From positions 62,001 to 126,000 of the forward strand of contig NZ_JAAIJY010000001.1 of the NCBI RefSeq assembly GCF_011752065.1: 64,000 nt of DNA, given 5' to 3'. Numbering within the stretch: the first letter of the stretch is position 1; every line of letters starts with the position of its first letter. A program made the position numbers and the translations under genes. Positions 1 to 64,000 of the stretch are shown in pieces. The notes beneath the pieces are model-generated. The model saw only the letters and a program-made list of their open reading frames with translations, ran no database searches and was not told the origin of the DNA. The stretch is from Actinomyces sp. ZJ308. GTDB lineage: Bacteria > Actinomycetota > Actinomycetes > Actinomycetales > Actinomycetaceae.

Positions 1-2408
1 CCGGCACCATGGAGTTCCTCCTCATCAACCACCCGCTGGACTGCCCCGTGTGTGACAAGGGCGGCGAGTGCCCCCTGCAGAACCAGGCCCTGGAGCTCAT
101 GGCCTCCGGCGCCCAGTCCGCCACCCGCTTCACCGACGTCAAGCGCACCTTCCCCAAGCCGCTGCGCCTGACCAGCAATATCCTGCTGGACCGCGACCGC
201 TGCATCCTGTGCCAGCGCTGCGTGCGCTTCGCCGACCAGATCCCCGGCGACCCCTTCATCGCCCTCCAGGGACGCGGCGGCGGCCACCCCTCCTACGACA
301 TGGACGGCCACCCCGAGCACGCCGGCGGCCTGTACTCCGAGCAGATCGGGCGCTTCGACGCCCGCGTCCTGGACTTCTCCACCGGCTCCGCCGAGCAGTC
401 GATCGACGCCGACCTCCAGACGATCCGCGGCGTGCCCTCCCTGAGCGCCCTGGGCGACCTGACCGGCCCCGGCGGCGAGCCCGGCGCCTCCGACGGCACC
501 GACTACGGACCCGACCTGGGTGCCGGACGCGAGGACCTCGACGTCTCCGGGCGGCCCTTCGCCTCCTACTTCTCCGGCAACATCATCCAGATCTGCCCCG
601 TGGGCGCCCTGACCTCGGCGAGGTACCGCTTCCGGGCCCGTCCCATGGACCTGGTCTCCACCGACTCCGTCACCGAGCACGACGCCTCCGGCTCGGCCAT
701 CCGCGTCGACATGCGCCGCGGCGTCGTCCTGCGCCACCTGGCCGGCAACGACCCCGAGGTCAACGAGGAGTGGATCACCGACAAGGACCGCTTCGCCTTC
801 ACCTGGTCCTCCCAGCCCGACCGCCTCACCGTGCCGCTCGTGCGCGACGAGGATACCGGCGAGCTCGTCACCACCTCCTGGTCCGATGCCCTGGACGTCG
901 CCGCCCGGGGATTGGCCCGCGCCGCCTCCGACGGGGGAGTGGGGCTCCTGCCCGGCGGCCGCCTCACCCTGGAGGACGCCTGGGCCTGGTCCCGCTTCGC
1001 CCGCACCGTCCTGGGCACCAACGACATCGACCAGCGCGTGCGCACCCACAGCCTGGAGGAGGACACCTTCCTGGCCGCCCGGGTGGCCGGCACCGGCCTG
1101 GGCGCCGTCACCTACCGCCACCTGGAGACGGCCGGCCAGGTCCTGCTCCTGGGCCTGGAGCCCGAGGACGAGTGCGGCTCGCTGTTCCTGCGCCTGCGCA
1201 AGGGCGTGCGCGCCGGCGGCGTCAACGTGGCCACGGTGACCACCTGCCTGAGCGCCGGCAGCCGCAAGCTCTCCGCCCAGGCCGTCCTCACCCCGCCCGG
1301 GGAGGAGGCCCGCGTCGTCGCCCACCTCAGCCAGACCCACCCCGCCCTCGTGGAGGCCCTGCGGGCCGACGGCGCCACCATCCTCGTCGGCGAGCGCGCC
1401 GCCCGCGTGCCCGGCCTGCTCAGCGTCGCCGACGCCCTGGCCACCGCCACCGGCGCCCTGCTGGCCTGGGTCCCGCGGCGCAGCGGCGAGCGCGGCGGCA
1501 TCGAGGCGGGGCTGCTGCCCGGCCTGCTGCCCGGCGGGCGCCCCGTGGCCGACCCCGAGGCCCGGTCCCAGGTCGAGCGGGCCTGGAACATGGGCCCCGA
1601 GCACCACCTGCCCACGTCGCTGGGTCGTGACACCACCGGGATCCTCTCGGCCCTCCTGGACGGCACCCTCGCCGGCGCCGTCGTCGGCGGCATCGACCTG
1701 CGCGACTTCCCGGACCCGGGCCTGGCCCGCGCGGCCATGGCCGCCAGCGGCTTCACCGTCCAGCTCGAGGTGCGCCGCAGCGAGGTCAGCGAGCACGCCG
1801 ACGTCGTCCTGCCCGTGGCCCCGGCCGTGGAGAAGAACGGCACCTTCGTCAACTGGGAGGGGCGCGTGCGGCCCTTCGGCCAGGCCCACGTCTCGCGTGC
1901 CCGCACCGACCGCCAGGTCCTGGGGATGCTCGCCGACGAGATGGGCGTCGACCTCCAGGTCGACGACCTGGTCACCCTGCACGAGCAGCTCGCCGCCCTG
2001 GGCCTGTGGCGCGGCCAGCGCATGCCGGTCGCCTTCGGCCGCGCCCCGACGCCCGGCGCCGAGGCGGCCATCGTCGTCGGCGGCTTGGAGGCTCGCCTGA
2101 CCACCCACAAGCCCATGCTCGACGCCGGACGCCTCCAGGACGGCGAGCCCTTCCTGGCCGCCACCGCCCTGCGCCCCGTCGCCAAGGTGGGCGCCGACCT
2201 CGCCCAGCGCCTGTCACTGGCCGGCGGCGATGAGGTGACCGTCTCGACCGCCACCGGGTCGATCACCCTGCCGGCCGTCGTCGGCGGCGTCAGTGACGGA
2301 ACCGTGTGGCTGCCCGAGTGCTCGGCCGGATCCACCGTCCACCAGACCCTGGGCGCCGGCCACGGCTCCCGGGTCACCGTGACCCACGCAGCGGAGGTAC
2401 TGAGGTGA
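1..2408 (+). CDS. nuoG: NADH-quinone oxidoreductase subunit G (5' truncated by window edge)
   Basis: Catalytic-arm subunit of respiratory complex I that passes electrons through a chain of Fe-S clusters. The reading frame is open to the left edge, so the N-terminal 2Fe-2S domain is missing and the ATG at 9 is internal. Visible from that Met: the His/Cys cluster motif HPLDCPVCDKGGEC (residues 8-21), then CILCQRC (65-71) with its partner Cys in ICPVGAL (196), followed by a molybdopterin-oxidoreductase-like domain to the C-terminus. Between CILCQRC and ICPVGAL lies an unusually long Gly/Asp-rich stretch (about residues 87-183). From memory, common NuoG proteins have a much shorter segment here. 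The stop overlaps the nuoH GTG start. Confidence 0.95.
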   Translation, partial: GTMEFLLINHPLDCPVCDKGGECPLQNQALELMASGAQSATRFTDVKRTFPKPLRLTSNILLDRDRCILCQRCVRFADQIPGDPFIALQGRGGGHPSYDMDGHPEHAGGLYSEQIGRFDARVLDFSTGSAEQSIDADLQTIRGVPSLSALGDLTGPGGEPGASDGTDYGPDLGAGREDLDVSGRPFASYFSGNIIQICPVGALTSARYRFRARPMDLVSTDSVTEHDASGSAIRVDMRRGVVLRHLAGNDPEVNEEWITDKDRFAFTWSSQPDRLTVPLVRDEDTGELVTTSWSDALDVAARGLARAASDGGVGLLPGGRLTLEDAWAWSRFARTVLGTNDIDQRVRTHSLEEDTFLAARVAGTGLGAVTYRHLETAGQVLLLGLEPEDECGSLFLRLRKGVRAGGVNVATVTTCLSAGSRKLSAQAVLTPPGEEARVVAHLSQTHPALVEALRADGATILVGERAARVPGLLSVADALATATGALLAWVPRRSGERGGIEAGLLPGLLPGGRPVADPEARSQVERAWNMGPEHHLPTSLGRDTTGILSALLDGTLAGAVVGGIDLRDFPDPGLARAAMAASGFTVQLEVRRSEVSEHADVVLPVAPAVEKNGTFVNWEGRVRPFGQAHVSRARTDRQVLGMLADEMGVDLQVDDLVTLHEQLAALGLWRGQRMPVAFGRAPTPGAEAAIVVGGLEARLTTHKPMLDAGRLQDGEPFLAATALRPVAKVGADLAQRLSLAGGDEVTVSTATGSITLPAVVGGVSDGTVWLPECSAGSTVHQTLGAGHGSRVTVTHAAEVLR

Positions 2409-4027
2409 ACCCGATCCACGCGGCTCAGGCAGCCGCCGACGACGCCGTCTCCAACGGGGGCGTGGTCGCCGACTTCTCCGCCGAGACCTGGTGGCTGACC
2501 CTCATCAAGGCCGTCTTCATCGTCGCCTTCCTCATCGTCAGCGTCATGATGGCCCTGTGGGTGGAGCGCCGCGGCCTGGCCCGCATGCAGACCCGCCTGG
2601 GCCCCAACGTCAACGGACCGCTCGGACTGCTCCAGGCGGTCGCCGACGCCGGCAAGCTCATCATGAAGGAGGACTTCTGGCTCAAGGGGGCCGAGAAGAT
2701 CATCTACCTCCTGGCCCCGCTCATCGCCGCCTTCAGCGCCTTCATGGTCTACGCGGTCATCCCCTTCGGGCCGCAGGTGAGCATCTTCGGCCACTCCACG
2801 CCCCTGCAGCTGACCGACTTCCCCGTGGCGGTCCTCTACATCCTGGCCATCACCGCCTTCGGCGTCTACGGCATCATCCTGGGCGGCTGGTCCACCCACT
2901 CCACCTACCCGCTCTTCGGCGCCGTGCGCTCCGCCGCGCAGGTCATCTCCTACGAGCTGAGCATGAGCCTGTCCATCCTCACGGTCTTCCTGGCCTCGGG
3001 AACCATGTCCACCTCCGGGATCGTCAGCGCCCAGCAGCGGATCTGGTGGGCCGTGGCGATGCTGCCCAGCTTCATCATCTACGTCATCTCCATGATCGGC
3101 GAGGTCAACCGCCTCCCCTTCGACCTGCCCGAGGCCGAGGGCGAGCTCGTCGCCGGACACATGGTCGAGTACTCCTCGATGAAGTTCGCCTGGTACTTCC
3201 TGGCCGAGTACATCAACATGTTCAACGTCTCGGCCGTGTGCGTCACCCTGTTCCTGGGCGGCTGGCGCTCGACGATCCTCAGCCTGTTCTGGGAGGGCGC
3301 CAACTCCGGCTGGTGGCCGATGCTGTGGTTCATCGGCAAGGTCTGGGCGGTCATGTTCTTCATGGTCTGGACCCGAGGCACCCTGGTGCGCATCCGCTAC
3401 GACCACTTCATGAAGCTGGGCTGGAAGGTCCTCATCCCGGTCTCCCTGGTGTGGTTCGTGCTGGTCGCGGTCGTGCGCGCCTTCCGCACCTTCTCCGGCG
3501 CCTCCGTGCAGGCCCTCCTGCTGCCGCTGGCCGTCGTCTTCTGCGTCATCATGCTCATCCTCTTCCTCATCCCCGACAAGGAGGACGAGGAGGAGCTCTA
3601 CGACGATGACGAGTACGAGGACGAGGAGGGCGACGACGTCGAGATCATGAGCGCCGACGACGACCACGTCGCCTTCCTCGAGGGCTTCCCCGTCCCGCCG
3701 CTGCCGGGCGAGTCCCTGCCGCCCTCGCCGCGCGCCCGACGCGCCGCCCTGGCCGATGACTCCGACGGATTCGAGGGCTTCGAGGACGGTCCGGCGGCCG
3801 CCGTCGGCCTCCTGGACCACGGTGACGACGAGTCCGACGACGCCGACGATGCCGTCGATTCCGCCGCCTCCGCCGGGTCTCCCGACTCCTCCGGTGCTGA
3901 TACGTCCGCCCCGGCCCGCACCGGCGCGGACGCGGCCACCGCCCTGCCCACCTTCACCCTTGGCCTCAAGGCCGACCAGGCCAGCGACAAAGCCACTGAG
4001 GCACCCCAGGAGGGAAAAGATGACTGA
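2405..4027 (+). CDS. nuoH: NADH-quinone oxidoreductase subunit H
   Basis: Membrane subunit of complex I that forms much of the quinone-binding chamber at the junction with the peripheral arm. The GTG start shares the GTGA overlap with the nuoG stop. The 540-residue product has the family core with about eight membrane segments and the conserved loops [15 protein letters not shown] and [19 protein letters not shown]. The core ends near residue 388. It continues as a cytosolic tail of about 150 residues, first very acidic (runs of Glu/Asp) and then Ser/Ala/Asp-rich. Family members are usually near 330-450 residues, so the tail is an extension of unknown role. It overlaps nuoI by 8 bases. Confidence 0.96.
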
Positions 4028-4730
4028 TCGCCCGCACCGTTCCCGGGGCTCCCAGCACGACGACTGGCTGCGCGACGCTCCCTCCGCCCTGGCCCGGGCC
4101 TTCGCGCCCGTGGCCGGTTACGGGGTCACCATCTCCTCGATGTTCCGCCCGGTGGTCACCGAGCAGTACCCCTTCGAGCCCGCCCAGGTGATGCCCCGCT
4201 ACCACGGCCGCCACCGGCTCAACCGCTACGACGACGGCCTGGAGAAGTGCATCGGCTGCGAGCTGTGCGCCTGGGCCTGCCCCGCCGACGCGATCTACGT
4301 CGAGGCGGCCTCCAACGAGCCCGGCGCCCAGTACTCGCCCGGTGAGCGCTACGGGCGCGTCTACCAGATCAACTACCTGCGCTGCATCTTCTGCGGCATG
4401 TGCATCGAGGCCTGCCCCACCCGGGCCCTGACCATGTCCACCGACTTCGATGAGCTCGTCGGCCCCGGCCGCGAGGGCCTCATCTACGAGAAGGAGGACC
4501 TGCTGGCCCCCGTGCCCGACGGCGCCGTCGCCGCCCCCCACCCCATGGTCGAGGACACCGAGGACGGCGACTACTACCGCGGCCGGGTCACCGGCTCCAC
4601 CCAGGCCCAGATCGACTGGGTGCGCACCCACCGGCCCGATGATCCCAGCCTGGCCGGCGCCCGCGCCAAGGCCGCCTCCACCGCCTCCGGCTGGGGCACG
4701 AGGCAGACCGTCAAGGGGGCCGTGCGATGA
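4020..4730 (+). CDS. nuoI: NADH-quinone oxidoreductase subunit I
   Basis: Ferredoxin-like subunit carrying the two 4Fe-4S clusters (N6a, N6b) that pass electrons toward the quinone site. Both CxxCxxCxxxCP motifs are intact: [12 protein letters not shown] from about residue 77 and [12 protein letters not shown] from about residue 122. The ATG at 4020 lies inside the end of nuoH and gives 236 residues. That includes a C-terminal extension past the ferredoxin fold, longer than in minimal NuoI proteins of about 160-180 residues. The stop overlaps the nuoJ start (ATGA). Confidence 0.96.
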
Positions 4731-5722
4731 GCGCCCTCCTGCTGCCGGCCGCATCAGCCGCCGCCCCCGCCGCTGTCCCGGCCGCGCTGACCGGCGATGG
4801 TCGCCTGGGGCTGGGGGAGACCATCGTGTTCGGCGTCGTCGCCCTGGTCACCGTGGCCTGCGGCATCGGCGTCCTGACCGCCAAGCGGGCCGTGACCGCC
4901 GCCATCAACATGATCGGCATCGTGATCTCGTTGGCCGTCCTCTACATCGTCAATGAGTCGCCCTTCATGGGCATCACCCAGGTCGTGGTCTACACCGGCG
5001 CCGTCATGACCCTCGTGCTCTTCGTCATCATGCTCGTGGGCGTCGGCGGCGACGAGCCGGTGGGGGCCGCCGGCTCGGTCATGAGACGCCCGGTCCTCAT
5101 CCTCCTGGGCCTGGGGCTGGCCGGGGTGCTGGGCGCCGCCGTGTGGCGCACCGCCCTGCCGACCCCGGCCGGGCTCAGCGACGGCGCCAAGGCCGCCCCC
5201 GACCTGCTGGCCGTCACCCTCTACAACGACCACGTCGTCACCATGGAGCTGACCGCCGTCCTGCTCATCATCGCCGCCGTCGGCGCCCTGACCCTCACCC
5301 ACCGCCAGCGCATCCGGGCCCGGCTCAGCCAGCGCCGCGTGGCCGCGGGCAAGATGCAGGCCTACGCCTCCAAGGGCGTCCACCCCGGGCAGAAGCCGAT
5401 GCCCGGCGTCTACGCCTCCACCAACTCCGCCGCCGCCCCGGCCCTGGGCGCCGACGGCGAGGCCGTCGAGGAGTCCGTGCCCCGGGTCCTGCGGGCCCGC
5501 GGCCAGGGCCTGGAGCTGTCCGACGTCTCCCCGGAGATGGGCCTGGCCCAGCGCTCGGGGCGGATCGTGGCCCGCCAGGACAGTGTCGGCGGCGTCGGGG
5601 ACGTCGGCTCCCAGCGCACCGGCCGCTCCGGGATGCCGGCCATGCCCGGCGCCGCCGCCCCCGCCGTCACGCAGCCCGTCCTCGGCGACGATGACGACTC
5701 CGAGCACAAGGAGGAGAAGTGA
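4727..5722 (+). CDS. nuoJ: NADH-quinone oxidoreductase subunit J
   Basis: Membrane subunit of the proton-pumping arm. The first 195 or so residues hold the NuoJ core with about five hydrophobic helices, including the conserved stretch around [20 protein letters not shown]. After the last helix there is a basic segment ([18 protein letters not shown]) and then roughly 130 hydrophilic residues ending in Asp/Glu. The full length of 331 is well above the usual 170-260, so nuoH and nuoJ both carry cytosolic tails here. ATG start in an ATGA overlap with nuoI; the stop overlaps the nuoK GTG. Confidence 0.94.
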
Positions 5723-6024
5723 GTCTCCCCATCGCCGTCTACATCATCCTGGCCGGGGTCCTGTTCACCCTGGGGGCGCTCACGGTGCTGCTGCGCCGCA
5801 ACGCCATCATCGAGCTCATGGGCGTTGAGCTCATGCTCAACGCCGTCAACCTCGTGCTGGTGACCTTCTCCCGGATCCACGGCAACCTCACCGGCCAGGT
5901 CTTCGCCTTCTTCGTCATGGTGGTGGCCGCCGCCGAGGTCGTGGTGGGGCTGAGCATCGTCGTATCCATCTTCCGCACCCGCAGGTCCACGTCGGTCGAC
6001 GACGAGAACCTGCTCAAGAACTGA
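5719..6024 (+). CDS. nuoK: NADH-quinone oxidoreductase subunit K
   Basis: Small antiporter-like membrane subunit of complex I. The 101-residue protein has three transmembrane helices and the expected buried acidic residues in the segment [19 protein letters not shown]. The GTG start at 5719 overlaps the nuoJ stop (GTGA), which points to translational coupling. Size and motif match the NuoK family closely. Confidence 0.96.
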
Positions 6025-6041
6025 GGGGAGAGGCCACCGAC

Positions 6042-8036
6042 ATGCTTCCCGCTCCTGCCACCGCCGTCGTGACGCCCCTGACCGAGGCCACCGGCCCGGC
6101 CTCCTGGGCGTGGCTGCTCATCGCCGTGCCCGCCGCCTCGGCCGCCCTGCTGCTGCTGGCCGGCCGCCGCTCCAACGCCTGGGGCCACTGGGTGGGCCTG
6201 GCCGCCTCCCTGGCCACCGCCTGCCTCGGTGTGGGCATCCTCGTGCAGGTCCTGGGGCTGCCCGCCGAGGAGCGCGTCATCGGGCTGCCCCTCTACCACT
6301 GGTTCACCGCCGGCAACCTGAGCATCGACGTCGGCCTGCGCCTGGACCCGCTGTCACTGACCTTCGTGACCCTGGTGACCTGCGTCGGCTTCCTCATCCA
6401 CCTGTACTCGGTGGCCTACATGGCCCACGATCTTCACCGGCGCCGCTTCTTCGCCTACCTCAACCTCTTCATCGCCGCGATGCTCACCCTGGTCCTGGGC
6501 GACTCCTACATCGTGCTCTTCGTCGGCTGGGAGGGCGTGGGGCTGGCCTCCTACCTGCTCATCGGCTTCTGGAACACGGCCGACGCCGACGCCCCCCAGG
6601 GCGAGCGGGTCACCAGCCGCGAGAACGCGGCCGCCGCCAAGAAGGCCTTCGTCATGAACCGCGTGGGCGACGTCGGCCTCCTGCTGGCCATGATGACGAT
6701 GGTCGGCCAGGTCGGCTCGGTCTCCTTCGACGCCGTCTCGGCCGCCGCCCTCGACGGCTCGGTGGCCACCGGCTGGCTCACCGCCATCGGCTTCTTCCTG
6801 CTCCTGGCGGCCTGCGGTAAGTCCGCCCAGTTCCCGCTCCAGGCCTGGCTGGGCGACGCCATGGCCGGCCCCACGCCGGTCTCCGCCCTCATCCACGCCG
6901 CCACCATGGTGACCGCCGGCGTCTACCTCATGGTCCGCTCCGCCGCCGTCTTCGAGGGCGCCCCGGACGCCCAGATGGCCGTCGCGGTCGTCGGCGCCAT
7001 CACCCTGCTGCTGGGAGCCGTCATCGGAAGCGCCAAGGACGACATGAAGAAGGTCCTGGCCGCCTCCACCATGAGCCAGATCGGCTACATGATGCTGGGC
7101 GCCGGGCTCGGCCCGATCGGCTACGCCTTCGCCATCTTCCACCTGCTCACCCACGGCTTCTTCAAGGCCCAGCTCTTCCTGGGGGCCGGCTCGGTCATGC
7201 ACGCCATGAGCGACCAGGTCGATATGCGCCGCTTCGGCGGCCTGCGCAGCGCCATGACGATCACCTGGGCGACCATGGGCATCGGCTGGCTCGCCATCCT
7301 GGGGGTACCGCCCTTCTCCGGGTTCTGGTCCAAGGACCGCCTCATCGAGGCCGCCTTCGTCGGCGAGGGCGCCAAGCCCTGGATCCTGGGAACCATCGCC
7401 CTGCTGGGCGCCGGCCTGACCGCCTTCTACATGTCCCGCCTGTTCTTCATGATCTTCCACGGCCGGCGGCGCTGGACCACGGACAAGGACCTGGAGGGCG
7501 AGGTCCACCCCCACGAGTCCGGCTGGCTCATGACGCTGCCCCTCATCATCCTGTCCGTGTTCTCCGCGGGCCTGGGAGGGCTGCTGACCTACGACAACAT
7601 GTTCGTCACCTGGCTGGAGCCGGTCACCGGCCACGCCGAGCACGGCGAGCCGGTCCTGCCGGCCACCGTCATCATGGGCGCCACCCTCGCCCTGGTCGTC
7701 GTCGGGGTCGGCGTGGCCTGGTGGATGTACGTGCGCCGGCCGGTGCCCGTCGTCCTCCAGCCCGCCAGCCCCCTGGTGGAGGCCGCCCGCAAGGACATGT
7801 ACCAGGACGCCGTCAACGAGGCCCTGGCCATGCGCACCGGTCAGGGACTCGTCCTGGCCACCGACGCCGTCGAGCGCTACGTCGTCGACGGCGCGATCGA
7901 GGGCGCCGCCGCGGGAACTGGTGCCGTGGGGCGTCTGACCCGCCGCACCGAGTCCGGGTACGTGCGCTCCTACGCCGGCTACATGCTGGCCGGAACGGTC
8001 CTCGTACTCATCGCCGTCCTGGCTGCCAGGTTCTGA
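6042..8036 (+). CDS. nuoL: NADH-quinone oxidoreductase subunit L
   Basis: Largest antiporter-like proton-pumping subunit of complex I. The 664-residue protein shows the Proton_antipo_M hallmark residues: GWEGVGLASYLLIGFW, a Lys-containing helix at CGKSAQFPLQAWLGDAMAGP, and STMSQIGYMMLGAG. The C-terminal part contains the amphipathic lateral segment and a final transmembrane anchor. The ATG at 6042 follows a GGGGAGAGG ribosome-binding region 17 bases after the nuoK stop. Same operon and direction as its neighbours. Confidence 0.96.
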   Translation: MLPAPATAVVTPLTEATGPASWAWLLIAVPAASAALLLLAGRRSNAWGHWVGLAASLATACLGVGILVQVLGLPAEERVIGLPLYHWFTAGNLSIDVGLRLDPLSLTFVTLVTCVGFLIHLYSVAYMAHDLHRRRFFAYLNLFIAAMLTLVLGDSYIVLFVGWEGVGLASYLLIGFWNTADADAPQGERVTSRENAAAAKKAFVMNRVGDVGLLLAMMTMVGQVGSVSFDAVSAAALDGSVATGWLTAIGFFLLLAACGKSAQFPLQAWLGDAMAGPTPVSALIHAATMVTAGVYLMVRSAAVFEGAPDAQMAVAVVGAITLLLGAVIGSAKDDMKKVLAASTMSQIGYMMLGAGLGPIGYAFAIFHLLTHGFFKAQLFLGAGSVMHAMSDQVDMRRFGGLRSAMTITWATMGIGWLAILGVPPFSGFWSKDRLIEAAFVGEGAKPWILGTIALLGAGLTAFYMSRLFFMIFHGRRRWTTDKDLEGEVHPHESGWLMTLPLIILSVFSAGLGGLLTYDNMFVTWLEPVTGHAEHGEPVLPATVIMGATLALVVVGVGVAWWMYVRRPVPVVLQPASPLVEAARKDMYQDAVNEALAMRTGQGLVLATDAVERYVVDGAIEGAAAGTGAVGRLTRRTESGYVRSYAGYMLAGTVLVLIAVLAARF

Positions 8037-8051
8037 GAGGACACCAGACAC

Positions 8052-9644
8052 ATGCCGACTCTTCCCGCTTCGCTGCCCGTCCTGACCGTCATGGCGATCG
8101 TGCCGCTGGTCGGGGCGCTCCTGCTGTGGCTGGTCCCGCCGCTGCGCCGGCTCCACGCCCGCGCCGTGGGCCTGGTGCTCTCCCTGGCCGTCCTCGTCCT
8201 GGGCCTGTGGGCCCTGAGCGCCTTCGACCTCGGTCACGCCGGCACGGTCCAGCTGACCGACACCTACTCGTGGATCCCCGCCATCGGCGCCTCCTGGGCC
8301 CTGGGCGTCAACGGCCTGGGCCTGGCCATGGTGCTCCTGGCCGCCTTCGTCACCCCCCTGGTCCTGCTGGCCTCCTGGGGCGAGGTCCCCGCCGACCGGC
8401 AGGGCCTGTTCACCGGGCTCGTCCTGGCCCTGGAGTTCTTCGTCGTGGTCATCTTCTCGGCCCGCGACCTGCTGCTGTTCTACCTCTGCTTCGAGGCGAT
8501 GCTCATCCCGGTGTACTTCCTCATCGGCTGCTTCGGCGGGGACGGGCGCCAGCGCGCCGCCCTGAAGTTCCTCCTGTACTCCCTGGCCGGCGGGCTCATC
8601 ATGCTCATCGGCGTCATCGCGGTCCACCTGCACTCCGCCAAGGACGGCAGCCCCAGCTTCCTCATCGACTCGGTGGCCGCCAACCTGGACGTGTCCACCT
8701 CCGCCGGGCACTGGATCTTCCTGACCTTCTTCATCGCCTTCGCCATCAAGGCGCCCCTCGTCCCGGTCCACACCTGGCTGCCCGACACCGCCGAGCAGGC
8801 CACCCCGGGCACCTCGGTGCTGCTCATCGGCATCCTGGACAAGATCGGCACCTTCGGGATGATCACCCTGGTCATCCCGATCTTCCCGGAGGCCTCGCGC
8901 TGGGCCGCCCCGGTGGTCCTGGTCCTGGCGGTCGTCTCCATCATCTACGGGGGCCTGGCCGCCATCGCCCAGGACAACCTCTACCGGCTCATCTCCTACA
9001 CCTCCGTGAGCCACTTCGGCTTCATGGTCCTGGGGATCTTCATCGGCAACCAGGTGGCCGCCAACGGCGCCATGGTCTACATGGTGGCCCACGGACTGTC
9101 CATCGCCGGGCTCTACCTGGTCACCGGGTTCATGGCCCGGCGCACCGGGACGGTCGCCATCAGCGAGCTCGGCGGCATCGCCCGGGTCATGCCGCTGGTG
9201 GCCGGCACCTTCCTCGTGTGCGGCCTGGCCTCCATCGCGCTGCCGGGCCTGAGCGGCTTCGTGCCGGAGTGGATGGTGCTCACCGGCACCTTCTCGGTGT
9301 CGCTGGCCCTGGGCGGCGCGGCCGTCGTCGGCGTCGTCATCGCGGCCGTCTACATGCTGCTGCCCTACCAGCGGGTCTTCACCGGGGCGCCGGCGCCCGA
9401 GCGCGTGGGCAGCCCCGACCTCGACGGGCGCGAGCGGCTCGTCATGGTCCCCATTATCGCCGCGATGCTCGCGCTCGGGCTGGCCCCGGCCACGCTCACC
9501 CACGCGCTCGACGACGTCGCCCGGCAGGTCACGCTCACGGTGAGCCGGGCCCCGGAGGCGGCGGCCTCCGGCGTCGCCCCCGATGCCGACGGTGCCGCCG
9601 ACGCGCCCACCGCCTCCACCGCTACGGAAGGGAACGCCAAGTGA
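8052..9644 (+). CDS. nuoM: NADH-quinone oxidoreductase subunit M
   Basis: Second antiporter-like proton-pumping subunit. The 530-residue product keeps the family marks: FEAMLIPVYFLIG with the key Glu, KAPLVPVHTWLPDTAEQA with the conserved Lys, and YTSVSHFGFMVLG. About fourteen hydrophobic helices are evident. It ends with an Ala/Asp-rich hydrophilic tail of about 35 residues. Starts 15 bases after nuoL; its stop overlaps the nuoN GTG. Confidence 0.96.
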   Translation: MPTLPASLPVLTVMAIVPLVGALLLWLVPPLRRLHARAVGLVLSLAVLVLGLWALSAFDLGHAGTVQLTDTYSWIPAIGASWALGVNGLGLAMVLLAAFVTPLVLLASWGEVPADRQGLFTGLVLALEFFVVVIFSARDLLLFYLCFEAMLIPVYFLIGCFGGDGRQRAALKFLLYSLAGGLIMLIGVIAVHLHSAKDGSPSFLIDSVAANLDVSTSAGHWIFLTFFIAFAIKAPLVPVHTWLPDTAEQATPGTSVLLIGILDKIGTFGMITLVIPIFPEASRWAAPVVLVLAVVSIIYGGLAAIAQDNLYRLISYTSVSHFGFMVLGIFIGNQVAANGAMVYMVAHGLSIAGLYLVTGFMARRTGTVAISELGGIARVMPLVAGTFLVCGLASIALPGLSGFVPEWMVLTGTFSVSLALGGAAVVGVVIAAVYMLLPYQRVFTGAPAPERVGSPDLDGRERLVMVPIIAAMLALGLAPATLTHALDDVARQVTLTVSRAPEAAASGVAPDADGAADAPTASTATEGNAK

Positions 9645-11254
9645 GCCCCTCAGACACTGCCCCGATCGTCAACTGGGATGCTCTGACGCCGGTGCTCATC
9701 ATCCTGGGCGCCGGTGTCCTGGGCGTCCTCGTGGAGGCCTTCATCGCCCGTCCGGCCCGCCTGGCCGTCCAGGCCACGCTCAGCGTCCTGGCCGTCCTGG
9801 CCTCCGGGGTCTCCCTCTTCCTGCGCTGGGGCGAGGTCAAGGCCGCCGGGGCCGCTGTCGAGGCGACCTACCAGAGCGCTGAGGCTCAGGGATTCCTGCC
9901 CGGCGCCCGCATGTCCGCGGGTCTGACCGAGGACCCCTTCTCCATCGTCGCCCAGGGCATCCTCCTGGTTATCGGGCTGCTGGCCGTCCTGGTCATGGCC
10001 GACCGCACCGCCGTCGGTGACGGCGCCTTCGCCGCCCAGGCCGCCGACCGGCCCGGCAGCGCGGAGGAGAGCGAGTCCCTCCTGGCCGGGTGGACCACCA
10101 CCGAGATCTTCCCCCTGACCCTGTTCTCGCTGGGCGGCATGATGCTCTTCGGGGCCAGCAGCGACCTCATCACGCTGTTCGTCATCCTGGAGATGATCTC
10201 CCTGCCCCTCTACATCCTGGCCGCCATGGCCCGCCACCGCCGGCTGCTCAGCCAGGAGGCGGCACTGAAGTACTTCGTGCTGGGCGCCTTCGCCTCCGCC
10301 TTCCTCCTCATGGGTTCGGCCCTGCTCTACGGCGTGGCCGGCGCCGTCGACTACCGCAGCCTCGGTGAGGCGGTGCGCACCGTGCAGGGGCAGGACTGGC
10401 TCATCCTGGCCGGTCTCATGCTCGTGATCGTCGGCCTGCTGTTCAAGGTGGCGGCCGTGCCCTTCCACGCCTGGAGCCCGGACGTCTACCAGGGCGCCCC
10501 CACCCCGGTCACCGGCTTCATGGCCGCCGGGGTCAAGGCCGCGGCCTTCCTGGCCCTCGTGCGCTTCTACTACGTCATCGCCGGGGCCATGGGATGGGAC
10601 CTGGCGCCCGCCCTGTGGGCCGTGACGGCGCTGACCATGCTCGTGGGCACCGTCGTCGGCGTCGTCCAGCGCGACGTCAAGCGCATGCTCGCCTACTCCG
10701 CCATCGCCCACGCCGGCTTCATGCTCATCGGGATCCTCGCCTACTCCAAGGCGGCGATCTCCGCGCTCAGCTTCTACGCCCTGACCTACGGGATCGCCAC
10801 CGTGGGCGCCTTCGGCATCATCGCCCTGGTGCGCTCCAACCGCGACGGTTCCGTGGGCGGCGAGGACGGCGACCTGGAGGCCTTCAAGGGCCTGGGGCGC
10901 CGCAGCCCCTGGGCGGCCGGTGCCATGACCGTGTTCCTGCTGTCCTTCGCGGGCGTGCCCCTGACGGCCGGATTCATGGCCAAGTTCCGGCTCTTCGCCA
11001 CCGGGCTGAGCGGCAACGGGGTGCCCTTCGTGGTCCTGGCGGTCGTCTGCTCGGCCGTCACCGCCTTCTTCTACATGCGGCTCATCGTCCTCATGTTCTT
11101 CCATGAGCCCGACGGCGAGCGCTCGGTGGTCGTGGCCAGCAACGGGCCGATCATCCTGGCGGCCAGTGTTGCGGTGATGGCCACAATCGGGCTGGGGATT
11201 CTGCCGCAGGCCGCCTTCGACCTGTTCGACCGTACGGCTATGCTCCTTCCGTGA
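9641..11254 (+). CDS. nuoN: NADH-quinone oxidoreductase subunit N
   Basis: Third antiporter-like membrane subunit of complex I. The open frame extends far upstream, antisense-like through nuoM, but the true start is the GTG at 9641 in a GTGA overlap with the nuoM stop, giving 537 residues. Family signatures are LEMISLPLYILAA, KVAAVPFHAWSPDVYQGAPT and AYSAIAHAGFMLIG. The stop overlaps the GTG of the downstream polyprenyl diphosphate synthase, so the quinone-tail gene appears to be part of the same transcript. Confidence 0.95.
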   Translation: MSPSDTAPIVNWDALTPVLIILGAGVLGVLVEAFIARPARLAVQATLSVLAVLASGVSLFLRWGEVKAAGAAVEATYQSAEAQGFLPGARMSAGLTEDPFSIVAQGILLVIGLLAVLVMADRTAVGDGAFAAQAADRPGSAEESESLLAGWTTTEIFPLTLFSLGGMMLFGASSDLITLFVILEMISLPLYILAAMARHRRLLSQEAALKYFVLGAFASAFLLMGSALLYGVAGAVDYRSLGEAVRTVQGQDWLILAGLMLVIVGLLFKVAAVPFHAWSPDVYQGAPTPVTGFMAAGVKAAAFLALVRFYYVIAGAMGWDLAPALWAVTALTMLVGTVVGVVQRDVKRMLAYSAIAHAGFMLIGILAYSKAAISALSFYALTYGIATVGAFGIIALVRSNRDGSVGGEDGDLEAFKGLGRRSPWAAGAMTVFLLSFAGVPLTAGFMAKFRLFATGLSGNGVPFVVLAVVCSAVTAFFYMRLIVLMFFHEPDGERSVVVASNGPIILAASVAVMATIGLGILPQAAFDLFDRTAMLLP

Positions 11255-12357
11255 TCGGATCATTGCCGCTGAGCGCGCCCCAGCTGGAGGCGCGCATCGT
11301 CCCCGCCCTCCAGGCCATCGAGGACCGCCTCATGGAGGTGGTCACCAGTGCGGATGAGACCATCAATCCGCCGACCTCCCACCTCGCCGAGGCCGGGGGC
11401 AAGCGCCTGCGCCCGGTCCTGGCCCTGCTGACCGCTCAGCTCGGCGACCCGGCCCTGGCCACCGGCGAGCAGATCCGCGACGCGGGCGTGGCCGTCGAGC
11501 TGACCCATATCGCCACGCTCTACCACGACGACGTCATGGACGAGGCCCCGCTGCGCCGCGGCGCCCCGAGCGCCCAGACCGTGTGGGGCAACTCCGCCGC
11601 CATCCTCACGGGCGACGTCCTCGTGGCCCGGGCCTCCCAGCTCGTGGCGGCCCTGGGACCCGAGGCCGTCATGGCCCACGCCAAGACCTTCGAGCGCCTG
11701 TGCATGGGGCAGCTCCACGAGACCCTGCCACGCCCGTCGGGCACCGACCCGGTGGACCACTACATCCAGGTGCTGGCGGACAAGACCGGTTCCCTCATCG
11801 CCGTCTCCGCCCGCTACGGGGCGATGCTCACCGACGCAGGGGAGCGCACCGAGCGGATCGTCGAGGACTTCGGCGAGAGGATCGGGGTGGCCTTCCAGCT
11901 GGCCGACGACGTCATCGACCTCATGAGTGACTCGGCCACCACCGGCAAGACCCCGGGCACCGACCTGCGCGAGGGCGTGGACACCATGCCGGTCCTGCTG
12001 CTGCGCAAGGCCCTGGCGGCCGGTGAGCTCGACGCCGCCGGTCAGTCGATCCTCTCGCGCCTGTCCACCGGTGACCTGTCCGACGACGCCTTCCTGGCCG
12101 ACGTCGTCGCCCGGCTGCGGGAGCACCCGGTCCTGGCCCGCACCCGCGAGATGGCCATGGCCTGGGCCGCCGAGGCGGTCCAGGGCCTGGAGGGCCTGGA
12201 GGAGGCCGTCATCGACGGAATCCGACGGCGCCTGGCCGAGGCCGGTATCGAGGGCGAGGCCGCTGAGGCCGCGTTGGCCGACGCCGGCGAGCGGGTGACC
12301 CAGGTGCGCGCCGCCATGGAGGACTTCGCCCGCATCCTCGTGGACCGGGCCGCCTGA
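11251..12357 (+). CDS. polyprenyl (long-chain isoprenyl) diphosphate synthase
   Basis: Trans-isoprenyl diphosphate synthase that condenses isopentenyl diphosphate onto an allylic primer to build a long prenyl chain. Both Asp-rich magnesium-binding motifs are present: DDVMD at 93-97 and DDVID at 219-223. So are the GGKRLRP substrate motif (49-55) and FQLADD. Length 368 is slightly longer than the usual 320-350. The GTG start overlaps the nuoN stop (GTGA), tying expression to complex I. The most likely product is the side chain of menaquinone, the electron acceptor of this complex. Exact chain length cannot be read from the sequence. Confidence 0.92.
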   Translation: MIGSLPLSAPQLEARIVPALQAIEDRLMEVVTSADETINPPTSHLAEAGGKRLRPVLALLTAQLGDPALATGEQIRDAGVAVELTHIATLYHDDVMDEAPLRRGAPSAQTVWGNSAAILTGDVLVARASQLVAALGPEAVMAHAKTFERLCMGQLHETLPRPSGTDPVDHYIQVLADKTGSLIAVSARYGAMLTDAGERTERIVEDFGERIGVAFQLADDVIDLMSDSATTGKTPGTDLREGVDTMPVLLLRKALAAGELDAAGQSILSRLSTGDLSDDAFLADVVARLREHPVLARTREMAMAWAAEAVQGLEGLEEAVIDGIRRRLAEAGIEGEAAEAALADAGERVTQVRAAMEDFARILVDRAA

Positions 12358-12838
12358 AGGGATGGCCTGAGGGCTGAAGAGGTCTCGTGGCTCCCCATGA
12401 CTACCCGCGACTCTCCATAGGACGTTGGGGAGGCGATGGGGAGAGACGGGTACCTGCCCATCGTGCGCGTGGGGCGCAGCGCTTAGCGTGGCAGGCACAT
12501 GTTCCCGATGTGCCGAAAGGTCCCCGATATGCCGTCCTTCACGCCGCCGTCGACTGATCGCCGCCCCTCCGACGTGACGCGCCTCAAAGCCGCGATGTTG
12601 CCCGCGCCCTGGGTGAGGCACCCCTTCGTCCATAGACTGTGCCGCGGTACCCGAGGCCGTGGCGCAGCACCTCGCTCGCGCCCGACCGACCCAGTGACAC
12701 TCTGCTGACACTCTGCTGACGCGCTGCCGACGCTCCGCCGTCGCCTTGCCGTTCGCACCATCCCGGCCACCCAGGCCGCACCGGCCGTCCGGGCCCCGGG
12801 CACCACGTCCACGTCCCCTGAGTCAGGAACGAAGAACA
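12358..12838. other. 481-bp intergenic region upstream of the ferredoxin reductase gene
   Basis: No convincing gene. It holds two 8-base complementary arms (12391-12398 and 12436-12443) that could form a weak stem after the polyprenyl synthase stop. It also holds two promoter-like hexamers, TAGCGT near 12485 and TAGACT at 12633-12638, and an 11-base unit tgacactctgc repeated twice in tandem (12695-12716). The TAGACT box would give a leader of about 200 bases before the reductase start. Confidence 0.4.
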
Positions 12839-14326
<1,488 letters not shown>

Positions 14327-14401
14327 CGGGTTCCGCGACCCCGCGTCCGGTTCCGGTCGGTGCGCACCAACCCACCCACGACACCCCCCGGAGGTAGAAC
14401 C

Positions 14402-15517
14402 ATGCGAATCGGTGTTCCCGCCGAGATCAAGGACAACGAGTTCCGCGTCGCCATCACGCCGGCCGGCGTCCACGCCCTCACCCGGCGCGGTCACGCCGTC
14501 ACCGTCCAGGCGGGGGCGGGCCGGGGCGCCTCGATCCCCGATGAGGAGTACGCCGCGGCCGGCGCCGTCATCACCGACGACGTCCCGGGCCTGTGGGCCG
14601 ACGCCGAGCTCGTCCTCAAGGTCAAGGAGCCGATCGCCGCCGAGTACGGGTTCCTGCGTCCGGACCTGCTGCTGTTCACCTACCTCCACCTGGCCGCGGA
14701 CCGGGCCCTGACCGATGAGCTGCTCACCCAGCGGGTCACCTCCATCGCCTACGAGACCGTCGAGACCGATACCGGCGCCCTGCCCCTCCTGGCGCCCATG
14801 TCGGAGATCGCCGGACGCCTGGCCGCCCAGGTCGGCGCGGACGCCCTGCTTCGCCCCCGCGGCGGGGCCGGCGTCCTGCTGGGCGGCGCCGCCGGAGTGC
14901 GGCGCGGGAACGTCGTCGTCCTGGGAGGCGGCACCGCCGGCCTGAGCGCCGCGCGGGTCGCGGCCGGCATGGGCGCGGACGTCACGGTCTTCGACGTCGA
15001 CCCCCTGCGTATGCGCCGCATCGAGGAGGTCGACGGCGGAGCCCTGCGCACCCGCTTCTCCACCGAGCTCGACGTGGCGCGGGCCTGCGCCGAGGCGGAC
15101 CTGGTCATCGGCGCCGTCCTCGTGCCCGGGGCCCGTACCCCGAGCCTGGTGACGCGCGCGATGGTGGAGACCATGCGGCCGGGCAGCGTGCTGGTCGACA
15201 TCGCCATCGACCAGGGCGGCTGCTTCGAGGACTCCCGCCCCACCACCCACTCCGAGCCCACCTTCGAGGTGGACGGCAAGGTCTTCTACTGCGTGGCGAA
15301 CATGCCCGGCGCCGTGCCGCACACCTCCACCTACGCGCTGACCAACGCCACCCTGCCCTACGTGATCGCCCTGGCCGATGACGGATGGCGCGCTGCCATC
15401 GCGGCGCGCCCCGACCTCGCCCGTGGCCTGAGCACCCACGCCGGGGCGCTCTACACCGCCGGGGTGGGCGAGGCCCTGGGGATCCCCACGGCCGACGTGG
15501 CCGACCTGCTGGGCTGA
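14402..15517 (+). CDS. ald: alanine dehydrogenase
   Basis: NAD-dependent interconversion of L-alanine with pyruvate and ammonia. The 371-residue length matches the family exactly. The N-terminus MRIGVPAEIKDNEFRVAI contains the substrate-binding Arg and the KEIK-like motif. KVKEP (the active-site Lys region) follows near residue 75, and VVLGGGTAGLSAARVA (about 170-185) is the NAD-binding Rossmann motif. ATG preceded by a strong GGAGG site seven bases upstream. The following GNAT gene begins four bases after its stop, suggesting a two-gene operon. Confidence 0.95.
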   Translation: MRIGVPAEIKDNEFRVAITPAGVHALTRRGHAVTVQAGAGRGASIPDEEYAAAGAVITDDVPGLWADAELVLKVKEPIAAEYGFLRPDLLLFTYLHLAADRALTDELLTQRVTSIAYETVETDTGALPLLAPMSEIAGRLAAQVGADALLRPRGGAGVLLGGAAGVRRGNVVVLGGGTAGLSAARVAAGMGADVTVFDVDPLRMRRIEEVDGGALRTRFSTELDVARACAEADLVIGAVLVPGARTPSLVTRAMVETMRPGSVLVDIAIDQGGCFEDSRPTTHSEPTFEVDGKVFYCVANMPGAVPHTSTYALTNATLPYVIALADDGWRAAIAARPDLARGLSTHAGALYTAGVGEALGIPTADVADLLG

Positions 15518-15521
15518 GGCG

Positions 15522-16121
15522 ATGCGAACCCGGCGCATCCGCCTGGCCGGTGCCACGGACCGCTGGGCGCGCGACCTCTTCCGGCGCGCCTTCCCCGAGG
15601 AGGAGCGCCTGCCCTGGGGCCTCATCCACCTGCTCAGCCTGCGGCGCGGCGTCGACCTCGTCGCCTGGTGGGACGAGTCCTCGACTTGGCCGGGAGGCGC
15701 CGGCCCCTCCGGCCCCGTCTGGCAGACCGATCCCAGCGCGCTGACCTGGACCGTGCGCCGCCCCGGATCCCGGCTGCTCTACCTCTTCTACCTCGCCGTC
15801 GACGACGCCGCCCGCGGCCGCGGCCTGGGCACCCGCCTCCTGGCCGAGCTCGAGCGCCGTCACCCCGGCTGCAGCATCGTCCTCGACATCGAGCCCGTTG
15901 TCGCCGAGGCCGACAACGCCGAGCAGCGACGTCGTCGGCTCGCCTTCTACGAGCGGGCCGGCTTCCGCGACACCGGGTATGCCGTCATCGACTCGATGGG
16001 GGAGTACTGGACACTCGTGCGCGAGGCGCCGGGCACCCGCTTCCGTCCCGAGGAGTTCCGCGCCGCCCTGCGCTACCTGGACTGCGGCCTGAGCTCAGCC
16101 CGACTGATCCCGCGCGACTGA
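15522..16121 (+). CDS. GNAT family N-acetyltransferase
   Basis: Predicted acetyl-CoA-dependent N-acetyltransferase of unknown substrate. The acetyl-CoA pyrophosphate loop is seen as ARGRGLGTRLL, preceded by a hydrophobic beta strand (LLYLFYLAVDD) and followed by the typical FYERAGFRDTGY motif. Length 199 is normal for the superfamily. It sits four bases downstream of alanine dehydrogenase and is probably cotranscribed, but nothing in the sequence ties its substrate to alanine metabolism. Confidence 0.85.
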   Translation: MRTRRIRLAGATDRWARDLFRRAFPEEERLPWGLIHLLSLRRGVDLVAWWDESSTWPGGAGPSGPVWQTDPSALTWTVRRPGSRLLYLFYLAVDDAARGRGLGTRLLAELERRHPGCSIVLDIEPVVAEADNAEQRRRRLAFYERAGFRDTGYAVIDSMGEYWTLVREAPGTRFRPEEFRAALRYLDCGLSSARLIPRD

Positions 16122-16219
16122 CCCACGCCCTCCCGAGCCGCGCCGGGCCGCCGGCTATTCCCCGATCCGCCGACGGCCGCACGCGCCGCTAGACATAGGT
16201 GGGGCACAGGTTCGTCCCA

Positions 16220-16225
16220 TAGTCT
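16220..16225 (+). promoter_or_regulatory. -10 element TAGTCT for a leaderless htpX transcript
   Basis: TAGTCT ends six bases before the ATG, so transcription would begin at the start codon. No matching -35 box and no Shine-Dalgarno are visible. Confidence 0.6.
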
Positions 16226-16231
16226 GCCGCC

Positions 16232-17101
16232 ATGACATGGACCAACCACCACAACGGTCTCAAGACCGCCGTCCTCCTGGGCGGTATGTGGAGCCTGCTC
16301 CTCCTGCTCGGCTACGCGCTGACGCGGGGAACGGGCTCATCCATCTGGCTGTTCATCGTGCCGATCATCGGCGTGGCGCAGACCGCCTTCGCCTTCTGGA
16401 ACTCCGACAAGATCGCCGTGCGCTCCATGGGAGCCATCGAGGTCTCCGAGGCCCAGCAGCCCCAGATGTACGCCATCGTGCGCGAGCTCTCCGCAGCCGC
16501 CGGCCAGCCCATGCCGCGCCTCTACGTGGCTCCCACGATGAGCCCCAACGCCTTCGCCACCGGTCGCAGTCCCGCGCACGCCGCCGTGTGCTGCACCCAG
16601 GGCATCCTTCAGCTCCTCAACGAGCGCGAGCTGCGCGGCGTCCTGGGCCACGAGCTCTCCCACGTCTACAACCGCGACATCCTCACCTCCTCGGTGGCCG
16701 CGGGCATCGCCGGCGTCATCTCGTCGGTGGCCACCATGGCCCTGTGGTTCGGTGGCGGCAACCGGCGTGACCGGGACGGCGGCAACATCGTCGCCGTCCT
16801 GCTGCTCTCCCTCCTGGCGCCCCTGGCCGCCACCGTCACCCAGTTCGCCATCTCGCGCACCCGTGAGTACGACGCCGACCACGACGGCGCCGAGCTCACC
16901 CAGGACCCGCTCGCCCTGGCCAGCGCGCTCAGCAAGCTCGAATCGGGCATCTCGCGCGTGCCCATGGGGCAGGACCCGCGTCTGGAGCCGGTCTCCTCGA
17001 TGATGATCGCCAACCCCTTCGGGAGCCTGCGCAACCTCTTCTCCACCCACCCGCCGATGGACAAGCGCATCGCCCGCCTCGAGCAGATGGCCGGGTACTG
17101 A
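16232..17101 (+). CDS. htpX: M48 family zinc metalloprotease (HtpX-like)
   Basis: Integral membrane zinc endopeptidase implicated in quality control of membrane proteins. Two N-terminal membrane segments (about residues 10-30 and 35-52) are followed by the catalytic HELSH motif near residue 140. Two further hydrophobic segments follow, then the EYDADHDGAEL motif that supplies the third zinc ligand. The C-terminus FSTHPPMDKRIARLEQM is characteristic of HtpX. Length 289 fits the family. A TANNNT hexamer six bases before the ATG suggests a leaderless mRNA. Confidence 0.93.
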   Translation: MTWTNHHNGLKTAVLLGGMWSLLLLLGYALTRGTGSSIWLFIVPIIGVAQTAFAFWNSDKIAVRSMGAIEVSEAQQPQMYAIVRELSAAAGQPMPRLYVAPTMSPNAFATGRSPAHAAVCCTQGILQLLNERELRGVLGHELSHVYNRDILTSSVAAGIAGVISSVATMALWFGGGNRRDRDGGNIVAVLLLSLLAPLAATVTQFAISRTREYDADHDGAELTQDPLALASALSKLESGISRVPMGQDPRLEPVSSMMIANPFGSLRNLFSTHPPMDKRIARLEQMAGY

Positions 17102-17135
17102 ACGCCGGCCCCTCCCGCCGTCGCCTACGCAGCTG

Positions 17136-17729
17136 ATGAGCCACAGGTCCGACGACGTCGCAGTCGGTCAGGAGCAGGCGGACTCTCCACACCGGCTCCT
17201 GACCGTCGTCGGCGGGCTGCCGGCCGTCGGTAAGACCGCCGTGTGCCGGGAGATCCTGCGTCTGTGCGCCGAGGCGCAGTCGCCGCTGCGGCCCCCGACG
17301 TGGCTGCGCATCGACTCCATCGAGCAGGCCCTGCGGAACAGCGGCGAGATGCTTCCCGGCGCGCCCGGCGGTGCCGGCTACTACGCGGCCGCCGCTGTCG
17401 CCCGGGACGTCCTGGCCTCGGGCGGTGACGTGCTGGCCGAGTGCGTCAACCCGCTGCCCATCACCCGTCGCCTGTGGGAGGAAACCGCCTCGGCCCTGGG
17501 ATGCCGCCTCCTGGCCGTCGAGCTCGTCTGCTCCGATCAGGCCGAGCACCGCCGCCGCGCCCAGCAGCGGGTCAGCGACATCGAGGGCCTCGACCTGCCG
17601 GACTGGCGGGCGATCGAACAACGCGACTACGCCCCCTGGCCCGAGGCCGACCTCCGGTTGGACACCGCCGGACTCACCGCCACCGAGTCCGCCCGAGCCA
17701 TCGTCGATGCGAGCAGTGTCAGTGGCTAG
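17136..17729 (+). CDS. P-loop nucleotide kinase-like protein
   Basis: AAA-type P-loop protein resembling small-molecule or zeta-toxin-like kinases. The Walker A motif GLPAVGKT (residues 27-34) is clear. WLRIDSIEQAL fits the region after the P-loop that often orients substrate, and RRRAQQRV supplies arginines as in a lid. Length 197. The substrate is not recognisable. It lies between a protease and a phosphotransferase in the same direction with short gaps. Zeta-toxin identity is not supported because no antitoxin partner is adjacent. Confidence 0.7.
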   Translation: MSHRSDDVAVGQEQADSPHRLLTVVGGLPAVGKTAVCREILRLCAEAQSPLRPPTWLRIDSIEQALRNSGEMLPGAPGGAGYYAAAAVARDVLASGGDVLAECVNPLPITRRLWEETASALGCRLLAVELVCSDQAEHRRRAQQRVSDIEGLDLPDWRAIEQRDYAPWPEADLRLDTAGLTATESARAIVDASSVSG

Positions 17730-17776
17730 CTCTGTGGCTGGTTCTGTGACCCCAGACGCAGTGGTGAGATAGGGCA

Positions 17777-18766
17777 GTGCACGCTCCGCCCCCGCCCGAC
17801 GACCTCGCCCGACGCGTTCGGGCCGCCGTCGACGCCGGCCGGCTCCACGGCGTCGGTTCCGGACCGCTCACACCGCTGGGAGCCGGGGAGAGCTATACCG
17901 CCTGGCGGATCGGCTCCGGCCGGCGGGCGCGCGTCCTGCGCGTTCCACGTCGCGCCGGCCGCGAGATGCCCCGTTCCATGGCCGCCGAGTTCGAGGCCCT
18001 CAGGCGCGTTCCGCCTGAGATCGGCACCAGCGCCGTCTCCCTGGAGACCGGCTCCGACAACCCGCTCGGCACCCCCTACATGGTGACCACCCATGTCCCC
18101 GGCCGAGTCCTACGAGCCGGCGACTGGAGCCCGGGGACGGCGACCGCCCTGGCCCACCGGGTCGCCCGTCTGCACGCGGCGCTCGCGGCCGGCCCCGCGC
18201 CGTCGGCCGCCCGAGTTCTGAGTGCCGGCGAGCAGGGGGAGGAGCTGCTGGCCTGGTGGGGCGAGCGCCACCCGGATACGCTCACCGATCCACGCGTCGC
18301 CTCGCTCCTGCCCGCCTGGCGCCGCGAGCTGGCCCGCCTCGACCCCGCCTTCTCGGGAGTCCGCGCCCACCCGCTCATTCACGGCGACCTCGTCGCCACC
18401 AACGTCATCCTCGGACCCGACGGCGTCTCGAGGTTCATCGACTTCGAGTGGTCGGGCCCCGGTGACGTCGCCAAGGACCTGGCCCTCATCGGTGGTCGGG
18501 TGACCGGAGGCCCCTGGTACCTGCCCCTGACGCCCGACGACGTCGTCGCCTTCGTCACCGAGTACTCGCGGTACGCGCAGAGCGTGGGCCTCTCGCCGGA
18601 CTCCGGCGCCGATGAGCCGCGCCGGCTGCTGGCCCGCCGCAGCGCCTACGAGCTCCTCGACCGCCTGGGCAACCTCCTGTACTGCCTCAGCCGCTCCGGT
18701 GAGGCCTGCTACGGGATGTGGGCCGACGAGCTCGCCCGCAGCATGGTCACCCGACTCACAGACTGA
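17777..18766 (+). CDS. aminoglycoside phosphotransferase-like kinase
   Basis: Protein-kinase-like fold of the APH/choline kinase type. The Brenner motif HGDLVATN (202-209) carries the catalytic Asp204 and Asn209, and DFEWSGPGDVAKDLA from 222 supplies the metal-binding Asp. The N-terminal lobe shows a Gly-rich loop (GAGESYTAWRIG). Length 329. The family covers antibiotic resistance enzymes and metabolic sugar or choline kinases, and nothing here identifies the substrate. GTG start at 17777, chosen as the first start in the frame. Confidence 0.8.
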   Translation: MHAPPPPDDLARRVRAAVDAGRLHGVGSGPLTPLGAGESYTAWRIGSGRRARVLRVPRRAGREMPRSMAAEFEALRRVPPEIGTSAVSLETGSDNPLGTPYMVTTHVPGRVLRAGDWSPGTATALAHRVARLHAALAAGPAPSAARVLSAGEQGEELLAWWGERHPDTLTDPRVASLLPAWRRELARLDPAFSGVRAHPLIHGDLVATNVILGPDGVSRFIDFEWSGPGDVAKDLALIGGRVTGGPWYLPLTPDDVVAFVTEYSRYAQSVGLSPDSGADEPRRLLARRSAYELLDRLGNLLYCLSRSGEACYGMWADELARSMVTRLTD

Positions 18767-18844
18767 CATGTCGGGCTAGCCCCACCAAGGCCTCGCCAGG
18801 TGACAGGATTGGGCATGATTCCAGGCCTGAGGAGGATATGAGGC

Positions 18845-20104
18845 ATGAACCGATCAACATGGGCCTCGCGCTACCGCCGACTCGGCCGGGACGCCATCTT
18901 CCTCCTCCTGAGCTGGCCGCTGAGCCTGCTCGCCTTCTGCCTCGTCCTGCCGCTGACCGCCCTCGGCACGGGCACCATCATCATCTGGGTGGGGCTGATG
19001 GTGCTCGTCCTGGCCCTGAGCATCGCCGGGGGCTTCGCCAACCTGGCCCGCCTCGCCGTGGCGCGCCTGGACGGACGCGATCCGGTGCCGGGCGGCTACC
19101 TCGAGCCCGAGCCGGGAACCTCCCTGCACCGCATGATCCTGCGACGCCTGCGCGACCCTCAGCGCTGGGTGGACCTGCTGTGGGTCATCGTCTTCTTCCC
19201 GGTCTCCCTCATCACCTGGATCCTCACCGTCGTGTGGCTGTCGGCGGCAGTGGGCGGCTTCCTCGCCCCCATCGTCAATGTCATTATTGACTCAGTCCTT
19301 CCAGGCCAGCGCCAGGGTCTGGCTTATCTCCTGGGCCTGTACCCGCCCCTGCTCTGGGACAGTGCCTTCAACCTTGCCGTCGGCGTCATCTTCGCCCTGA
19401 CCGCTCCCTTCGTCCTGCGGGGCCTGGCCGCCATGCAGGCGGGGCTCACCCGCGGCATGCTCTCCTGGCGCAGCGAGGTCAGCCGCCTCCAGACGTCCCG
19501 GGCCGCCGTCCAGCGGGCGGAGGCGGACACCCGCCGCCGCCTGGAGCGCGACATCCACGACGGACCCCAGCAGCGCCTCGTGCGCCTGCGCATGGACCTG
19601 GCCCGTGCCCAGCGCCAGGCCGAGAAGGACCCGGTGGCCGCCTCCGCGATCATCCAGGGCGCCATGGACCAGACCCAGCAGACCCTCGACGAGCTGCGCC
19701 AGCTCTCCCGCGGCATCGCCCCGCCCGTCCTCGTCGACCGCGGCCTGGCCGCCGCCATCGCCGAGGCCGCCACCCGCTCCTCCGTCCCGGTCACCGTGAG
19801 CACCGAGCTGTCCGAGGACCTGCCCGACCACGTCTCCCAGGCCGCCTACTTCGTCATCAGCGAGTCCCTGGCCAACCTCAACAAGCACTCCGGGGCCACG
19901 GCGGCCGCCGTCGAGTCCCGCGTGGTCGACGGCGTCCTGCACGTGACAGTCAGCGACAACGGCATCGGCGGGGCGTCGACCGCCAAGGGGCACGGCCTGG
20001 CCGGCCTGGTCGAGCGCCTCAACGGCGTCGACGGTAGGCTCGCGCTCACGTCCCCGACCGGCGGGCCGACCACAGTGGAGGCGATGATCCCGTGCGCGTT
20101 CTGA
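18845..20104 (+). CDS. NarL-family sensor histidine kinase with N-terminal membrane sensor domain
   Basis: Membrane sensor kinase. Residues about 15-60, 105-145 and 160-195 contain hydrophobic segments of the putative-sensor type common in actinobacteria. A HisKA_3 dimerisation region follows with phospho-acceptor His238 in RRLERDIHDGPQQRLV. An HATPase_c domain with the N box (ESLANLNKHS) and a G box (DNGIGGA, KGHGLAGL) ends the protein at 419 residues. A GAGGAGGAT ribosome site precedes the ATG. The last 13 bases overlap the response regulator, so the two are coupled. Confidence 0.92.
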   Translation: MNRSTWASRYRRLGRDAIFLLLSWPLSLLAFCLVLPLTALGTGTIIIWVGLMVLVLALSIAGGFANLARLAVARLDGRDPVPGGYLEPEPGTSLHRMILRRLRDPQRWVDLLWVIVFFPVSLITWILTVVWLSAAVGGFLAPIVNVIIDSVLPGQRQGLAYLLGLYPPLLWDSAFNLAVGVIFALTAPFVLRGLAAMQAGLTRGMLSWRSEVSRLQTSRAAVQRAEADTRRRLERDIHDGPQQRLVRLRMDLARAQRQAEKDPVAASAIIQGAMDQTQQTLDELRQLSRGIAPPVLVDRGLAAAIAEAATRSSVPVTVSTELSEDLPDHVSQAAYFVISESLANLNKHSGATAAAVESRVVDGVLHVTVSDNGIGGASTAKGHGLAGLVERLNGVDGRLALTSPTGGPTTVEAMIPCAF

Positions 20105-20736
20105 TCGCTGACGACTCCGTCCTGCTGCGAGAGGGCCTGGCCCTCATCCTGGCCGACGGCGGCCACGAGGTCGTTGGGGGAGTGGGCGACGGTGACGCCC
20201 TCGTGAGCGAGGCCCTGCGGCTGCGCCCCGACGTCGTCGTCGCCGACATCCGTATGCCTCCCTCCCACACCGATGAGGGCCTGCGCGCCACCACCCGTAT
20301 CCGCGCCCAGTGGCCGGGGGCTCCGGTCCTGCTGCTGAGCCAGTACGTCGTCGCCGGCTACCTGCCTGATCTCCTGGCCGACGGCGGAGGCGCCCTGGGC
20401 TACCTCCTCAAGGACCGGGTCGGAGACATCGATGCCTTCCTCGGGGCCGTCGAGCGGGTGGCGCGCGGCGAGCTGGTGCTCGACCCCGACGTCGTCTCCC
20501 AGGTCCTCCAGCGCGGACGGCGCAACGACCCGCTCGAGGAGCTCACGCCTCGGGAGCGGGAGGTCCTGGCTCTTATGGCCGAGGGTCGTACGAATGCCGG
20601 CATCGCCGAGGTCATGGTGGTCACGGAGGGCGCCGTGGAGAAGCACACCCAGCGGATCTTCGCCAAGCTCGGCCTGCTGCCCGACGCCGCCGTCCACCGA
20701 CGCGTCAAGGCCGTCCTGACGCTGCTGTCGCCCTGA
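20092..20736 (+). CDS. LuxR/NarL-type response regulator
   Basis: Cytosolic DNA-binding partner of the preceding kinase. Receiver domain with acidic pocket Asp7-Asp8, phospho-acceptor Asp52 (VVVADIRMPP) and the conserved Lys in YLLKDR near residue 108. The C-terminal LuxR helix-turn-helix is LTPREREVLALMAEGRTN through AVEKHTQRIFAKLGL. Length 214. GTG start within the end of the kinase gene. Its last 32 bases overlap the 3' end of the convergent serine hydrolase gene. Target genes are not evident. Confidence 0.93.
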   Translation: MRVLIADDSVLLREGLALILADGGHEVVGGVGDGDALVSEALRLRPDVVVADIRMPPSHTDEGLRATTRIRAQWPGAPVLLLSQYVVAGYLPDLLADGGGALGYLLKDRVGDIDAFLGAVERVARGELVLDPDVVSQVLQRGRRNDPLEELTPREREVLALMAEGRTNAGIAEVMVVTEGAVEKHTQRIFAKLGLLPDAAVHRRVKAVLTLLSP

Positions 20737-22000
20737 GTCCGCACAGGGACGCCGTCGCGGCCACGAGGAGCGCCAGGGCCAGTGCGCCCGCTGCTACGAG
20801 CGTCCCGGGCTCCCACAGCCACAGGTAGCGCATCGGGTATCCCGACCACATGAGTAGCCCGACGATGGATGAGGTCAGCGCCGTGAGCAGAGCGGTCCAC
20901 GTCAGTGCCGCGCGGCGTGAGCGCCACGTGAGGCCGGCAGCCATGATGAGGACAGCGCTTCCGAGGAGAGCGGTCGGCACGAGCGTGGCGGCGAACGAGC
21001 CGGCCTCGGTTGCCGGCTTGCGGCCGGTGCTTCGCTCGAAGGCCGCTCGGGCCACCGAGGCCAGCTCCTGCTCATGCAGGTATCCGGAGGCGTTGAGGAG
21101 CATGGCTACCCCGTCTCCGCTGGAGGTATCGAGATGGATGGCACTGAAGTAGCCGGGGACCGTGCCGGTGTGCCAGTGGGTGAGGCGTCCGTCATCCTCG
21201 CGGGTGAGACGCCAGCCTTCGGAGTACTGCTGTCCGTGCCGGCCGGTGTCCACCACGTCCGTCAGCTCCGGCTGCCTCGCATGCTGCTGGGCGAAGGCCG
21301 CGAGAGTACCGATGTCTCCGCACGTGTATCCGTAGGCACCGCCGGCGCCGTCGTAGCCGGAGTCGAGCGGGAGCGCTATAGGCCCGGCGAGCCGATGTCC
21401 CTGGATGCGGTGCTTGCAGAATTCCTGGCTGGCACCGGCACCTGGGAGGGTCTTGCTGAGGAGGCTGTGGTAGGAGCCTCCAGAGGCGGATTCCAGGACC
21501 GCCTGGAGATGCAGGTATCCCAGGCTCGAGTACTGGTACCCGCCTGCCGTGCTACTGGCTGGGTGGTCCGCGACGACGTCGCCGGCATTGGCCTCCGGCC
21601 GATCGACATCAAGCTCCTTGGCGCCGAAACCGAGACCGGAGGTGTGGTTGACCAGGTGGCGCACCGAGGCGCCCGTGCTGCCCGGCGCATACTGTGAGGC
21701 CGGCGCGTTCGGATCAAGGCGCCCCTGTGACTCCAGCTCACGAGCGACGGAGGCCGCGACCGGCTTGGACACCGATCCCCACAGGAACACCGAGTCCGGG
21801 TCCGCCTCGCCGAAGGTCTCGACCTGTACGACCTCTGCGTCCCTCAGAAGCGCGAAGGCGCCCGAGGGGGCGCCGGCGTCCTTCGCCTGGGAGATCGCGG
21901 TATCCAGCTCGGACCGTGATGCGGTTGCCGGTGACGAGGCGTGCAGCAGGGCTACTGCGGTCAGGAGTGCGGACAGTCTGAACCATAATTGAATGCTCAT
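20705..22000 (-). CDS. membrane-anchored serine hydrolase, beta-lactamase/DD-peptidase family
   Basis: Penicillin-binding-protein-like serine hydrolase facing the outside of the cell. An N-terminal signal peptide (hydrophobic residues 7-20, cleavage likely near Ala27) precedes the beta-lactamase-related domain. The nucleophile motif is SVSK (76-79), the second motif YSS (157-159, in place of the common YSN/YAN), and the third HTG (277-279). Three C-terminal membrane helices (about 335-355, 363-383, 392-418) anchor it. Substrate unknown; peptides, esters or D-amino-acid peptides are possible. Divergent from a broken TetR gene 34 bases away, which may have controlled it. Confidence 0.88.
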   Translation of the reverse strand: MSIQLWFRLSALLTAVALLHASSPATASRSELDTAISQAKDAGAPSGAFALLRDAEVVQVETFGEADPDSVFLWGSVSKPVAASVARELESQGRLDPNAPASQYAPGSTGASVRHLVNHTSGLGFGAKELDVDRPEANAGDVVADHPASSTAGGYQYSSLGYLHLQAVLESASGGSYHSLLSKTLPGAGASQEFCKHRIQGHRLAGPIALPLDSGYDGAGGAYGYTCGDIGTLAAFAQQHARQPELTDVVDTGRHGQQYSEGWRLTREDDGRLTHWHTGTVPGYFSAIHLDTSSGDGVAMLLNASGYLHEQELASVARAAFERSTGRKPATEAGSFAATLVPTALLGSAVLIMAAGLTWRSRRAALTWTALLTALTSSIVGLLMWSGYPMRYLWLWEPGTLVAAGALALALLVAATASLCGLRATAASGRP

Positions 22001-22034
22001 ACGGTATTGATATCACGGCGTTACCATCTCCTCC
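22001..22034. promoter_or_regulatory. 34-bp divergent promoter between serine hydrolase and TetR remnant
   Basis: The short AT-richer gap holds a TACCAT hexamer at 22022-22027, seven bases before the TetR ATG. It also holds an imperfect inverted repeat, GGTA near 22003 and TACC near 22022, around gatatc. This is the expected place for an autoregulatory TetR operator. The operator assignment is inferred only. Confidence 0.4.
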
Positions 22035-22658
22035 ATGGCACGAACCGCGGATCATGATGCGCGCCGCCGACAGATGGCCCGGGCTGCGCGCGACGTCGCC
22101 CTGGATGAGGGGCTCTCCGGAGTCACGGTGGCCTCTGTGGCTCGCCGTGCCGGTGTGTCAGTCGGGCTGGTGCAGCACTACTTCTCGTCCAAGGGCGAGC
22201 TGATGCAGCGTGTCTTTGTCGATCTGCTGGCCGACGTCGATAGCCGTGTCGCCACGATCGTGGAGCAGGGGTAGGAGGAGGCCGCTTCCATACGCGAGAT
22301 GGCTGTCCTCGGCCTGGCTGAGCTCCTCCCCCTGGACGCCGCAAGGATCCGTGAGTGCCAGGTGCGCCGGGAGTTCCACGCCTTGGCTGCGGGAGATGAG
22401 GGGATCGCAGCGGTTGCTCGGGATTCTGACCGCGCCTTTCGCGAAAGACTCACCGGCGTGGTCCGCAACGCCCAGCGGTGCGGGGAGGCTGCACCCGACG
22501 TGGAGCCTGACAGGGTTGCTCAGCGGATGTGGGTCACCGTCGTCGGAATCGGTGCCACGATGCTGCTCGACCCGAGTCTTTCCGGGATCGAGCTGCTGCA
22601 GGACGCAGTCGCAACCGCCTTCCCTCACCCCTGTGGGCGTCAGCGGTCCGTCAGATAG
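22035..22658 (+). pseudogene. TetR family regulator interrupted by an in-frame amber codon
   Basis: The first 79 codons encode a complete TetR DNA-binding domain: helix-turn-helix VTVASVARRAGVSVGLVQHYFSSKGEL. Codon 80 is TAG at 22272-22274. The same frame then continues without another stop to 22658 and encodes a normal C-terminal ligand-binding part (EEAASIREMAVLGLAELL onward). The whole would be a 207-residue protein of typical length. Unless the stop is read through or is a sequencing error, the product is a truncated DNA-binding fragment and the downstream ATG at 22299 is not a real start. Immediately downstream is a 23-base tandem duplication. Confidence 0.85.
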
Positions 22659-22691
22659 GTCTGCGCGCCGAGGTGCGCCGAGGTGCGACGA

Positions 22692-22737
22692 CGTCCTCGG
22701 GCTCACGTCTCAGGCGTCCTCGGGCTCACGTCTCAGG
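22692..22737. repeat. perfect 23-bp tandem duplication
   Basis: The unit starting cgtcctcgggctcacg occurs twice back to back (22692-22714 and 22715-22737), just after the TetR remnant. Immediately before it a ten-base unit, gccgaggtgc, is also doubled. This looks like replication slippage in decaying sequence. Confidence 0.9.
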
Positions 22738-22748
22738 TGAGTGGCGTC

Positions 22749-23246
22749 CTAGCGGTAGTTGACGAACTGAAGGGCGGCGTCGACGTCGAGGTTCTTGAGC
22801 AGGGCGATGGCCGTCTGGAGGTCGTCGCGGGACTTGGAGGTCACGCGGACCTCATCGCCCTGGATCGTGGCCTTGACGCTCTTGGGGCCCTCGTCGCGGA
22901 TCGCCTTGGTGATCCTCTTGGCGACCTCCTGGGTGAGTCCTTCGCGCAGCGGGCAGACCAGGCGGTAGATCTTGCCCGAGGGGCGCGGCTCCTTGTCGCC
23001 CAGGTCCAGGGCCTTGAGTGAGACGCCGCGCCGGAAGAGCTTGGACTCCAGGACGTCCAGGATCGCCAGGACCCGCTCAGCCGAGTTGGCCTCCAGGGTG
23101 ATGGTGTCGCCGGACAGGCTCACGGAGGCGTCGACGCCGCGGAAGTCGTAGCGCTGGGAGATCTCCTTGGCGCACTGGTTGACGGCGTTGTCCACCTCCT
23201 GGCGGTCGAGGCGGGAGACGACGTCGAAGGAGGAGTCGTTGGCCAT
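22749..23246 (-). CDS. yajQ: YajQ family cyclic-di-GMP/nucleotide-binding protein
   Basis: Small cytosolic protein of the UPF0234/YajQ family. Members bind RNA or nucleotides, and some were reported to bind cyclic di-GMP. The 165-residue product has the family N-terminus [20 protein letters not shown], then YDFRG and the C-terminal LQFVNYR. ATG preceded by AAAGGAC. It stands between the TetR remnant and the tRNA cluster and has no evident operon partner. Role in this organism unknown. Confidence 0.93.
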
Positions 23247-23404
23247 GGCGGCAGTCCTTTCCGGGGTGGGACTTCAGTCGGGGCGAGTCTAGGCGGGTTG
23301 TTCTGTGAGGAGGGTCCTACGGGGGCGATTGGCGCAGCGCACCGCCGCCTTGCTATTCTTCCACGGCGCCAAGCGATGGCCGAGAGGCCGGAGCGCGGAG
23401 CCGA

Positions 23405-23486
23405 GGCGGGTTGCCCGAGCGGCCAATGGGAGCTGACTGTAAATCAGCCGCGTAATGCTACGGGGGTTCGAATCCCTCACCCGCCA
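23405..23486 (+). tRNA. tRNA-Tyr (GTA)
   Basis: Acceptor arms GGCGGGT and ACCCGCC pair perfectly. The anticodon stem GCTGA/TCAGC encloses CTGTAAA with anticodon GTA at 23439-23441. A long variable arm marks a class II tRNA, as expected for bacterial tyrosine. The T loop is GTTCGAATC. The discriminator is A and the CCA end is not encoded. Confidence 0.95.
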
Positions 23487-23599
23487 CGCTGATCACTCGT
23501 TGATCGCATCTCGCCCCCATCGGCGAGGCCCGCAGTGAGCGAAGCCACGGCGGACCGAATTGCCAGCGCGGTTCGGATCTGCCTACGATTCGGCTCGTT

Positions 23600-23672
23600 G
23601 CCCCGATAGCTCAGTCGGCAGAGCGTCTCCATGGTAAGGAGAAGGTCAAGGGTTCGATTCCCTTTCGGGGCT
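23600..23672 (+). tRNA. tRNA-Thr (GGT)
   Basis: 73 bases. Acceptor GCCCCGA pairs with TCGGGGC. D arm TAGCTCAGTCGGCAGAGC; anticodon stem TCTCC/GGAGA around ATGGTAA gives anticodon GGT. T arm AAGGGTTCGATTCCCTT. CCA not encoded. Confidence 0.95.
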
Positions 23673-23710
23673 CTCGCAGCGGGGGCCACTGGCCCCCATT
23701 GTGTTCCTAT

Positions 23711-23784
23711 GGCGAGGTAGCTCAGCTGGTTAGAGCGCACGACTCATAATCGTGAGGTCGAGGGTTCGAGTCCCTCCCCCGCTA
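23711..23784 (+). tRNA. tRNA-Met (CAT), elongator type
   Basis: D arm TAGCTCAGCTGGTTAGAGC; anticodon stem CACGA/TCGTG around CTCATAA gives CAT. T arm GAGGGTTCGAGTCCCTC. The acceptor arms GGCGAGG and CCCCGCT pair except for one A-C mismatch and a terminal G-T. No initiator features (C1-A72, three G-C pairs in the anticodon stem), so elongator Met, or less likely the Ile2 tRNA whose C34 is modified. Confidence 0.85.
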
Positions 23785-23845
23785 CGCAAGGTTTCGAGTA
23801 CAGCGCACCCGTCGCATGCTCGAGGATCGACACGAGGAGACAAAC

Positions 23846-24016
23846 GTGGCCAGCAAGTCCGCCGACGTTCGCCCCAAGATCACTCTGGCCTGCTCGGAGT
23901 GCAAGGAGCGGAACTACATCACCAAGAAGAACCGTCGGAACACCCCCGACCGTCTCAGCATCTCCAAGTTCTGCTCGCGCTGCGGCAAGCACACCGAGCA
24001 CCGCGAGACCCGCTGA
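23846..24016 (+). CDS. rpmG: 50S ribosomal protein L33, zinc-binding type
   Basis: 56-residue component of the large ribosomal subunit. It contains two CxxC pairs, CSEC and CSRC, and so is the zinc-containing form rather than the zinc-free paralogue. The GTG at 23846 is preceded by GAGGAG and gives the family N-terminus [19 protein letters not shown]. Lies 61 bases after the tRNA-Met gene, a common arrangement. A stem-loop follows at 24064-24090. Confidence 0.96.
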
Positions 24017-24063
24017 GCAGCGCGTTCCGATCTCGGGAGCAGCCACCTGCAACCGAGGAGCAG

Positions 24064-24090
24064 GCCCCGTCGGCATGATGTCGGCGGGGC
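24064..24090 (+). terminator. stem-loop after rpmG
   Basis: Arms gccccgtcggc (24064-24074) and gtcggcggggc (24080-24090) form an 11-pair stem with two G-T pairs around ATGAT, followed by TTCG rather than a T run. Position supports a transcription terminator for the tRNA/rpmG unit. Confidence 0.65.
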
Positions 24091-24115
24091 TTCGTCGTGC
24101 CCGGGGGAGACCGCC

Positions 24116-24121
24116 TAGCAT
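24116..24121 (+). promoter_or_regulatory. -10 element TAGCAT for a leaderless MaoC-gene transcript
   Basis: Hexamer seven bases before the GTG at 24129. It supports that start over the in-frame ATG at 24075, which lies inside the preceding terminator stem. Confidence 0.6.
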
Positions 24122-24128
24122 CGGTGAC

Positions 24129-24968
24129 GTGAACGGTTCCAGCCCCTTAGACGACCTCGTTGAGCGGCTCGCAGCGGTCCTCTCCGGGATCCTTGCGACG
24201 GGGTCGTCCGCACCGTCAGGACCGCCAGAGCTCACCGGGATGGAGGCGGGTCGTCTCGCTCGGCGTGGGGCGGCGGCGGTTCTCCCCGCAGTCCTGGCCA
24301 TGCAGCAGGTCCAGGAGCGGGTGCGGTCCCGTGGGACAGCCGCCGCCTGGGATGGTCTGCTGCACCGTCGCTGCCTCATGGAGCCGATCCCCTCGCGCGT
24401 TGATGGGGCCGAGCCGTCCTCCGGTGCCGGAGGGTGTACCGATGGGCCGGTGCTTCACCGGAACAGCCGCGCGGGCTGGGAGCTTCTCCGGGCGACGAGC
24501 GAGGTGGAGACGGGCGGGCAGTGCTGGCGGGTGACCCACGAGCTCGCCCGACGCGCCCCGGCGCCTCAGGTGACCGCGGCTCGGGCGGGGAAACTCACGG
24601 AGTCCGGGGCCGGATTTGATCCGCCGCCAAGCGCCCGCTTCTACCGGCTCACCCGCGGCGACATCGCCACCTGGGCGGAGGCCACTGGGGACGGCAATCC
24701 CATCCACCTCCTTGCCGGCAGAGCGGCCGAGGTCGGCCTGCGGGCCGGTCCCGACGACGTCGTGGCCCACGGACTTCTGCTCGGCGCACTCAGCCTCGCT
24801 CTCGACCAGTCTTCACCTGATCGGCGTATTTCCCTGAAATTCATTGGTTCTGCTGATGTTCCGGCTTCCCCTCGGGGTGGGGCGGCGCCCTGGGCGACGC
24901 TCGCTGCCGATCCCGACGGCGTTGTCGTCAGCAAGGGTCGTCGCATCGTTCTGCGACGCGGGCGATGA
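24129..24968 (+). CDS. MaoC-like hydratase/dehydratase domain protein
   Basis: Hot-dog-fold protein of the (R)-specific enoyl hydratase type. In actinobacteria such a gene often follows rpmG (for example the mycobacterial had genes). The C-terminal half has the hydratase-2 signature: DIATWAEATGDGNPIH with the catalytic Asp/His, then VVAHGLLLGALSLA. The N-terminal half is less recognisable, perhaps a degenerate second hot dog. The GTG at 24129 gives 279 residues. Role in fatty-acid or lipid modification is inferred. No murB follows, unlike in many relatives. Confidence 0.75.
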   Translation: MNGSSPLDDLVERLAAVLSGILATGSSAPSGPPELTGMEAGRLARRGAAAVLPAVLAMQQVQERVRSRGTAAAWDGLLHRRCLMEPIPSRVDGAEPSSGAGGCTDGPVLHRNSRAGWELLRATSEVETGGQCWRVTHELARRAPAPQVTAARAGKLTESGAGFDPPPSARFYRLTRGDIATWAEATGDGNPIHLLAGRAAEVGLRAGPDDVVAHGLLLGALSLALDQSSPDRRISLKFIGSADVPASPRGGAAPWATLAADPDGVVVSKGRRIVLRRGR

Positions 24969-25468
24969 CGCCCGGCCCATGCCGCTGGACAGTGACGGTT
25001 GCATGTGCTGATCGACCCCCTATCGCCCCGTGAGGAAAAAATGATTACCTGCTGGAGGGAATTCTGACGGGGATTCACTGTTGTCTCGACGGTGTCGAGA
25101 TGAGAGGGTGGAAACGAATTGTCGACCCACTCCAATCATCGGTCAGTGGGGATGATAACGTGAAAAAGGTGGGTAATTACAATGTCAATCTGATGGATGT
25201 CAGGGTGACATGAAGACAGTGCGGAAATTCCTTTCAGGCAGGGTGCAGGTGTGCACTGACCCCCGTCTTATCAGCGAAAAGTAGGCCTGCGATCAGTGTC
25301 TTCGCAGTTGTCTGACGTTCTGAGTGACTGTACCGACATGCTGACGGTCTGACCGAGTGTGATAAAAAAGAAGTGGAGTTGCACTTGTATGAAAGCCCAA
25401 GGCAGTCGGCAAGTGAGCGCTTAAGGGTTCGCGACCTATCCGGGTCGGTGCTGAGAGGAGTCGATAAG
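24969..25468. other. 500-bp AT-richer intergenic region before the MarR gene
   Basis: AT-richer than the flanks. Contains a short stem ctcgac/gtcgag at 25085-25099 and a 37-codon open frame starting ATG at 25100 with no recognisable product. The MarR frame itself is open from a GTG at 25373, but the better start is downstream. Probably a long regulatory leader or control region. No known riboswitch was recognised. Confidence 0.4.
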
Positions 25469-26173
25469 GTGATTACCGCAGAACGGACGATGGTGGAGCC
25501 GACGACCTACACTGAGGACGTCGAGATGAAGTGGACTCAGAGCGATCAGGAAGCCGTCGAAGCCACCTACAGCCAGGAGTCGGCTGGGGCCGCCGGCCAG
25601 AGCGAGTGCGGCCAGGAGCCGGCCGGAACCTGTGGTCAGGCGCCTGCTCAGACCTGCGGCCAGAGCGACTCAGCGGCGCAGCCGGACGGCTTCCGCCGGC
25701 TCGATGAGATCGAGATGGACGCCTGGCGCTCCTTCCTGGCGGCCTCCACCTCCGTCACCGCCCGCCTCAACCGGGAGCTCGAGGCCGGCTGCGGCATCTC
25801 GATGCACGAGTACGAGATCCTGGTGCGCCTGTCCGAGGCGCCCGACCGCACCCTGCGCATGTCCACCCTCGCCGAGCACGTCTCCCACTCCCGCTCCCGC
25901 CTGACCCACACGGTGCGGCGCCTTGAGAACGTGGGGTACGTCGAGCGCAGCTCCTGCGACTCGGATCGCCGGGGCGTCAACTGCGCGCTGACCCAGGTGG
26001 GTCTCGACTTCCTGCGCGCGGCCGCGCCGGTGCACCTCGACGGCGTGCGCCGCCATGTCATCGACAGGCTCTCTCGTGAGCAGCAGGTCGCCCTGGCCGA
26101 GCTCATGACGGTCATCGCCCAGGCTCCGGACTCCTCGGGGGCCTCGGCGCCGTCGGCCTCCTCGGCCTCCTGA
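25469..26173 (+). CDS. MarR family transcriptional regulator with Cys/Gln-rich N-terminal extension
   Basis: Winged helix-turn-helix regulator. The core begins near RLDEIEMDAWRSFLAAST and holds the recognition region LAEHVSHSRSRLTHTVRRLE and wing VERSSCDSDRRG. Before it, about 60 residues form an extension in which CGQ occurs three times. A Ser/Ala-rich tail ends the protein. The GTG at 25469 is preferred because AGGAG lies eight bases upstream; alternatives are 25373 (GTG) and 25490 (ATG). The several cysteines could sense redox or metal, but this is inference. Targets unknown. Confidence 0.8.
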   Translation: MITAERTMVEPTTYTEDVEMKWTQSDQEAVEATYSQESAGAAGQSECGQEPAGTCGQAPAQTCGQSDSAAQPDGFRRLDEIEMDAWRSFLAASTSVTARLNRELEAGCGISMHEYEILVRLSEAPDRTLRMSTLAEHVSHSRSRLTHTVRRLENVGYVERSSCDSDRRGVNCALTQVGLDFLRAAAPVHLDGVRRHVIDRLSREQQVALAELMTVIAQAPDSSGASAPSASSAS

Positions 26174-26210
26174 CGCTGCGGGTCGGCCGTCCGCGGATCG
26201 GTGGGCGTCG

Positions 26211-26864
26211 TCAGTCGGTTCCACGGCCGGCCGGCGGCGTCCACAGATCCGTCCAACGCACCCCCAGGTCGGCCAGGAGACGGCGCAGCAAAGGCAGGGA
26301 GATGCCGACGACCCCGTGCGGGTCGCCGTCGATCCCCTCGATGAAGGCGCCTCCCAGACCGTCGATGGTGAAGGCGCCGGCGCACCACAGAGGCTCGCCG
26401 CTGGCGATGTAGGCCTCGACCTCGGCCCGGGAGGGGGAGCCGAAACGGATGGTGGCCGAGCTGACCCCCTCGGCGATGGCCCCGTCCGCGGTGCGCACCA
26501 GGAAGTGCCCCGTGTACAGAGTGCCGGTGCTCCCACTCATCATCCGCCAGCGCTCGCGGGCTTGCGCGGCATCGGCGGGCTTGCCGACGACCCGTCCCTC
26601 GATCTCCAGCATGGAGTCGCAGCCCACGACCACCTCGGCCTCCTGCGCGCCGGTGGAGTCCGCGACGTCGAGCGCCTTGGCCCGGGCCAGGGCCTGCACC
26701 TGCTCGGCTGCGCTGGGAGCCGTCAGGCCCGAGGTCCGACGCCGCTCGGTCAGCTCGCCGAGCACGGCGTCCTCATCGACCGAGGAGACCCGTACCAGCG
26801 GGTCGATACCGGCGGCTCGCAGGGTGGCCAGACGGCCCGATGACTTCGAAGCCAGGATAATCAC
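26211..26864 (-). CDS. maf: Maf family nucleotide pyrophosphatase
   Basis: House-cleaning nucleoside triphosphate pyrophosphatase of the Maf/septum-formation family. It hydrolyses non-canonical or modified nucleotides. The N-terminus IILASKSSGRLATLRAAG replaces the usual ASxSPRR. Further family motifs are CDSMLEIEGRVVGKP with the catalytic Asp region, GSTGTLYTGH and GAFTIDGLGGAFIEGIDGD. Length 217. GTG start at 26864, six bases after a TAGGGT hexamer. Divergent from birA, 40 bases away. Confidence 0.93.
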   Translation of the reverse strand: MIILASKSSGRLATLRAAGIDPLVRVSSVDEDAVLGELTERRRTSGLTAPSAAEQVQALARAKALDVADSTGAQEAEVVVGCDSMLEIEGRVVGKPADAAQARERWRMMSGSTGTLYTGHFLVRTADGAIAEGVSSATIRFGSPSRAEVEAYIASGEPLWCAGAFTIDGLGGAFIEGIDGDPHGVVGISLPLLRRLLADLGVRWTDLWTPPAGRGTD

Positions 26865-26870
26865 GGAGCC

Positions 26871-26876
26871 ACCCTA
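26871..26876 (-). promoter_or_regulatory. -10 element TAGGGT for leaderless maf
   Basis: Reads TAGGGT on the minus strand with six bases before the GTG at 26864. Confidence 0.55.
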
Positions 26877-26892
26877 TACGGCCCCGGCCGGC

Positions 26893-26898
26893 TAGGCT
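26893..26898 (+). promoter_or_regulatory. -10 element TAGGCT for leaderless birA
   Basis: Hexamer with six bases before the ATG at 26905. Maf and birA -10 boxes lie back to back within 28 bases. Confidence 0.6.
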
Positions 26899-26904
26899 CG
26901 GCAC

Positions 26905-27804
26905 ATGAGCTCAGGCAGCAGCCCCTTCTCACGTCTTGTCACCGTCCCGGTCACCGGATCGACCCAGGATGATCTGCGCGGCGCCCTCACGGGGGGTGAG
27001 GCCGGCTCCTGGCCGCACCTGTCGGCCCTTCGAGCGCTGAGGCAGACCGCCGGCAGGGGACGATCCGGACGGGCCTGGGTCACCCCCGACGACGGCGCCC
27101 TGCTGGTCTCCGTGGTCCTGCGACCTCTTGTTCCGGCTGAGCGCCTGGCCTGGCTGCCGCTGCTGGCCGGCCTGGCCGTGCGAGACGCCCTGGAACCCTT
27201 CGTCGACGACCTTCCCTGGCGGTTGGGCACCAAGTGGCCCAACGACGTCGTCGCCGTTCCCGAGGACCCGTCAGCGGTCCCCGCGGTCCCCGGCTGGGCC
27301 GGCACCCGCAAGATCGCCGGTGTTCTCAGTGAGCTCGTCACCCCGGAGCCCAGCGAGAGCCGTGCCGCCCGGCGAGCCGCGCCCGACGAGGTGCCGGCCG
27401 GCCGCGATGAGGCCCCGATGGTCATCCTCGGCGTCGGTGTCAACATCGGCCAGGACGTCGATGACCTGCCGGTGGCCTGGGCGGGCTCGCTACGCACCCT
27501 CGGGGCGGCGGATACCGGTGGGGATGCAGCGCAGGCCGTCCTGACGGCGGTCGGCCGTCGGATGGCCGGGGTCCTGGAGCAGTGGGAGGCGGTGGGCGGT
27601 GACGTCGACGCCGGGGACGGGGGACTCGGGCGCCGTTTGCGCTCGGTGCTGACCACTCTGGGGCAGCGGGTCAGTGTCCAGGCTCCCGACGGCGAGCTCA
27701 GTGGACTGGCGCTCGACGTCACCCCCGCCCTGGTGCTGCGTACCCAGGAGCGCGACGTCGCGGTCCGCGCGGGGGACGTGACGCTCGTACGCGTCAAGGG
27801 CTGA
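26905..27804 (+). CDS. birA: biotin--[acetyl-CoA-carboxylase] ligase
   Basis: Activates biotin with ATP and attaches it to biotin-carboxyl-carrier domains of carboxylases. Motifs seen: STQDDL at the N-terminus, GRGRSGRAWVTP (biotinyl-AMP loop), KWPNDV and the catalytic Lys region KIAGVLSE, ending with the small C-terminal SH3-like domain. Length 299. There is no N-terminal helix-turn-helix, so this is a single-function ligase and not a BirA-type repressor. It has an insertion of variable Pro/Val-rich residues between KWPNDV and KIAGVL. Confidence 0.93.
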   Translation: MSSGSSPFSRLVTVPVTGSTQDDLRGALTGGEAGSWPHLSALRALRQTAGRGRSGRAWVTPDDGALLVSVVLRPLVPAERLAWLPLLAGLAVRDALEPFVDDLPWRLGTKWPNDVVAVPEDPSAVPAVPGWAGTRKIAGVLSELVTPEPSESRAARRAAPDEVPAGRDEAPMVILGVGVNIGQDVDDLPVAWAGSLRTLGAADTGGDAAQAVLTAVGRRMAGVLEQWEAVGGDVDAGDGGLGRRLRSVLTTLGQRVSVQAPDGELSGLALDVTPALVLRTQERDVAVRAGDVTLVRVKG

Positions 27805-27878
27805 GGCCTCACCGGTTGCTAAGCGATTGCTGTCCCGAGGAATGGATCGCCCGATGAGCATCCTCCTGTGATCTGCGC

Positions 27879-27884
27879 TACTCT
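27879..27884 (+). promoter_or_regulatory. -10 element TACTCT for a leaderless cyclase transcript
   Basis: Hexamer with six bases before the GTG at 27891. No Shine-Dalgarno. Confidence 0.55.
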
Positions 27885-27890
27885 GGCAGG

Positions 27891-29045
27891 GTGATATTAG
27901 ACAGCCAAGCGAGCAAGGGGCGCGCAGCGGACTCACACGGGGTCCGGCAAGACGCCCAGCAGGAGGCTCACGCGGGTGCCCGACGTGTGGAAGGCGAGGC
28001 CGCCGCTGGGGCGGGCCCCGAGGACCGGACCACCGTGGCGGGGCACGAGCACCTGCTTCTGGGGGAGGCCCCCAGTCTCACCCTGAGCGAGATCGCCCAG
28101 CGAGCCGGAACCAGCCTGGAGATGGCGCAGAAGTTCTGGCGCGCCATGGGCTTCGCCGATGTCAAGCCCGATACGGTCCACTTCACTGAGCAGGACGCCG
28201 CCGCGCTGCAGGACACCGTGACGCTGCTCGATGAGACCAGTGACTCCTCCCTGGCCTCGGCCAGCGTGCTCGAGCTCCTGCGGGCCCAGTCCTACACGAT
28301 GGACCGCCTGGTCCTGTGGGAGCTGGAAACCTTCGTCACCGACCTCAGCGAGCGCCTCGGCCTGGACGACACCTCGGCGAGGCTGGTCGCCCTGGACCGC
28401 ATCGACAGTCTCGTGGACCTCCTGTCGCGTCAGCTGGCCTACGTGTGGCGCCGCCACATGGCCTCCATCCTGGGGCGCACCGACGCCGAGGTCTCCGCTC
28501 GGGGGCGCGAGGACACCGGCCCCGACCTCTACCCGCTCATCCGTTCCCTGGGCTTCGTCGACATCGTCTCCTTCACCCAGCGCGCCCAGGGCATGAGCAA
28601 GGCCGCCCTGACCCACATGCTCGAGGACTTCGAGAACACGGCCCGCGACGTCATCACCTCCCGGGGCGCCCGCGTGGTCAAGACGATCGGCGACGCCGTC
28701 ATGTACATCTCCGACGACCTGCTCGTCGCCGCCGACGTCGTCACCGCCCTGGTCGACGAGCTCCAGAAGGGGCCGGACGCCATCCGGGTGAGAGCCAGTC
28801 TCGTCGAGGGGCGGGTCATCTCCCGCTCCGGGGACGTCTTCGGCCCCACCGTCAACCTGGCCTCACGGCTCGTGGACGCGGCCGAGCCCGGTGGGATCCG
28901 TCTGGATGAGTCCACCGCCATGGCCATCCTCCACTCGCCCCAGGCAGGCAGGTACCGCGTGGGGCAGTGCCATGAGGTCGTGGCCAAGGGGCTGGGGCAG
29001 ATCGTGCCCTGGTCGTTGGAGAGGACCTCTCCGACCCGTCCCTGA
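27891..29045 (+). CDS. class III adenylate/guanylate cyclase with N-terminal regulatory domain
   Basis: Makes cyclic AMP (or GMP). The catalytic domain spans about residues 215-370. FVDIVSFT (about 222-229) holds the first metal-binding Asp. Lys264 in VVKTIGDAVMY marks a probable purine-specifying position next to the second metal Asp, and FGPTVNLASRLVDAA supplies the transition-state Asn and Arg. The N-terminal 210 residues carry a helix-turn-helix-like segment (LTLSEIAQRAGTSLEMAQKF) and helices. This is the layout of the mycobacterial Rv1264-type cyclases, whose N-domain regulates by pH. Length 384. No membrane segment. Confidence 0.88.
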   Translation: MILDSQASKGRAADSHGVRQDAQQEAHAGARRVEGEAAAGAGPEDRTTVAGHEHLLLGEAPSLTLSEIAQRAGTSLEMAQKFWRAMGFADVKPDTVHFTEQDAAALQDTVTLLDETSDSSLASASVLELLRAQSYTMDRLVLWELETFVTDLSERLGLDDTSARLVALDRIDSLVDLLSRQLAYVWRRHMASILGRTDAEVSARGREDTGPDLYPLIRSLGFVDIVSFTQRAQGMSKAALTHMLEDFENTARDVITSRGARVVKTIGDAVMYISDDLLVAADVVTALVDELQKGPDAIRVRASLVEGRVISRSGDVFGPTVNLASRLVDAAEPGGIRLDESTAMAILHSPQAGRYRVGQCHEVVAKGLGQIVPWSLERTSPTRP

Positions 29046-29257
29046 GGCGATGGGACGGAGCAGGACTGCCGTTATCATCTCGTTATTATTTGGTCTCGAA
29101 GCTCCTGGGACGTCGCGCCGGGATTGCGGTTTGCCGCCGTATCTCCTGGCAAACATATTCCGCTCGCGGGGGTGCGGCGGGCCCAGTCCCGCGGTACTGG
29201 TCACGGCTCGGTATCTTCTCCGCCCCTGGGACGATGGCGGGTTGTTGCGTCGTCGCC

Positions 29258-29263
29258 TAACAT
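29258..29263 (+). promoter_or_regulatory. -10 element TAACAT for a leaderless response-regulator transcript
   Basis: Hexamer seven bases before the GTG at 29271. An AT-rich patch (29070-29100) lies farther upstream. Confidence 0.55.
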
Positions 29264-29270
29264 CGCGGAT

Positions 29271-29942
29271 GTGACAACTGTTCTGCTCGTCGAAGACGAC
29301 CCCGCTATCTCCGAGCCCCTCGCCCGCGCCTTCGGGCGTGAGGGCTACGCGGTCCTTACTCACGGCACCGGAAAGGGCGCCCTTGAGGAGATCTCGGCCG
29401 CTGACATCATCGTCCTGGACCTGGGACTGCCAGACATCGATGGTCTGGACGTGGCCCGTCAGGTGCGTGCCCAGGGGCTGACGATCCCGATCCTCATGCT
29501 CACCGCTCGCAGCGAGGACTCCGACCTCGTCGTCGGCCTGGACGCCGGGGCCGACGACTACGTCACCAAGCCGTTCCGCCTGGCCGAGCTGCTGGCCCGG
29601 GTGCGGGCGCAGGTCCGCCGCGCCTCGGGGGAGGCCACCGAGGACGAGCTGAGCGCCGGAGAGATCCGGGTCGACGTCGCGGCCCACCGGGCCTTCGTCG
29701 GCTCGCGCGAGCTGCAGCTGACGACCCGTGAGTTCGAGCTGCTGCGCGTCCTCGTACGCGCCGGCGGCGAGGTCGCCTCCGGTGAGGACATCCTCAAGGA
29801 GGTCTGGGGCGAGGACCCCACCGGCAGCCCCCAGACCCTTCAGATGCACGCCACCTGGCTGCGCCGCAAGCTTGGCGATGATGAGGAGCGGCCCACGCTC
29901 CTGCTGGCCCAGGAGGACGGCTACCGGCTGGCCATCGGCTGA
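29271..29942 (+). CDS. OmpR/PhoB-type response regulator
   Basis: Two-component transcription factor. Receiver domain with Glu8-Asp9-Asp10, phospho-acceptor Asp50 (VLDLGLPDIDG) and Lys100 in DDYVTKPF. The C-terminal winged-helix domain includes LQLTTREFELLRVLV and TLQMHATWLRRKLGDD. Length 223. The GTG at 29271 begins exactly at the conserved MTTVLLVEDD; the frame is open upstream only by chance. The cognate kinase follows 83 bases downstream. Confidence 0.94.
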   Translation: MTTVLLVEDDPAISEPLARAFGREGYAVLTHGTGKGALEEISAADIIVLDLGLPDIDGLDVARQVRAQGLTIPILMLTARSEDSDLVVGLDAGADDYVTKPFRLAELLARVRAQVRRASGEATEDELSAGEIRVDVAAHRAFVGSRELQLTTREFELLRVLVRAGGEVASGEDILKEVWGEDPTGSPQTLQMHATWLRRKLGDDEERPTLLLAQEDGYRLAIG

Positions 29943-30025
29943 GCCCGCTGACCGGGACGGCCCCTGGGCGCCGCCGGGCCCTGGAGCCGCCCCGGAGAAC
30001 TGATCGCGTCTGAAGGAGGACGGCC

Positions 30026-31102
30026 ATGCGTCGCTACGCCATGACGATGACCATGGCAGCGGTGTCCGTGGCCATCCTCCTGCTGGGGCTGCCGCTGGGC
30101 GGCGCCTGGATCGCCAGCGCGCTGCGCACCGCCGGAGGCGGGAACCGGGTCACCATCATCGGCACGGTCATCCTCACGGTCCTGGTCCTGACCGTCACTG
30201 CGCTCACGGCGGCCTCCGTCGTCGCCTCCCGGGCGGCCAGGCGCATCTCCGCGCCCCTCATCTACCTGGCGGCCGAGGCCGAGCAGCTCGGCAGCGGCCA
30301 GGTGCGCCCGCGGCTGCGATCCTCGGGGATCGAGGAGATCGACCTGGTCCAGGCCGAGCTCGTGCGCTCGGCGGAGCGGGTGGCCGGGCGCATCGCCGCC
30401 GAGCGCCAGTTCGCCTCCGACGCCTCGCACCAGCTGCGCACGCCGCTGACCAGCCTGTCCCTGCGCCTGGAGGAGATCGAGCTGCTCGCCGGTGAGGAGG
30501 AGGTGCGCGCCGAGGCCCACGCCTGCCTGGAGCAGGTCGAGCGCCTCACCGGCGTCGTCGAGGATCTGCTCAAGGTCTCACGCCGGACCGGTGGCGGAAC
30601 CACCGAGGCGCTCCACCTCAAGGACATCTTCGCCCAGCAGCGAGAGGAGTGGGAGCCCGCCTTCGAGCAGGCCGGGCGCACCATCACCTTCCGCGACGAG
30701 ATCAGGCACCCGGTCCTGGCCACGCCCGGCTCGCTGGCCCAGGTGCTGGCCACCGTCGTCGAGAACTCACTGCGCTACGGGGACGGGACGACCTCGGTGA
30801 GTGTGCGCAGCGCCAACGGCGGACACGCGGTCTTCATCGATATCGCCGACGAGGGCGAAGGGGTGGATGAGGACATCGCCCCGCACGTCTTCGAGCGGCA
30901 CGTCTCCGGCTACGGCTCCACCGGTGTCGGGCTGGCGCTGGCCAAGGACCTCGTCGAGGCCGACGGCGGCCGCATCGAGCTGTCCCAGCGCAAGCCGGCC
31001 GTCTTCTCCATCCTGCTCAACGCGGTCCCCAAGTCCCTGGACCCCAACAACGTCCTGCCACAAGGCGCCCTCGTCTCCGTGGGCCGGCGGCGTCGCATCT
31101 GA
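30026..31102 (+). CDS. sensor histidine kinase, HisKA type
   Basis: Membrane kinase partner of the preceding regulator. Two membrane helices (10-32 and 43-66) enclose almost no extracellular loop, which suggests it senses the membrane or a partner protein. A HAMP-like linker is followed by the HisKA box ERQFASDASHQLRTPL with phospho-acceptor His135. The HATPase_c domain has VVENSLRYG (N box), DEGEGVDED and GYGSTGVGLALAKDLV (G boxes). Length 358. GAAGGAGG precedes the ATG. Confidence 0.93.
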   Translation: MRRYAMTMTMAAVSVAILLLGLPLGGAWIASALRTAGGGNRVTIIGTVILTVLVLTVTALTAASVVASRAARRISAPLIYLAAEAEQLGSGQVRPRLRSSGIEEIDLVQAELVRSAERVAGRIAAERQFASDASHQLRTPLTSLSLRLEEIELLAGEEEVRAEAHACLEQVERLTGVVEDLLKVSRRTGGGTTEALHLKDIFAQQREEWEPAFEQAGRTITFRDEIRHPVLATPGSLAQVLATVVENSLRYGDGTTSVSVRSANGGHAVFIDIADEGEGVDEDIAPHVFERHVSGYGSTGVGLALAKDLVEADGGRIELSQRKPAVFSILLNAVPKSLDPNNVLPQGALVSVGRRRRI

Positions 31103-31121
31103 GCGCCACGAGAACAACGCG

Positions 31122-31187
31122 CGGACGCACCTTAGGGCTTGAGAACTGATGGTGTGGGATCAGTCCGCGAGCTCTATGGTGCGTCCG
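31122..31187. terminator. long imperfect hairpin between convergent genes
   Basis: Outer arms cggacgcacc (31122-31131) and ggtgcgtccg (31178-31187) are exact complements. The inner sequence continues pairing with many G-T pairs down to actgat/atcagt around ggtgtggg. Placed between the plus-strand kinase and minus-strand DedA genes, it fits a bidirectional terminator. Confidence 0.55.
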
Positions 31188-31215
31188 AGGGAGAGGAGCG
31201 GATGGGGAGGCGCGG

Positions 31216-31929
31216 TCAGGACTTCTGACGGCGGGACTTGATGAGCTTCGAGACGGCGGAGATGAGCATCGGCGCCACCGAGACGAAGACGATGAGCAGG
31301 ATCATCGCGTCGATGTTCTCCCGGATCCAGTCGAAGGAGCCCAGGAAGTAGCCCAACCAGGTGATCCCGAAGGCCCAGAAGGTGGCGCCCAGGACGTTGA
31401 AGGTGATGAAGTGGCGGTAGTGCATCTTCCCCACGCCGGCGATGACCGGGGTGAAGGTGCGCACGATCGGCACGAACTGGGCCAGAGTGACGGCCTTGCC
31501 TCCATGGCGCTCGAAGAAGTCGGAGGTGCGGTCCACGTACTCCTGCTTGAACAGGCGCGAGTCGGGCTTGTTGAAGATTGCGGGGCCGGCCTTGCGGCCA
31601 ATGAGGTAGCCGGTCTGGTTGCCGGCAATGGCGGCCAGCCACACCAGGGGCGCCGCCACCCAGATGTGCACGCCGACGGCACCGGTCCCTACGAACATCC
31701 CCAGAGTGAAGAGCAGGGAGTCGCCGGGCAGGAAGAAACCGACGAGCAGGCCGGTCTCGGCGAAGATGACGAGCATGACGCCGACGATGGCCCAGGGGCC
31801 GAACCACTCGACGATCGTTGTAATGAGGTTGGCGGCGTCGAGCCACTTAGGGCCGAGCATCGGGGCGTGGGCGGCGGGGAGGGCGGCGGGCAGATTCAGT
31901 GCCGGGGCCAAGGCGGTCAGGGCAGTCAC
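31216..31929 (-). CDS. DedA/SNARE-associated family membrane protein
   Basis: Polytopic membrane protein of the DedA family, linked to lipid-carrier (undecaprenyl phosphate or phosphatidylethanolamine) translocation in other bacteria. Seen: FAETGLLVGFFLPGDSLLF, the basic GNQTGYLIGRKAG, then FVPIVRTFTPVIAGVGKM with the conserved Arg/Pro. About five hydrophobic segments; 237 residues. GTG start at 31929 with TAGCCT six bases upstream. Possible relevance to the glycan locus through carrier-lipid recycling is inference. Confidence 0.92.
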   Translation of the reverse strand: MTALTALAPALNLPAALPAAHAPMLGPKWLDAANLITTIVEWFGPWAIVGVMLVIFAETGLLVGFFLPGDSLLFTLGMFVGTGAVGVHIWVAAPLVWLAAIAGNQTGYLIGRKAGPAIFNKPDSRLFKQEYVDRTSDFFERHGGKAVTLAQFVPIVRTFTPVIAGVGKMHYRHFITFNVLGATFWAFGITWLGYFLGSFDWIRENIDAMILLIVFVSVAPMLISAVSKLIKSRRQKS

Positions 31930-31935
31930 CGTGCA

Positions 31936-31941
31936 AGGCTA
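31936..31941 (-). promoter_or_regulatory. -10 element TAGCCT for leaderless dedA
   Basis: Minus-strand hexamer six bases before the GTG at 31929. Confidence 0.55.
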
Positions 31942-32056
31942 AGCGGTGTCCGCGTGGCCGTGCCGTGAGAGTGGTCCCCTCCGGGCTGTGGAATCGGGCA
32001 CCCTCGGTCGGTATGTCAGAGCGCTCCGGTCCGCGTCGGTCCGGCCCAGGTTCGGC

Positions 32057-32638
32057 TCAGGGGCGAACCGCGGCCGGGACCTGGGGGTCGACGTCGTCAT
32101 CGACCCGCTCAGGGATGTCACTGCGGGCGCCGGAGCCGTCGGTGTCATCGGCGACGTGGGGGCCTTCGTCGTCGGCGCCGCGGTCCTTGTGGCCGGTGAA
32201 GACGATGTAGTGGTAGAAGACGAAGCGGAAGGCGGTTCCCAACCCGAAGCCGACGACGTAGGCCGCGATGTTGTCCGCCAAGGGCGAGGTCAGCCCCAGC
32301 ACGTGGTGGGTGAAGAGCAGGCAGAACTGGGTGATGGCGATTCCACCCAGGTTGGCCAGGACGAACAGGGTGGCCTCGCGGGCGACGTTCTTCTGGGTAC
32401 GGCCCCGGTAGGTCCAGTAGCGGTTCGCCAGCCAGGAGAAGACGGTCGCGATCGAGGAGGCCAGGAGCTGGGCGGAGTTCGGGTGGCCGGAGAGGAACCC
32501 TACGGGACCGTGCTGGAACAGGTTGAACAGGCCGACGTCGATCACGTAGGCAAGAGCGCCCACCATGCCGAACTGCATGAACTCCTTGATGATGGCGATG
32601 AGCCGCTGCGTCAAGGAGCTGCTGGAGGAACGCGTCAT
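32057..32638 (-). CDS. GtrA family membrane protein
   Basis: Four-helix GtrA-like protein, a family associated with moving or presenting lipid-linked sugars such as bactoprenol-linked glucose. The core runs from FMQFGMVGALAYVIDVGLFN through FSWLANRYWTY and ends in FRFVFYHYIVF. A hydrophilic Asp/Pro-rich tail of about 35 residues follows. Start ATG at 32638 is preferred over 32647 because a TAGGAT -10 box covers the upstream ATG and lies seven bases before 32638. Product 193 residues. Confidence 0.87.
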   Translation of the reverse strand: MTRSSSSSLTQRLIAIIKEFMQFGMVGALAYVIDVGLFNLFQHGPVGFLSGHPNSAQLLASSIATVFSWLANRYWTYRGRTQKNVAREATLFVLANLGGIAITQFCLLFTHHVLGLTSPLADNIAAYVVGFGLGTAFRFVFYHYIVFTGHKDRGADDEGPHVADDTDGSGARSDIPERVDDDVDPQVPAAVRP

Positions 32639-32645
32639 GATCGGC

Positions 32646-32651
32646 ATCCTA
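32646..32651 (-). promoter_or_regulatory. -10 element TAGGAT for leaderless gtrA-like gene
   Basis: Minus-strand hexamer seven bases before the ATG at 32638. It overlaps the upstream in-frame ATG and so argues against using that one. Confidence 0.55.
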
Positions 32652-32687
32652 TGCCGGTCTCTGTCAGGTCATGCAAGCCGAGACCGG

Positions 32688-34001
32688 TCACGGCACCCAC
32701 TGAATGCTGATGCTGCCGAAGTCCCAGACCCAGGAGACCCACACCAGCTGGCCGACGACGCAGGCGGCCAGGAGCGCCAGCCGCCGACGGGTGGTGCCCG
32801 CTGTGGCGGCCAGCGCCCAGCCCGCCGGAGCCAGGGGCAGCAGCAGGCGCAGCACCGACGTCGTCGGGTCGAAGAAGGCCAGCAGGTAGAGCAGGTATCC
32901 CAGGCACCAGAACCAGGCCGCCGGCCCCAGGGCGCGCAGGCTCGGGGCGCTCAGCACCAGGCCCACGGCGACCAGCACGACGGCGAGCAGGACCGGCCCC
33001 AGGTGCGGGCCAACCCAGTCGCCCAGTCGGGTCAGCCACGGGGCGAAGGGAGCCAGGTCGGCGCCGCGCCAGGAGGTCTCAGTGGCCGTGTAGGCGTCCT
33101 GCCTGCCCGTGGTCAGCCAGGCGATCGCCGGCCAGGTCAGGGCCGCCGCGCAGGTGACCAGCGCCAGCGTCAGCAGCCGCCAGCGCCCGCTCGCACTGAG
33201 AGGATCGCGCCCCGGCAGGAGGCGGGAGAACCAGGCGGTCGGGAGCCATCCTCGGGCGCAGGCCACCTCCCAGGCCCACCACAGGCCCAGCGCAGCGCCC
33301 AGGGGCACGCCGACGGGGCGGGCGAAGCAGGCCGCCAGCGCCAGGGGGATCGCCGTGAGCGCCCGCCCGCGACTCGCCAGCCACAGCGTCAGCCCCACCA
33401 GTACCAGCCCCAGGGACTCGGCGTAGGGGACCTGGAGGACCGCCGCGCACGGTGAGGACCAGACCAGGGCCACCGCCCACAGGGAGCTGCGACGCCCCGC
33501 CAGCGGCGAGAGCCAGCGGTCCATGACAAGGGCCGCGCCCGCCGAGGCCAGGATCGACACGATTGCCGCGCGCACGTAGAAGGACCAGCCTGTCCAGGCC
33601 AGCAGCGAGGCCAGACCGCTCAGCAGCGGCATGAAGGCCCAGGCGTTCTGTACGACCCGCCCGTCGGCGCCGACCGGCAACCGGTCGGGGTATCCCTCCT
33701 CGACGATCCGGTTGTACCAGCCGGCGTCCCAGAAGCTCATGTGCTCCTGCCAGGACGGCGCGGCACCGCCCCACGGGGTGGCCGGTGTGTCCTGGGCGCC
33801 CAGCCGCAGGATGAGGAAGGTCAGGGTGCTCGCCGCGGCCCAGACCGCCAGGACCTGGACAGGGCGGGGCAGGCGCGAGAACGCCGAGAACGCGCTGTGC
33901 GACGACGGCGATGACGGCGATGACGGCGAGAACGGTTGTGGAGCGGTGCTCGGGAGGGGGGCCTGCTGGGGAGCCGAGGAGTCTGAGGCGGGTGGAGTCA
34001 C
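32688..34001 (-). CDS. GT-C type membrane glycosyltransferase (mannosyltransferase-like)
   Basis: Polyprenyl-phosphate-sugar-dependent membrane glycosyltransferase of the PIG-V/GT-C kind. After a Ser/Pro-rich N-terminus (a nine-base repeat encodes SPSSPSSPSS) comes the first membrane helix. The luminal motif MSFWDAGWYNRIVEEGYP follows, with the catalytic-type Asp typical of GT-C enzymes. About ten more hydrophobic helices follow; 437 residues. The open frame runs further upstream antisense to purK, but the GTG at 34001 has TAGGCT seven bases before it. Acceptor and sugar are not readable. Confidence 0.82.
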   Translation of the reverse strand: MTPPASDSSAPQQAPLPSTAPQPFSPSSPSSPSSHSAFSAFSRLPRPVQVLAVWAAASTLTFLILRLGAQDTPATPWGGAAPSWQEHMSFWDAGWYNRIVEEGYPDRLPVGADGRVVQNAWAFMPLLSGLASLLAWTGWSFYVRAAIVSILASAGAALVMDRWLSPLAGRRSSLWAVALVWSSPCAAVLQVPYAESLGLVLVGLTLWLASRGRALTAIPLALAACFARPVGVPLGAALGLWWAWEVACARGWLPTAWFSRLLPGRDPLSASGRWRLLTLALVTCAAALTWPAIAWLTTGRQDAYTATETSWRGADLAPFAPWLTRLGDWVGPHLGPVLLAVVLVAVGLVLSAPSLRALGPAAWFWCLGYLLYLLAFFDPTTSVLRLLLPLAPAGWALAATAGTTRRRLALLAACVVGQLVWVSWVWDFGSISIQWVP

Positions 34002-34008
34002 GGCCTCC

Positions 34009-34014
34009 AGCCTA
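34009..34014 (-). promoter_or_regulatory. -10 element TAGGCT for the GT-C gene
   Basis: Minus-strand hexamer seven bases before the GTG at 34001. It settles the start inside a frame that is open for over 1.4 kb upstream. Confidence 0.55.
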
Positions 34015-34057
34015 CGGTCTCGCGCCCCGCCTGCGATGAGGGCGGGCGGCGGGCGGG

Positions 34058-34063
34058 TAGCCT
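34058..34063 (+). promoter_or_regulatory. -10 element TAGCCT for leaderless purK
   Basis: Hexamer seven bases before the GTG at 34071. Confidence 0.55.
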
Positions 34064-34070
34064 TGGAGAC

Positions 34071-35366
34071 GTGAGCGCACCCATTGTTGCCGTGATCGGA
34101 GGCGGCCAGCTGGCCCGCATGATGCAGGAGGAGGCCAGCGCCCTGGGCATCCACCTGAGGGCCCTGGTGGAGGCCGCTGACGGCTCCACCGGTCAGGTGA
34201 CCCCTGACGCCCCCGTCGGGGCTGCCGACGATGAGGCGGCCGTGCGCGCCGTCGTCACCGGTGACGGTACCGAGACGCCCGGTGGCGGGCCGGCCGCGGT
34301 TGTCACCTTCGAGCACGAGCATCAGGACGCCGCCCTTCTGGAGCGTCTTCAGAGCGAGGGCGTCAGCGTCCAGCCCACGCCTCAGGCCCTCGAGCTGGCC
34401 CGAGACAAGCTGGCCATGCGCCGGGCCATGAGCGAGGCCGGGCTTCCTCAGCCCGCCTGGGTCGAGGTCGGCGGGCCGCAGCAGGAGACCGTCGAGCAGA
34501 TGGCCGACGCCGTGGAGGCCTTCGCCGGCGAGCACGGCTGGCCCGTGGTGCTCAAGACACCGCGCGGCGGCTACGACGGCCACGGTGTCCTGCTCGTGCG
34601 CAGCGCCGAGTCCCTGCACGAGGGGGAGGCGGCCGCGTGGATCGCCTCGGTGGCCCGGGCACGCGCCGGTCGGACTGACGGTCAGGGGGCCGGCGGGGGA
34701 GGCAGTCTCGGCGGGGCCGCGGTGACCAGCCTCCTGGTGGAGCAGGCCGTCCCGTTCACCCGGGAGCTGGCCGTTCTGCTGGCGCGCAGCCCCAGTGGGC
34801 GGGTCGCGGTGTGGCCGGTGGCCCAGACGGTCCAGGAGGACGGCATGTGCGCCGAGGTCCTGGCTCCGGCGCCGGGGCTCGACTCGGTCGCCGTCGAGGA
34901 GGCCGAGCTCATCGGCCGGGCGGTGGCGGAGCGCGCCGGGGTGACCGGGGTGCTCGCCGTCGAGCTCTTCGCCGTCGAGACCTTCGGGGAGCCCACGCGG
35001 CTGTACGTCAACGAGCTGGCGATGCGCCCGCACAACTCCGGCCACTGGACCCAGGACGGCGCCGTCACCAGCCAGTTCGCCCAGCACCTGCGGGCGGTGC
35101 TCGACCTGCCGCTGGGCGCCACCGATGCGACGGCGCCCACCACCGTCATGGTCAACCTCATCGGTGGCCGGCACGAGCCCGGCGCCGACGCCCTGGCCCG
35201 GGCCATGGCCGCCCAGCCGGACGCGCGGATCCACCTCTACGGCAAGCAGTGGCGACCCGGGCGCAAGCTCGGGCACGTCACCATGACGGTCGGTCCCGAT
35301 CAGGAGGTCGCCGACGTCGTCGAGCAGGCGCGCGGCGTCGTCGCCATCCTGCGCGGGGACGCCTGA
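34071..35366 (+). CDS. purK: N5-carboxyaminoimidazole ribonucleotide synthase
   Basis: ATP-grasp enzyme that carboxylates aminoimidazole ribonucleotide with bicarbonate in purine synthesis. N-terminal nucleotide-fold [18 protein letters not shown] is diagnostic. Further family marks are [23 protein letters not shown] and [12 protein letters not shown], with the metal site ending in [17 protein letters not shown]. Length 431, slightly longer than usual because of a Gly/Ala-rich loop in the middle. GTG start. purE, the next enzyme, follows after 43 bases. Confidence 0.96.
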
Positions 35367-35409
35367 GTCGGACGCACCAGCACACAGCATCGGGAGACAG
35401 GAGAGAATC

Positions 35410-35952
35410 ATGAGCGAGGGCAGCGCAATGAAGGCAGGTACGACCCGGCCGGCGGTCGGCATCGTCATGGGCTCGGACTCGGACTGGCCGGTCATGGGCG
35501 CCGCCGCCGAGGTGCTCGACGAGTTCGGCGTGGCCTATGAGGCCGACGTCGTCTCCGCCCACCGCATGCCCACCGAGATGATCGACTACGGGCGCGCCGC
35601 CGCTGGGCGGGGGCTACGGGTCATCATCGCCGGCGCCGGGGGAGCGGCGCACCTGCCCGGGATGCTGGCGGCCGTCACCGAGCTGCCCGTCATCGGGGTC
35701 CCGGTGCCGCTGAAGTACCTCGACGGGATGGACTCCCTGCTTTCCATCGTGCAGATGCCGGCCGGGGTGCCGGTGGCCACCGTCTCCATCGGCGGGGCGC
35801 GCAACGCCGGGCTGCTGGCGGTGCGGATCCTCGCCTCCGGCCAGGGGGAGGAGGCCTCCCGCCTGGCCGCCGCGATGCGCGACTTCCAGAAGGACCTGGG
35901 TGAGGTGGCCCATGCCAAGGGCGCCGCTCTGCGCGAGCGCCTGCAGAGTTGA
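35410..35952 (+). CDS. purE: N5-carboxyaminoimidazole ribonucleotide mutase
   Basis: Class I PurE, which moves the carboxyl group from N5 to C4 of aminoimidazole ribonucleotide. The phosphate-binding GSDSDWPVM, the catalytic SAHRMP and the loop [12 protein letters not shown] are all present. Length 180. ATG preceded by ACAGGAGAG. Forms a purK-purE operon. Confidence 0.97.
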
Positions 35953-36032
35953 TGATCAACCGACCGCGCGAAGGAGTGTCCGGCTGCATGGTTGCCGTAT
36001 TCCTCGGTCTGCGGTGAGCGCGTCAGTCCTTC

Positions 36033-36156
36033 GGTGTCCACAGAAATGACATTGGAAGGATCCCGGCGCGCGAGGGGCGGGAAGATCGTTGGAATCGCGC
36101 CGATCCGCCGGATCGATTCTGTGGGCTGGGGGTCCAATGTCATTCCTGTGGACACC
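36033..36156. repeat. 124-bp element with 24-bp terminal inverted repeats
   Basis: Left arm 36033-36056 (ggtgtccacagaaatgac...) and right arm 36133-36156 are reverse complements with one mismatch in 24. The 76-base middle contains smaller nested palindromes (gaatcg/cgattc and gatccgccggatc). No target-site duplication is evident. It could be a non-autonomous mobile repeat (MITE or REP-like), a large transcription-terminating structure, or a protein-binding element. Confidence 0.85.
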
Positions 36157-36286
36157 CCGGCGACGTGACGCGGGCCTCCTGTGGTTCCAGTGTGCACGGG
36201 TTTACAGGAGTGCGGGGGCCGTGCGAGGAGCTCGCGGACGCGTTGATCTCAAAGTTCGTTTCTGTTCGGTTCTGGGTGATCGTGTG

Positions 36287-36292
36287 TAGACT
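36287..36292 (+). promoter_or_regulatory. -10 element TAGACT for leaderless galE
   Basis: Hexamer six bases before the ATG at 36299. Confidence 0.6.
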
Positions 36293-36298
36293 GGCGGC

Positions 36299-37288
36299 AT
36301 GAGTATTCTCGTTGCTGGAGGCGCCGGCTACATCGGCGCGCACGTGGTCCGACTTCTCCTCGAGCGCGGGGAGGAGGTCGTCGTCGTCGACGACCTCTCC
36401 TACGGGACGCCGGAGCGGGTCAGGGGTGCCGCCCTGGTCGAGCTCGACGTCGCCGACGGCCGGGCCCTCGAGGCCCTCGCCGAGGTCATGAGCTCGCGCG
36501 GCGTCACCGCCGTCATCCACTTCGCCGCCCGCAAGCAGGTGGGCGAGTCCGTCGAGCGCCCGGCCTGGTACTACCAGCAGAACGTGGGCGGCCTGGCGAA
36601 CATGCTGCTGGCCATGGAGAGAGCCGGCGTCAACCAGATGATCTTCTCCTCCTCGGCGGCCGTCTACGGCATGCCCCCGGTGGAGGTCGTGCCCGAGGAC
36701 ATCGACTGCCACCCCATCAACCCCTACGGCGAGACCAAGCTCATCGGCGAGTGGATGATGACCGACGCCGAGAAGGCCTGGGGGCTGCGCTGGGCCGGCC
36801 TGCGCTACTTCAACGTCGCCGGCGCCGGCTGGGACGATCTCGGCGACATGGCCACCCTCAACCTCATTCCCATGGTCCTCGACCGCCTCTCGAAGGGGGA
36901 GACCCCCAAGATCTTCGGCACCGACTACCCGACCCCCGACGGCACCTGCGTGCGCGACTACATTCACGTCAAGGACCTCGCCGTCGCCCATATCGCCGCC
37001 CTGGACTACCTGGCCGGCGGCCAGGAGATGGCCGAGCACGTCTTCAACGTCGGCACCGGCCAGGGCTCCTCGGTGCGGGACGTGGTCTCCAAGGTGATCG
37101 CCGCCACCGGCCTGGACCTGGAGCCCGAGGAGCTGGCCCGCCGCGCCGGTGACCCGCCCCAGCTCATCGGCAACGCCACCCGTATCGGCGAGGTCCTGGG
37201 CTGGAAGGCCGAGCACGATCTGGATGACATCGTCTCCTCCTCCTACACCTCCTGGCAGGCTGACCCCAACCGGCCCCACTTCGGCTGA
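36299..37288 (+). CDS. galE: UDP-glucose 4-epimerase
   Basis: Short-chain-fold enzyme that interconverts UDP-glucose and UDP-galactose (or the GlcNAc/GalNAc pair), feeding sugars to surface glycans. The NAD motif GGAGYIGAHV is at residues 7-16. The catalytic Ser/Tyr/Lys are seen in FSSSAAVYG and NPYGETKL, and the C-terminal part has DYPTPDGTCVRDYIHV. Length 329. First gene of the glycan region, followed by a strong stem-loop. Confidence 0.95.
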   Translation: MSILVAGGAGYIGAHVVRLLLERGEEVVVVDDLSYGTPERVRGAALVELDVADGRALEALAEVMSSRGVTAVIHFAARKQVGESVERPAWYYQQNVGGLANMLLAMERAGVNQMIFSSSAAVYGMPPVEVVPEDIDCHPINPYGETKLIGEWMMTDAEKAWGLRWAGLRYFNVAGAGWDDLGDMATLNLIPMVLDRLSKGETPKIFGTDYPTPDGTCVRDYIHVKDLAVAHIAALDYLAGGQEMAEHVFNVGTGQGSSVRDVVSKVIAATGLDLEPEELARRAGDPPQLIGNATRIGEVLGWKAEHDLDDIVSSSYTSWQADPNRPHFG

Positions 37289-37322
37289 GCGGGCTCACCC
37301 GCCCGGACCGGAGATCCACGCC

Positions 37323-37360
37323 GGCGGGCCGGCATCTCGATCGTGAGGTGCCGGCCCGCC
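37323..37360. terminator. bidirectional stem-loop between galE and LCP genes
   Basis: Arms 37323-37338 and 37345-37360 (ggcgggccggcatctc and its complement with one G-T pair) enclose six bases, gatcgt. Located between convergent genes. Confidence 0.8.
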
Positions 37361-37384
37361 CGCGTGCGCCGCGTGCCCGGCTCG

Positions 37385-38887
37385 TCAGGCCTGGTTGAAG
37401 TCGGCCGCCGTCAGCTTCCCGTCGCGCAGCTTGGAGAAGAAGCTCGGCGCGGTCGTGTCCTCAAGCAGCACCGCCTCACCGATATCGGCGTCGTCGGATA
37501 CGTAGGCGGTGTCCTCGATGGGCGGGGCGCCGGTCAGACCGCCGCCCGAGGCCGAGCGGAAGGCCAGCACCATCCTGGCGATGCTCATGGTGCCGGCGCT
37601 CTCGTCCACGGTCAGCGCGTTGGTGCCGGCGTCGACCAGCGCGTCCTGCCGGGAGAAGGAGACGGCGGTGTACGGCGAGGCGGCCTTGGACACCACTGCG
37701 GAGATGACGGCCCGCTGTCGCAGGCCGCGCCCGACGTCACCGGTCGGGTCCGACTTGCGCATCCGGGAGTAGGCCAGCGCCTTCGTCCCGTCCACGGTCT
37801 GGCACTCGCCCTGGGAGGTGTCCCAGACCATCCCCGAGTCCTCGTCGGCGACATCGGACGACCAGCACAGCTCAACCCCGCCGACGGCGTCGACCATCTC
37901 CGAGACGCCGGTCATGCCGACCTCCACATAGTGGTCCACCGTCAGCCCGGAGAGCTGCTCCGCGGTCTGAACCAGCAGCTTGGGACCGCCGAAGGAGTAG
38001 GCCGCGTTGATCTTGTTCTCCCCGTACTCGGGGATGTCCACGAAGGTGTCGCGCGGCAGGGAGGTCAGGCTCGTCTGCCCGTTCTCCGCTCGGTGCAGCA
38101 GCATGACGGAGTCGGCGCGGGCGCCCTCGGTGTCGTCCTGAATGACACCGCCGCGCGCATCCGACCCGACGATGAGCCAGGTCTCGCCCGGTGTGTCCGC
38201 GGCTCCGGACAGGGCATCGACTCGGTGGAGCTGGGAGGAGACGTCGTTCCACAGCCAGGCGACCCGGGCCGCGATGAGCGCCAGGACGACGACGATGACA
38301 ACGATCGTCCAGCGCAGGATCCGGCGCCAGCTCGGCCGGCGACGCTTGGGACTCCGGGGCGGCTCGGGCTCCAGCGCGGGCCGCCCCGGAACCGGGTCCT
38401 GCGGGGACTGAAGGGCCTGAGCGCCCACAGGGTAGGTGCCGCGCCGGGCGGGCATCGCCTGAGTGCGCTCGGGCCCGGCGGCGGCACTGCGGCCGTCGGC
38501 CCCCTGCTCCAGAGGCACCGCACTGGACCCGGCCCGGGCGTGACTACCACGTTGAGATGGTGCCCCGGCTCGGCGTGGCTGAACCGAGGGGGGCTGCTGG
38601 GCCTCCTGTGACTCCTTCTGCGGTGCCTGCTGAGAGGAGGCCGATTCACCGTTCCGACGCCCCAGGACCGAGTGCCGCTGGGGCTGAGAGGCGGGGGCCG
38701 ACGAGGTCGGGCGTCGTGGGGAGCCGCCGGCGGGGTCGGAAGCGGCGCCGGCCTCACCCCGGGGTGCCTCCCCGCGCTCGCGGCTGCGCTGGTTGACGGC
38801 GTCGATGGGACGCTGCCGTCGCTGGGGCCTGCCCCCGCCGGAGCCGGGGGTGATCGAGGGCGGGAGCGAGTCGTCTGTCGGGGTCAC
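37385..38887 (-). CDS. LytR-CpsA-Psr (LCP) family glycopolymer ligase, long cytosolic N-terminus
   Basis: LCP proteins transfer polyprenyl-linked glycopolymers to peptidoglycan or, in Actinomyces, to surface proteins. A cytosolic Pro/Ser/Arg/Gln-rich stretch of about 190 residues precedes one membrane helix (191-212). The extracellular LCP domain follows with IVGSDARGG, SLPRDTFVDIPEYGENKINAAYSFGG and the Arg-rich LAYSRMRKSD with RQRAVI. Length 500. GTG at 38887, 15 bases downstream of the second LCP gene's stop, so the two form an operon. A weak CAGAAT box lies seven bases before the start. Confidence 0.92.
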   Translation of the reverse strand: MTPTDDSLPPSITPGSGGGRPQRRQRPIDAVNQRSRERGEAPRGEAGAASDPAGGSPRRPTSSAPASQPQRHSVLGRRNGESASSQQAPQKESQEAQQPPSVQPRRAGAPSQRGSHARAGSSAVPLEQGADGRSAAAGPERTQAMPARRGTYPVGAQALQSPQDPVPGRPALEPEPPRSPKRRRPSWRRILRWTIVVIVVVLALIAARVAWLWNDVSSQLHRVDALSGAADTPGETWLIVGSDARGGVIQDDTEGARADSVMLLHRAENGQTSLTSLPRDTFVDIPEYGENKINAAYSFGGPKLLVQTAEQLSGLTVDHYVEVGMTGVSEMVDAVGGVELCWSSDVADEDSGMVWDTSQGECQTVDGTKALAYSRMRKSDPTGDVGRGLRQRAVISAVVSKAASPYTAVSFSRQDALVDAGTNALTVDESAGTMSIARMVLAFRSASGGGLTGAPPIEDTAYVSDDADIGEAVLLEDTTAPSFFSKLRDGKLTAADFNQA

Positions 38888-38902
38888 GCCTACGATTCTG
38901 CC

Positions 38903-40165
38903 TCAGGCGGGGCAGGTCTGAGCATTCGGTTTCGCGGCGGGCTGCTGGGAGGAGGAGCCCGTCTGAGGCGCCTGTGTCTGGGGCGACTGCGTCGTTGCCT
39001 CGGTGTCCTCGGCCCCCTCGGGGGTCTCCTCCGAGGCGGCGGAGTCGTCCGTGGCGGTGCCCGTCTCCGTCGTGGCCGGCGCCGTGGCGTCGGCGGGGAC
39101 GGGCTTGTCATCCTTGAGCGCCTTCCATACCGTCTTGGCGTTCTCGGTGGGGATGACGCGGTTCTCGTCGGCCGCCGACTCGTTGGGCATGGTGATGAAG
39201 TTGATCTTGTCCATGCCGACGCCCTGGACGGAGTAGGCCAGACCCGACAGGTTGCCGATCTGGCCGATGTGCTCCGAGGTGGTGAGCGTCTCCAGGGTGC
39301 TGGTCAGGAAGCCGGACTGGGTGAGCACGTTGGAGGACAGCGCCTTGGAGGCCATGGCGTTCATGAGCTTCTGCTGACGGGAGATGCGGGAGATGTCCGA
39401 GCCGTCGCCGACGCCGTGGCGGACACGGGCGTACTGCAGGGCGGTCTGACCGTCCAGTTTCTGGCAGCCCTCGTCGAGCTGCAGACCGGTGTACTCGGAG
39501 TCGTCGATGGCCTCGTCCACCTGCACGTGCACTCCTCCGAGGGAGTCGACCACCTTGGACAGCCCGTTGAAGTCGACGACGACGAAGTCGTCAATGCGGA
39601 TGCCCGTCATCTTCTCCACGGTCTTGAGGGTGCAGGTCGCTCCTGAGGCCACGGCCTTCTTGTCGTTGCCGGTGCCGGCCCCGTTAGCGAAGGCGGAGTT
39701 GAACTGGCCGTCCTCCTCGGCACCGGTGGTCTCACCATCGAGGCTCGTGCACTCGGGGATGTCCACCAGCGTGTCGCGGGGGATGGAGACGGCGTCAACA
39801 CGCTTGCGATCGGCGGAGATGTGCATGACCAGCGCCGTGTCGGAGCGGGCCACGGAGACCTCGTCACTGCCCTCGGAACCGTCCACGTTGTTGTCCCCGG
39901 AACGGGAGTCGGTGCCCAGGACCAGCAGGTTGACGGCCCGGCCGTCGTAGCTGTCCGGCGGCTTGGTGCCGGGCCGGTCCTCCTCGGAGAGGATGCTGTC
40001 GACGTTGAACCACGCGATCCTCGACTGGATGTTGTGCCATGCGAAGCCCGCGGCCGAGACGACGAACAGCGTCACCGCCAGGACGCTGAACCCCGCTCGG
40101 CGGGCCAGGCGGCGTCCGAGTTCTTTGGAGGAGTGCCGCGCGCGCGGCTTACTGAACTGAGGCAC
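38903..40165 (-). CDS. LytR-CpsA-Psr (LCP) family glycopolymer ligase, Thr/Glu-rich tail
   Basis: Second LCP enzyme and promoter-proximal gene of the pair. A short basic N-terminus, one membrane helix (about 24-44), then the LCP domain with VLGTDSRSGD, SIPRDTLVDIP, NSAFANG and LQYARVRHG plus SRQQKLMNAM. The last 60 residues are Thr/Ser/Glu/Pro-rich. The domain contains four Cys (in PECTS, GATCTL, EGCQK, and the C-terminal QTCPA) that could form disulfides, as shown for the LCP ligase of Actinomyces oris. Length 420. GTG start, TATCAT seven bases upstream. Confidence 0.92.
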   Translation of the reverse strand: MPQFSKPRARHSSKELGRRLARRAGFSVLAVTLFVVSAAGFAWHNIQSRIAWFNVDSILSEEDRPGTKPPDSYDGRAVNLLVLGTDSRSGDNNVDGSEGSDEVSVARSDTALVMHISADRKRVDAVSIPRDTLVDIPECTSLDGETTGAEEDGQFNSAFANGAGTGNDKKAVASGATCTLKTVEKMTGIRIDDFVVVDFNGLSKVVDSLGGVHVQVDEAIDDSEYTGLQLDEGCQKLDGQTALQYARVRHGVGDGSDISRISRQQKLMNAMASKALSSNVLTQSGFLTSTLETLTTSEHIGQIGNLSGLAYSVQGVGMDKINFITMPNESAADENRVIPTENAKTVWKALKDDKPVPADATAPATTETGTATDDSAASEETPEGAEDTEATTQSPQTQAPQTGSSSQQPAAKPNAQTCPA

Positions 40166-40172
40166 AGGAGCG

Positions 40173-40178
40173 ATGATA
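40173..40178 (-). promoter_or_regulatory. -10 element TATCAT for the LCP operon
   Basis: Minus-strand hexamer seven bases before the GTG at 40165. Confidence 0.6.
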
Positions 40179-40272
40179 GGGAATCACTGGGGAGATCTAT
40201 ATGGGCCTTCCTACACCTGTCGCATGAGATTCGCCCTGAGAGGGGTGAGGCCTCTCACGTCGGTCACAGCGA

Positions 40273-40278
40273 TAGGCT
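40273..40278 (+). promoter_or_regulatory. -10 element TAGGCT for the rhamnosyltransferase-like gene
   Basis: Hexamer six bases before the GTG at 40285. Divergent from the LCP promoter about 100 bases away. Confidence 0.6.
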
Positions 40279-40284
40279 CTTTCC

Positions 40285-41337
40285 GTGACCAATGTTGTGG
40301 AACCCACGCCAACCCTTGCCTCAAGTGCTCCCGGCGGCCCTCCGGATCCGGTAGACGAGCCCTCCGTCCCCCAGGTCGTCCCCCCTCCTGAGCGAAGGGC
40401 CGACGGCGGACCGGTTGGTGAGAACAGCCAACCGGACAGCATGTCGGAACGGTCCTCGCAGGGGGCACCGGTCTCCGAGGCTCCCGACGATCAGAGCGTG
40501 CGGGTGGTGACGGTGGCCTTCAACCCCGGCGGGGAGCTGGAGCGGTTCCTGGAATCCCTGGCCACGGCGACGGCGCGCCGGCTCACCGTCGTCATCGCGG
40601 ACAACGGGACCGAGCACGACGTCGTCACCGCCGCGGCCGAGCGCCACGGCGCCCGCGTCGTCGGCGACGGGACCAATCTCGGTTACGGTGCCGGTGCCAA
40701 CCTGGCGGCCGCCGACCTTCAGGAGGACTGGGTCGTGGTGGCCAACCCCGACCTCGTCTGGCGGCCGGGCAGCCTCGACGCCCTCATCGACGCGGGCCTG
40801 GCCAACCCGGCGGCCGGCTGCCTCGGACCGCTGCTGCTCAACACCGACGGCACCGTCTACCCCTCCGGGCGCGCTCTGCCCTTGCTGGTCAAGGGCGCCG
40901 GTCATGCGGTCCTGGGCAAGGTGTGGCCGAGCAACCCCTTCTCCGCCGCCTATCACACCGCCGGCCGGTCGGGCTCGGGCGGGTCGCGGACGGTGGGCTG
41001 GCTCTCCGGAGCCTGTCTGCTGCTGCCGGCGGCCGCCTGGAGGCGCCTGGGGGGATTCGACGACGACTACTTCATGTTCTTCGAGGACGTGGATCTCGGC
41101 GAGCGGGTCGGCAGGGCCGGCTGGCTCAATGTGCAGGTCTACGACTCCGTCGTCATCCACGAGCAGGGGGCGAGCTGGAAGGCCCGCCCCGAGAGGATGA
41201 TCCGCGCCCACCACGCCTCGGCCCGCCACTACCTGTCCGGTGTCTACGACGCGCCGTGGCAGGCACCGGTGCGCTGGGTGCTCTCCGGCGGGCTGCGCCT
41301 GCGCGAGGAGCTTGAGGTCCGGGCCTCACGGCGCTGA
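40285..41337 (+). CDS. family 2 glycosyltransferase, WbbL/rhamnosyltransferase-like
   Basis: Cytosolic inverting GT-A enzyme. After a Pro/Ser-rich N-terminal extension of about 70 residues the fold begins at VRVVTVAFNPGGELERFL. IADNGTE, the NLGYGAGANLAA motif and NPDLVWRPGSL (the Asp region binding nucleotide sugar) follow, then LSGACLLLPAAAWRRLGGFDDDYFMFFEDVDL. This arrangement is typical of the dTDP-rhamnose:GlcNAc-PP-lipid transferases that prime actinobacterial wall polymers. Sugar donor not proven. Length 350. Confidence 0.85.
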   Translation: MTNVVEPTPTLASSAPGGPPDPVDEPSVPQVVPPPERRADGGPVGENSQPDSMSERSSQGAPVSEAPDDQSVRVVTVAFNPGGELERFLESLATATARRLTVVIADNGTEHDVVTAAAERHGARVVGDGTNLGYGAGANLAAADLQEDWVVVANPDLVWRPGSLDALIDAGLANPAAGCLGPLLLNTDGTVYPSGRALPLLVKGAGHAVLGKVWPSNPFSAAYHTAGRSGSGGSRTVGWLSGACLLLPAAAWRRLGGFDDDYFMFFEDVDLGERVGRAGWLNVQVYDSVVIHEQGASWKARPERMIRAHHASARHYLSGVYDAPWQAPVRWVLSGGLRLREELEVRASRR

Positions 41338-41360
41338 CGGGGTGGGGGCTTGCTACCGGC

Positions 41361-41786
41361 TTATCGCTCGTGAGGCGCCTCGCGCTCAGGGGTGAGCCTG
41401 GCCGCGGCGGGCGGCTCGGGGGCCTCATCCAGGGCGATGCGCCGGGCCAGGTGCGTGATCTGACGCTCGCGTGCGCCGTTGCGGCGGAAGGAGGACAGGA
41501 TCTGCGCCAGGAAGGCGATGGCCAGGGCGTACAGCAGCAGGTCCGCGCCTCGCCCGACCCCCACCCGGTGCGCGATCGAGGTCGTCACCGAGGGGAAGGC
41601 GATGGTGAAGATGGCGAAGGCCACGAAGGCCAGGGTCGCCAGCCGACGTCCGGCTTGATGACGGGCGCCCCCGGGGGTGCGCAGCATCATCCAGCCCACG
41701 GCCGCCACTGCCACGATGAGGGCGGCCTGGATGAAGAACTGGCGGTTGGTGGTCGGAGCGACCTGGGTGGCGATCTGATGAATCAT
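41361..41786 (-). CDS. DUF2304 membrane protein
   Basis: 141-residue protein with three hydrophobic helices (about 18-36, 50-66, 82-98) and an amphipathic Arg-rich C-terminal segment, as in the DUF2304 family. These proteins are commonly encoded directly after a polyprenyl-phosphate glycosyltransferase, exactly as here (38 bases downstream of the GT gene). A partner or membrane-anchoring role for that enzyme is inferred. Confidence 0.8.
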   Translation of the reverse strand: MIHQIATQVAPTTNRQFFIQAALIVAVAAVGWMMLRTPGGARHQAGRRLATLAFVAFAIFTIAFPSVTTSIAHRVGVGRGADLLLYALAIAFLAQILSSFRRNGARERQITHLARRIALDEAPEPPAAARLTPEREAPHER

Positions 41787-41824
41787 GAGTCTGTGCCTTC
41801 CGTGCCGGGCTCAGGCGAGAGTGC

Positions 41825-42541
41825 TCAGGAGAAGAGCAGGTCGACCAGGATGTTGACCGAGTTCCACAGGGACTGACCCTTGGAGCGGGAGTAGTCCGTG
41901 TAGACGATGTGCACCGGGAACTCGCGCCAGGGCAGCCCGGTGGCGCCGATCTGGCGGATGATCTCGCTGGCGTGGGCCATTCGGTTCTGCTTGAGGTCGA
42001 GGCGCGCCAGGACGTCGCGGCGGATGACCCGCAGGCCGTTGTGGGCGTCGGTCAGCCGCATGCCGGAGGTGCGGGAGCTGACCGCCGCTGCCGTGCGCAG
42101 CACGAGCCGCTTGAGCCAGCCCACCGGGGAGGGACCCTCCAGGAACCGCGATCCGAGCACGACGGCGAGCCCCTCCTCGCGCGCCGCGGCGACCATGGCG
42201 GCGGCGTCGGTCGGGGAGTGCTGGCCGTCGGCGTCGAAGGTGACGACGTAGTCGGCGTTCGTCTTCTCCAGGACGTAGGAGAAGCCCGTCTGCAGCGCCG
42301 CGCCCTGACCGAGGTTGACCGGGTGGCGCACGACGATGCCTCCCGCGGCGGCCGCCTCCCGGGCCGAGTCGTCCTTCGAGCCGTCGTCGACGACGACGAC
42401 GTAGGGGAAGATCTCGCGGGCCCGGGAGATGACCTCGCGTACGACGGTCGCCTCGTTGTACAGGGGGATGACGAGCCAGGTGTCGGTGACCCGGGGCACC
42501 GGGGCGGACTCGTCGGCCCGTGTCACGTTGGAGGTAGTCAC
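41825..42541 (-). CDS. family 2 glycosyltransferase, dolichyl/polyprenyl-phosphate sugar synthase type
   Basis: Resembles DPM1-like enzymes that load a sugar from a nucleotide donor onto polyprenyl phosphate, supplying GT-C membrane transferases. The protein shows WLVIPLYNEATVVREVI, VVVDDGSKDDS, NLGQGAALQTGFSYV and TFDADGQHSPTDA with the catalytic DxD-like motif. It has no C-terminal membrane helices of its own, and the adjacent DUF2304 protein may provide them. GTG start at 42541; 238 residues. Confidence 0.88.
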   Translation of the reverse strand: MTTSNVTRADESAPVPRVTDTWLVIPLYNEATVVREVISRAREIFPYVVVVDDGSKDDSAREAAAAGGIVVRHPVNLGQGAALQTGFSYVLEKTNADYVVTFDADGQHSPTDAAAMVAAAREEGLAVVLGSRFLEGPSPVGWLKRLVLRTAAAVSSRTSGMRLTDAHNGLRVIRRDVLARLDLKQNRMAHASEIIRQIGATGLPWREFPVHIVYTDYSRSKGQSLWNSVNILVDLLFS

Positions 42542-42665
42542 CGATGCATTCTCGCACGCGATGACTGGGCTCCGTCCGGCGTGTGACGTCCCGGACCTCC
42601 GGGCCCGGGTGGGGTAGGTCTCGTTCGGGTCACGTCCCGGCGTCGTCTGAGACCGGCGCGTCCCC

Positions 42666-42671
42666 TAGGAT
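42666..42671 (+). promoter_or_regulatory. -10 element TAGGAT for the acetyltransferase-aminotransferase-dehydrogenase operon
   Basis: TANNNT hexamer 121 bases before the chosen GTG at 42793. A leader of about 115 bases is implied, or an earlier GTG at 42682 is used. Confidence 0.4.
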
Positions 42672-42792
42672 GGGGCCGGTCGTGCAGCGCCCGCCGCCCC
42701 GGCGACCGGAGTGGCACGGCCCCGGCAACCAGCAGGTTGACCGGCCTTACTCGACCGTCAGGGCGGCCCGGGCCGTCCGCACAGGAGTCGCC

Positions 42793-43437
42793 GTGGCCAC
42801 TCGAATCGCCCCGTCAGCCGACGTCTCCGAGGACGCCACCCTCGGAGAGGGCACCAGCATCTGGCACCTCGCCCAGGTTCGCGAGCACGCCGTCCTCGGC
42901 CGGGACTGCATCGTGGGCCGCGGCGCCTACATCGGTGAGGGCGTGGTCATGGGGGACAGCTGCAAGGTGCAGAACTACGCCCTCGTCTACGAGCCCGCCC
43001 GACTGGCCGACGGCGTCTTCATCGGCCCGGCGGTCACGCTGACCAACGACCACTTCCCCCGGGCCGTCAACCCCGACGGCACGCGCAAGTCCGCCGACGA
43101 CTGGGAGCCCGTGGGGGTCACCATCGACGAGGGCGCCTCGATCGGAGCCCGCGCGGTGTGCGTCGCCCCCGTCCACGTCGGCGCCTGGGCCACGGTCGCC
43201 GCCGGCGCCGTCGTCACCAGGGACGTCCCCGCCCACGCCCTGGTCGCCGGGGTCCCCGCCCGCCGCATCGGCTGGGTCGGGCGCGCCGGTGAGCCGCTCA
43301 CCCCCACCGATCCCGGTCCTGACGGCGTCCAGCGCTGGCGCTGCCCCGTCACCGGGGCCCTGTACCAAGAATCCGGCACCGGGGCCGACGCCGAGTCGGG
43401 CCCCGAGTCCATCACCATCCGAGAGGTCACCCACTGA
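42793..43437 (+). CDS. left-handed beta-helix N-acetyltransferase, WbpD/WlbB-like
   Basis: Predicted to acetylate the 3-amino group of UDP-2-acetamido-3-amino-2,3-dideoxy-glucuronate using acetyl-CoA. Hexapeptide repeats are obvious from residue 8 (ADVSEDATLGEGTSIWHLA, GRDCIVGRGAYIGEGVVMG), with the family motifs KVQNYALVYE and LTNDHFPRA. The GTG at 42793 has AGGAG five bases upstream and gives the conserved beginning MATRIAPSADV; the frame is open farther upstream but the extra sequence is Pro/Arg-rich. The C-terminal 45 residues are a Cys/Asp-containing extension. Stop and next start share one base (TGATG). Confidence 0.85.
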   Translation: MATRIAPSADVSEDATLGEGTSIWHLAQVREHAVLGRDCIVGRGAYIGEGVVMGDSCKVQNYALVYEPARLADGVFIGPAVTLTNDHFPRAVNPDGTRKSADDWEPVGVTIDEGASIGARAVCVAPVHVGAWATVAAGAVVTRDVPAHALVAGVPARRIGWVGRAGEPLTPTDPGPDGVQRWRCPVTGALYQESGTGADAESGPESITIREVTH

Positions 43438-44570
43438 TGTCACGCGAGTTCATTCCCGCCGCCAAGCCGATCATCGGGCAGGAGGAGCGCGACGCCGTCG
43501 ACGCCGTCCTCGCCTCCGGCATGGTCGTCCAGGGGCCCCAGGTCAAGGCCTTCGAGGAGGAGTTCTCCGCCCAGGTCGTCGACGGCGTCGAGTGCGTGGC
43601 CGTCAACTCCGGCACCTCGGCCCAGCACGTGGCCACCCTGGCCAGCGAGCTGGCAGAGCGCGCCGGGGCCGCCCCGGAGGTGATCGTCCCCTCCTTCACC
43701 TTCGCCGCCACCGGCAACTCGGTGGCCATCAGCGGTGCCGTCCCGGTCTTCGCCGACATCGACCCGGTGACCTTCACCCTGGACCCCGCCAGTGTCGAGG
43801 CCTCCATCACCGAGCGCACGGCGGCCATCGAGGTGGTCCACCTCTACGGGCTGCCCGCCAACATGCCCCAGATCCTCGACATCGCCGAGCGCCACGGCCT
43901 GGCCGTCTTCGAGGACTGCGCCCAGGCGCACGGCGCCGCCATCGACGGCAGGCCGGTGGGCACCTTCGGCGCCTGGGGCTCCTTCTCCTTCTACCCCACC
44001 AAGAACATGACCAGCCTCGAGGGCGGCATGATCACGACCGCCGACGCCGAGCTGGCCCGCCGCTGCCGCCTCATCCGCAACCAGGGCATGGAGCAGCAGT
44101 ACGCCAACGAGCTGGTGGGCCTCAACAACCGCATGACGGACGTGGCCGCCGCCGTCGGGCGCGTCCAGCTCGCCAGGCTGGCCGACTGGACCACCGCCCG
44201 CCAGGCCAACGCCGCCCGCCTCAACGCCGAGCTGGCGGGCGTGGAGGGCGTCGTCACCCCCGACGTCCCCGAGGGGTACACGCACGTCTACCACCAGTAC
44301 ACGATCCGCCTGGAGGGGGCCGCGGCCGCCGAGCGCGACGCCGTCCAGGCGGCCCTGCGCGAGGAGTGGCAGGTGGGCAGCGGCGTCTACTACCCCATCC
44401 CCAACCACCGCCTGGCCTCCCTGGCCCACTACGCCGAGGGCCTTGAGCTGCCCGGGACCGAGAAGGCCGCCCGCGAGTGCCTCTCCCTGCCGGTCCACCC
44501 CTCGCTGAGCGAGGCCGACCTGGAGCGCATCGGCCAGGCCGTGGCCGCCACCGTCAAGGCGGGTGCCTGA
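43437..44570 (+). CDS. DegT/DnrJ/EryC1 sugar aminotransferase, WbpE-like
   Basis: PLP-dependent transaminase acting on a UDP-3-keto sugar. The PLP Lys is Lys189 in SFYPTKNMTSLEGGM, preceded by FEDCAQAHGA, whose Asp contacts the pyridine ring. NQGMEQQYANELVGLNNRM is typical of WbpE/DegT enzymes. Length 377. Sits between the matching acetyltransferase and the 3-dehydrogenase, which strongly suggests the three act in series on UDP-GlcNAc uronate. Confidence 0.92.
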   Translation: MSREFIPAAKPIIGQEERDAVDAVLASGMVVQGPQVKAFEEEFSAQVVDGVECVAVNSGTSAQHVATLASELAERAGAAPEVIVPSFTFAATGNSVAISGAVPVFADIDPVTFTLDPASVEASITERTAAIEVVHLYGLPANMPQILDIAERHGLAVFEDCAQAHGAAIDGRPVGTFGAWGSFSFYPTKNMTSLEGGMITTADAELARRCRLIRNQGMEQQYANELVGLNNRMTDVAAAVGRVQLARLADWTTARQANAARLNAELAGVEGVVTPDVPEGYTHVYHQYTIRLEGAAAAERDAVQAALREEWQVGSGVYYPIPNHRLASLAHYAEGLELPGTEKAARECLSLPVHPSLSEADLERIGQAVAATVKAGA

Positions 44571-44571
44571 C

Positions 44572-45642
44572 ATGTGCGAGAACGTCGCCCTCGACGGCCT
44601 GGCCACGACCACAGGCCTGCCCGGTGCCCACTACCTGCCGGACAAGGGCACGGCCGAGACCCCCCTGCGCGTGGGCCTCATCGGCCTGGGCTCCATGGGG
44701 CGCCACCACGCCCGGGTCATCCGCGCCACCGAGGGCATGGAGCTCGTGGCCGTGGCCGACCCCGGCGGTGACCGCTTCGGCGTGGCCGGTGAGCTGCCGG
44801 TCCTGCCGGACGTCCACGCCCTCATCGACGCCGGGCTCGATGCCGCCATGGTGGCCGTGCCCACCGTCTACCACGAGGACGTCGCCCTGGCCCTGGCCGA
44901 GGCGGGCGTGCACACCATGGTGGAGAAGCCCATCGCTCACGACGCCGCCGCGGGTCGTCGCGTGGCCGCCGCCTTCGCCGAGCGCGGGCTCGTGGGCGCC
45001 GTCGGCTACGTGGAGCGCTGCAACCCCGCCCTGCGGGCGCTTCGCGAGCGCCTCGACGCCGGTGAGCTCGGCGAGGTCTACCAGGTCCTCACCCGCCGCC
45101 AGGGCCCCTTCCCGGCCCGCATCAGCGACGTCGGCGTCGTCAAGGACCTGGCCACCCACGACATCGACCTGACCTCCTGGGTGGCCGGCGCCCGCTACAC
45201 CTCCGTGGCCGCGCAGGTCACCCACCGCTCCGGCCGCCAGACCGAGGACATGATGGTGGCCACCGGCCTGCTGGAGGGCGGCATCGTCGTCAGCCACCAG
45301 GTGAACTGGCTCACCCCCTTCAAGGAGCGCATCACGATCGTCACCGGTGAGAAGGGCGCCTTCGTGGCCGACACCCTCACCGGCGACCTCACTTTCCACG
45401 CCAACGGCACCGTGGCCTCCACCTGGGACCAGGTCGCCGTCTTCCGGGGCGTCAGCGAGGGCGACGTCATCCGCTACGCGATCCCCAAGCGCGAGCCGCT
45501 GGCCCTGGAGCAGGAGAGCTTCCGTGACGCCGTGCGCGGCGTGGCCCAGCGCCACGTCACCATGGCCGAGGGCGTGGCCACGCTCGACGTCGTCGAGGCG
45601 GTCCTGACCTCGGCGAGCGAGAACCGGACGGTCGAGCTCTGA
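44572..45642 (+). CDS. Gfo/Idh/MocA family NAD-dependent sugar dehydrogenase (UDP-sugar 3-dehydrogenase candidate)
   Basis: Rossmann motif VGLIGLGSMGRHHARVI begins near residue 34. The catalytic EKPIAHD with Lys, GYVERCNPALRAL and DLATHDIDLTSWV with His/Asp follow. It probably oxidises C3 of a UDP-GlcNAc-type uronate to give the substrate of the preceding aminotransferase. The sequence is closer to the general 3-dehydrogenase group than to Pseudomonas WbpB itself. ATG at 44572 gives 356 residues; GTG at 44563 would add three and overlap the aminotransferase stop. Confidence 0.85.
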   Translation: MCENVALDGLATTTGLPGAHYLPDKGTAETPLRVGLIGLGSMGRHHARVIRATEGMELVAVADPGGDRFGVAGELPVLPDVHALIDAGLDAAMVAVPTVYHEDVALALAEAGVHTMVEKPIAHDAAAGRRVAAAFAERGLVGAVGYVERCNPALRALRERLDAGELGEVYQVLTRRQGPFPARISDVGVVKDLATHDIDLTSWVAGARYTSVAAQVTHRSGRQTEDMMVATGLLEGGIVVSHQVNWLTPFKERITIVTGEKGAFVADTLTGDLTFHANGTVASTWDQVAVFRGVSEGDVIRYAIPKREPLALEQESFRDAVRGVAQRHVTMAEGVATLDVVEAVLTSASENRTVEL

Positions 45643-45668
45643 ACCGCTCGGCCGCACCGGTCGGACCC

Positions 45669-47063
45669 GTGGCGGGGGCGCTCGCCCGGGTCCGCTCGGT
45701 CATGGACTCCTCACCGTTCCTGCGCCATGTCCTGACACTGGTGACGGGCACGGCGGTGGCCCAGGGCGTCACCTTCCTCATGAAGATCGTCCTGGCCCGG
45801 GTCTACACCCCCCACGACATGGGGCTGCTGGGCACCTACATCTCGGTGGCCTCGATCCTGGTGGCGGTCGCCGCGCTGCGCTACGACATGGCGATCATGC
45901 TGCCCAAGCGGGAGTCCGAGGCGCTGAGCGTGGCCCGTCTGGGCATGGTGTGCCTGACGGTGGTCTCGCTGCTGGCCACGGTCCTGTCCTTCCCGCTCAA
46001 CGGTGTCATCACCCGGCAGTGGGGGCACGAGGTGGCCCTGTGGATGCCGATGGTGGGGCTGACCACCTTCCTCATGTCCGGCGTGGAGCTGTTCAAGTAC
46101 TGGTTCAACCGTAACAGCGACTACCGCACGATCGCGGTCAACCAGGCCGAGCAGCAGATCGGCCTGACCGGCGGCCAGTTCATCCTGGGGGTCGCGGGCC
46201 TGGGCGGAATGCCCGGGCTGGTGCTCGGGCACACGGCGGGCCAGCTCTTCGCCTTCGCCAACCTGGGACGCCAGGCCAAGGCCCTGTGGCGCCGGCTTCC
46301 CGAGGGCGCGCCCTCCCTGCGCTGGGTGGCCCGCCGCTACCGGCGCATGCCCCTGCTCAACGGTCCCAACGCCCTGGGGGACGCGCTGCGGACCAACGGC
46401 ATCGCCCTGCTCATCTCGGGCTACTCGGTCTCCTCCCTGGGGCAGTTCCAGATGGCGTGGGGGGTTCTCGACGCCCCGCTCATCCTCATCAACGGCGCCG
46501 TGGCCAGGGTCTTCTTCCAGAAGCTCTCCACGATCGAGCCCGGGCAGATGCGTCCACTGGTCCGGGTCACCATCAGGCGGGCGGTGCTCATCGGGATCGT
46601 TCCCTTCGCGCTCATCTACGTGCTCTCGCCGTGGATCTTCCCGCTGCTGTTCGGCTCGCAGTGGGCCGAGTCCGGGAGCTTCGCCCGCGCGCTGACCCCC
46701 TGGCTGTTCATGATGCTCATCACCTCGCCGATCTCGAATCTCTTCATCGTCACCGAGCACCAGGACTGGATGCTGGGGTTCAACGTCTTCTACACCGCGC
46801 TTCCCCTGGCCTGGCTGTACTGGTCCCCGCTGGACCTGCTGGCCACCTGCTACGTCCTGGGCGCCATGATGGCCGGACTGCTGGTGGCCAACACCGCTCT
46901 GGCCGACCACGCCGCCAAGCAGTTCGACGCCGGCAAGCGCGTGGGCAGCTTCCAGGAGGCGAAGAACCGGGAGAACCGGGAGGGACGCACGAGCCAGGAG
47001 GACGGGCAGGAGGGGGCTGCGTCGTCGGCCGTCTCCGGAGGAGTGGAAGACGACGCGGGCTGA
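45669..47063 (+). CDS. polysaccharide flippase (Wzx/MOP family)
   Basis: Polytopic membrane protein with about twelve hydrophobic helices, predicted to flip lipid-linked oligosaccharides across the cytoplasmic membrane. Typical N-terminus FLRHVLTLVTGTAVAQGVTFLMKIVLARVYTPHDMGLLGTY. The hydrophilic end is Glu/Gly-rich. Start GTG at 45669 is used; ATG at 45702 is an alternative that begins nearer the conserved part. 464 residues. Lies 26 bases after the dehydrogenase gene in the same operon. Confidence 0.88.
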   Translation: MAGALARVRSVMDSSPFLRHVLTLVTGTAVAQGVTFLMKIVLARVYTPHDMGLLGTYISVASILVAVAALRYDMAIMLPKRESEALSVARLGMVCLTVVSLLATVLSFPLNGVITRQWGHEVALWMPMVGLTTFLMSGVELFKYWFNRNSDYRTIAVNQAEQQIGLTGGQFILGVAGLGGMPGLVLGHTAGQLFAFANLGRQAKALWRRLPEGAPSLRWVARRYRRMPLLNGPNALGDALRTNGIALLISGYSVSSLGQFQMAWGVLDAPLILINGAVARVFFQKLSTIEPGQMRPLVRVTIRRAVLIGIVPFALIYVLSPWIFPLLFGSQWAESGSFARALTPWLFMMLITSPISNLFIVTEHQDWMLGFNVFYTALPLAWLYWSPLDLLATCYVLGAMMAGLLVANTALADHAAKQFDAGKRVGSFQEAKNRENREGRTSQEDGQEGAASSAVSGGVEDDAG

Positions 47064-47142
47064 GGACACCTCGGGCACACTGGTTGCGGGTCGTAGCGCC
47101 CACTTGCGACCGGACCCGCCGAACCGGAAGGAAGAGCGAGAG

Positions 47143-48471
47143 ATGACGTCCACCACGCCCCGCAGGTCCGAGACGGAGCCGACTGGTGCGCCTGCCGGTC
47201 GGGGTGGCCGGCAGGGGCCACGCAGCCTGCTCCTGCTCACCGACTTCTACCCCTACGAGGTGGGGGAGGAGTTCCTCGAGCAGGAGATCGAGACGCTGTG
47301 CGCCGCCTACGACGAGGTCGTCGTCGTCCCGGTGCGCCTGAGCGAGGGGGCTCGCCGGACCCGTGAGCTGCCGGCCAACGCCCGCTGCGCCCTGCTCCCG
47401 CCCTCCCGCCTGCCGGACTGGCGCTTCCACGCGGTCCTGCGCGCCCCGCAGATCCTGCTGGGCCGCGAGCGGATGGTGGAGACGCCGCCGTGGAGGAGCT
47501 TCGGGCGCTTCGGGATGGATGTGCGCTTCGCGGCGATCGCCCTGAGCGCCTACAGCCGGATGCGTCGGCTCCTGCCGGGCCTCGGTCTGGAGCGGTCCGG
47601 ACACCTGACCATCTACTCCTACTGGTTCTTCACCGGGGCTGCGCTGGGCGGGATGCTGCGGCGCCGCGAGCTGGCGGGACGTCGGGTCAAGGTCGTCTCC
47701 CGGGCGCACGCCTACGACGTCGACGAGGACGACGCGCCGCGCGGATACGTTCCCTCGCGCCGCTTCGTCATGCGGGCGGTGGACAAGGTCTACCCGATCT
47801 CACGGTACGCGGCCGGCTTCCTGCGCCGCCGCTTCCCGAGTGCGGGCAACATCGAGGTGCGCCGCCTGGGCGTGCCGGCAGCCCCGCGCCACGAGCGGCG
47901 CCGGACCGATCCCTTCCAGCTCGTCTCCTGCTCCCACATGGCCCCCTACAAGCGGGTCCACCTCATCGTGGAGGCCGTCGCCGAGCTGGAGCGGCGCGGC
48001 CGGAGGGTCACCTGGACCCACGTCGGCGAGTTCGACGCCGAGCGCCTGGCCGCCATGCGGGCGCGGGCCGAGGAGCAGATCGCCTCCACCCCGGTCACCT
48101 TCACCGGGCACCTGACCAATGCCGAGGTCCGTGAGCTCTACGCCACCACGGACTTCTCCTGCTTCCTCAACTGCTCCGACGGCGAGGGCGTGCCGGTGGC
48201 CGTCATGGAGGCCCAGGCCGCAGGGCTGCCGGTGGTGGCCACGGCCGCCGGGGGTACCGGGGAGATCGTCCACGACCGTGAGAACGGTCGGCTCATTCCG
48301 GTGGAGACGACCGCCGAGCAGATCGCCGACGCCATCGAGTCCGTCATGGACCTCAGCGATGAGGAGTATGCGGCCATGAGCCAGGACGCGCACTCCACCT
48401 GGGCCCAGATGTCCGACGCCCAGCGCCAGTACCGCGAGTTCGTCGACGGCCTCATCGCCCTTGAGGACTGA
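47143..48471 (+). CDS. family 4 (group 1) glycosyltransferase
   Basis: Retaining GT-B glycosyltransferase acting in the cytosol. N-terminal domain starts at LLLLTDFYPYEVGEEFLEQEI. The C-terminal nucleotide-binding domain has SCSHMAPYKRVHLIVEAVAEL, VTFTGHLTNAEVRELYAT and the EGVPVAVMEAQAAGLPVVATAAGGTGEIV motif with the Glu/Gly pattern of the family. ATG at 47143 chosen because GGAAGAGCGAGAG precedes it. 442 residues. Sugar unknown. Confidence 0.9.
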   Translation: MTSTTPRRSETEPTGAPAGRGGRQGPRSLLLLTDFYPYEVGEEFLEQEIETLCAAYDEVVVVPVRLSEGARRTRELPANARCALLPPSRLPDWRFHAVLRAPQILLGRERMVETPPWRSFGRFGMDVRFAAIALSAYSRMRRLLPGLGLERSGHLTIYSYWFFTGAALGGMLRRRELAGRRVKVVSRAHAYDVDEDDAPRGYVPSRRFVMRAVDKVYPISRYAAGFLRRRFPSAGNIEVRRLGVPAAPRHERRRTDPFQLVSCSHMAPYKRVHLIVEAVAELERRGRRVTWTHVGEFDAERLAAMRARAEEQIASTPVTFTGHLTNAEVRELYATTDFSCFLNCSDGEGVPVAVMEAQAAGLPVVATAAGGTGEIVHDRENGRLIPVETTAEQIADAIESVMDLSDEEYAAMSQDAHSTWAQMSDAQRQYREFVDGLIALED

Positions 48472-48571
48472 ATTCAGGGCGATTTCAATAGTTGAATCAG
48501 CAGGTGATGCCTGTTGATTCGGCGGTGTCGTTCTGCTGGTTGAATCCTGGTAGTCCGGCATGTCCGGAAGA

Positions 48572-48577
48572 TATACT
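48572..48577 (+). promoter_or_regulatory. -10 element TATACT for the AT-rich membrane-protein gene
   Basis: TATACT, closest match to the consensus in this window, six bases before the ATG at 48584. Confidence 0.6.
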
Positions 48578-48583
48578 GTCGTC

Positions 48584-50080
48584 ATGGGAAGACGTAGGAG
48601 TAAGAAGTCTCGGGCGAAGAATAGTGTTGCTCGCTCTCGTCACTACCAGGCTGCCAATAAAAGTGCTAAGAATAAGGAAAAGGCTGAGGTTTCGGCTGAC
48701 AGTGCGACCGGTCGAAGTCGTGAAAGGATGCGTCCGTCAGGGCCTGGGTTTATCAGGACTGCTGTGGGTGTGTCGTTTTGCAGTGCCTTATGTCTTTTTG
48801 TGGTGGGGGTGGTTCTGGTTTTATGGTTGCATGTTTCACCTTTTGATGTCATCGACGAGGCTGGAAAGGGGGATGGTAGAGACACGCATAATCAGGGGTT
48901 CGCTGGTTTTCTTTCGATTTTGGCTGGAATCGCAACGATTGCGCTTGCCTTGAGGGGTATGAGTTGGCAGGTTGATGATTTTCCTGCAGATCCTCGCTTT
49001 CATCGAGCATGGCTGCAGGATGTGCTTGATAAATCCGTTCGAGAAAACGGCGCATATGTCCTGACTATAATTTTGGCGGGTCTGTACGGCGCTGTTGTTT
49101 GTGTCTATGCGATGCTGTCGAAGCATGAGGGCTGGCCAGGGAATAGTAGAGTGCTGCTGATTTTTCTTGGTATGATGTATATTATCGTTTCTGTGTTACC
49201 GGTATTTGTTCGGCGAACTGATTCTGGGGGTTTTCGTGGGTATGCGGTACTTTTGGATGATGTCGCCGCCTTGGCGGAATGGAGGTATGTCAATGGGAGT
49301 GATGGCGCTCTTGACGACTTGGGTGTTAAAGTTTATGAAATTCGATACTACTTGAAACGTATTAAAGGTCTCATGAGAGGGTCGCCTTTAATTCATGTCG
49401 TGAGCGCTTTACCGGGGATGTTGGCTGCGGCGACTTTTTTCTTGAGAGGGTTTTACTGGCAAGGTCTCATCGTTTTAATTTCTTGTGCGTTCTGCATTAT
49501 ATTTTCGTGCTGGCTGTTGCTTCGGGCCGTTGAGTCGAAGGCGGCCGTGATAGCAGACGGCAGAGTGAGTGGAAGTGTGTTTCTTGAGTCTGTAATGCAT
49601 GTGTTCATGCTTCTGGCGCTGTGGATAATATATTATATGCATTCGCCCCACATTTTGCTGTCCTTCCTCTCGTGGAGGCGGTGGTGGATTGTCGTAGTTG
49701 CTTTATTGTTGGTGATTGTATTTATGGTCGTAAGTGCTGTAAGGATGCTGTGTGTGGTTTTCGTGGACTCAAGGCCGCCTGCTTTGGGTGGATCGAAAAT
49801 TGGTTCATCTCTCGAGGGGTTGTTGATCTGTGATGGAGTGCGGCAGGAAGTGGTAAATCAGATTGATGTGGATCTCTTTGATAAAAGACGGCGCCTGAAT
49901 AATTTTGGAGTAACTTCAGGGTTGGATGTCCAGAAATATGAGGCTATTTTAAACCTTGTTATTCCACGGGAATCTCTGATCCAGCGTAATGTCCTGAATG
50001 AGTCGAGCGAAAAGAGGGTGGAATCGATTTATTTGAGGAAGTATCTTCGCGATTCTGTGGGATTGAATTTGCCTCGGTAG
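48584..50080 (+). CDS. AT-rich gene for an unrecognised multi-pass membrane protein
   Basis: I do not recognise this protein. The 498-residue product begins with a very basic Lys/Arg/Ser region (residues 1-50). Eight hydrophobic segments follow at about 57-84, 105-128, 157-178, 189-209, 269-287, 292-313, 332-352 and 367-388, then a soluble C-terminal part of about 100 residues. A charged loop (about 210-268) sits in the middle. Codons are rich in A and T (many ATT, TTT, AAA) in sharp contrast to the flanking genes, indicating recent transfer. Starts at ATG 48584; an upstream GTG-type start at 48560 is possible. Confidence 0.75.
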   Translation: MGRRRSKKSRAKNSVARSRHYQAANKSAKNKEKAEVSADSATGRSRERMRPSGPGFIRTAVGVSFCSALCLFVVGVVLVLWLHVSPFDVIDEAGKGDGRDTHNQGFAGFLSILAGIATIALALRGMSWQVDDFPADPRFHRAWLQDVLDKSVRENGAYVLTIILAGLYGAVVCVYAMLSKHEGWPGNSRVLLIFLGMMYIIVSVLPVFVRRTDSGGFRGYAVLLDDVAALAEWRYVNGSDGALDDLGVKVYEIRYYLKRIKGLMRGSPLIHVVSALPGMLAAATFFLRGFYWQGLIVLISCAFCIIFSCWLLLRAVESKAAVIADGRVSGSVFLESVMHVFMLLALWIIYYMHSPHILLSFLSWRRWWIVVVALLLVIVFMVVSAVRMLCVVFVDSRPPALGGSKIGSSLEGLLICDGVRQEVVNQIDVDLFDKRRRLNNFGVTSGLDVQKYEAILNLVIPRESLIQRNVLNESSEKRVESIYLRKYLRDSVGLNLPR

Positions 50081-50434
50081 CCGGAGTCTCGACTTGGTAG
50101 TGAGGGCGTCATGGTGTCGGGAAGTAGTCGTCAACGATGAAAGTGCGTCCTCGCGACCAATTGCGGTCCTCAATGTACATGGAGGTGTGAGCTTGACCGA
50201 GCGGCTCGGTGTCCATACGGCGGACATGACTGAGTGCGCTGTCGATGTGACCGGTTGGAAACCTCGTGATTCTGCGGTTCTCACTCGGGCTGTAACGCGA
50301 CCACAGCGTCCGGTGTCCACTGTGTGGACGCCGGACGCTGCCGGCGTGCTATATGCATGAGGGGCACCACGACAAGCCCCGTGAATAAGCCTCTGGGGTC
50401 AGGGTGTGCCTGCTGGCGGACTTGGAGCCCGGCC
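50081..50434. other. 354-bp intergenic region after the AT-rich gene
   Basis: No gene found. The base composition returns to high GC around 50280-50300. The main feature is a 35-base hairpin (50306-50340). Rightmost part (50350-50434) is featureless trailer of the minus-strand epimerase gene. Confidence 0.6.
50306..50340. terminator. hairpin between convergent genes
   Basis: Arms 50306-50321 (agcgtccggtgtccac) and 50325-50340 pair in 16 positions with one G-T, around TGT. It ends transcription for the AT-rich gene, or for the epimerase read from the other side. Confidence 0.8.
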
Positions 50435-51517
50435 TCAGGCGGGCAGGTGGGCGGTGAGTTCCTGGACGACGCGGTCGGCGGCGTGACCGTCGCCGTAGGG
50501 GTGGGCGTCGGCCTCCCGGGGCTCGGCCGGGCGCGGCCTTGAGGCGGCCTCCACCAGCTCGTCCCCGGGCTCGACCAGCCGGTTCCAGCCCAGCTCCACG
50601 GTCTCCACCCACTCGGTCTGGGGGCGCACCGTGGTGCACGGGACCCGCAGGAGGAAGGCCTCCTTCTGCAGCCCGCCGGAGTCGGTGATAACGCCGCGGG
50701 CATGAAGCGCCGAGGCGATGAGGTCGGGGTAGGCCAGCGGCGGGTGAACCAGGAGAGACCCCCGGTTCTCCAGGGCCAGACCGTGCTCGGCGCACTTGGC
50801 CACCAGGCGCGGGTGGGCCAGGATGACGACGGGATGGTCCACCCGGGCCAGGGAGTCCAGGACGGCTCCCAGGCGCTCGGCGTCGTCGGTGTTCTCGGCG
50901 CGGTGAATAGTGGCCAGGGAGTACGCGCCCTCGGCCAGGGAGAGCTCCTCCATGACCGGGCTGGGAGAGCCCGAGACCCGATCGCGCACCTGGAGCAGCA
51001 CATCGGTCATGACGTCGCCGACGACGACGGTGCTGCCCGCCAGCCCCTCGTCGGCCAGGTGCTTGGCCCCCACCGCGGTGGGCGTCAGGAGCAGGTCGGC
51101 AGCGTGGTCGGTCAGGACTCGGTTGATCTCCTCGGGCATGGCCCGGTTGAAGGAGCGCAGCCCCGCCTCCAGGTGGGCCACCGGGATATGCAGCTTGACG
51201 GCCGCCAGAGCCGCGGCCAGCGTCGAGTTCGTGTCCCCGTAGACCAGGACCCAGTCCGCAGACAGGGACGGCAGGGTCTCGTCGAGCGCGGCGAGCATCG
51301 CCCCGGTCTGGGTCCCGTGTCCGCCCGAGCCCACCCCCAGGTGCACGTCGGGCGCCGGAATGCCCAGGTCGGTGAAGAAGACGTCGGAGAGCATCGGGTC
51401 GTAGTGCTGCCCGGTGTGGACGATGACGTGCTCCACCCCGGCCGCGGCCATGGCGTGGGCCACCGGGGCGAGCTTGACGAACTGGGGCCGGGCCCCGACG
51501 ACGGAGACAACGCGCAT
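50435..51517 (-). CDS. UDP-N-acetylglucosamine 2-epimerase family (WecB/WbpI-like)
   Basis: Non-hydrolysing C2 epimerase of a UDP-acetamido sugar. N-terminus VVSVVGARPQFVKLAPVAHAM, VHTGQHYDPMLSD, VYGDTNSTLA, HLEAGLRSFNRAMPEEINR and TDSGGLQKEAF are the classic motifs. Length 360. It could make UDP-ManNAc (WecB role) or UDP-ManNAc3NAcA from the gluco form (WbpI role); the nearby acetyltransferase-aminotransferase-dehydrogenase set favours the latter. ATG at 51517 has TAGGAT six bases upstream. Confidence 0.92.
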   Translation of the reverse strand: MRVVSVVGARPQFVKLAPVAHAMAAAGVEHVIVHTGQHYDPMLSDVFFTDLGIPAPDVHLGVGSGGHGTQTGAMLAALDETLPSLSADWVLVYGDTNSTLAAALAAVKLHIPVAHLEAGLRSFNRAMPEEINRVLTDHAADLLLTPTAVGAKHLADEGLAGSTVVVGDVMTDVLLQVRDRVSGSPSPVMEELSLAEGAYSLATIHRAENTDDAERLGAVLDSLARVDHPVVILAHPRLVAKCAEHGLALENRGSLLVHPPLAYPDLIASALHARGVITDSGGLQKEAFLLRVPCTTVRPQTEWVETVELGWNRLVEPGDELVEAASRPRPAEPREADAHPYGDGHAADRVVQELTAHLPA

Positions 51518-51523
51518 GGGCCG

Positions 51524-51529
51524 ATCCTA
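51524..51529 (-). promoter_or_regulatory. -10 element TAGGAT for leaderless epimerase gene
   Basis: Minus-strand hexamer six bases before the ATG at 51517. Confidence 0.6.
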
Positions 51530-51808
51530 CGGGCCGCAGCGGCCGTCCACCCAAGTTCGGATCGGCGGCGGGGGCGCTGGTGTGCCGTATGGGCTGCGCA
51601 ACCAGTGCTCACGTCCGGCCACCTGAGGTGGCGCCGATCAGGCCCGGCGCGACACGACCGGTCGCAGGCGCCGTTGGTGGCCAGGGTGTCCACCCCAGGT
51701 GGATCCGTGCCACCTGACCTCACGGGATTCCAGCGACCATCACGTAGCTCGAACGCGTGCACCGAGCCAGGCCCGCACACGGCCACGCTCCTGCCGAGCG
51801 ATAGGCCC

Positions 51809-51814
51809 TAGCAT
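51809..51814 (+). promoter_or_regulatory. -10 element TAGCAT for the family 4 glycosyltransferase gene
   Basis: Hexamer seven bases before the ATG at 51822. It overlaps the alternative ATG at 51813. Confidence 0.55.
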
Positions 51815-51821
51815 GGGAGGC

Positions 51822-52958
51822 ATGCGCGTCATCGTCGTCACCACCTGGCTCCCCACCGACCGGGCCCCCAGCTCGGGCTCCTTCGTCCTGCGCGACAGCG
51901 CGGCGATCCGCGACGCCGGGCAGGACGTGCGCATCATCCACCTGGTCCCACCCCACCAGGACGACGGTGCCCGTCACCGCACCCTGGAGGGCATGCGCGT
52001 CCTGTCCATCCCCATGAAGCCCTCCAGCCCCCTGTCCGTCGCCCGGGCCGCCGGCCGGCTGCGTCCGGCACTCGAGGGCGCCGACGTCCTGCACTCCATG
52101 GCGATGAGCTCCCTTCTCCCGCTCACCGCCCTGGACCACGCCCGGGCCCTCACCCTTCCCTGGGTGCACACCGAGCACTGGTCCGGCCTGACCAACCCCG
52201 ACACGCTCGGCCCCGCCCTGCGCGCCGCGATCCCCGTCGTCGGACACGGTCTGGCCCGCCCCGACCTGGTGACCGCCGTCTGCGAGTACCTGGCCGCCCC
52301 GATCCGTGCCCTGCGGCGCGGCCTGCCCACCGCGGTCGTCCCCTGCATCGTCGAGCCCCAGGACGCGGTGGCCGAGCTGCCCGACGGCGAGAGTCCCGAC
52401 GGCATCAGCATGGTCACTGTGGGCGGGCTCGTGGAGCGCAAGGACCCCATGGCCTGCCTCGACATCCTCGCCGAGCTGACGGCGCGAGGCCGCCCGGCCA
52501 CGATGACCTTCGTGGGGGAGGGGCCGCTGCGGGCCGACATCGAGAAGCGCCTGGCCGCCGACCCCTCCCTGGCCGAACGCACCCGTCTGACCGGCAACCT
52601 CGACTCGGCGGGCGTGCGCGCCGAGCTCGCCCGCGCCGACGTCTTCATCGGTCCCACCCGTGGGGACAACTTCTTCGTCTCAGCGGCCGAGGCCATCACG
52701 AGCGGGCGGCCCGTCGTCGTCTCCGACGCCGGAGGCCAGACCGAGTACGTCACGGGCGCCAACGGCACGGTCCTGCCCCTGGGGGCCGGCAGCGGGCAGT
52801 GGGCCGACGCCGTCGTCGAGACCGTCGAGCGCCTCGCCCCCCGCGGCGCGGCGTCCATCGCCGCCACCATCGGGGACAGGTTCTCCTCGGCCCAGGTGGG
52901 CGGTGCCTACCGCCGACTCCACGAGGAGGTCGCCAGCGGTCTGACCGCCCGCCTCTGA
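51822..52958 (+). CDS. family 4 glycosyltransferase
   Basis: Cytosolic GT-B enzyme of 378 residues. N-terminal domain MRVIVVTTWLPTDRAPSSGSF and LPWVHTEHWSGLTNPD. The donor-binding domain has VTVGGLVERKDPMACLDIL, TFVGEGPLRADIEKRL and NFFVSAAEAITSGRPVVVSD, with the conserved Glu in the last motif. Convergent with the asparagine-synthase-like gene; a perfect palindrome lies between them. Sugar and acceptor unknown. Confidence 0.9.
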   Translation: MRVIVVTTWLPTDRAPSSGSFVLRDSAAIRDAGQDVRIIHLVPPHQDDGARHRTLEGMRVLSIPMKPSSPLSVARAAGRLRPALEGADVLHSMAMSSLLPLTALDHARALTLPWVHTEHWSGLTNPDTLGPALRAAIPVVGHGLARPDLVTAVCEYLAAPIRALRRGLPTAVVPCIVEPQDAVAELPDGESPDGISMVTVGGLVERKDPMACLDILAELTARGRPATMTFVGEGPLRADIEKRLAADPSLAERTRLTGNLDSAGVRAELARADVFIGPTRGDNFFVSAAEAITSGRPVVVSDAGGQTEYVTGANGTVLPLGAGSGQWADAVVETVERLAPRGAASIAATIGDRFSSAQVGGAYRRLHEEVASGLTARL

Positions 52959-52972
52959 GACCGGTCCGGAAC

Positions 52973-53002
52973 GGCTCCCGGACTGGATCCAGTCCGGGAG
53001 CC
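52973..53002. terminator. 30-bp perfect palindrome between convergent genes
   Basis: Arms ggctcccggactgg and ccagtccgggagcc around AT form a 14-pair stem, 15 bases after the glycosyltransferase stop and ten before the opposite gene's stop. Confidence 0.85.
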
Positions 53003-53011
53003 GGCCGGTCT

Positions 53012-54742
53012 CTAGACCGTTGTCCCCGAGTCTCCCGAGGCCGCCTCCAGCTCGGCGGGAGTGGCGACGGGCAGGTCGGTGAACAGCCGGCACCGTCGGC
53101 ACCAGGTGTCGTTGAGGAAGGCGCGCGTCCAGAAGCCCAGGAGCTTGCGCCCACCCATGAGCTGGACGGCCGCCGACGGCAGGGAGGTGTCGGTGATGAA
53201 TGCCTCGAAGGACATGGTCGAGTGCAGCGTCGCCCACGCTGAGAAGGTCCGCTCGGCCAGACCCAGCAGGTGAAGGCGCGACAGCGCGGTCTTGAGCCGT
53301 GAGCGCGTCTCCTCGCTGACCTCGGTGGCGGCGAAGTAGGGCAGGTTGGCGTCCTCGGTGCGCTCGACCGCTCCCGCCCCGGCGCCGTCGGCTAGGGCGG
53401 TCGCCCGGGCCCACAGGCGCGCGATGAAGACCGCGTAGAAGTCCCGCGTGGCCGTCAGCTCCACGGCGCCGCGGTGCCAGGCGCTCCAGAACTCCACGTC
53501 CAGCATGGGCAGTGCCCACTCCAGCCCCAGGTGCTCATAGGCGCGCATGGAGTTGTTGATGTACTTGGTCTGGCGCTCGCGGACGTTGTAGGACTCCAGA
53601 ATGCTCTGCACGTCGCGCGGGCTGCCGGTGAAGGGCCACAGATCCAGAAAGTCCCGGACCTTCGCGGCCCGGTAGGGGTCTGCGTAGGCGCGTCGCTGGT
53701 CCCCCTGGAGCTCCTGGTGGTGGACGAGGATCGCCCTGGCCACCTGACCGCGGGTGACGCGGGGCTCCTCCAGCAGGTGCTCGTCGTGCATGTTGCCCAC
53801 GATCGTGTGCCCCGGCAGGACGACGTCGCCCGGACGCACCACGCCGCTGGCCATGAGGCTGCGCAGGGCGTACCAGTCCTGCACGTGAGGCAGGGCTCCG
53901 AGGGCGTAGCCGTACTCCAGGAAGTCGGCCGCGTCCTGCGTCTGCCAGGCCTCGCGCAGATCGGAGGGAACGTAGTCGACGGCGTGCCACTCCAGGCCCA
54001 CCGCATCGGCCACCTTCCGTGAGACCTCGACCTCCCGCGTACCGGGGCGCCCGTAGGTGAAGGCCACCGCCCTGTCCAGGGCGCCGTGAAGCGTCAGCCA
54101 CGCCACCAGCAGCCGCGAGTCCAGTCCGCCCGACAGGGGCAGCACGAGCCGCGGAGAGCCCGGCCGGGCGGCCAGGTCATCCAGGACCCGGCCCATGCCG
54201 GCGTCGAGCGCCGCCAGGAGCAGGTCGGAGAACTCCTCGGGGTCGACGACCATGTCGGACTCCTCGGAGAACCGTGCCAGGGCGTAACTGGCCGTGCGGG
54301 CCCGGCCGGTGGTGCCGCAGATGCGAACGATCGCGCCCTGCTCGGTCTGGTGAACGCCGACCAGCAGCGTGTCGGTGCCGGAGACGAACCCCGCGTCCAG
54401 GAGCTCGCGGCGCGCGCGTGGATCCAGCCGGGGGTTGCTCAGGGCGTCGCGCATCGCGGTGGCGTCGTCGCTGATGACGAGTCGCCGGCCGCCGTCGGCC
54501 CCGTCCTCAAGGGTCCAGAACAGGGGCCAGGAGCGCAGCCGGTCCTGGGCCAGGACCACCTCATCGTCCTTGATCCGGACGGCGGTCAGGCGCCCCGGGT
54601 GGGAGACGAGGATCTCCGGATCGGTCGGATCGGGGCAGGGTGTGTCGCAACGCACCCACAGAGATCCGGTACTGTCACCCGATGAAGCGGTCTGCTGCCA
54701 CTGCGGACTCGTCAGCCGAAGCTCGACCTCGATAACGCTCAC
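53012..54742 (-). CDS. asparagine synthase-like ATP-dependent amidotransferase lacking the glutaminase Cys
   Basis: The C-terminal half has the PP-loop ATP pyrophosphatase motif SGGLDS (204-209) and other synthetase-domain features. The N-terminal half keeps the outline of a class II glutaminase fold (GFVSGTDTLLVGVHQTEQG resembles the end of that domain). However, the protein does not begin with Met-Cys, so it cannot use the normal N-terminal nucleophile. In O-antigen loci such enzymes (WbpS/WbpG type) amidate uronic acids. GTG at 54742 is preferred (GAGGA five bases upstream); TTG at 54754 adds four residues. 576 residues. Confidence 0.85.
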   Translation of the reverse strand: MSVIEVELRLTSPQWQQTASSGDSTGSLWVRCDTPCPDPTDPEILVSHPGRLTAVRIKDDEVVLAQDRLRSWPLFWTLEDGADGGRRLVISDDATAMRDALSNPRLDPRARRELLDAGFVSGTDTLLVGVHQTEQGAIVRICGTTGRARTASYALARFSEESDMVVDPEEFSDLLLAALDAGMGRVLDDLAARPGSPRLVLPLSGGLDSRLLVAWLTLHGALDRAVAFTYGRPGTREVEVSRKVADAVGLEWHAVDYVPSDLREAWQTQDAADFLEYGYALGALPHVQDWYALRSLMASGVVRPGDVVLPGHTIVGNMHDEHLLEEPRVTRGQVARAILVHHQELQGDQRRAYADPYRAAKVRDFLDLWPFTGSPRDVQSILESYNVRERQTKYINNSMRAYEHLGLEWALPMLDVEFWSAWHRGAVELTATRDFYAVFIARLWARATALADGAGAGAVERTEDANLPYFAATEVSEETRSRLKTALSRLHLLGLAERTFSAWATLHSTMSFEAFITDTSLPSAAVQLMGGRKLLGFWTRAFLNDTWCRRCRLFTDLPVATPAELEAASGDSGTTV

Positions 54743-54837
54743 CGTTGTCCTCAATCCTTTGAAATCCTCTCATCGGTCCGTGAGGCCGAATGCCGCCCGG
54801 TGCCGCGGTGCGTCGGCGCCGCCCGCCGGCGCTCAGT

Positions 54838-54855
54838 GTGTCACAGTCATGACAC
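54838..54855. promoter_or_regulatory. palindrome GTGTCA-N6-TGACAC
   Basis: Perfect 6-base inverted repeat with a 6-base spacer in the divergent gap between the amidotransferase-like gene and the glycosyltransferase at 55025. Operator-like by shape only. Confidence 0.35.
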
Positions 54856-55024
54856 GTGACGCGGATGACGCCCGACGTCGTCCATCGGCCCCCGGCGTTG
54901 CCCGACAATAGAGAAGCGCCCACTGGTTTCCATGGGGCGCGAGATGATCGCTCAGCATCCCGTGGGTTGGAGGTCCTACCCACTGCGGGCCGCCAGGGTC
55001 CATGCACAAGACGGAGGTGACGTC

Positions 55025-56155
55025 ATGAGCGCAGACAGGCTCATGGTCTTCCACGCTCCTTTTCCGCTTCAGCCGGACCGGGTGGCCGCCTCCATGCTGC
55101 GCCCCGTGGCGATGCGTCAGGCCTTCGCCGACCTCGGTTACCGGGTCATGGACGTCACCGGTTACGCCGCACAGCGACGGCGGGCGATGGCGCGGGTGCG
55201 AGCGGCCATCGCTGCGGGCAACAGGATCGAGTTCGTCTACAGCGAGAACGCGACCATCCCCAACGCGCTGACCGAGCCGCGTCATCTCCCGGTCCACCCC
55301 GTGCTCGACGCCGCCTTCTTCCGTCACTGCCAGCACTCCGGCGTGCCCGTCGGCGTCTTCTACCGAGACGTCTACTGGCGCTTCCCCCGCTTCCGCGAGG
55401 GCATCAACCCGCTCCTGGAGGCCGGCCTCCAGGCCGCCTACCGCAGCGAGCTCATGGCCTTCGACAAGGCGGGCCTCCACCTCTTCCTGCCCAGCCGGGC
55501 CATGGCCCGCCACGTCCCGTACGTGGACCCGGCCCGTATGAGCGCCCTGCCGCCCGGGGCGCCCGACGTCGAGCCCCGCGGCGCCCACGACGAGGACGGT
55601 CGCGGCGGCGGGGACCTCGAGCTGCTCTTCGTCGGCGTCCTTCAGGACAACTACCGGCTCGACGCCTGCCTCCGGGCCGTGACCGCCACACCCGGTACGC
55701 GCACCACCCTGTGCGTGCGCCGGGAGACCTGGGAGGCCAGCCGCGACCACTACGCCCCGCTCCTGCCGGCCGGCCGGGCGCAGGTCGTCCACCTCTCCGG
55801 GGCCGAGCTGCTGCCCCTGTACCGGCGGGCCGACCTCGGGGTCCTGTTCACCGAGCCCAACCCCTACTGGGACTTCGCCGTCCCCTACAAGCTCTACGAG
55901 TACCTGGCCCACGAGCTGCCCGTCATCGCCGTGCGCGGGACCCAGGCCGGTCGCCTCGTTCAGGAGATGGGGATCGGCTGGGCCCTGGACTACGACGCCG
56001 ACGCACTGAGTCGCCTGCTGAGCCGCCTGCGGGAGGCTCCCGAGGAGATCGAGGCCGTGCGCCGCCGCATGCGCGCGGTCCTGCCCGGTCAGACCTGGCA
56101 GGCCCGGGCCCGTACCGTGGCCCAGGTCCTGGGCGAGACAGAGAGGAAGCCATGA
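55025..56155 (+). CDS. glycosyltransferase, GT-B fold
   Basis: 376-residue protein: N-terminal domain MVFHAPFPLQPDRVAASMLRP, then C-terminal part with LLFVGVLQDNYRLDACLRAV, YRRADLGVLFTEPNPYWDFAVPYKLYEYLAHELPVIAVRGTQAGRLV. This is a group-1-like nucleotide-sugar-binding arrangement. The ATG at 55025 has GGAGGTG six bases upstream, better than the upstream open frame. The stop overlaps the next glycosyltransferase start (ATGA). Donor and acceptor unknown. Confidence 0.82.
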   Translation: MSADRLMVFHAPFPLQPDRVAASMLRPVAMRQAFADLGYRVMDVTGYAAQRRRAMARVRAAIAAGNRIEFVYSENATIPNALTEPRHLPVHPVLDAAFFRHCQHSGVPVGVFYRDVYWRFPRFREGINPLLEAGLQAAYRSELMAFDKAGLHLFLPSRAMARHVPYVDPARMSALPPGAPDVEPRGAHDEDGRGGGDLELLFVGVLQDNYRLDACLRAVTATPGTRTTLCVRRETWEASRDHYAPLLPAGRAQVVHLSGAELLPLYRRADLGVLFTEPNPYWDFAVPYKLYEYLAHELPVIAVRGTQAGRLVQEMGIGWALDYDADALSRLLSRLREAPEEIEAVRRRMRAVLPGQTWQARARTVAQVLGETERKP

Positions 56156-57387
56156 CCCGGTTCCCACGAGGCGGGGCGCTGCTGGCCACCCGTATCCACC
56201 TGCCCGAGGCCGCCGCCGCCTCCTTCCGGCTCGACGGCGTCGAGCGCGCCCTGGCCCGCCACGGCGTGCCGGTGCGGGCCCTGACCACGACCGTTCCCGG
56301 ACGCGACGGAAGACCGGCCCCGCAGGTCGATGACCCGCAGGGCGTGCGCGTCTCGCGCTGGCCCGCCCTGCGGGACGCCAGCGGCTACCTGCGCGGCTAC
56401 CTGCCCTACCTCTCCTTCGACGTGCCCCTGGCCCTGCGCCTGGGGCTGGCCTCCCGGCCGGATGTCGTCCTGGTCGAGCCTCCGCCCACGACCGGCGTCG
56501 TGGCGCGAACCATCTGTGCGCTGCGCCGTCTGCCCTACGTCTGGTACGCCCCCGACGTGTGGTCCGACGCCGCCGCCTCCACCGGCGCCCCGGAGGCGGT
56601 GGTCCGGGTGGTGCGCACCGCCGAGTCCTACGCGATGCGGGGCGCCAGGTGCGTCATCGCGATCAACGAGGAGGTGGCCGAGCGCGCCCGCGCCCTGGGC
56701 GCCCGCAACGTGGTGGTCGTTCCCAACGGCATTGACACCGACGTCTTCGAGCCCACCGGCGAGCTGCCCTCCGACGAGGAGCGCGCCGAGCTGGGGATCA
56801 CCGGCCCCTATCTCATCTACGCCGGCACTGCGTCGGAATGGCAGGGAGCGGACATCTTCGCCGCCGCGCTGGGGCAGGTGCGGCGCACCCATCCCACCGC
56901 GCAGATCCTCTACATCGGGCAGGGCTCGGACTGGGAGAAGATCGCCCGGGTCGCCTCCACGCTGGCACCCGGCCCCGACGGCGCGCCGGCCGTCGTCATG
57001 CACGGCCTCATGGACGCCGCCGACGCCGCCCGCTGGCAGCGGGGCGCTGCCGCGAGCCTCGTGTCCATCCGTCCGGGTCAGGGCTATGACTTCGCCTACC
57101 CCACCAAGGTGCTGGCCGCCCTGGCCTGCGGGGTGCCGGTGGTCTACGCCGGGGTCGGGCCCGTCGTCGAGGACCTCACCGCCCACGAGCTGGGGTGGGT
57201 GGCCGGCTACACCGAGGACGACGTCGCCCGGGCCATGAGCCAGGCGCTCGACGAGGCCGACCAGGTCGCCGACCATGACATCTCCCGGGCCCGCCGGCTG
57301 CACGCCTGGGTGCGCGACCACCGCTCCCTGCGCGCCACCGGTGAGGCCGTGGCGAGACATCTGCGGACGGTGGTGCGCGGCGCATGA
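56152..57387 (+). CDS. family 4 glycosyltransferase
   Basis: 411-residue GT-B enzyme. DVVLVEPPPTTGVVARTIC and YVWYAPDVWSDAA in the N-terminal domain, VVVPNGIDTDVFEP at the domain junction, and YAGTASEWQGADIFAAAL, QILYIGQGSDW and YPTKVLAALACGVPVVYAG in the donor domain. WbuB-like proteins show a similar pattern. ATG start within the preceding gene's stop; its own stop overlaps the start of the membrane protein gene downstream. Confidence 0.9.
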   Translation: MTRFPRGGALLATRIHLPEAAAASFRLDGVERALARHGVPVRALTTTVPGRDGRPAPQVDDPQGVRVSRWPALRDASGYLRGYLPYLSFDVPLALRLGLASRPDVVLVEPPPTTGVVARTICALRRLPYVWYAPDVWSDAAASTGAPEAVVRVVRTAESYAMRGARCVIAINEEVAERARALGARNVVVVPNGIDTDVFEPTGELPSDEERAELGITGPYLIYAGTASEWQGADIFAAALGQVRRTHPTAQILYIGQGSDWEKIARVASTLAPGPDGAPAVVMHGLMDAADAARWQRGAAASLVSIRPGQGYDFAYPTKVLAALACGVPVVYAGVGPVVEDLTAHELGWVAGYTEDDVARAMSQALDEADQVADHDISRARRLHAWVRDHRSLRATGEAVARHLRTVVRGA

Positions 57388-59597
57388 CCTGGATCGTGAC
57401 CTGGATGTCCGCCCTGCCACTGCTGGTCGCGCTGATCGCCGCGACCTTCGTGCCCGGCTGGCTGCTCCTCGTCGCGGGCGGCGCACGCTTCCGACTGGCG
57501 CGTATCGCCTGCGCCCCGGCACTGACCTTCCTGCTCATGGGGCTGGGGGGAGTCGTCTTCCGCGCACTGGGCGTGTGGTGGCACCTGCCCACCATCATCA
57601 CCTACCTGCTCCTGTGCGCGACGGTCGTCGCCGTGGGGCGCTGGCTGTGGGTCAGACGCAAGGGACAGGTGCTCACCGTGCGCACCTGGTTCGCTCCCGA
57701 ACCGGCGCCGCACGGCTTGCCGGCGCCCACCCCGTACTCCAGCGCCATGGGTGCCCCGGGTGAGCCCGACATGCCCGACACCCGGTCCATCCTGGGGTCC
57801 CAGTGGCTGATGTGGACCGCCGTCGCGGTCACCTGGATCGTCATGATCCTGCCGATCCTGCCCGGCTCCGGGCCCAACATCCCGATCCAGTCCGCCGACT
57901 CCCTCTACCACTACAACCAGGCCTGGCTCATCGAGCACACCGGCAACGCCTCGATGCTCGACGGCAACGCCGGCATGTTCGGGATGGACGGTCACCACTC
58001 CTTCTACCCGATGGTGTGGCACGAGATCGTCACCCTCGCCTCAGTCGGCTGGAACCAGGTGGTCCCGGCCACCAACACCCTCCTGCTCGTGGTGCCTCTC
58101 GTGTGGCTCATCGGCATGGCCTACCTGGCCCGCGTCATCCTCCCGGAGATCCGCGGCTCGGTGTACCTCGTCCTGGGGGCCGGCGCGCTCACCCCGATCT
58201 TCCCCATCCGGCTCCTGACCGACACGGCCGTGTGGCCGTACGCGTTGGCCCTGGCGGCGTGCCCGGCCACCGTCGCCTGGGCGGTGGCCGCCTGGCGCCG
58301 TGCCGCCTGGTTGATCACCGTGGGGCGCCGACGCCGCACGCTCATCGTCCTCGCGGCTCCGGTCGCCGCGGTCATGGGCTCGGTCATCACGCATCCGGCA
58401 ACCGCGATCATCATCGGTTGGCCCCTGGCCGCCGTGGCCTGGATGGGGATCGTCCTGGCCGGGATCCGGGGCCTGCGTCAGCAGGACCGTGCCGCCCGAC
58501 GACGTGGCATCATCCTGCTGAGTGCCGCCATCGTCGTCGTTCTGGCCATCGCCGTCTTCGTCATGGCACCCGGACCGCAGCAGGCGCACTTCGGCAGGCG
58601 CCCCGACCGCAGCTGGGAGCCGTTGTTCGCCAAGCTGGTCATCCCGTTCCTGCTCTACTACGGCGGAGGCGGCTGGGAGATCCGCGCCGCCTACATCATC
58701 ATGGCCTGCCTGAGCGTTCTCGGTGCGCTGCTGGCCTACCTGCGCAGGCACCACCGGGGCATCGTGGTGGCCTGGGTCGCCTGCATGCTGCTGATCCTGG
58801 CGGCGCTGGCCCCGGTCCCCGTCCTGTCGGCCATGACCGGCGTGTTCTACAACAACCCCCACCGGATCAAGGCCATGACGGTGGTCCCCGCGCTCCTCCT
58901 CGTCTCGCTCGGACTGGACGCGCTGATCGGCTGGTTCCTGGCATGGCGGCGTCGGAGGTTCCCGCAGGCCGGTGCCCGTGCTCAGGGCGGCGACGAGAAC
59001 GCCGCGGACGCCCAGCCGCGACGGCTCAGGCACGCGGGGGGATGGGCGTCGGCAGCTCGGCTCATCATGAGCAGCCCCGTCGTCGTCGGAGCACTCGTCC
59101 TCGTCCTGGGGGCCGCCAGCAGCATGTCCGCCGTCAGGGCGGACGTGAGAGGCGCCTTCTCCCCGAAGTACGGACAGTCCCGCATGGTGGCCTCGCCCGA
59201 GGAGATGGCCATGATCACGCGTCTGAGCACTGAGCTCCCCCCGGACGCCTACGTGCTGGGCGACCCCGTGGCAGGCACCGCCATGCTGCCCTTCCTGGCC
59301 GGGCGCAGCCCGGTGTGGATGTTCGCGGGACAGGCGGACAGCGACACCGACGGCCTGTACCTGCGCACGCACTTCCGCGACCTCCACTTCGATCCGCAGG
59401 TGTGTGAGATCGTGCGCCGCCATGGCATCACCCACTTCTACAGCGACGAGCCGCAACGCTTCAACGGTGTGAACAACCAGAAGCTGCGCCCGGGTCTCTA
59501 CGACGTCGACGTCTCCAGCGGGTTCACCCTCGTGGACCGGGGCGGGTCCGCGGCCGTCTACCGCATCGACCTGTGCTGGCCCTCCGGGGAGCAGTAG
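57384..59597 (+). CDS. large polytopic membrane protein, DUF6541-like
   Basis: 737 residues with about 14 hydrophobic helices and two hydrophilic stretches. Marked motifs: ADSLYHYNQAWLIEHTGNASML and FYPMVWHEIVTLA. The C-terminal domain after the last helix (about residues 590-737) is soluble and contains DAYVLGDPVAGTAMLPFLAGRSPVWM. The layout is that of actinobacterial DUF6541 proteins, thought to be membrane glycosyltransferases or polymerases. Translationally coupled to the preceding glycosyltransferase by ATGA. A paralogue follows two genes downstream. Confidence 0.8.
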   Translation: MTWIVTWMSALPLLVALIAATFVPGWLLLVAGGARFRLARIACAPALTFLLMGLGGVVFRALGVWWHLPTIITYLLLCATVVAVGRWLWVRRKGQVLTVRTWFAPEPAPHGLPAPTPYSSAMGAPGEPDMPDTRSILGSQWLMWTAVAVTWIVMILPILPGSGPNIPIQSADSLYHYNQAWLIEHTGNASMLDGNAGMFGMDGHHSFYPMVWHEIVTLASVGWNQVVPATNTLLLVVPLVWLIGMAYLARVILPEIRGSVYLVLGAGALTPIFPIRLLTDTAVWPYALALAACPATVAWAVAAWRRAAWLITVGRRRRTLIVLAAPVAAVMGSVITHPATAIIIGWPLAAVAWMGIVLAGIRGLRQQDRAARRRGIILLSAAIVVVLAIAVFVMAPGPQQAHFGRRPDRSWEPLFAKLVIPFLLYYGGGGWEIRAAYIIMACLSVLGALLAYLRRHHRGIVVAWVACMLLILAALAPVPVLSAMTGVFYNNPHRIKAMTVVPALLLVSLGLDALIGWFLAWRRRRFPQAGARAQGGDENAADAQPRRLRHAGGWASAARLIMSSPVVVGALVLVLGAASSMSAVRADVRGAFSPKYGQSRMVASPEEMAMITRLSTELPPDAYVLGDPVAGTAMLPFLAGRSPVWMFAGQADSDTDGLYLRTHFRDLHFDPQVCEIVRRHGITHFYSDEPQRFNGVNNQKLRPGLYDVDVSSGFTLVDRGGSAAVYRIDLCWPSGEQ

Positions 59598-59617
59598 CGC
59601 GGCGAGTGAGGCAGGAC

Positions 59618-59638
59618 GCCCGGCCGCCGGCCGGGCGA
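59618..59638 (+). terminator. GC-rich hairpin after the first DUF6541 gene
   Basis: cgcccggcc/ggccgggcg around GCC, without T run. Confidence 0.6.
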
Positions 59639-59652
59639 CGTGAACGAACGAG

Positions 59653-59658
59653 TATGGT
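59653..59658 (+). promoter_or_regulatory. -10 element TATGGT before the UDP-sugar dehydrogenase gene
   Basis: Hexamer 39 bases before the ATG at 59698. The leader contains the GGAAGGA ribosome site, so this gene is leadered, unlike many neighbours. Confidence 0.45.
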
Positions 59659-59697
59659 GGACCCGCCACGCCAGAAGCCACGGAAGGACCAACCCGC

Positions 59698-61002
59698 ATG
59701 CGCATCGCCGTCGTCGCCCTGGGCAAGATCGGACTGCCCCTGGCCGTCCAGTACGCAGACAAGGGCCACGAGGTCATCGGGGTCGACGTCAACCCCGCCG
59801 TCGTCGAGGCCGTCAACGCCGGCACCGAGCCCTTCCCCGGGGAGGCCCACCTGGCCGAGAAGCTCGCCGAGCTCAGCCCCGCCACCGGCAACGGCGCCCT
59901 GCGCGCCACCACCGACTACGCCGAGGCGATCCCCGACGCCGACGCGATCGTCCTGGTCGTACCGCTGTTCGTCGACGATGCCACCTGGGAGCCGGACTTC
60001 GCCTGGATGGACGACGCCACCCGCTCCCTGGCCGCCCACCTGACCCCGAACACCCTCATCTCCTACGAGACCACCCTGCCCGTGGGCACCCTGCGGGGCC
60101 GCTTCAAGCCCATGATCGAGGAGATCAGCGGCTTGAGGGAGGGCGCCGACTTCCACCTCGTCTTCAGCCCCGAGCGGGTTCTCACCGGCCGCGTCTTCGC
60201 CGACCTGCGCCGCTACCCCAAGCTCGTGGGCGGCCTGGACGAGGCCGGCACCCGGGCCGGCATCGCCTTCTACGAGTCCGTCCTCGACTTCGACGAGCGC
60301 GACGACCTGCCGCGCCCCAACGGCGTGTGGGACATGGGCACCGCCGAGGCCGCCGAGATGGCCAAGCTCGCCGAGACCACCTACCGCGACGTCAACATCG
60401 GCCTGGCCAACCAGTTCGCCGTCTACGCCGACAGGGCCGGCTTCGACATCGAGCGCGTCATCGAGGCCTGCAACTCCCAGCCCTACTCCCACATCCACCG
60501 CCCCGGCATCGCGGTGGGCGGGCACTGCATCCCGGTCTACCCGCGCCTGTACCTGTCCACCGACCCCGATGCCTCAGTGGTGCGCACCGCCCGTACCTTC
60601 AACGCCACGATGCCCGCCTACGTGGTGGGCCGGGCCACCGAGGTGCTCGGCTCGCTCGAGGGCCTGCGCGTCGTCGTGCTGGGCGCCTCCTACCGCGGCA
60701 GGGTCAAGGAGACCGCCTTCTCCGGTGTCTTCCCCACCGTGGAGGCCCTGCGCGAGGCCGGCGCCGAGGTCCTCGTCCACGACCCCATGTACACCGACGA
60801 CGAGCTGGCCGGCTTCGGCTGGACCCCCTACCACCTGGGGGAGCAGGTCGACGTCGCCATCGTCCAGGCCGACCACCCCGAGTACCGCGAGCTCACCCCC
60901 GCCGACCTGCCCGGGCTGCGCCTCCTCCTGGACGGGCGCCGCGCCACCGACGCCTCCAGGTGGACCGGCGTGCCCCGCCTGACCATCGGCGGAGGCGAGT
61001 GA
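59698..61002 (+). CDS. UDP-glucose/GDP-mannose dehydrogenase family (UDP-N-acetylhexosamine 6-dehydrogenase candidate)
   Basis: Four-electron NAD-dependent oxidation of a UDP-sugar C6 hydroxyl to a uronic acid. N-terminal MRIAVVALGKIGLPLAVQYA is the NAD motif, although the third Gly position is Ala-Leu-Gly-Lys. SYETTLPVGTL and FSPERVLTGRVF follow, and the catalytic Cys277 is in VGGHCIPVYP. Length 434. WbpA/WecC-type proteins that oxidise UDP-GlcNAc or UDP-ManNAc have this pattern. Lies between the two DUF6541 genes. Confidence 0.92.
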   Translation: MRIAVVALGKIGLPLAVQYADKGHEVIGVDVNPAVVEAVNAGTEPFPGEAHLAEKLAELSPATGNGALRATTDYAEAIPDADAIVLVVPLFVDDATWEPDFAWMDDATRSLAAHLTPNTLISYETTLPVGTLRGRFKPMIEEISGLREGADFHLVFSPERVLTGRVFADLRRYPKLVGGLDEAGTRAGIAFYESVLDFDERDDLPRPNGVWDMGTAEAAEMAKLAETTYRDVNIGLANQFAVYADRAGFDIERVIEACNSQPYSHIHRPGIAVGGHCIPVYPRLYLSTDPDASVVRTARTFNATMPAYVVGRATEVLGSLEGLRVVVLGASYRGRVKETAFSGVFPTVEALREAGAEVLVHDPMYTDDELAGFGWTPYHLGEQVDVAIVQADHPEYRELTPADLPGLRLLLDGRRATDASRWTGVPRLTIGGGE

Positions 61003-61033
61003 TCCGGGAGGCGCCCTGAGCCCGGCGGCAGGC

Positions 61034-63097
61034 ATGAGCGCGACCGCGGCGTGGGAAACGGCCGGAGCCTCCGGCTGGGCCCTTGCGGCCGCCGCCCTCG
61101 TCGTGGCCGGACTGCTGCTCGTGCCCGGCTGGGTCGTGGGGCGGGCGGGCCGCCTGGGGAGCCTGCCGTCGCTGGCGGTGGCCCCCGCCGTCGGCTCAGC
61201 ACTCATCGGAGCGGCGGAGATCCTCGCCCACGCCCTCGCGCTGCCCTGGCGCCCCTGGGGATGGGCGGTCATCGGCGGTCTGACGCTCATCGCGGCGCTT
61301 GTGGCCCGTCTGGTCGCAGGCCCCCCATCACTGCGCGCGCGACGAACGACGCCGTGGAGTCGGGCCGAGCGGCTGATCCTGGTCGGCGGCCTCGCCGTGG
61401 CCGTCGTCGTACCGGCCTGGGTGATCCTCTCCGCCCTGCCCGGACCCGGCTATCCCGCGCAGGCCTTCGACGCCACCTTCCACCTCAACGCGGTGGCAGC
61501 CATCCGCGAGGGGGGCAATGCCTCGATGCTGGGAGGCCTGTCCGCCCTCTACTCGGGCAGCGCCGTCTACTACCCCACGGTCTGGCACGGGGTCCTGGCG
61601 CTGGCCCCGGGCGGCCCGGCCGTCGTCAGCACCGCCGGGGTCCTGGCCCTGACCGCGGTCGCCTGGCCGTTGGGGCTCCTGGGTCTGCTCGCCGGGGTCA
61701 CCGGTCTCGATACCGTCTGCGAGCCGGCCGGCGACGGCGCCGGCCGGCGGCAACGGGTCTGTGCGGTGGCCGCGGTGCTGGTGCTCAGCGCCGGGGTGGT
61801 GGGTTTCCCGCTGCTGCTCATGACGTCCCTGTCAGTGTGGCCCTACGCCCTGAGCGTCCTGGGTCTTCCCGGCGTTCTCGTGATCTACGACCTGCTGCGC
61901 CGGGGGGCGGCGTCGCGACGCCGTCACCTGACGCTGGTGCTGCTCGCCCTGGCCGCGGCCGGCGGCGTGGTGGCCGCGCACGGCACCGGCCTGTTCAACC
62001 TGGCGGTCCTGACCCTGCCCTTCCTGGCCGACGCCGTCGCCTCCCTGTGGCGCCGCAGCGCCGGCAGCCGTGGCGGCCGGGCCCTTGTCGTGGCCGGAGC
62101 GGTCGTGGCTGTGCTGGTCCTGGTTGTCGGGGCCTGGATCATGCGCAGCTCCCTGGCCTCCGTCCTGGGCTACCAGCGTCCCGCCGGGGGAGTGGCAGGT
62201 GCCGTGGCGACACCGGGTCAGGCGCTCATCGACCTGCCGATGTACGGGTCGGTGCCGGGGGCGACCATGCCCGTCGGGATCCTGATCGGTGTGCTCACCC
62301 TGGCGGCGGCCTGGTCTGCGCGCTCACGGCAGCAGCGCCCCTGGCTCGTCATGTGGCTCATGGTGCTCCTCCTCCTGGCCCTGGTGGGAGGGCCCCAGTG
62401 GATCGGCCGTCAGCTCGGCTCACCCTGGTACCTGCAGAAGGCCCGGATCGCCCCGCTCGCCATTCTTCCCGCCCTCGTCCTCATGGCCCAGGCCGCCGCC
62501 GGGAGGCCCGGACTGCGCCTGTGGGAGGAGCTGCGCCGGAGGGTGGCGCGGGTCCACGGGGCGCGGCCGGGGCGGACGGCCGCGGCCGTTCTCGTGGCGG
62601 TTCTGCTTCTGCCGGTGGCGGCGCGGGTACCCCTGGAGCGCAACCTCGTCGCCTCCGTCTACGATCCGCAGCGCATCCAGTACGGGACCCTGCTGACCAG
62701 GGACGCGATCACACTCATCCAGCGCTCCCGGAGCGTGCTGCCCGACGACGCCGTCGTCATCGGGGCCCCGTCGAGAGGCGCCGCCCACCTGTGGTCCCTG
62801 GGCGGGGTCCACGTCGTCTACCCGACGCGCGCCGAAGCCGCACCGGGAACCCCGGAGTCCGAGCTGGTCTCCGCCTGGCCCGCCCTGGGACAGACGGACT
62901 CCCAGACCTGCACGCTTCTTGGCCGCCTGGGTGCGAGGTACTTCTACAGCAGCTCGGATGCCACCGCCTCGGGCTCGGCGACCGGTGCCGCCCCGTTGCG
63001 CTGGGACGCGCCCCTGACGCAGGTTCCCACCGAGGGCCTCGAGCTCGTCGACTCCGAGGGCAGCGTCTCCCTGTGGCGCATCACCGCCTGCGACTGA
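61034..63097 (+). CDS. large polytopic membrane protein, DUF6541-like paralogue
   Basis: 687 residues, about 14 hydrophobic helices and a soluble C-terminal domain. It repeats the motifs of the protein two genes upstream: ATFHLNAVAAIREGGNASML and YPTVWHGVLALAP, and ends similarly (PDDAVVIGAPSRGAAHLW). ATG at 61034 follows the dehydrogenase stop by 31 bases. Likely a membrane glycosyltransferase or polymerase of the same glycan pathway. The stop codon lies within the downstream palindrome. Confidence 0.8.
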   Translation: MSATAAWETAGASGWALAAAALVVAGLLLVPGWVVGRAGRLGSLPSLAVAPAVGSALIGAAEILAHALALPWRPWGWAVIGGLTLIAALVARLVAGPPSLRARRTTPWSRAERLILVGGLAVAVVVPAWVILSALPGPGYPAQAFDATFHLNAVAAIREGGNASMLGGLSALYSGSAVYYPTVWHGVLALAPGGPAVVSTAGVLALTAVAWPLGLLGLLAGVTGLDTVCEPAGDGAGRRQRVCAVAAVLVLSAGVVGFPLLLMTSLSVWPYALSVLGLPGVLVIYDLLRRGAASRRRHLTLVLLALAAAGGVVAAHGTGLFNLAVLTLPFLADAVASLWRRSAGSRGGRALVVAGAVVAVLVLVVGAWIMRSSLASVLGYQRPAGGVAGAVATPGQALIDLPMYGSVPGATMPVGILIGVLTLAAAWSARSRQQRPWLVMWLMVLLLLALVGGPQWIGRQLGSPWYLQKARIAPLAILPALVLMAQAAAGRPGLRLWEELRRRVARVHGARPGRTAAAVLVAVLLLPVAARVPLERNLVASVYDPQRIQYGTLLTRDAITLIQRSRSVLPDDAVVIGAPSRGAAHLWSLGGVHVVYPTRAEAAPGTPESELVSAWPALGQTDSQTCTLLGRLGARYFYSSSDATASGSATGAAPLRWDAPLTQVPTEGLELVDSEGSVSLWRITACD

Positions 63098-63123
63098 GGC
63101 GGCCGGTGGCCACCGGCCGCCTC
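63096..63123. terminator. 28-bp perfect palindrome between convergent genes
   Basis: gaggcggccggtgg and its exact complement, no spacer, between the end of the glycan locus and the minus-strand monooxygenase gene. Confidence 0.85.
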
Positions 63124-63127
63124 GTGC

Positions 63128-63412
63128 TCAGGCCTTGATGTACTGGACCACCGAGGGCGGCTCGGCGGACAGCTCCACCAGCTGGGGCACCAGGGTCGTG
63201 AAGTGCTCCGAGGCGTTGTGGGCATCGACTGCCGCGTCATCGCGCCACGTCTCAAGCACGACGAAGGAGGTCGCATCGTCCCGGGCCACGCACAGGTCGT
63301 AGGCGACGTTGCCCTCCTCCGCCCGTGAGCCCTCGACGAGCTCGGCCGCGAGCACGCGGAACTCCTCGACGGCGTCGGGACGGACGTGGAAGGTGGCGAC
63401 GATACGGATCAT
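63128..63412 (-). CDS. antibiotic biosynthesis monooxygenase (ABM) domain protein
   Basis: 94-residue dimeric alpha-beta barrel protein of the YgiN/ABM type, often quinol monooxygenases or relatives. Pattern IVATFHVRPDAVEEFRVLAAELVEGSRAEEGNVAYDL followed by FVVLETWRDDAAVDAHNASEHF is characteristic. ATG at 63412. Function in this organism unknown. Located 35 bases downstream of the hicB gene on the same strand. Confidence 0.88.
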   Translation of the reverse strand: MIRIVATFHVRPDAVEEFRVLAAELVEGSRAEEGNVAYDLCVARDDATSFVVLETWRDDAAVDAHNASEHFTTLVPQLVELSAEPPSVVQYIKA

Positions 63413-63446
63413 GGGAGTCTCCTGTCTGTGATGAGAAGTGGGCGCT

Positions 63447-63788
63447 TCACGAGGCCGCGGCCAACTTTCTCACAACATACTGATTCAAGCTGATGGACTG
63501 CTCCGCCGCCTCCATCGCCAGACGTCGATGGAGGTCCTCGCCGAGACGCAGCTGAAACTTCCCCGAGTAGTGACGAGTCGATAGCGGCTCCGGCACGACC
63601 TCGTCCGAATCGAGTAGGTCAGAGACCACCTCACTGACAAGGCTGCGCAGACCGGACAAGGCGAGCTCGGGAGTGTCAGCAAGCCAAGACAGCGAGGGGA
63701 ACTCAATGCAGGTGGCCACGAACTCGTCATCCTCCGCTGACCACGTGACGCGGAAGCTGTACCGAGCAGTGTCGATCGTCGTGCTCAT
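63447..63788 (-). CDS. hicB: HicB-like antitoxin
   Basis: 113-residue protein. The N-terminal HicB fold (YSFRVTWSAEDDEFVATCIEFPSLSWLADTPELAL) resembles a degraded RNase H-like domain. The C-terminal Arc/ribbon-helix-helix-like region SGKFQLRLGEDLHRRLAMEAAEQSISLNQYVVRKL binds DNA. Start ATG overlaps the hicA stop (ATGA), the usual toxin-first order. The antitoxin would neutralise HicA and repress the operon. Confidence 0.88.
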   Translation of the reverse strand: MSTTIDTARYSFRVTWSAEDDEFVATCIEFPSLSWLADTPELALSGLRSLVSEVVSDLLDSDEVVPEPLSTRHYSGKFQLRLGEDLHRRLAMEAAEQSISLNQYVVRKLAAAS

Positions 63789-64000
63789 TTCTCCGCCTCC
63801 TTCTTCTGGACCGCAGTGAGAACCTGTTTGACCTGGTAAGGCTTTGCCTGGCCATGGTCATTCTGGATGTTGACGCGAGGGTCACCGGGCCAAGGAGTCT
63901 TGAAGACTGCGTGAGAGCCACCGGTCTTCCGAGGTTCTCCGAAGTAGTGTTCACAGACCTTCATCAGCTCGGTATATGCGATACTGCGTGGATTCTCCTG
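63785..64000 (-). CDS. hicA: HicA-like mRNA interferase toxin (5' end beyond window edge)
   Basis: The minus-strand frame is open from the right edge to a TGA at 63785-63787. The 71 visible residues contain MKVCEHYFGEPRKTGGSHAV, with the conserved His of HicA toxins (GGSH) inside the double-stranded RNA-binding-like fold, followed by PYQVKQVLTAVQKKEAEK. The start codon lies beyond the window. HicA proteins are about 55-90 residues, so most of the gene is visible. Confidence 0.85.
   Translation of the reverse strand, partial: QENPRSIAYTELMKVCEHYFGEPRKTGGSHAVFKTPWPGDPRVNIQNDHGQAKPYQVKQVLTAVQKKEAEK

Follow-up and report, generated by a model that had tools for sequence, protein, structure and literature searches.

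The locus described here raises the question of whether one stretch of Actinomyces DNA encodes every enzyme needed to convert UDP-GlcNAc into UDP-2,3-diacetamido-2,3-dideoxy-mannuronate (UDP-ManNAc3NAcA), and in what order these enzymes might act. In Pseudomonas aeruginosa, the WbpA-B-E-D-I series makes UDP-ManNAc(3NAc)A. A sequence-only reading of the window (the whole 64,000-nucleotide stretch of Actinomyces sp. ZJ308 that was analyzed) had proposed that the full five-enzyme set lies within 18 kb of a wall-glycan locus, and this proposal was borne out by family assignments and by a signature of the epimerase.

All five ORFs were found where that reading had placed them, and searches with Pfam and NCBIfam profiles assigned them far above chance. 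They encode (i) a hexapeptide N-acetyltransferase resembling WlbB/WbpD and UtrJ (AcT; 42793–43437, plus strand, GTG start; best PDB match 3mqg), (ii) a UtrA-like sugar aminotransferase of the DegT/DnrJ/EryC1 family (AT; 43437–44570, plus strand, ATG start; PF01041, 383 bits), (iii) a UtrB-like UDP-sugar 3-dehydrogenase of the Gfo/Idh/MocA family and GnnA/archaeal type (DH3; 44572–45642, plus strand, ATG start; NF040723, 7bvj), (iv) a non-hydrolysing UDP-sugar 2-epimerase resembling WbpI and UtrH (EPI; 50435–51517, best match 8sxv), which lies on the minus strand, so that 50435 is its stop end, and (v) a UtrD-like UDP-N-acetyl-sugar 6-dehydrogenase (DH6; 59698–61002, plus strand; TIGR03026, 288 bits, over the cut-off). 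The five genes span 18.2 kb and, by family assignment, all five activities of the Wbp/Wlb pathway are encoded together. The AcT and AT genes share one base and a single base separates AT from DH3; the three, which the reading had described as adjacent and overlapping or within two bases of each other, form a tight operon. The arrangement recurs in 20 neighbourhoods selected from the 105 DH3-bearing genomes of the order, with AT adjoining DH3 in all of them and AcT adjoining AT in 19.

The surrounding genes include candidates for polymer assembly, export and attachment. A Wzx-like polysaccharide flippase (45669–47063, plus strand; PF13440) starts 26 bases past DH3. Upstream of AcT lie a GalE UDP-hexose 4-epimerase (36299–37288, plus strand; TIGR01179, 348 bits against a cut-off of 262), which may supply a second sugar, two LytR-CpsA-Psr (LCP) proteins on the minus strand (37385–38887, PF03816, 142 bits, a possible glycan-to-wall ligase; and 38903–40165, PF03816, 158 bits), a GT2 glycosyltransferase (40285–41337, plus strand; PF13641, 52 bits), a DUF2304 protein (41361–41786, minus strand; PF10066, 79 bits) and a second GT2 enzyme resembling the polyprenyl-phospho-GalNAc synthase PpgS (41825–42541, minus strand; PF00535, 86 bits; NF058614, 264 bits, below the cut-off of 370). 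Further glycosyltransferases, all on the plus strand, are two of the GT4 type (47104–48471, PF00534, 93 bits; 51699–52958, PF13692, 66 bits), a GT4-like one with a weak PF13524 match (54932–56155) and another GT4 (56152–57387), for which PF13439 and PF13692 matched the ORF 55711–57387 and the start was set at the ATG at 56152. Two DUF6541 polytopic membrane proteins, also on the plus strand, flank DH6 (57384–59597, PF20176, 392 bits; 61034–63097, PF20176, 363 bits). We rejected the plus-strand ORFs 37343–38611 and 38672–39646 as antisense shadows of the two LCP genes, 41909–42586 as an antisense shadow of the minus-strand GT2 gene, and 56330–57238 as a wrong-frame shadow of a GT4 gene.

Among PDB sequences, EPI matched 8sxv, a UDP-GlcNAc3NAcA 2-epimerase, with 349 bits, as against 134 bits for 1f6d, which we take to be E. 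coli WecB. The best PDB match of AcT, 3mqg, is a lipopolysaccharide biosynthesis acetyltransferase (114 bits versus 82 for the next sequence) and presumably WlbB, which would place AcT nearest to the WlbB/WbpD type among PDB sequences. Three substrate-linked changes have been named for the UDP-GlcNAc3NAcA 2-epimerase of Thermus thermophilus, in which Trp takes the place of the Arg of UDP-GlcNAc epimerases (PMC10622841). This enzyme is the nearest solved relative of EPI and shares its catalytic residues; in our alignment EPI keeps two of the three changes, Trp307 and Tyr96, and thus has Trp in place of the WecB-type Arg that contacts the C3 hydroxyl. The same Trp is present in all 28 strong-class homologues aligned (29 loci were tried and one was dropped as cut off), and is missing from E. 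coli WecB, from all five weak-class epimerases aligned and from the genome's own WecB, which is encoded on another contig, is 53% identical to the E. coli enzyme and has Arg at the diagnostic position. Caution is called for by position 18, where EPI has Leu and the Thermus enzyme Ala; the two also differ at position 245 (Ala for Lys). Of the 28 homologues, 24 share the Leu and all share the Ala.

A second epimerase class (40–48% identical; six loci, near a 6-dehydrogenase 33–38% identical) was tried as a Wbp-type rival. Since all six members have Arg at the diagnostic place, they are probably not ManNAc3NAcA epimerases; no DH3 was found in the surrounding 20 kb of these loci, and two of the genomes (G137 and G161) carry DH3 elsewhere.

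Because the closest relative of EPI is a characterized UDP-GlcNAc3NAcA 2-epimerase whose Trp signature it retains, UDP-ManNAc3NAcA is well supported as the product, and the five genes very probably serve to make it from UDP-GlcNAc for incorporation into a teichuronic-acid-like wall polymer, in line with the proposal made for the Utr system of Streptomyces griseus.

The affinities of the remaining enzymes bear on the order of the steps. The doubt whether the 3-dehydrogenase resembles WbpB was justified at the level of sequence: its best PDB sequence is 7bvj (GnnA by title; 87 bits versus 54 for the WlbA 3q2k), and a second sequence comparison gave 101.7 bits for GnnA and 76.8 for WlbA. The nearest NCBIfam model is NF040723, an archaeal UDP-GlcNAc 3-dehydrogenase, whose score of 198 bits has to be read with caution, being under the model's cut-off of 450. 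By sequence, none of the other Gfo/Idh enzymes listed, whether solved or modelled, comes as close to DH3 as GnnA and NF040723 do; WlbA is not the closest relative of DH3, a comparison made with the WlbA proteins of Bordetella and Chromobacterium because P. aeruginosa WbpB, for which WlbA stands in, was absent among the matches listed. A distant DH3 tried as a bridge to the WlbA type was likewise nearest to GnnA (109.6 bits versus 54 for WlbA). As for AT, the label "WbpE-type" is weak, since other solved enzymes are nearer to it than WbpE, which ranks ninth among PDB sequences (186 bits), behind 7b0d (Archaeoglobus veneficus by title; 263 bits), 2oga, 3bn1 and others. Fold comparison left the candidate substrates of both enzymes unseparated. 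For the DH3 model (mean pLDDT 72.6) the best 50 PDB rows had Z 31.8–35.0, with WlbA 3q2k at Z 33.4 (rmsd 3.5, 313 aligned) and GnnA 7bvj at Z 33.2 (rmsd 2.4, 296 aligned); for the AT model (mean pLDDT 70.8) the best 50 had Z 31.7–35.0, with PseC at the top (Z 35.0) and WbpE at Z 32.4 among the matches listed. The translation of DH6 contains GGHCIP. Both of the genome's other full 6-dehydrogenase members share 27% identity with E. coli WecC and have GFGGGCLPKD, which we take to be the UDP-glucose dehydrogenase type.

The sugar had been called unusual for the group, which did not hold: of 49 genus genomes 43 contain DH3, as do 105 of 297 order genomes, and the walls of Cutibacterium acnes and Streptomyces griseus are reported to contain ManNAc3NAcA (PMC6598116 and PMC13274773, accessible parts). 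Within the genus, DH6 is found in the same 43 genomes and EPI in 40 of them. Across the order, where DH3 occurs under 16 family labels, 99 genomes carry the DH6 class and 81 the EPI class; 96 combine DH3 with DH6, and 77 have all three. Nine genomes have DH3 without DH6 and three the reverse, a small imbalance. These counts are not independent, because the genomes are related. In the order genomes that are 97% complete or more, each smaller set falls wholly inside the next larger one (DH3 93, DH6 85, EPI 68) and a DH6-class gene never occurs without DH3, at a limit picked after the data were seen; a 90% limit would admit one exception, G295, with DH6 and EPI and without DH3 (360 contigs, DH6 on a fragment). 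The strong classes were likewise drawn post hoc: among the matches listed, the lowest DH6 member scored 459 bits (a piece of a split gene, G200) and the next class at most 193, and the EPI class comprises scores of at least 359.7 bits plus two fragments of 74 and 69% identity (G126 and G055). DH3 was also found in Streptomyces, Micromonospora and Actinomadura; in the comparison of loci, the DH6 count of 68 takes in one 36% match (L169) and one fragment (L177).

Could these genes serve some other end product? EPI and DH6 might instead make UDP-ManNAcA in the manner of WecB and WecC, and the AcT-AT-DH3 trio, which can exist without DH6, a separate neutral sugar, UDP-GlcNAc3NAc. The best equivalog models of DH6 are indeed UDP-ManNAc dehydrogenases, though with scores under their cut-offs; yet the Trp of EPI and the separate WecB of this genome argue against such a division, as do the 19 genomes, out of 96 carrying both DH3 and DH6, that have no EPI-class gene, on account of which DH6 appears independent of the epimerase, and we consider this reading very unlikely. 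The same 19 genomes would suit a final sugar of the gluco form, GlcNAc3NAcA, with EPI acting on another substrate, and a single GlcNAc3NAcA residue is described at the base of the S. griseus polymer (PMC13274773, accessible part). Against this, the reading frame of EPI is open, its product belongs to the UDP-GlcNAc3NAcA class, and the gene is kept in nearly all DH3-bearing genomes of the genus, which makes the gluco form highly improbable as the end product.

The order of the steps is a closer matter. In the classical Wbp order, DH6 would act first to give UDP-GlcNAcA, and DH3 would oxidise this acid at C3 before amination, acetylation and epimerisation. The same five activities are needed, EPI belongs to the UDP-GlcNAc3NAcA class, and a similar Wbp-like pathway was proposed for S. 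griseus (PMC13274773, accessible part). However, neither DH3 nor AT is nearest by sequence to its Wlb or Wbp counterpart, the more complete genomes contain no DH6 without DH3, and two genomes rated 100% complete (G270 and G273) carry an intact trio and no match to the 6-dehydrogenase family PF00984 at E values up to 0.001. We regard the classical order as possible but doubtful; the earlier doubt about the step order was apt. The intact trios, the nested sets and the GnnA-like DH3 favour a route in which the neutral sugar is made first, and it is fairly probable, judging from the genes, that C3 amination and acetylation precede C6 oxidation and that epimerisation comes last. In the DH3 tree, where DH6 was scored for rows of the order and rows of other orders were unlabelled, accounting for the rows that lack DH6 takes five label changes, at least four of them forced (three rows with stops were omitted, and G030, which likewise lacks DH6, is not in the tree). 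The trio of genomes lacking DH6 might be idle or of changed substrate.

From the neutral sugar onwards, the substrates, polymer and wall attachment we infer would be as follows. DH3 would oxidise UDP-GlcNAc at C3, AT would aminate the product, and AcT would acetylate it to UDP-GlcNAc3NAc; DH6 would then oxidise C6 to give UDP-GlcNAc3NAcA, and EPI would invert C2 to yield UDP-ManNAc3NAcA. Polymer assembly and export would fall to the glycosyltransferases and the flippase, and attachment to the wall may be the task of an LCP protein. We lean, with somewhat more reserve, towards a general form of this route in Actinobacteria, with a GnnA/archaeal-type DH3, C3 modified before C6, and lineages stopping at the neutral, gluco-acid or manno-acid stage.

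A polymer containing ManNAc3NAcA serves as a receptor for Streptomyces umbrella toxins (PMC13274773, accessible part), and one of this kind makes up the wall and matrix polysaccharide of C. acnes (PMC6598116, accessible part). Should the nesting of gene content hold, a genome would reveal which of GlcNAc3NAc, GlcNAc3NAcA and ManNAc3NAcA a strain can make; if the proposed ladder is true, a three-stage series of wall chemistries is readable from genomes. Relatives such as S. griseus were already known to have both this sugar and this set of genes, but the step order is probably not the textbook one.

Compared with the P. aeruginosa Wbp and Bordetella Wlb systems, the locus encodes the same activities and the same predicted nucleotide sugar, with AcT nearest to 3mqg, but DH3 is nearer to GnnA and AT to the Archaeoglobus transaminase, and the step order is probably different. 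The closest relatives of DH3 by sequence, among solved structures and NCBIfam models, are GnnA of Acidithiobacillus ferrooxidans and the archaeal UDP-GlcNAc 3-dehydrogenases; unlike in GnnA systems, DH3 is here accompanied by an acetyltransferase and usually also by the enzymes that would lead to the acid form, DH6 and EPI. The likeness to C. acnes, another actinobacterium, whose wall and biofilm polysaccharide contains ManNAc3NAcA by NMR (PMC6598116, accessible part), lies in the predicted sugar of the polymer. A partial literature search found no report of diamino-uronic sugars in Actinomyces walls.

The nearest parallel in gene content is the Utr teichuronic-acid pathway of S. griseus (utrA, B, D, H and J), which serves a ManNAc3NAcA-containing wall polymer and has the same five enzyme types, with AT beside DH3 and with DH6, GalE, EPI and AcT nearby (PMC13274773, accessible part). 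Homologues of these five genes occur in one locus of the window, as judged through Streptomyces loci of the described layout rather than S. griseus proteins. In one of these, from S. humidus (L102), the proteins are 59% (AT), 59% (DH3), 68% (DH6), 60% (EPI) and 64% (AcT) identical to those of the window; such loci run AT-DH3-gap-DH6-GalE, followed by EPI and AcT on the opposite strand, which fits the accessible description of utrA-E and utrF-J (PMC13274773). Unlike in the Utr locus, AcT heads the AT-DH3 operon in the window, where genes for a flippase, DUF6541 proteins and LCP proteins are close by. In a polymer of the Utr type, ManNAc3NAcA and GalNAc would be joined to ribitol teichoic acid, and an Actinomyces counterpart is a prediction from the genes; with C3 oxidised before C6, the order favoured here would be the opposite of both the Pseudomonas route and the one proposed for S. 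griseus.

The five open reading frames that the sequence-only reading had placed in this stretch were all found at those positions: an acetyltransferase (AcT; 42793-43437, + strand), an aminotransferase (AT; 43437-44570, +), a Gfo/Idh/MocA 3-dehydrogenase (DH3; 44572-45642, +), a WbpI-type UDP-sugar 2-epimerase (EPI; 50435-51517, −) and a UDP-N-acetyl-sugar 6-dehydrogenase (DH6; 59698-61002, +). The source genome comprises 80 contigs (3.28 Mb, approx. 70% GC). AcT shares one base with AT, a single base separates AT from DH3, and on this spacing the three genes look like a single operon. A flippase gene follows 26 bases past DH3. Several glycosyltransferases, GalE and two LytR-CpsA-Psr proteins are also encoded nearby, together with two DUF6541 membrane proteins and a PpgS-like GT2 next to a DUF2304 protein, and the whole looks like a wall-polymer locus.

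The PpgS-like polyprenyl-phosphate GT2 gene adjoins that for DUF2304 (both within 41361-42541, −), and the polytopic DUF6541 proteins (57384-59597, + and 61034-63097, +) could be membrane glycosyltransferases taking a lipid-linked sugar. The sugar locus also encodes a protein of 580 aa (53012-54754, −) that shows weak similarity of the asparagine-synthase/QueC type, with homologues (31-38% identity) in four of 20 neighbouring loci. The gene at 48560-50080 (+; 506 aa, eight TM-like stretches) has 47.6% GC, versus 70% for the locus, and gave no match in the Pfam, NCBIfam or plasmid searches. Matches to its product occur in 9 of 49 genomes of the genus, its own included; the best from another genome (G721) is only 37% identical, and the DH3 and EPI of that genome, 98 and 99% identical to those of the window, flank the same slot. 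This has the look of a variable slot with exchanged contents, perhaps holding a polymerase gene or another type-determining membrane gene.

The nearest solved sequence to EPI is 8sxv, a UDP-GlcNAc3NAcA 2-epimerase (349 bits, versus 134 for 1f6d, which we take to be E. coli WecB); compared directly, EPI and E. coli WecB are 33.5% identical. PMC10622841 lists three substrate-linked changes in the Thermus thermophilus enzyme, Arg to Trp307, Leu/Met to Ala18 and His/Gln to Tyr96. EPI carries the Trp and the Tyr, with Leu at position 18. Both residues are present in 28/28 aligned homologues of the strong class, a high-scoring group bounded after the scores were seen (29 loci were tried and one, cut off at its end, was dropped), and Ala18 in the four most distant of the 28. 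A separate WecB on another contig of the source genome (53% identical to E. coli WecB) has Arg at the Trp307 place. A second epimerase class, in loci L209-L214, has an NTERPV motif (6/6) and Asn at the Gln14 place; it shares 20 kb with a 6-dehydrogenase (33-38% identical), and no DH3 was found within those 20 kb.

The nearest solved structure to AcT is 3mqg, presumably WlbB. Among the solved structures listed, DH3 is nearest to GnnA, with 87 bits against 54 for WlbA (7bvj and 3q2k by their titles), or 101.7 and 76.8 bits with the family profile; its best NCBIfam model is an archaeal UDP-GlcNAc 3-dehydrogenase (198 bits, under the cut-off of 450). AT is nearest to an Archaeoglobus veneficus transaminase (263 bits; WbpE, 186); this tells us that AT has a closer relative than WbpE, and no more. 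DH6 passed the cut-off of the NDP-sugar dehydrogenase subfamily model, and its best equivalog models, UDP-ManNAc dehydrogenases, scored below theirs. The two other full members of this family in the source genome (27% identical to WecC) are, judging by motif, presumably UDP-glucose dehydrogenases. The five-enzyme set is as first described, and its assignment to UDP-ManNAc3NAcA is probably right.

A diacetamido-uronic acid on the surface had been called unusual for the group, which the distribution of DH3 contradicts: this gene occurs in 43 of 49 genomes of the genus (with DH6 in the same 43 and EPI in 40 of them) and in 105 of 297 genomes of the order, spanning 16 family labels and 44 genera. 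In the phylum sample it was found in 23/396 genomes. DH6 and EPI scores across the order are two-peaked, with strong-class DH6 in 99 genomes and EPI in 81; DH3+DH6 co-occur in 96, DH3+EPI in 77, EPI+DH6 in 80 and all three in 77 (the Fisher values ignore relatedness of the genomes). Measured between gene starts, pairs lie no more than 20 kb apart on the same contig in 73 (DH3-DH6), 60 (DH3-EPI) and 67 (EPI-DH6) genomes. Among genomes at least 97% complete, a limit set after the fact, DH3 occurs in 93, DH6 in 85 and EPI in 68, with zero DH6 outside DH3 and zero EPI outside DH6; the exceptions that the limit excludes are G228, G250 and G295 (73, 72 and 92% complete; DH6 and EPI without DH3) and G126 (89%; an EPI fragment with neither DH3 nor DH6).

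The Pseudomonas route begins with C6 oxidation (PMC10622841), and the Streptomyces griseus pathway is considered likely to be similar by its authors (PMC13274773). Three observations speak for C3 oxidation first in the present pathway: (i) DH3 resembles enzymes titled UDP-GlcNAc 3-dehydrogenase, (ii) across the near-complete genomes of the order, DH3 exists without DH6, DH6 without DH3 is absent, and EPI is nested inside both sets, as would be expected of a pathway in which DH3 acts first, DH6 second and EPI last, and (iii) in a PF00984 search of six of the nine genomes that have DH3 but lack strong DH6, G270 and G273 showed no match with an E-value of 0.001 or less (G231 has two other members, G073 one, G085 and G207 three each). 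In G270 and G273 the AcT, AT and DH3 frames are open and of normal length; at 100 columns near-invariant among 51 other close DH3 rows, G273 shows no differences and G270 three (Val to Ile twice and Leu to Ala once). On the DH3 tree (70 rows, G231 and G273 entered twice each; G073, G032 and G139 weakly placed) accounting for the rows that lack DH6 takes five label changes, and well-supported branches make at least four of these unavoidable; these genomes are therefore not one specialised branch. Archaeal 3-dehydrogenases reportedly act on UDP-GlcNAc (Namboori and Graham, 2008), a substrate that otherwise rests on the NCBIfam model name. Archaeal glycans with GlcNAc3NAcA are established (PMC2952790).

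Two points count against C3 oxidation first: the substrate of the three-gene group could have changed after loss of DH6, and in G139 a diverged DH3 (48%) and AT are present and AcT was not found. G231 and G273, both without strong DH6, carry a different epimerase directly beside DH3 (31% identical, with Ser at the Trp307 place); speculatively, it would suit a neutral 3-acetamido sugar. In loci L047 (approx. 8721-9810) and L190 (from approx. 11000), from two genomes without strong DH6, a distinct 2-epimerase (31% identical) directly adjoins the AcT-AT-DH3 trio; it has Thr in place of Arg12 and Ser in place of Trp307, and this is possibly a neutral UDP-ManNAc3NAc branch. The order of steps is the part worth following, and with these data it is directly testable.

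The five-gene set itself belongs to a known actinobacterial pathway and is common, not unusual. The best 80 loci, out of at least 563 candidate relatives in named genomes, are by title mainly from Streptomyces, also from Micromonospora, Actinomadura and others; the flanks retrieved (some loci are truncated) contain AT in 80/80, DH6 in 68, EPI in 45 and AcT in 36. ManNAc3NAcA was found by NMR in the S. griseus wall polymer (PMC13274773) and is also reported from Cutibacterium acnes wall and matrix polysaccharide (PMC6598116); with the Streptomyces-type loci, these reports mean that neither the sugar nor the gene set is new for actinobacteria. Several loci, e.g. L102, have the order AT-DH3-gap-DH6-GalE, followed by EPI and AcT on the opposite strand, which is the layout described for S. 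griseus utrA-E and utrF-J (PMC13274773).
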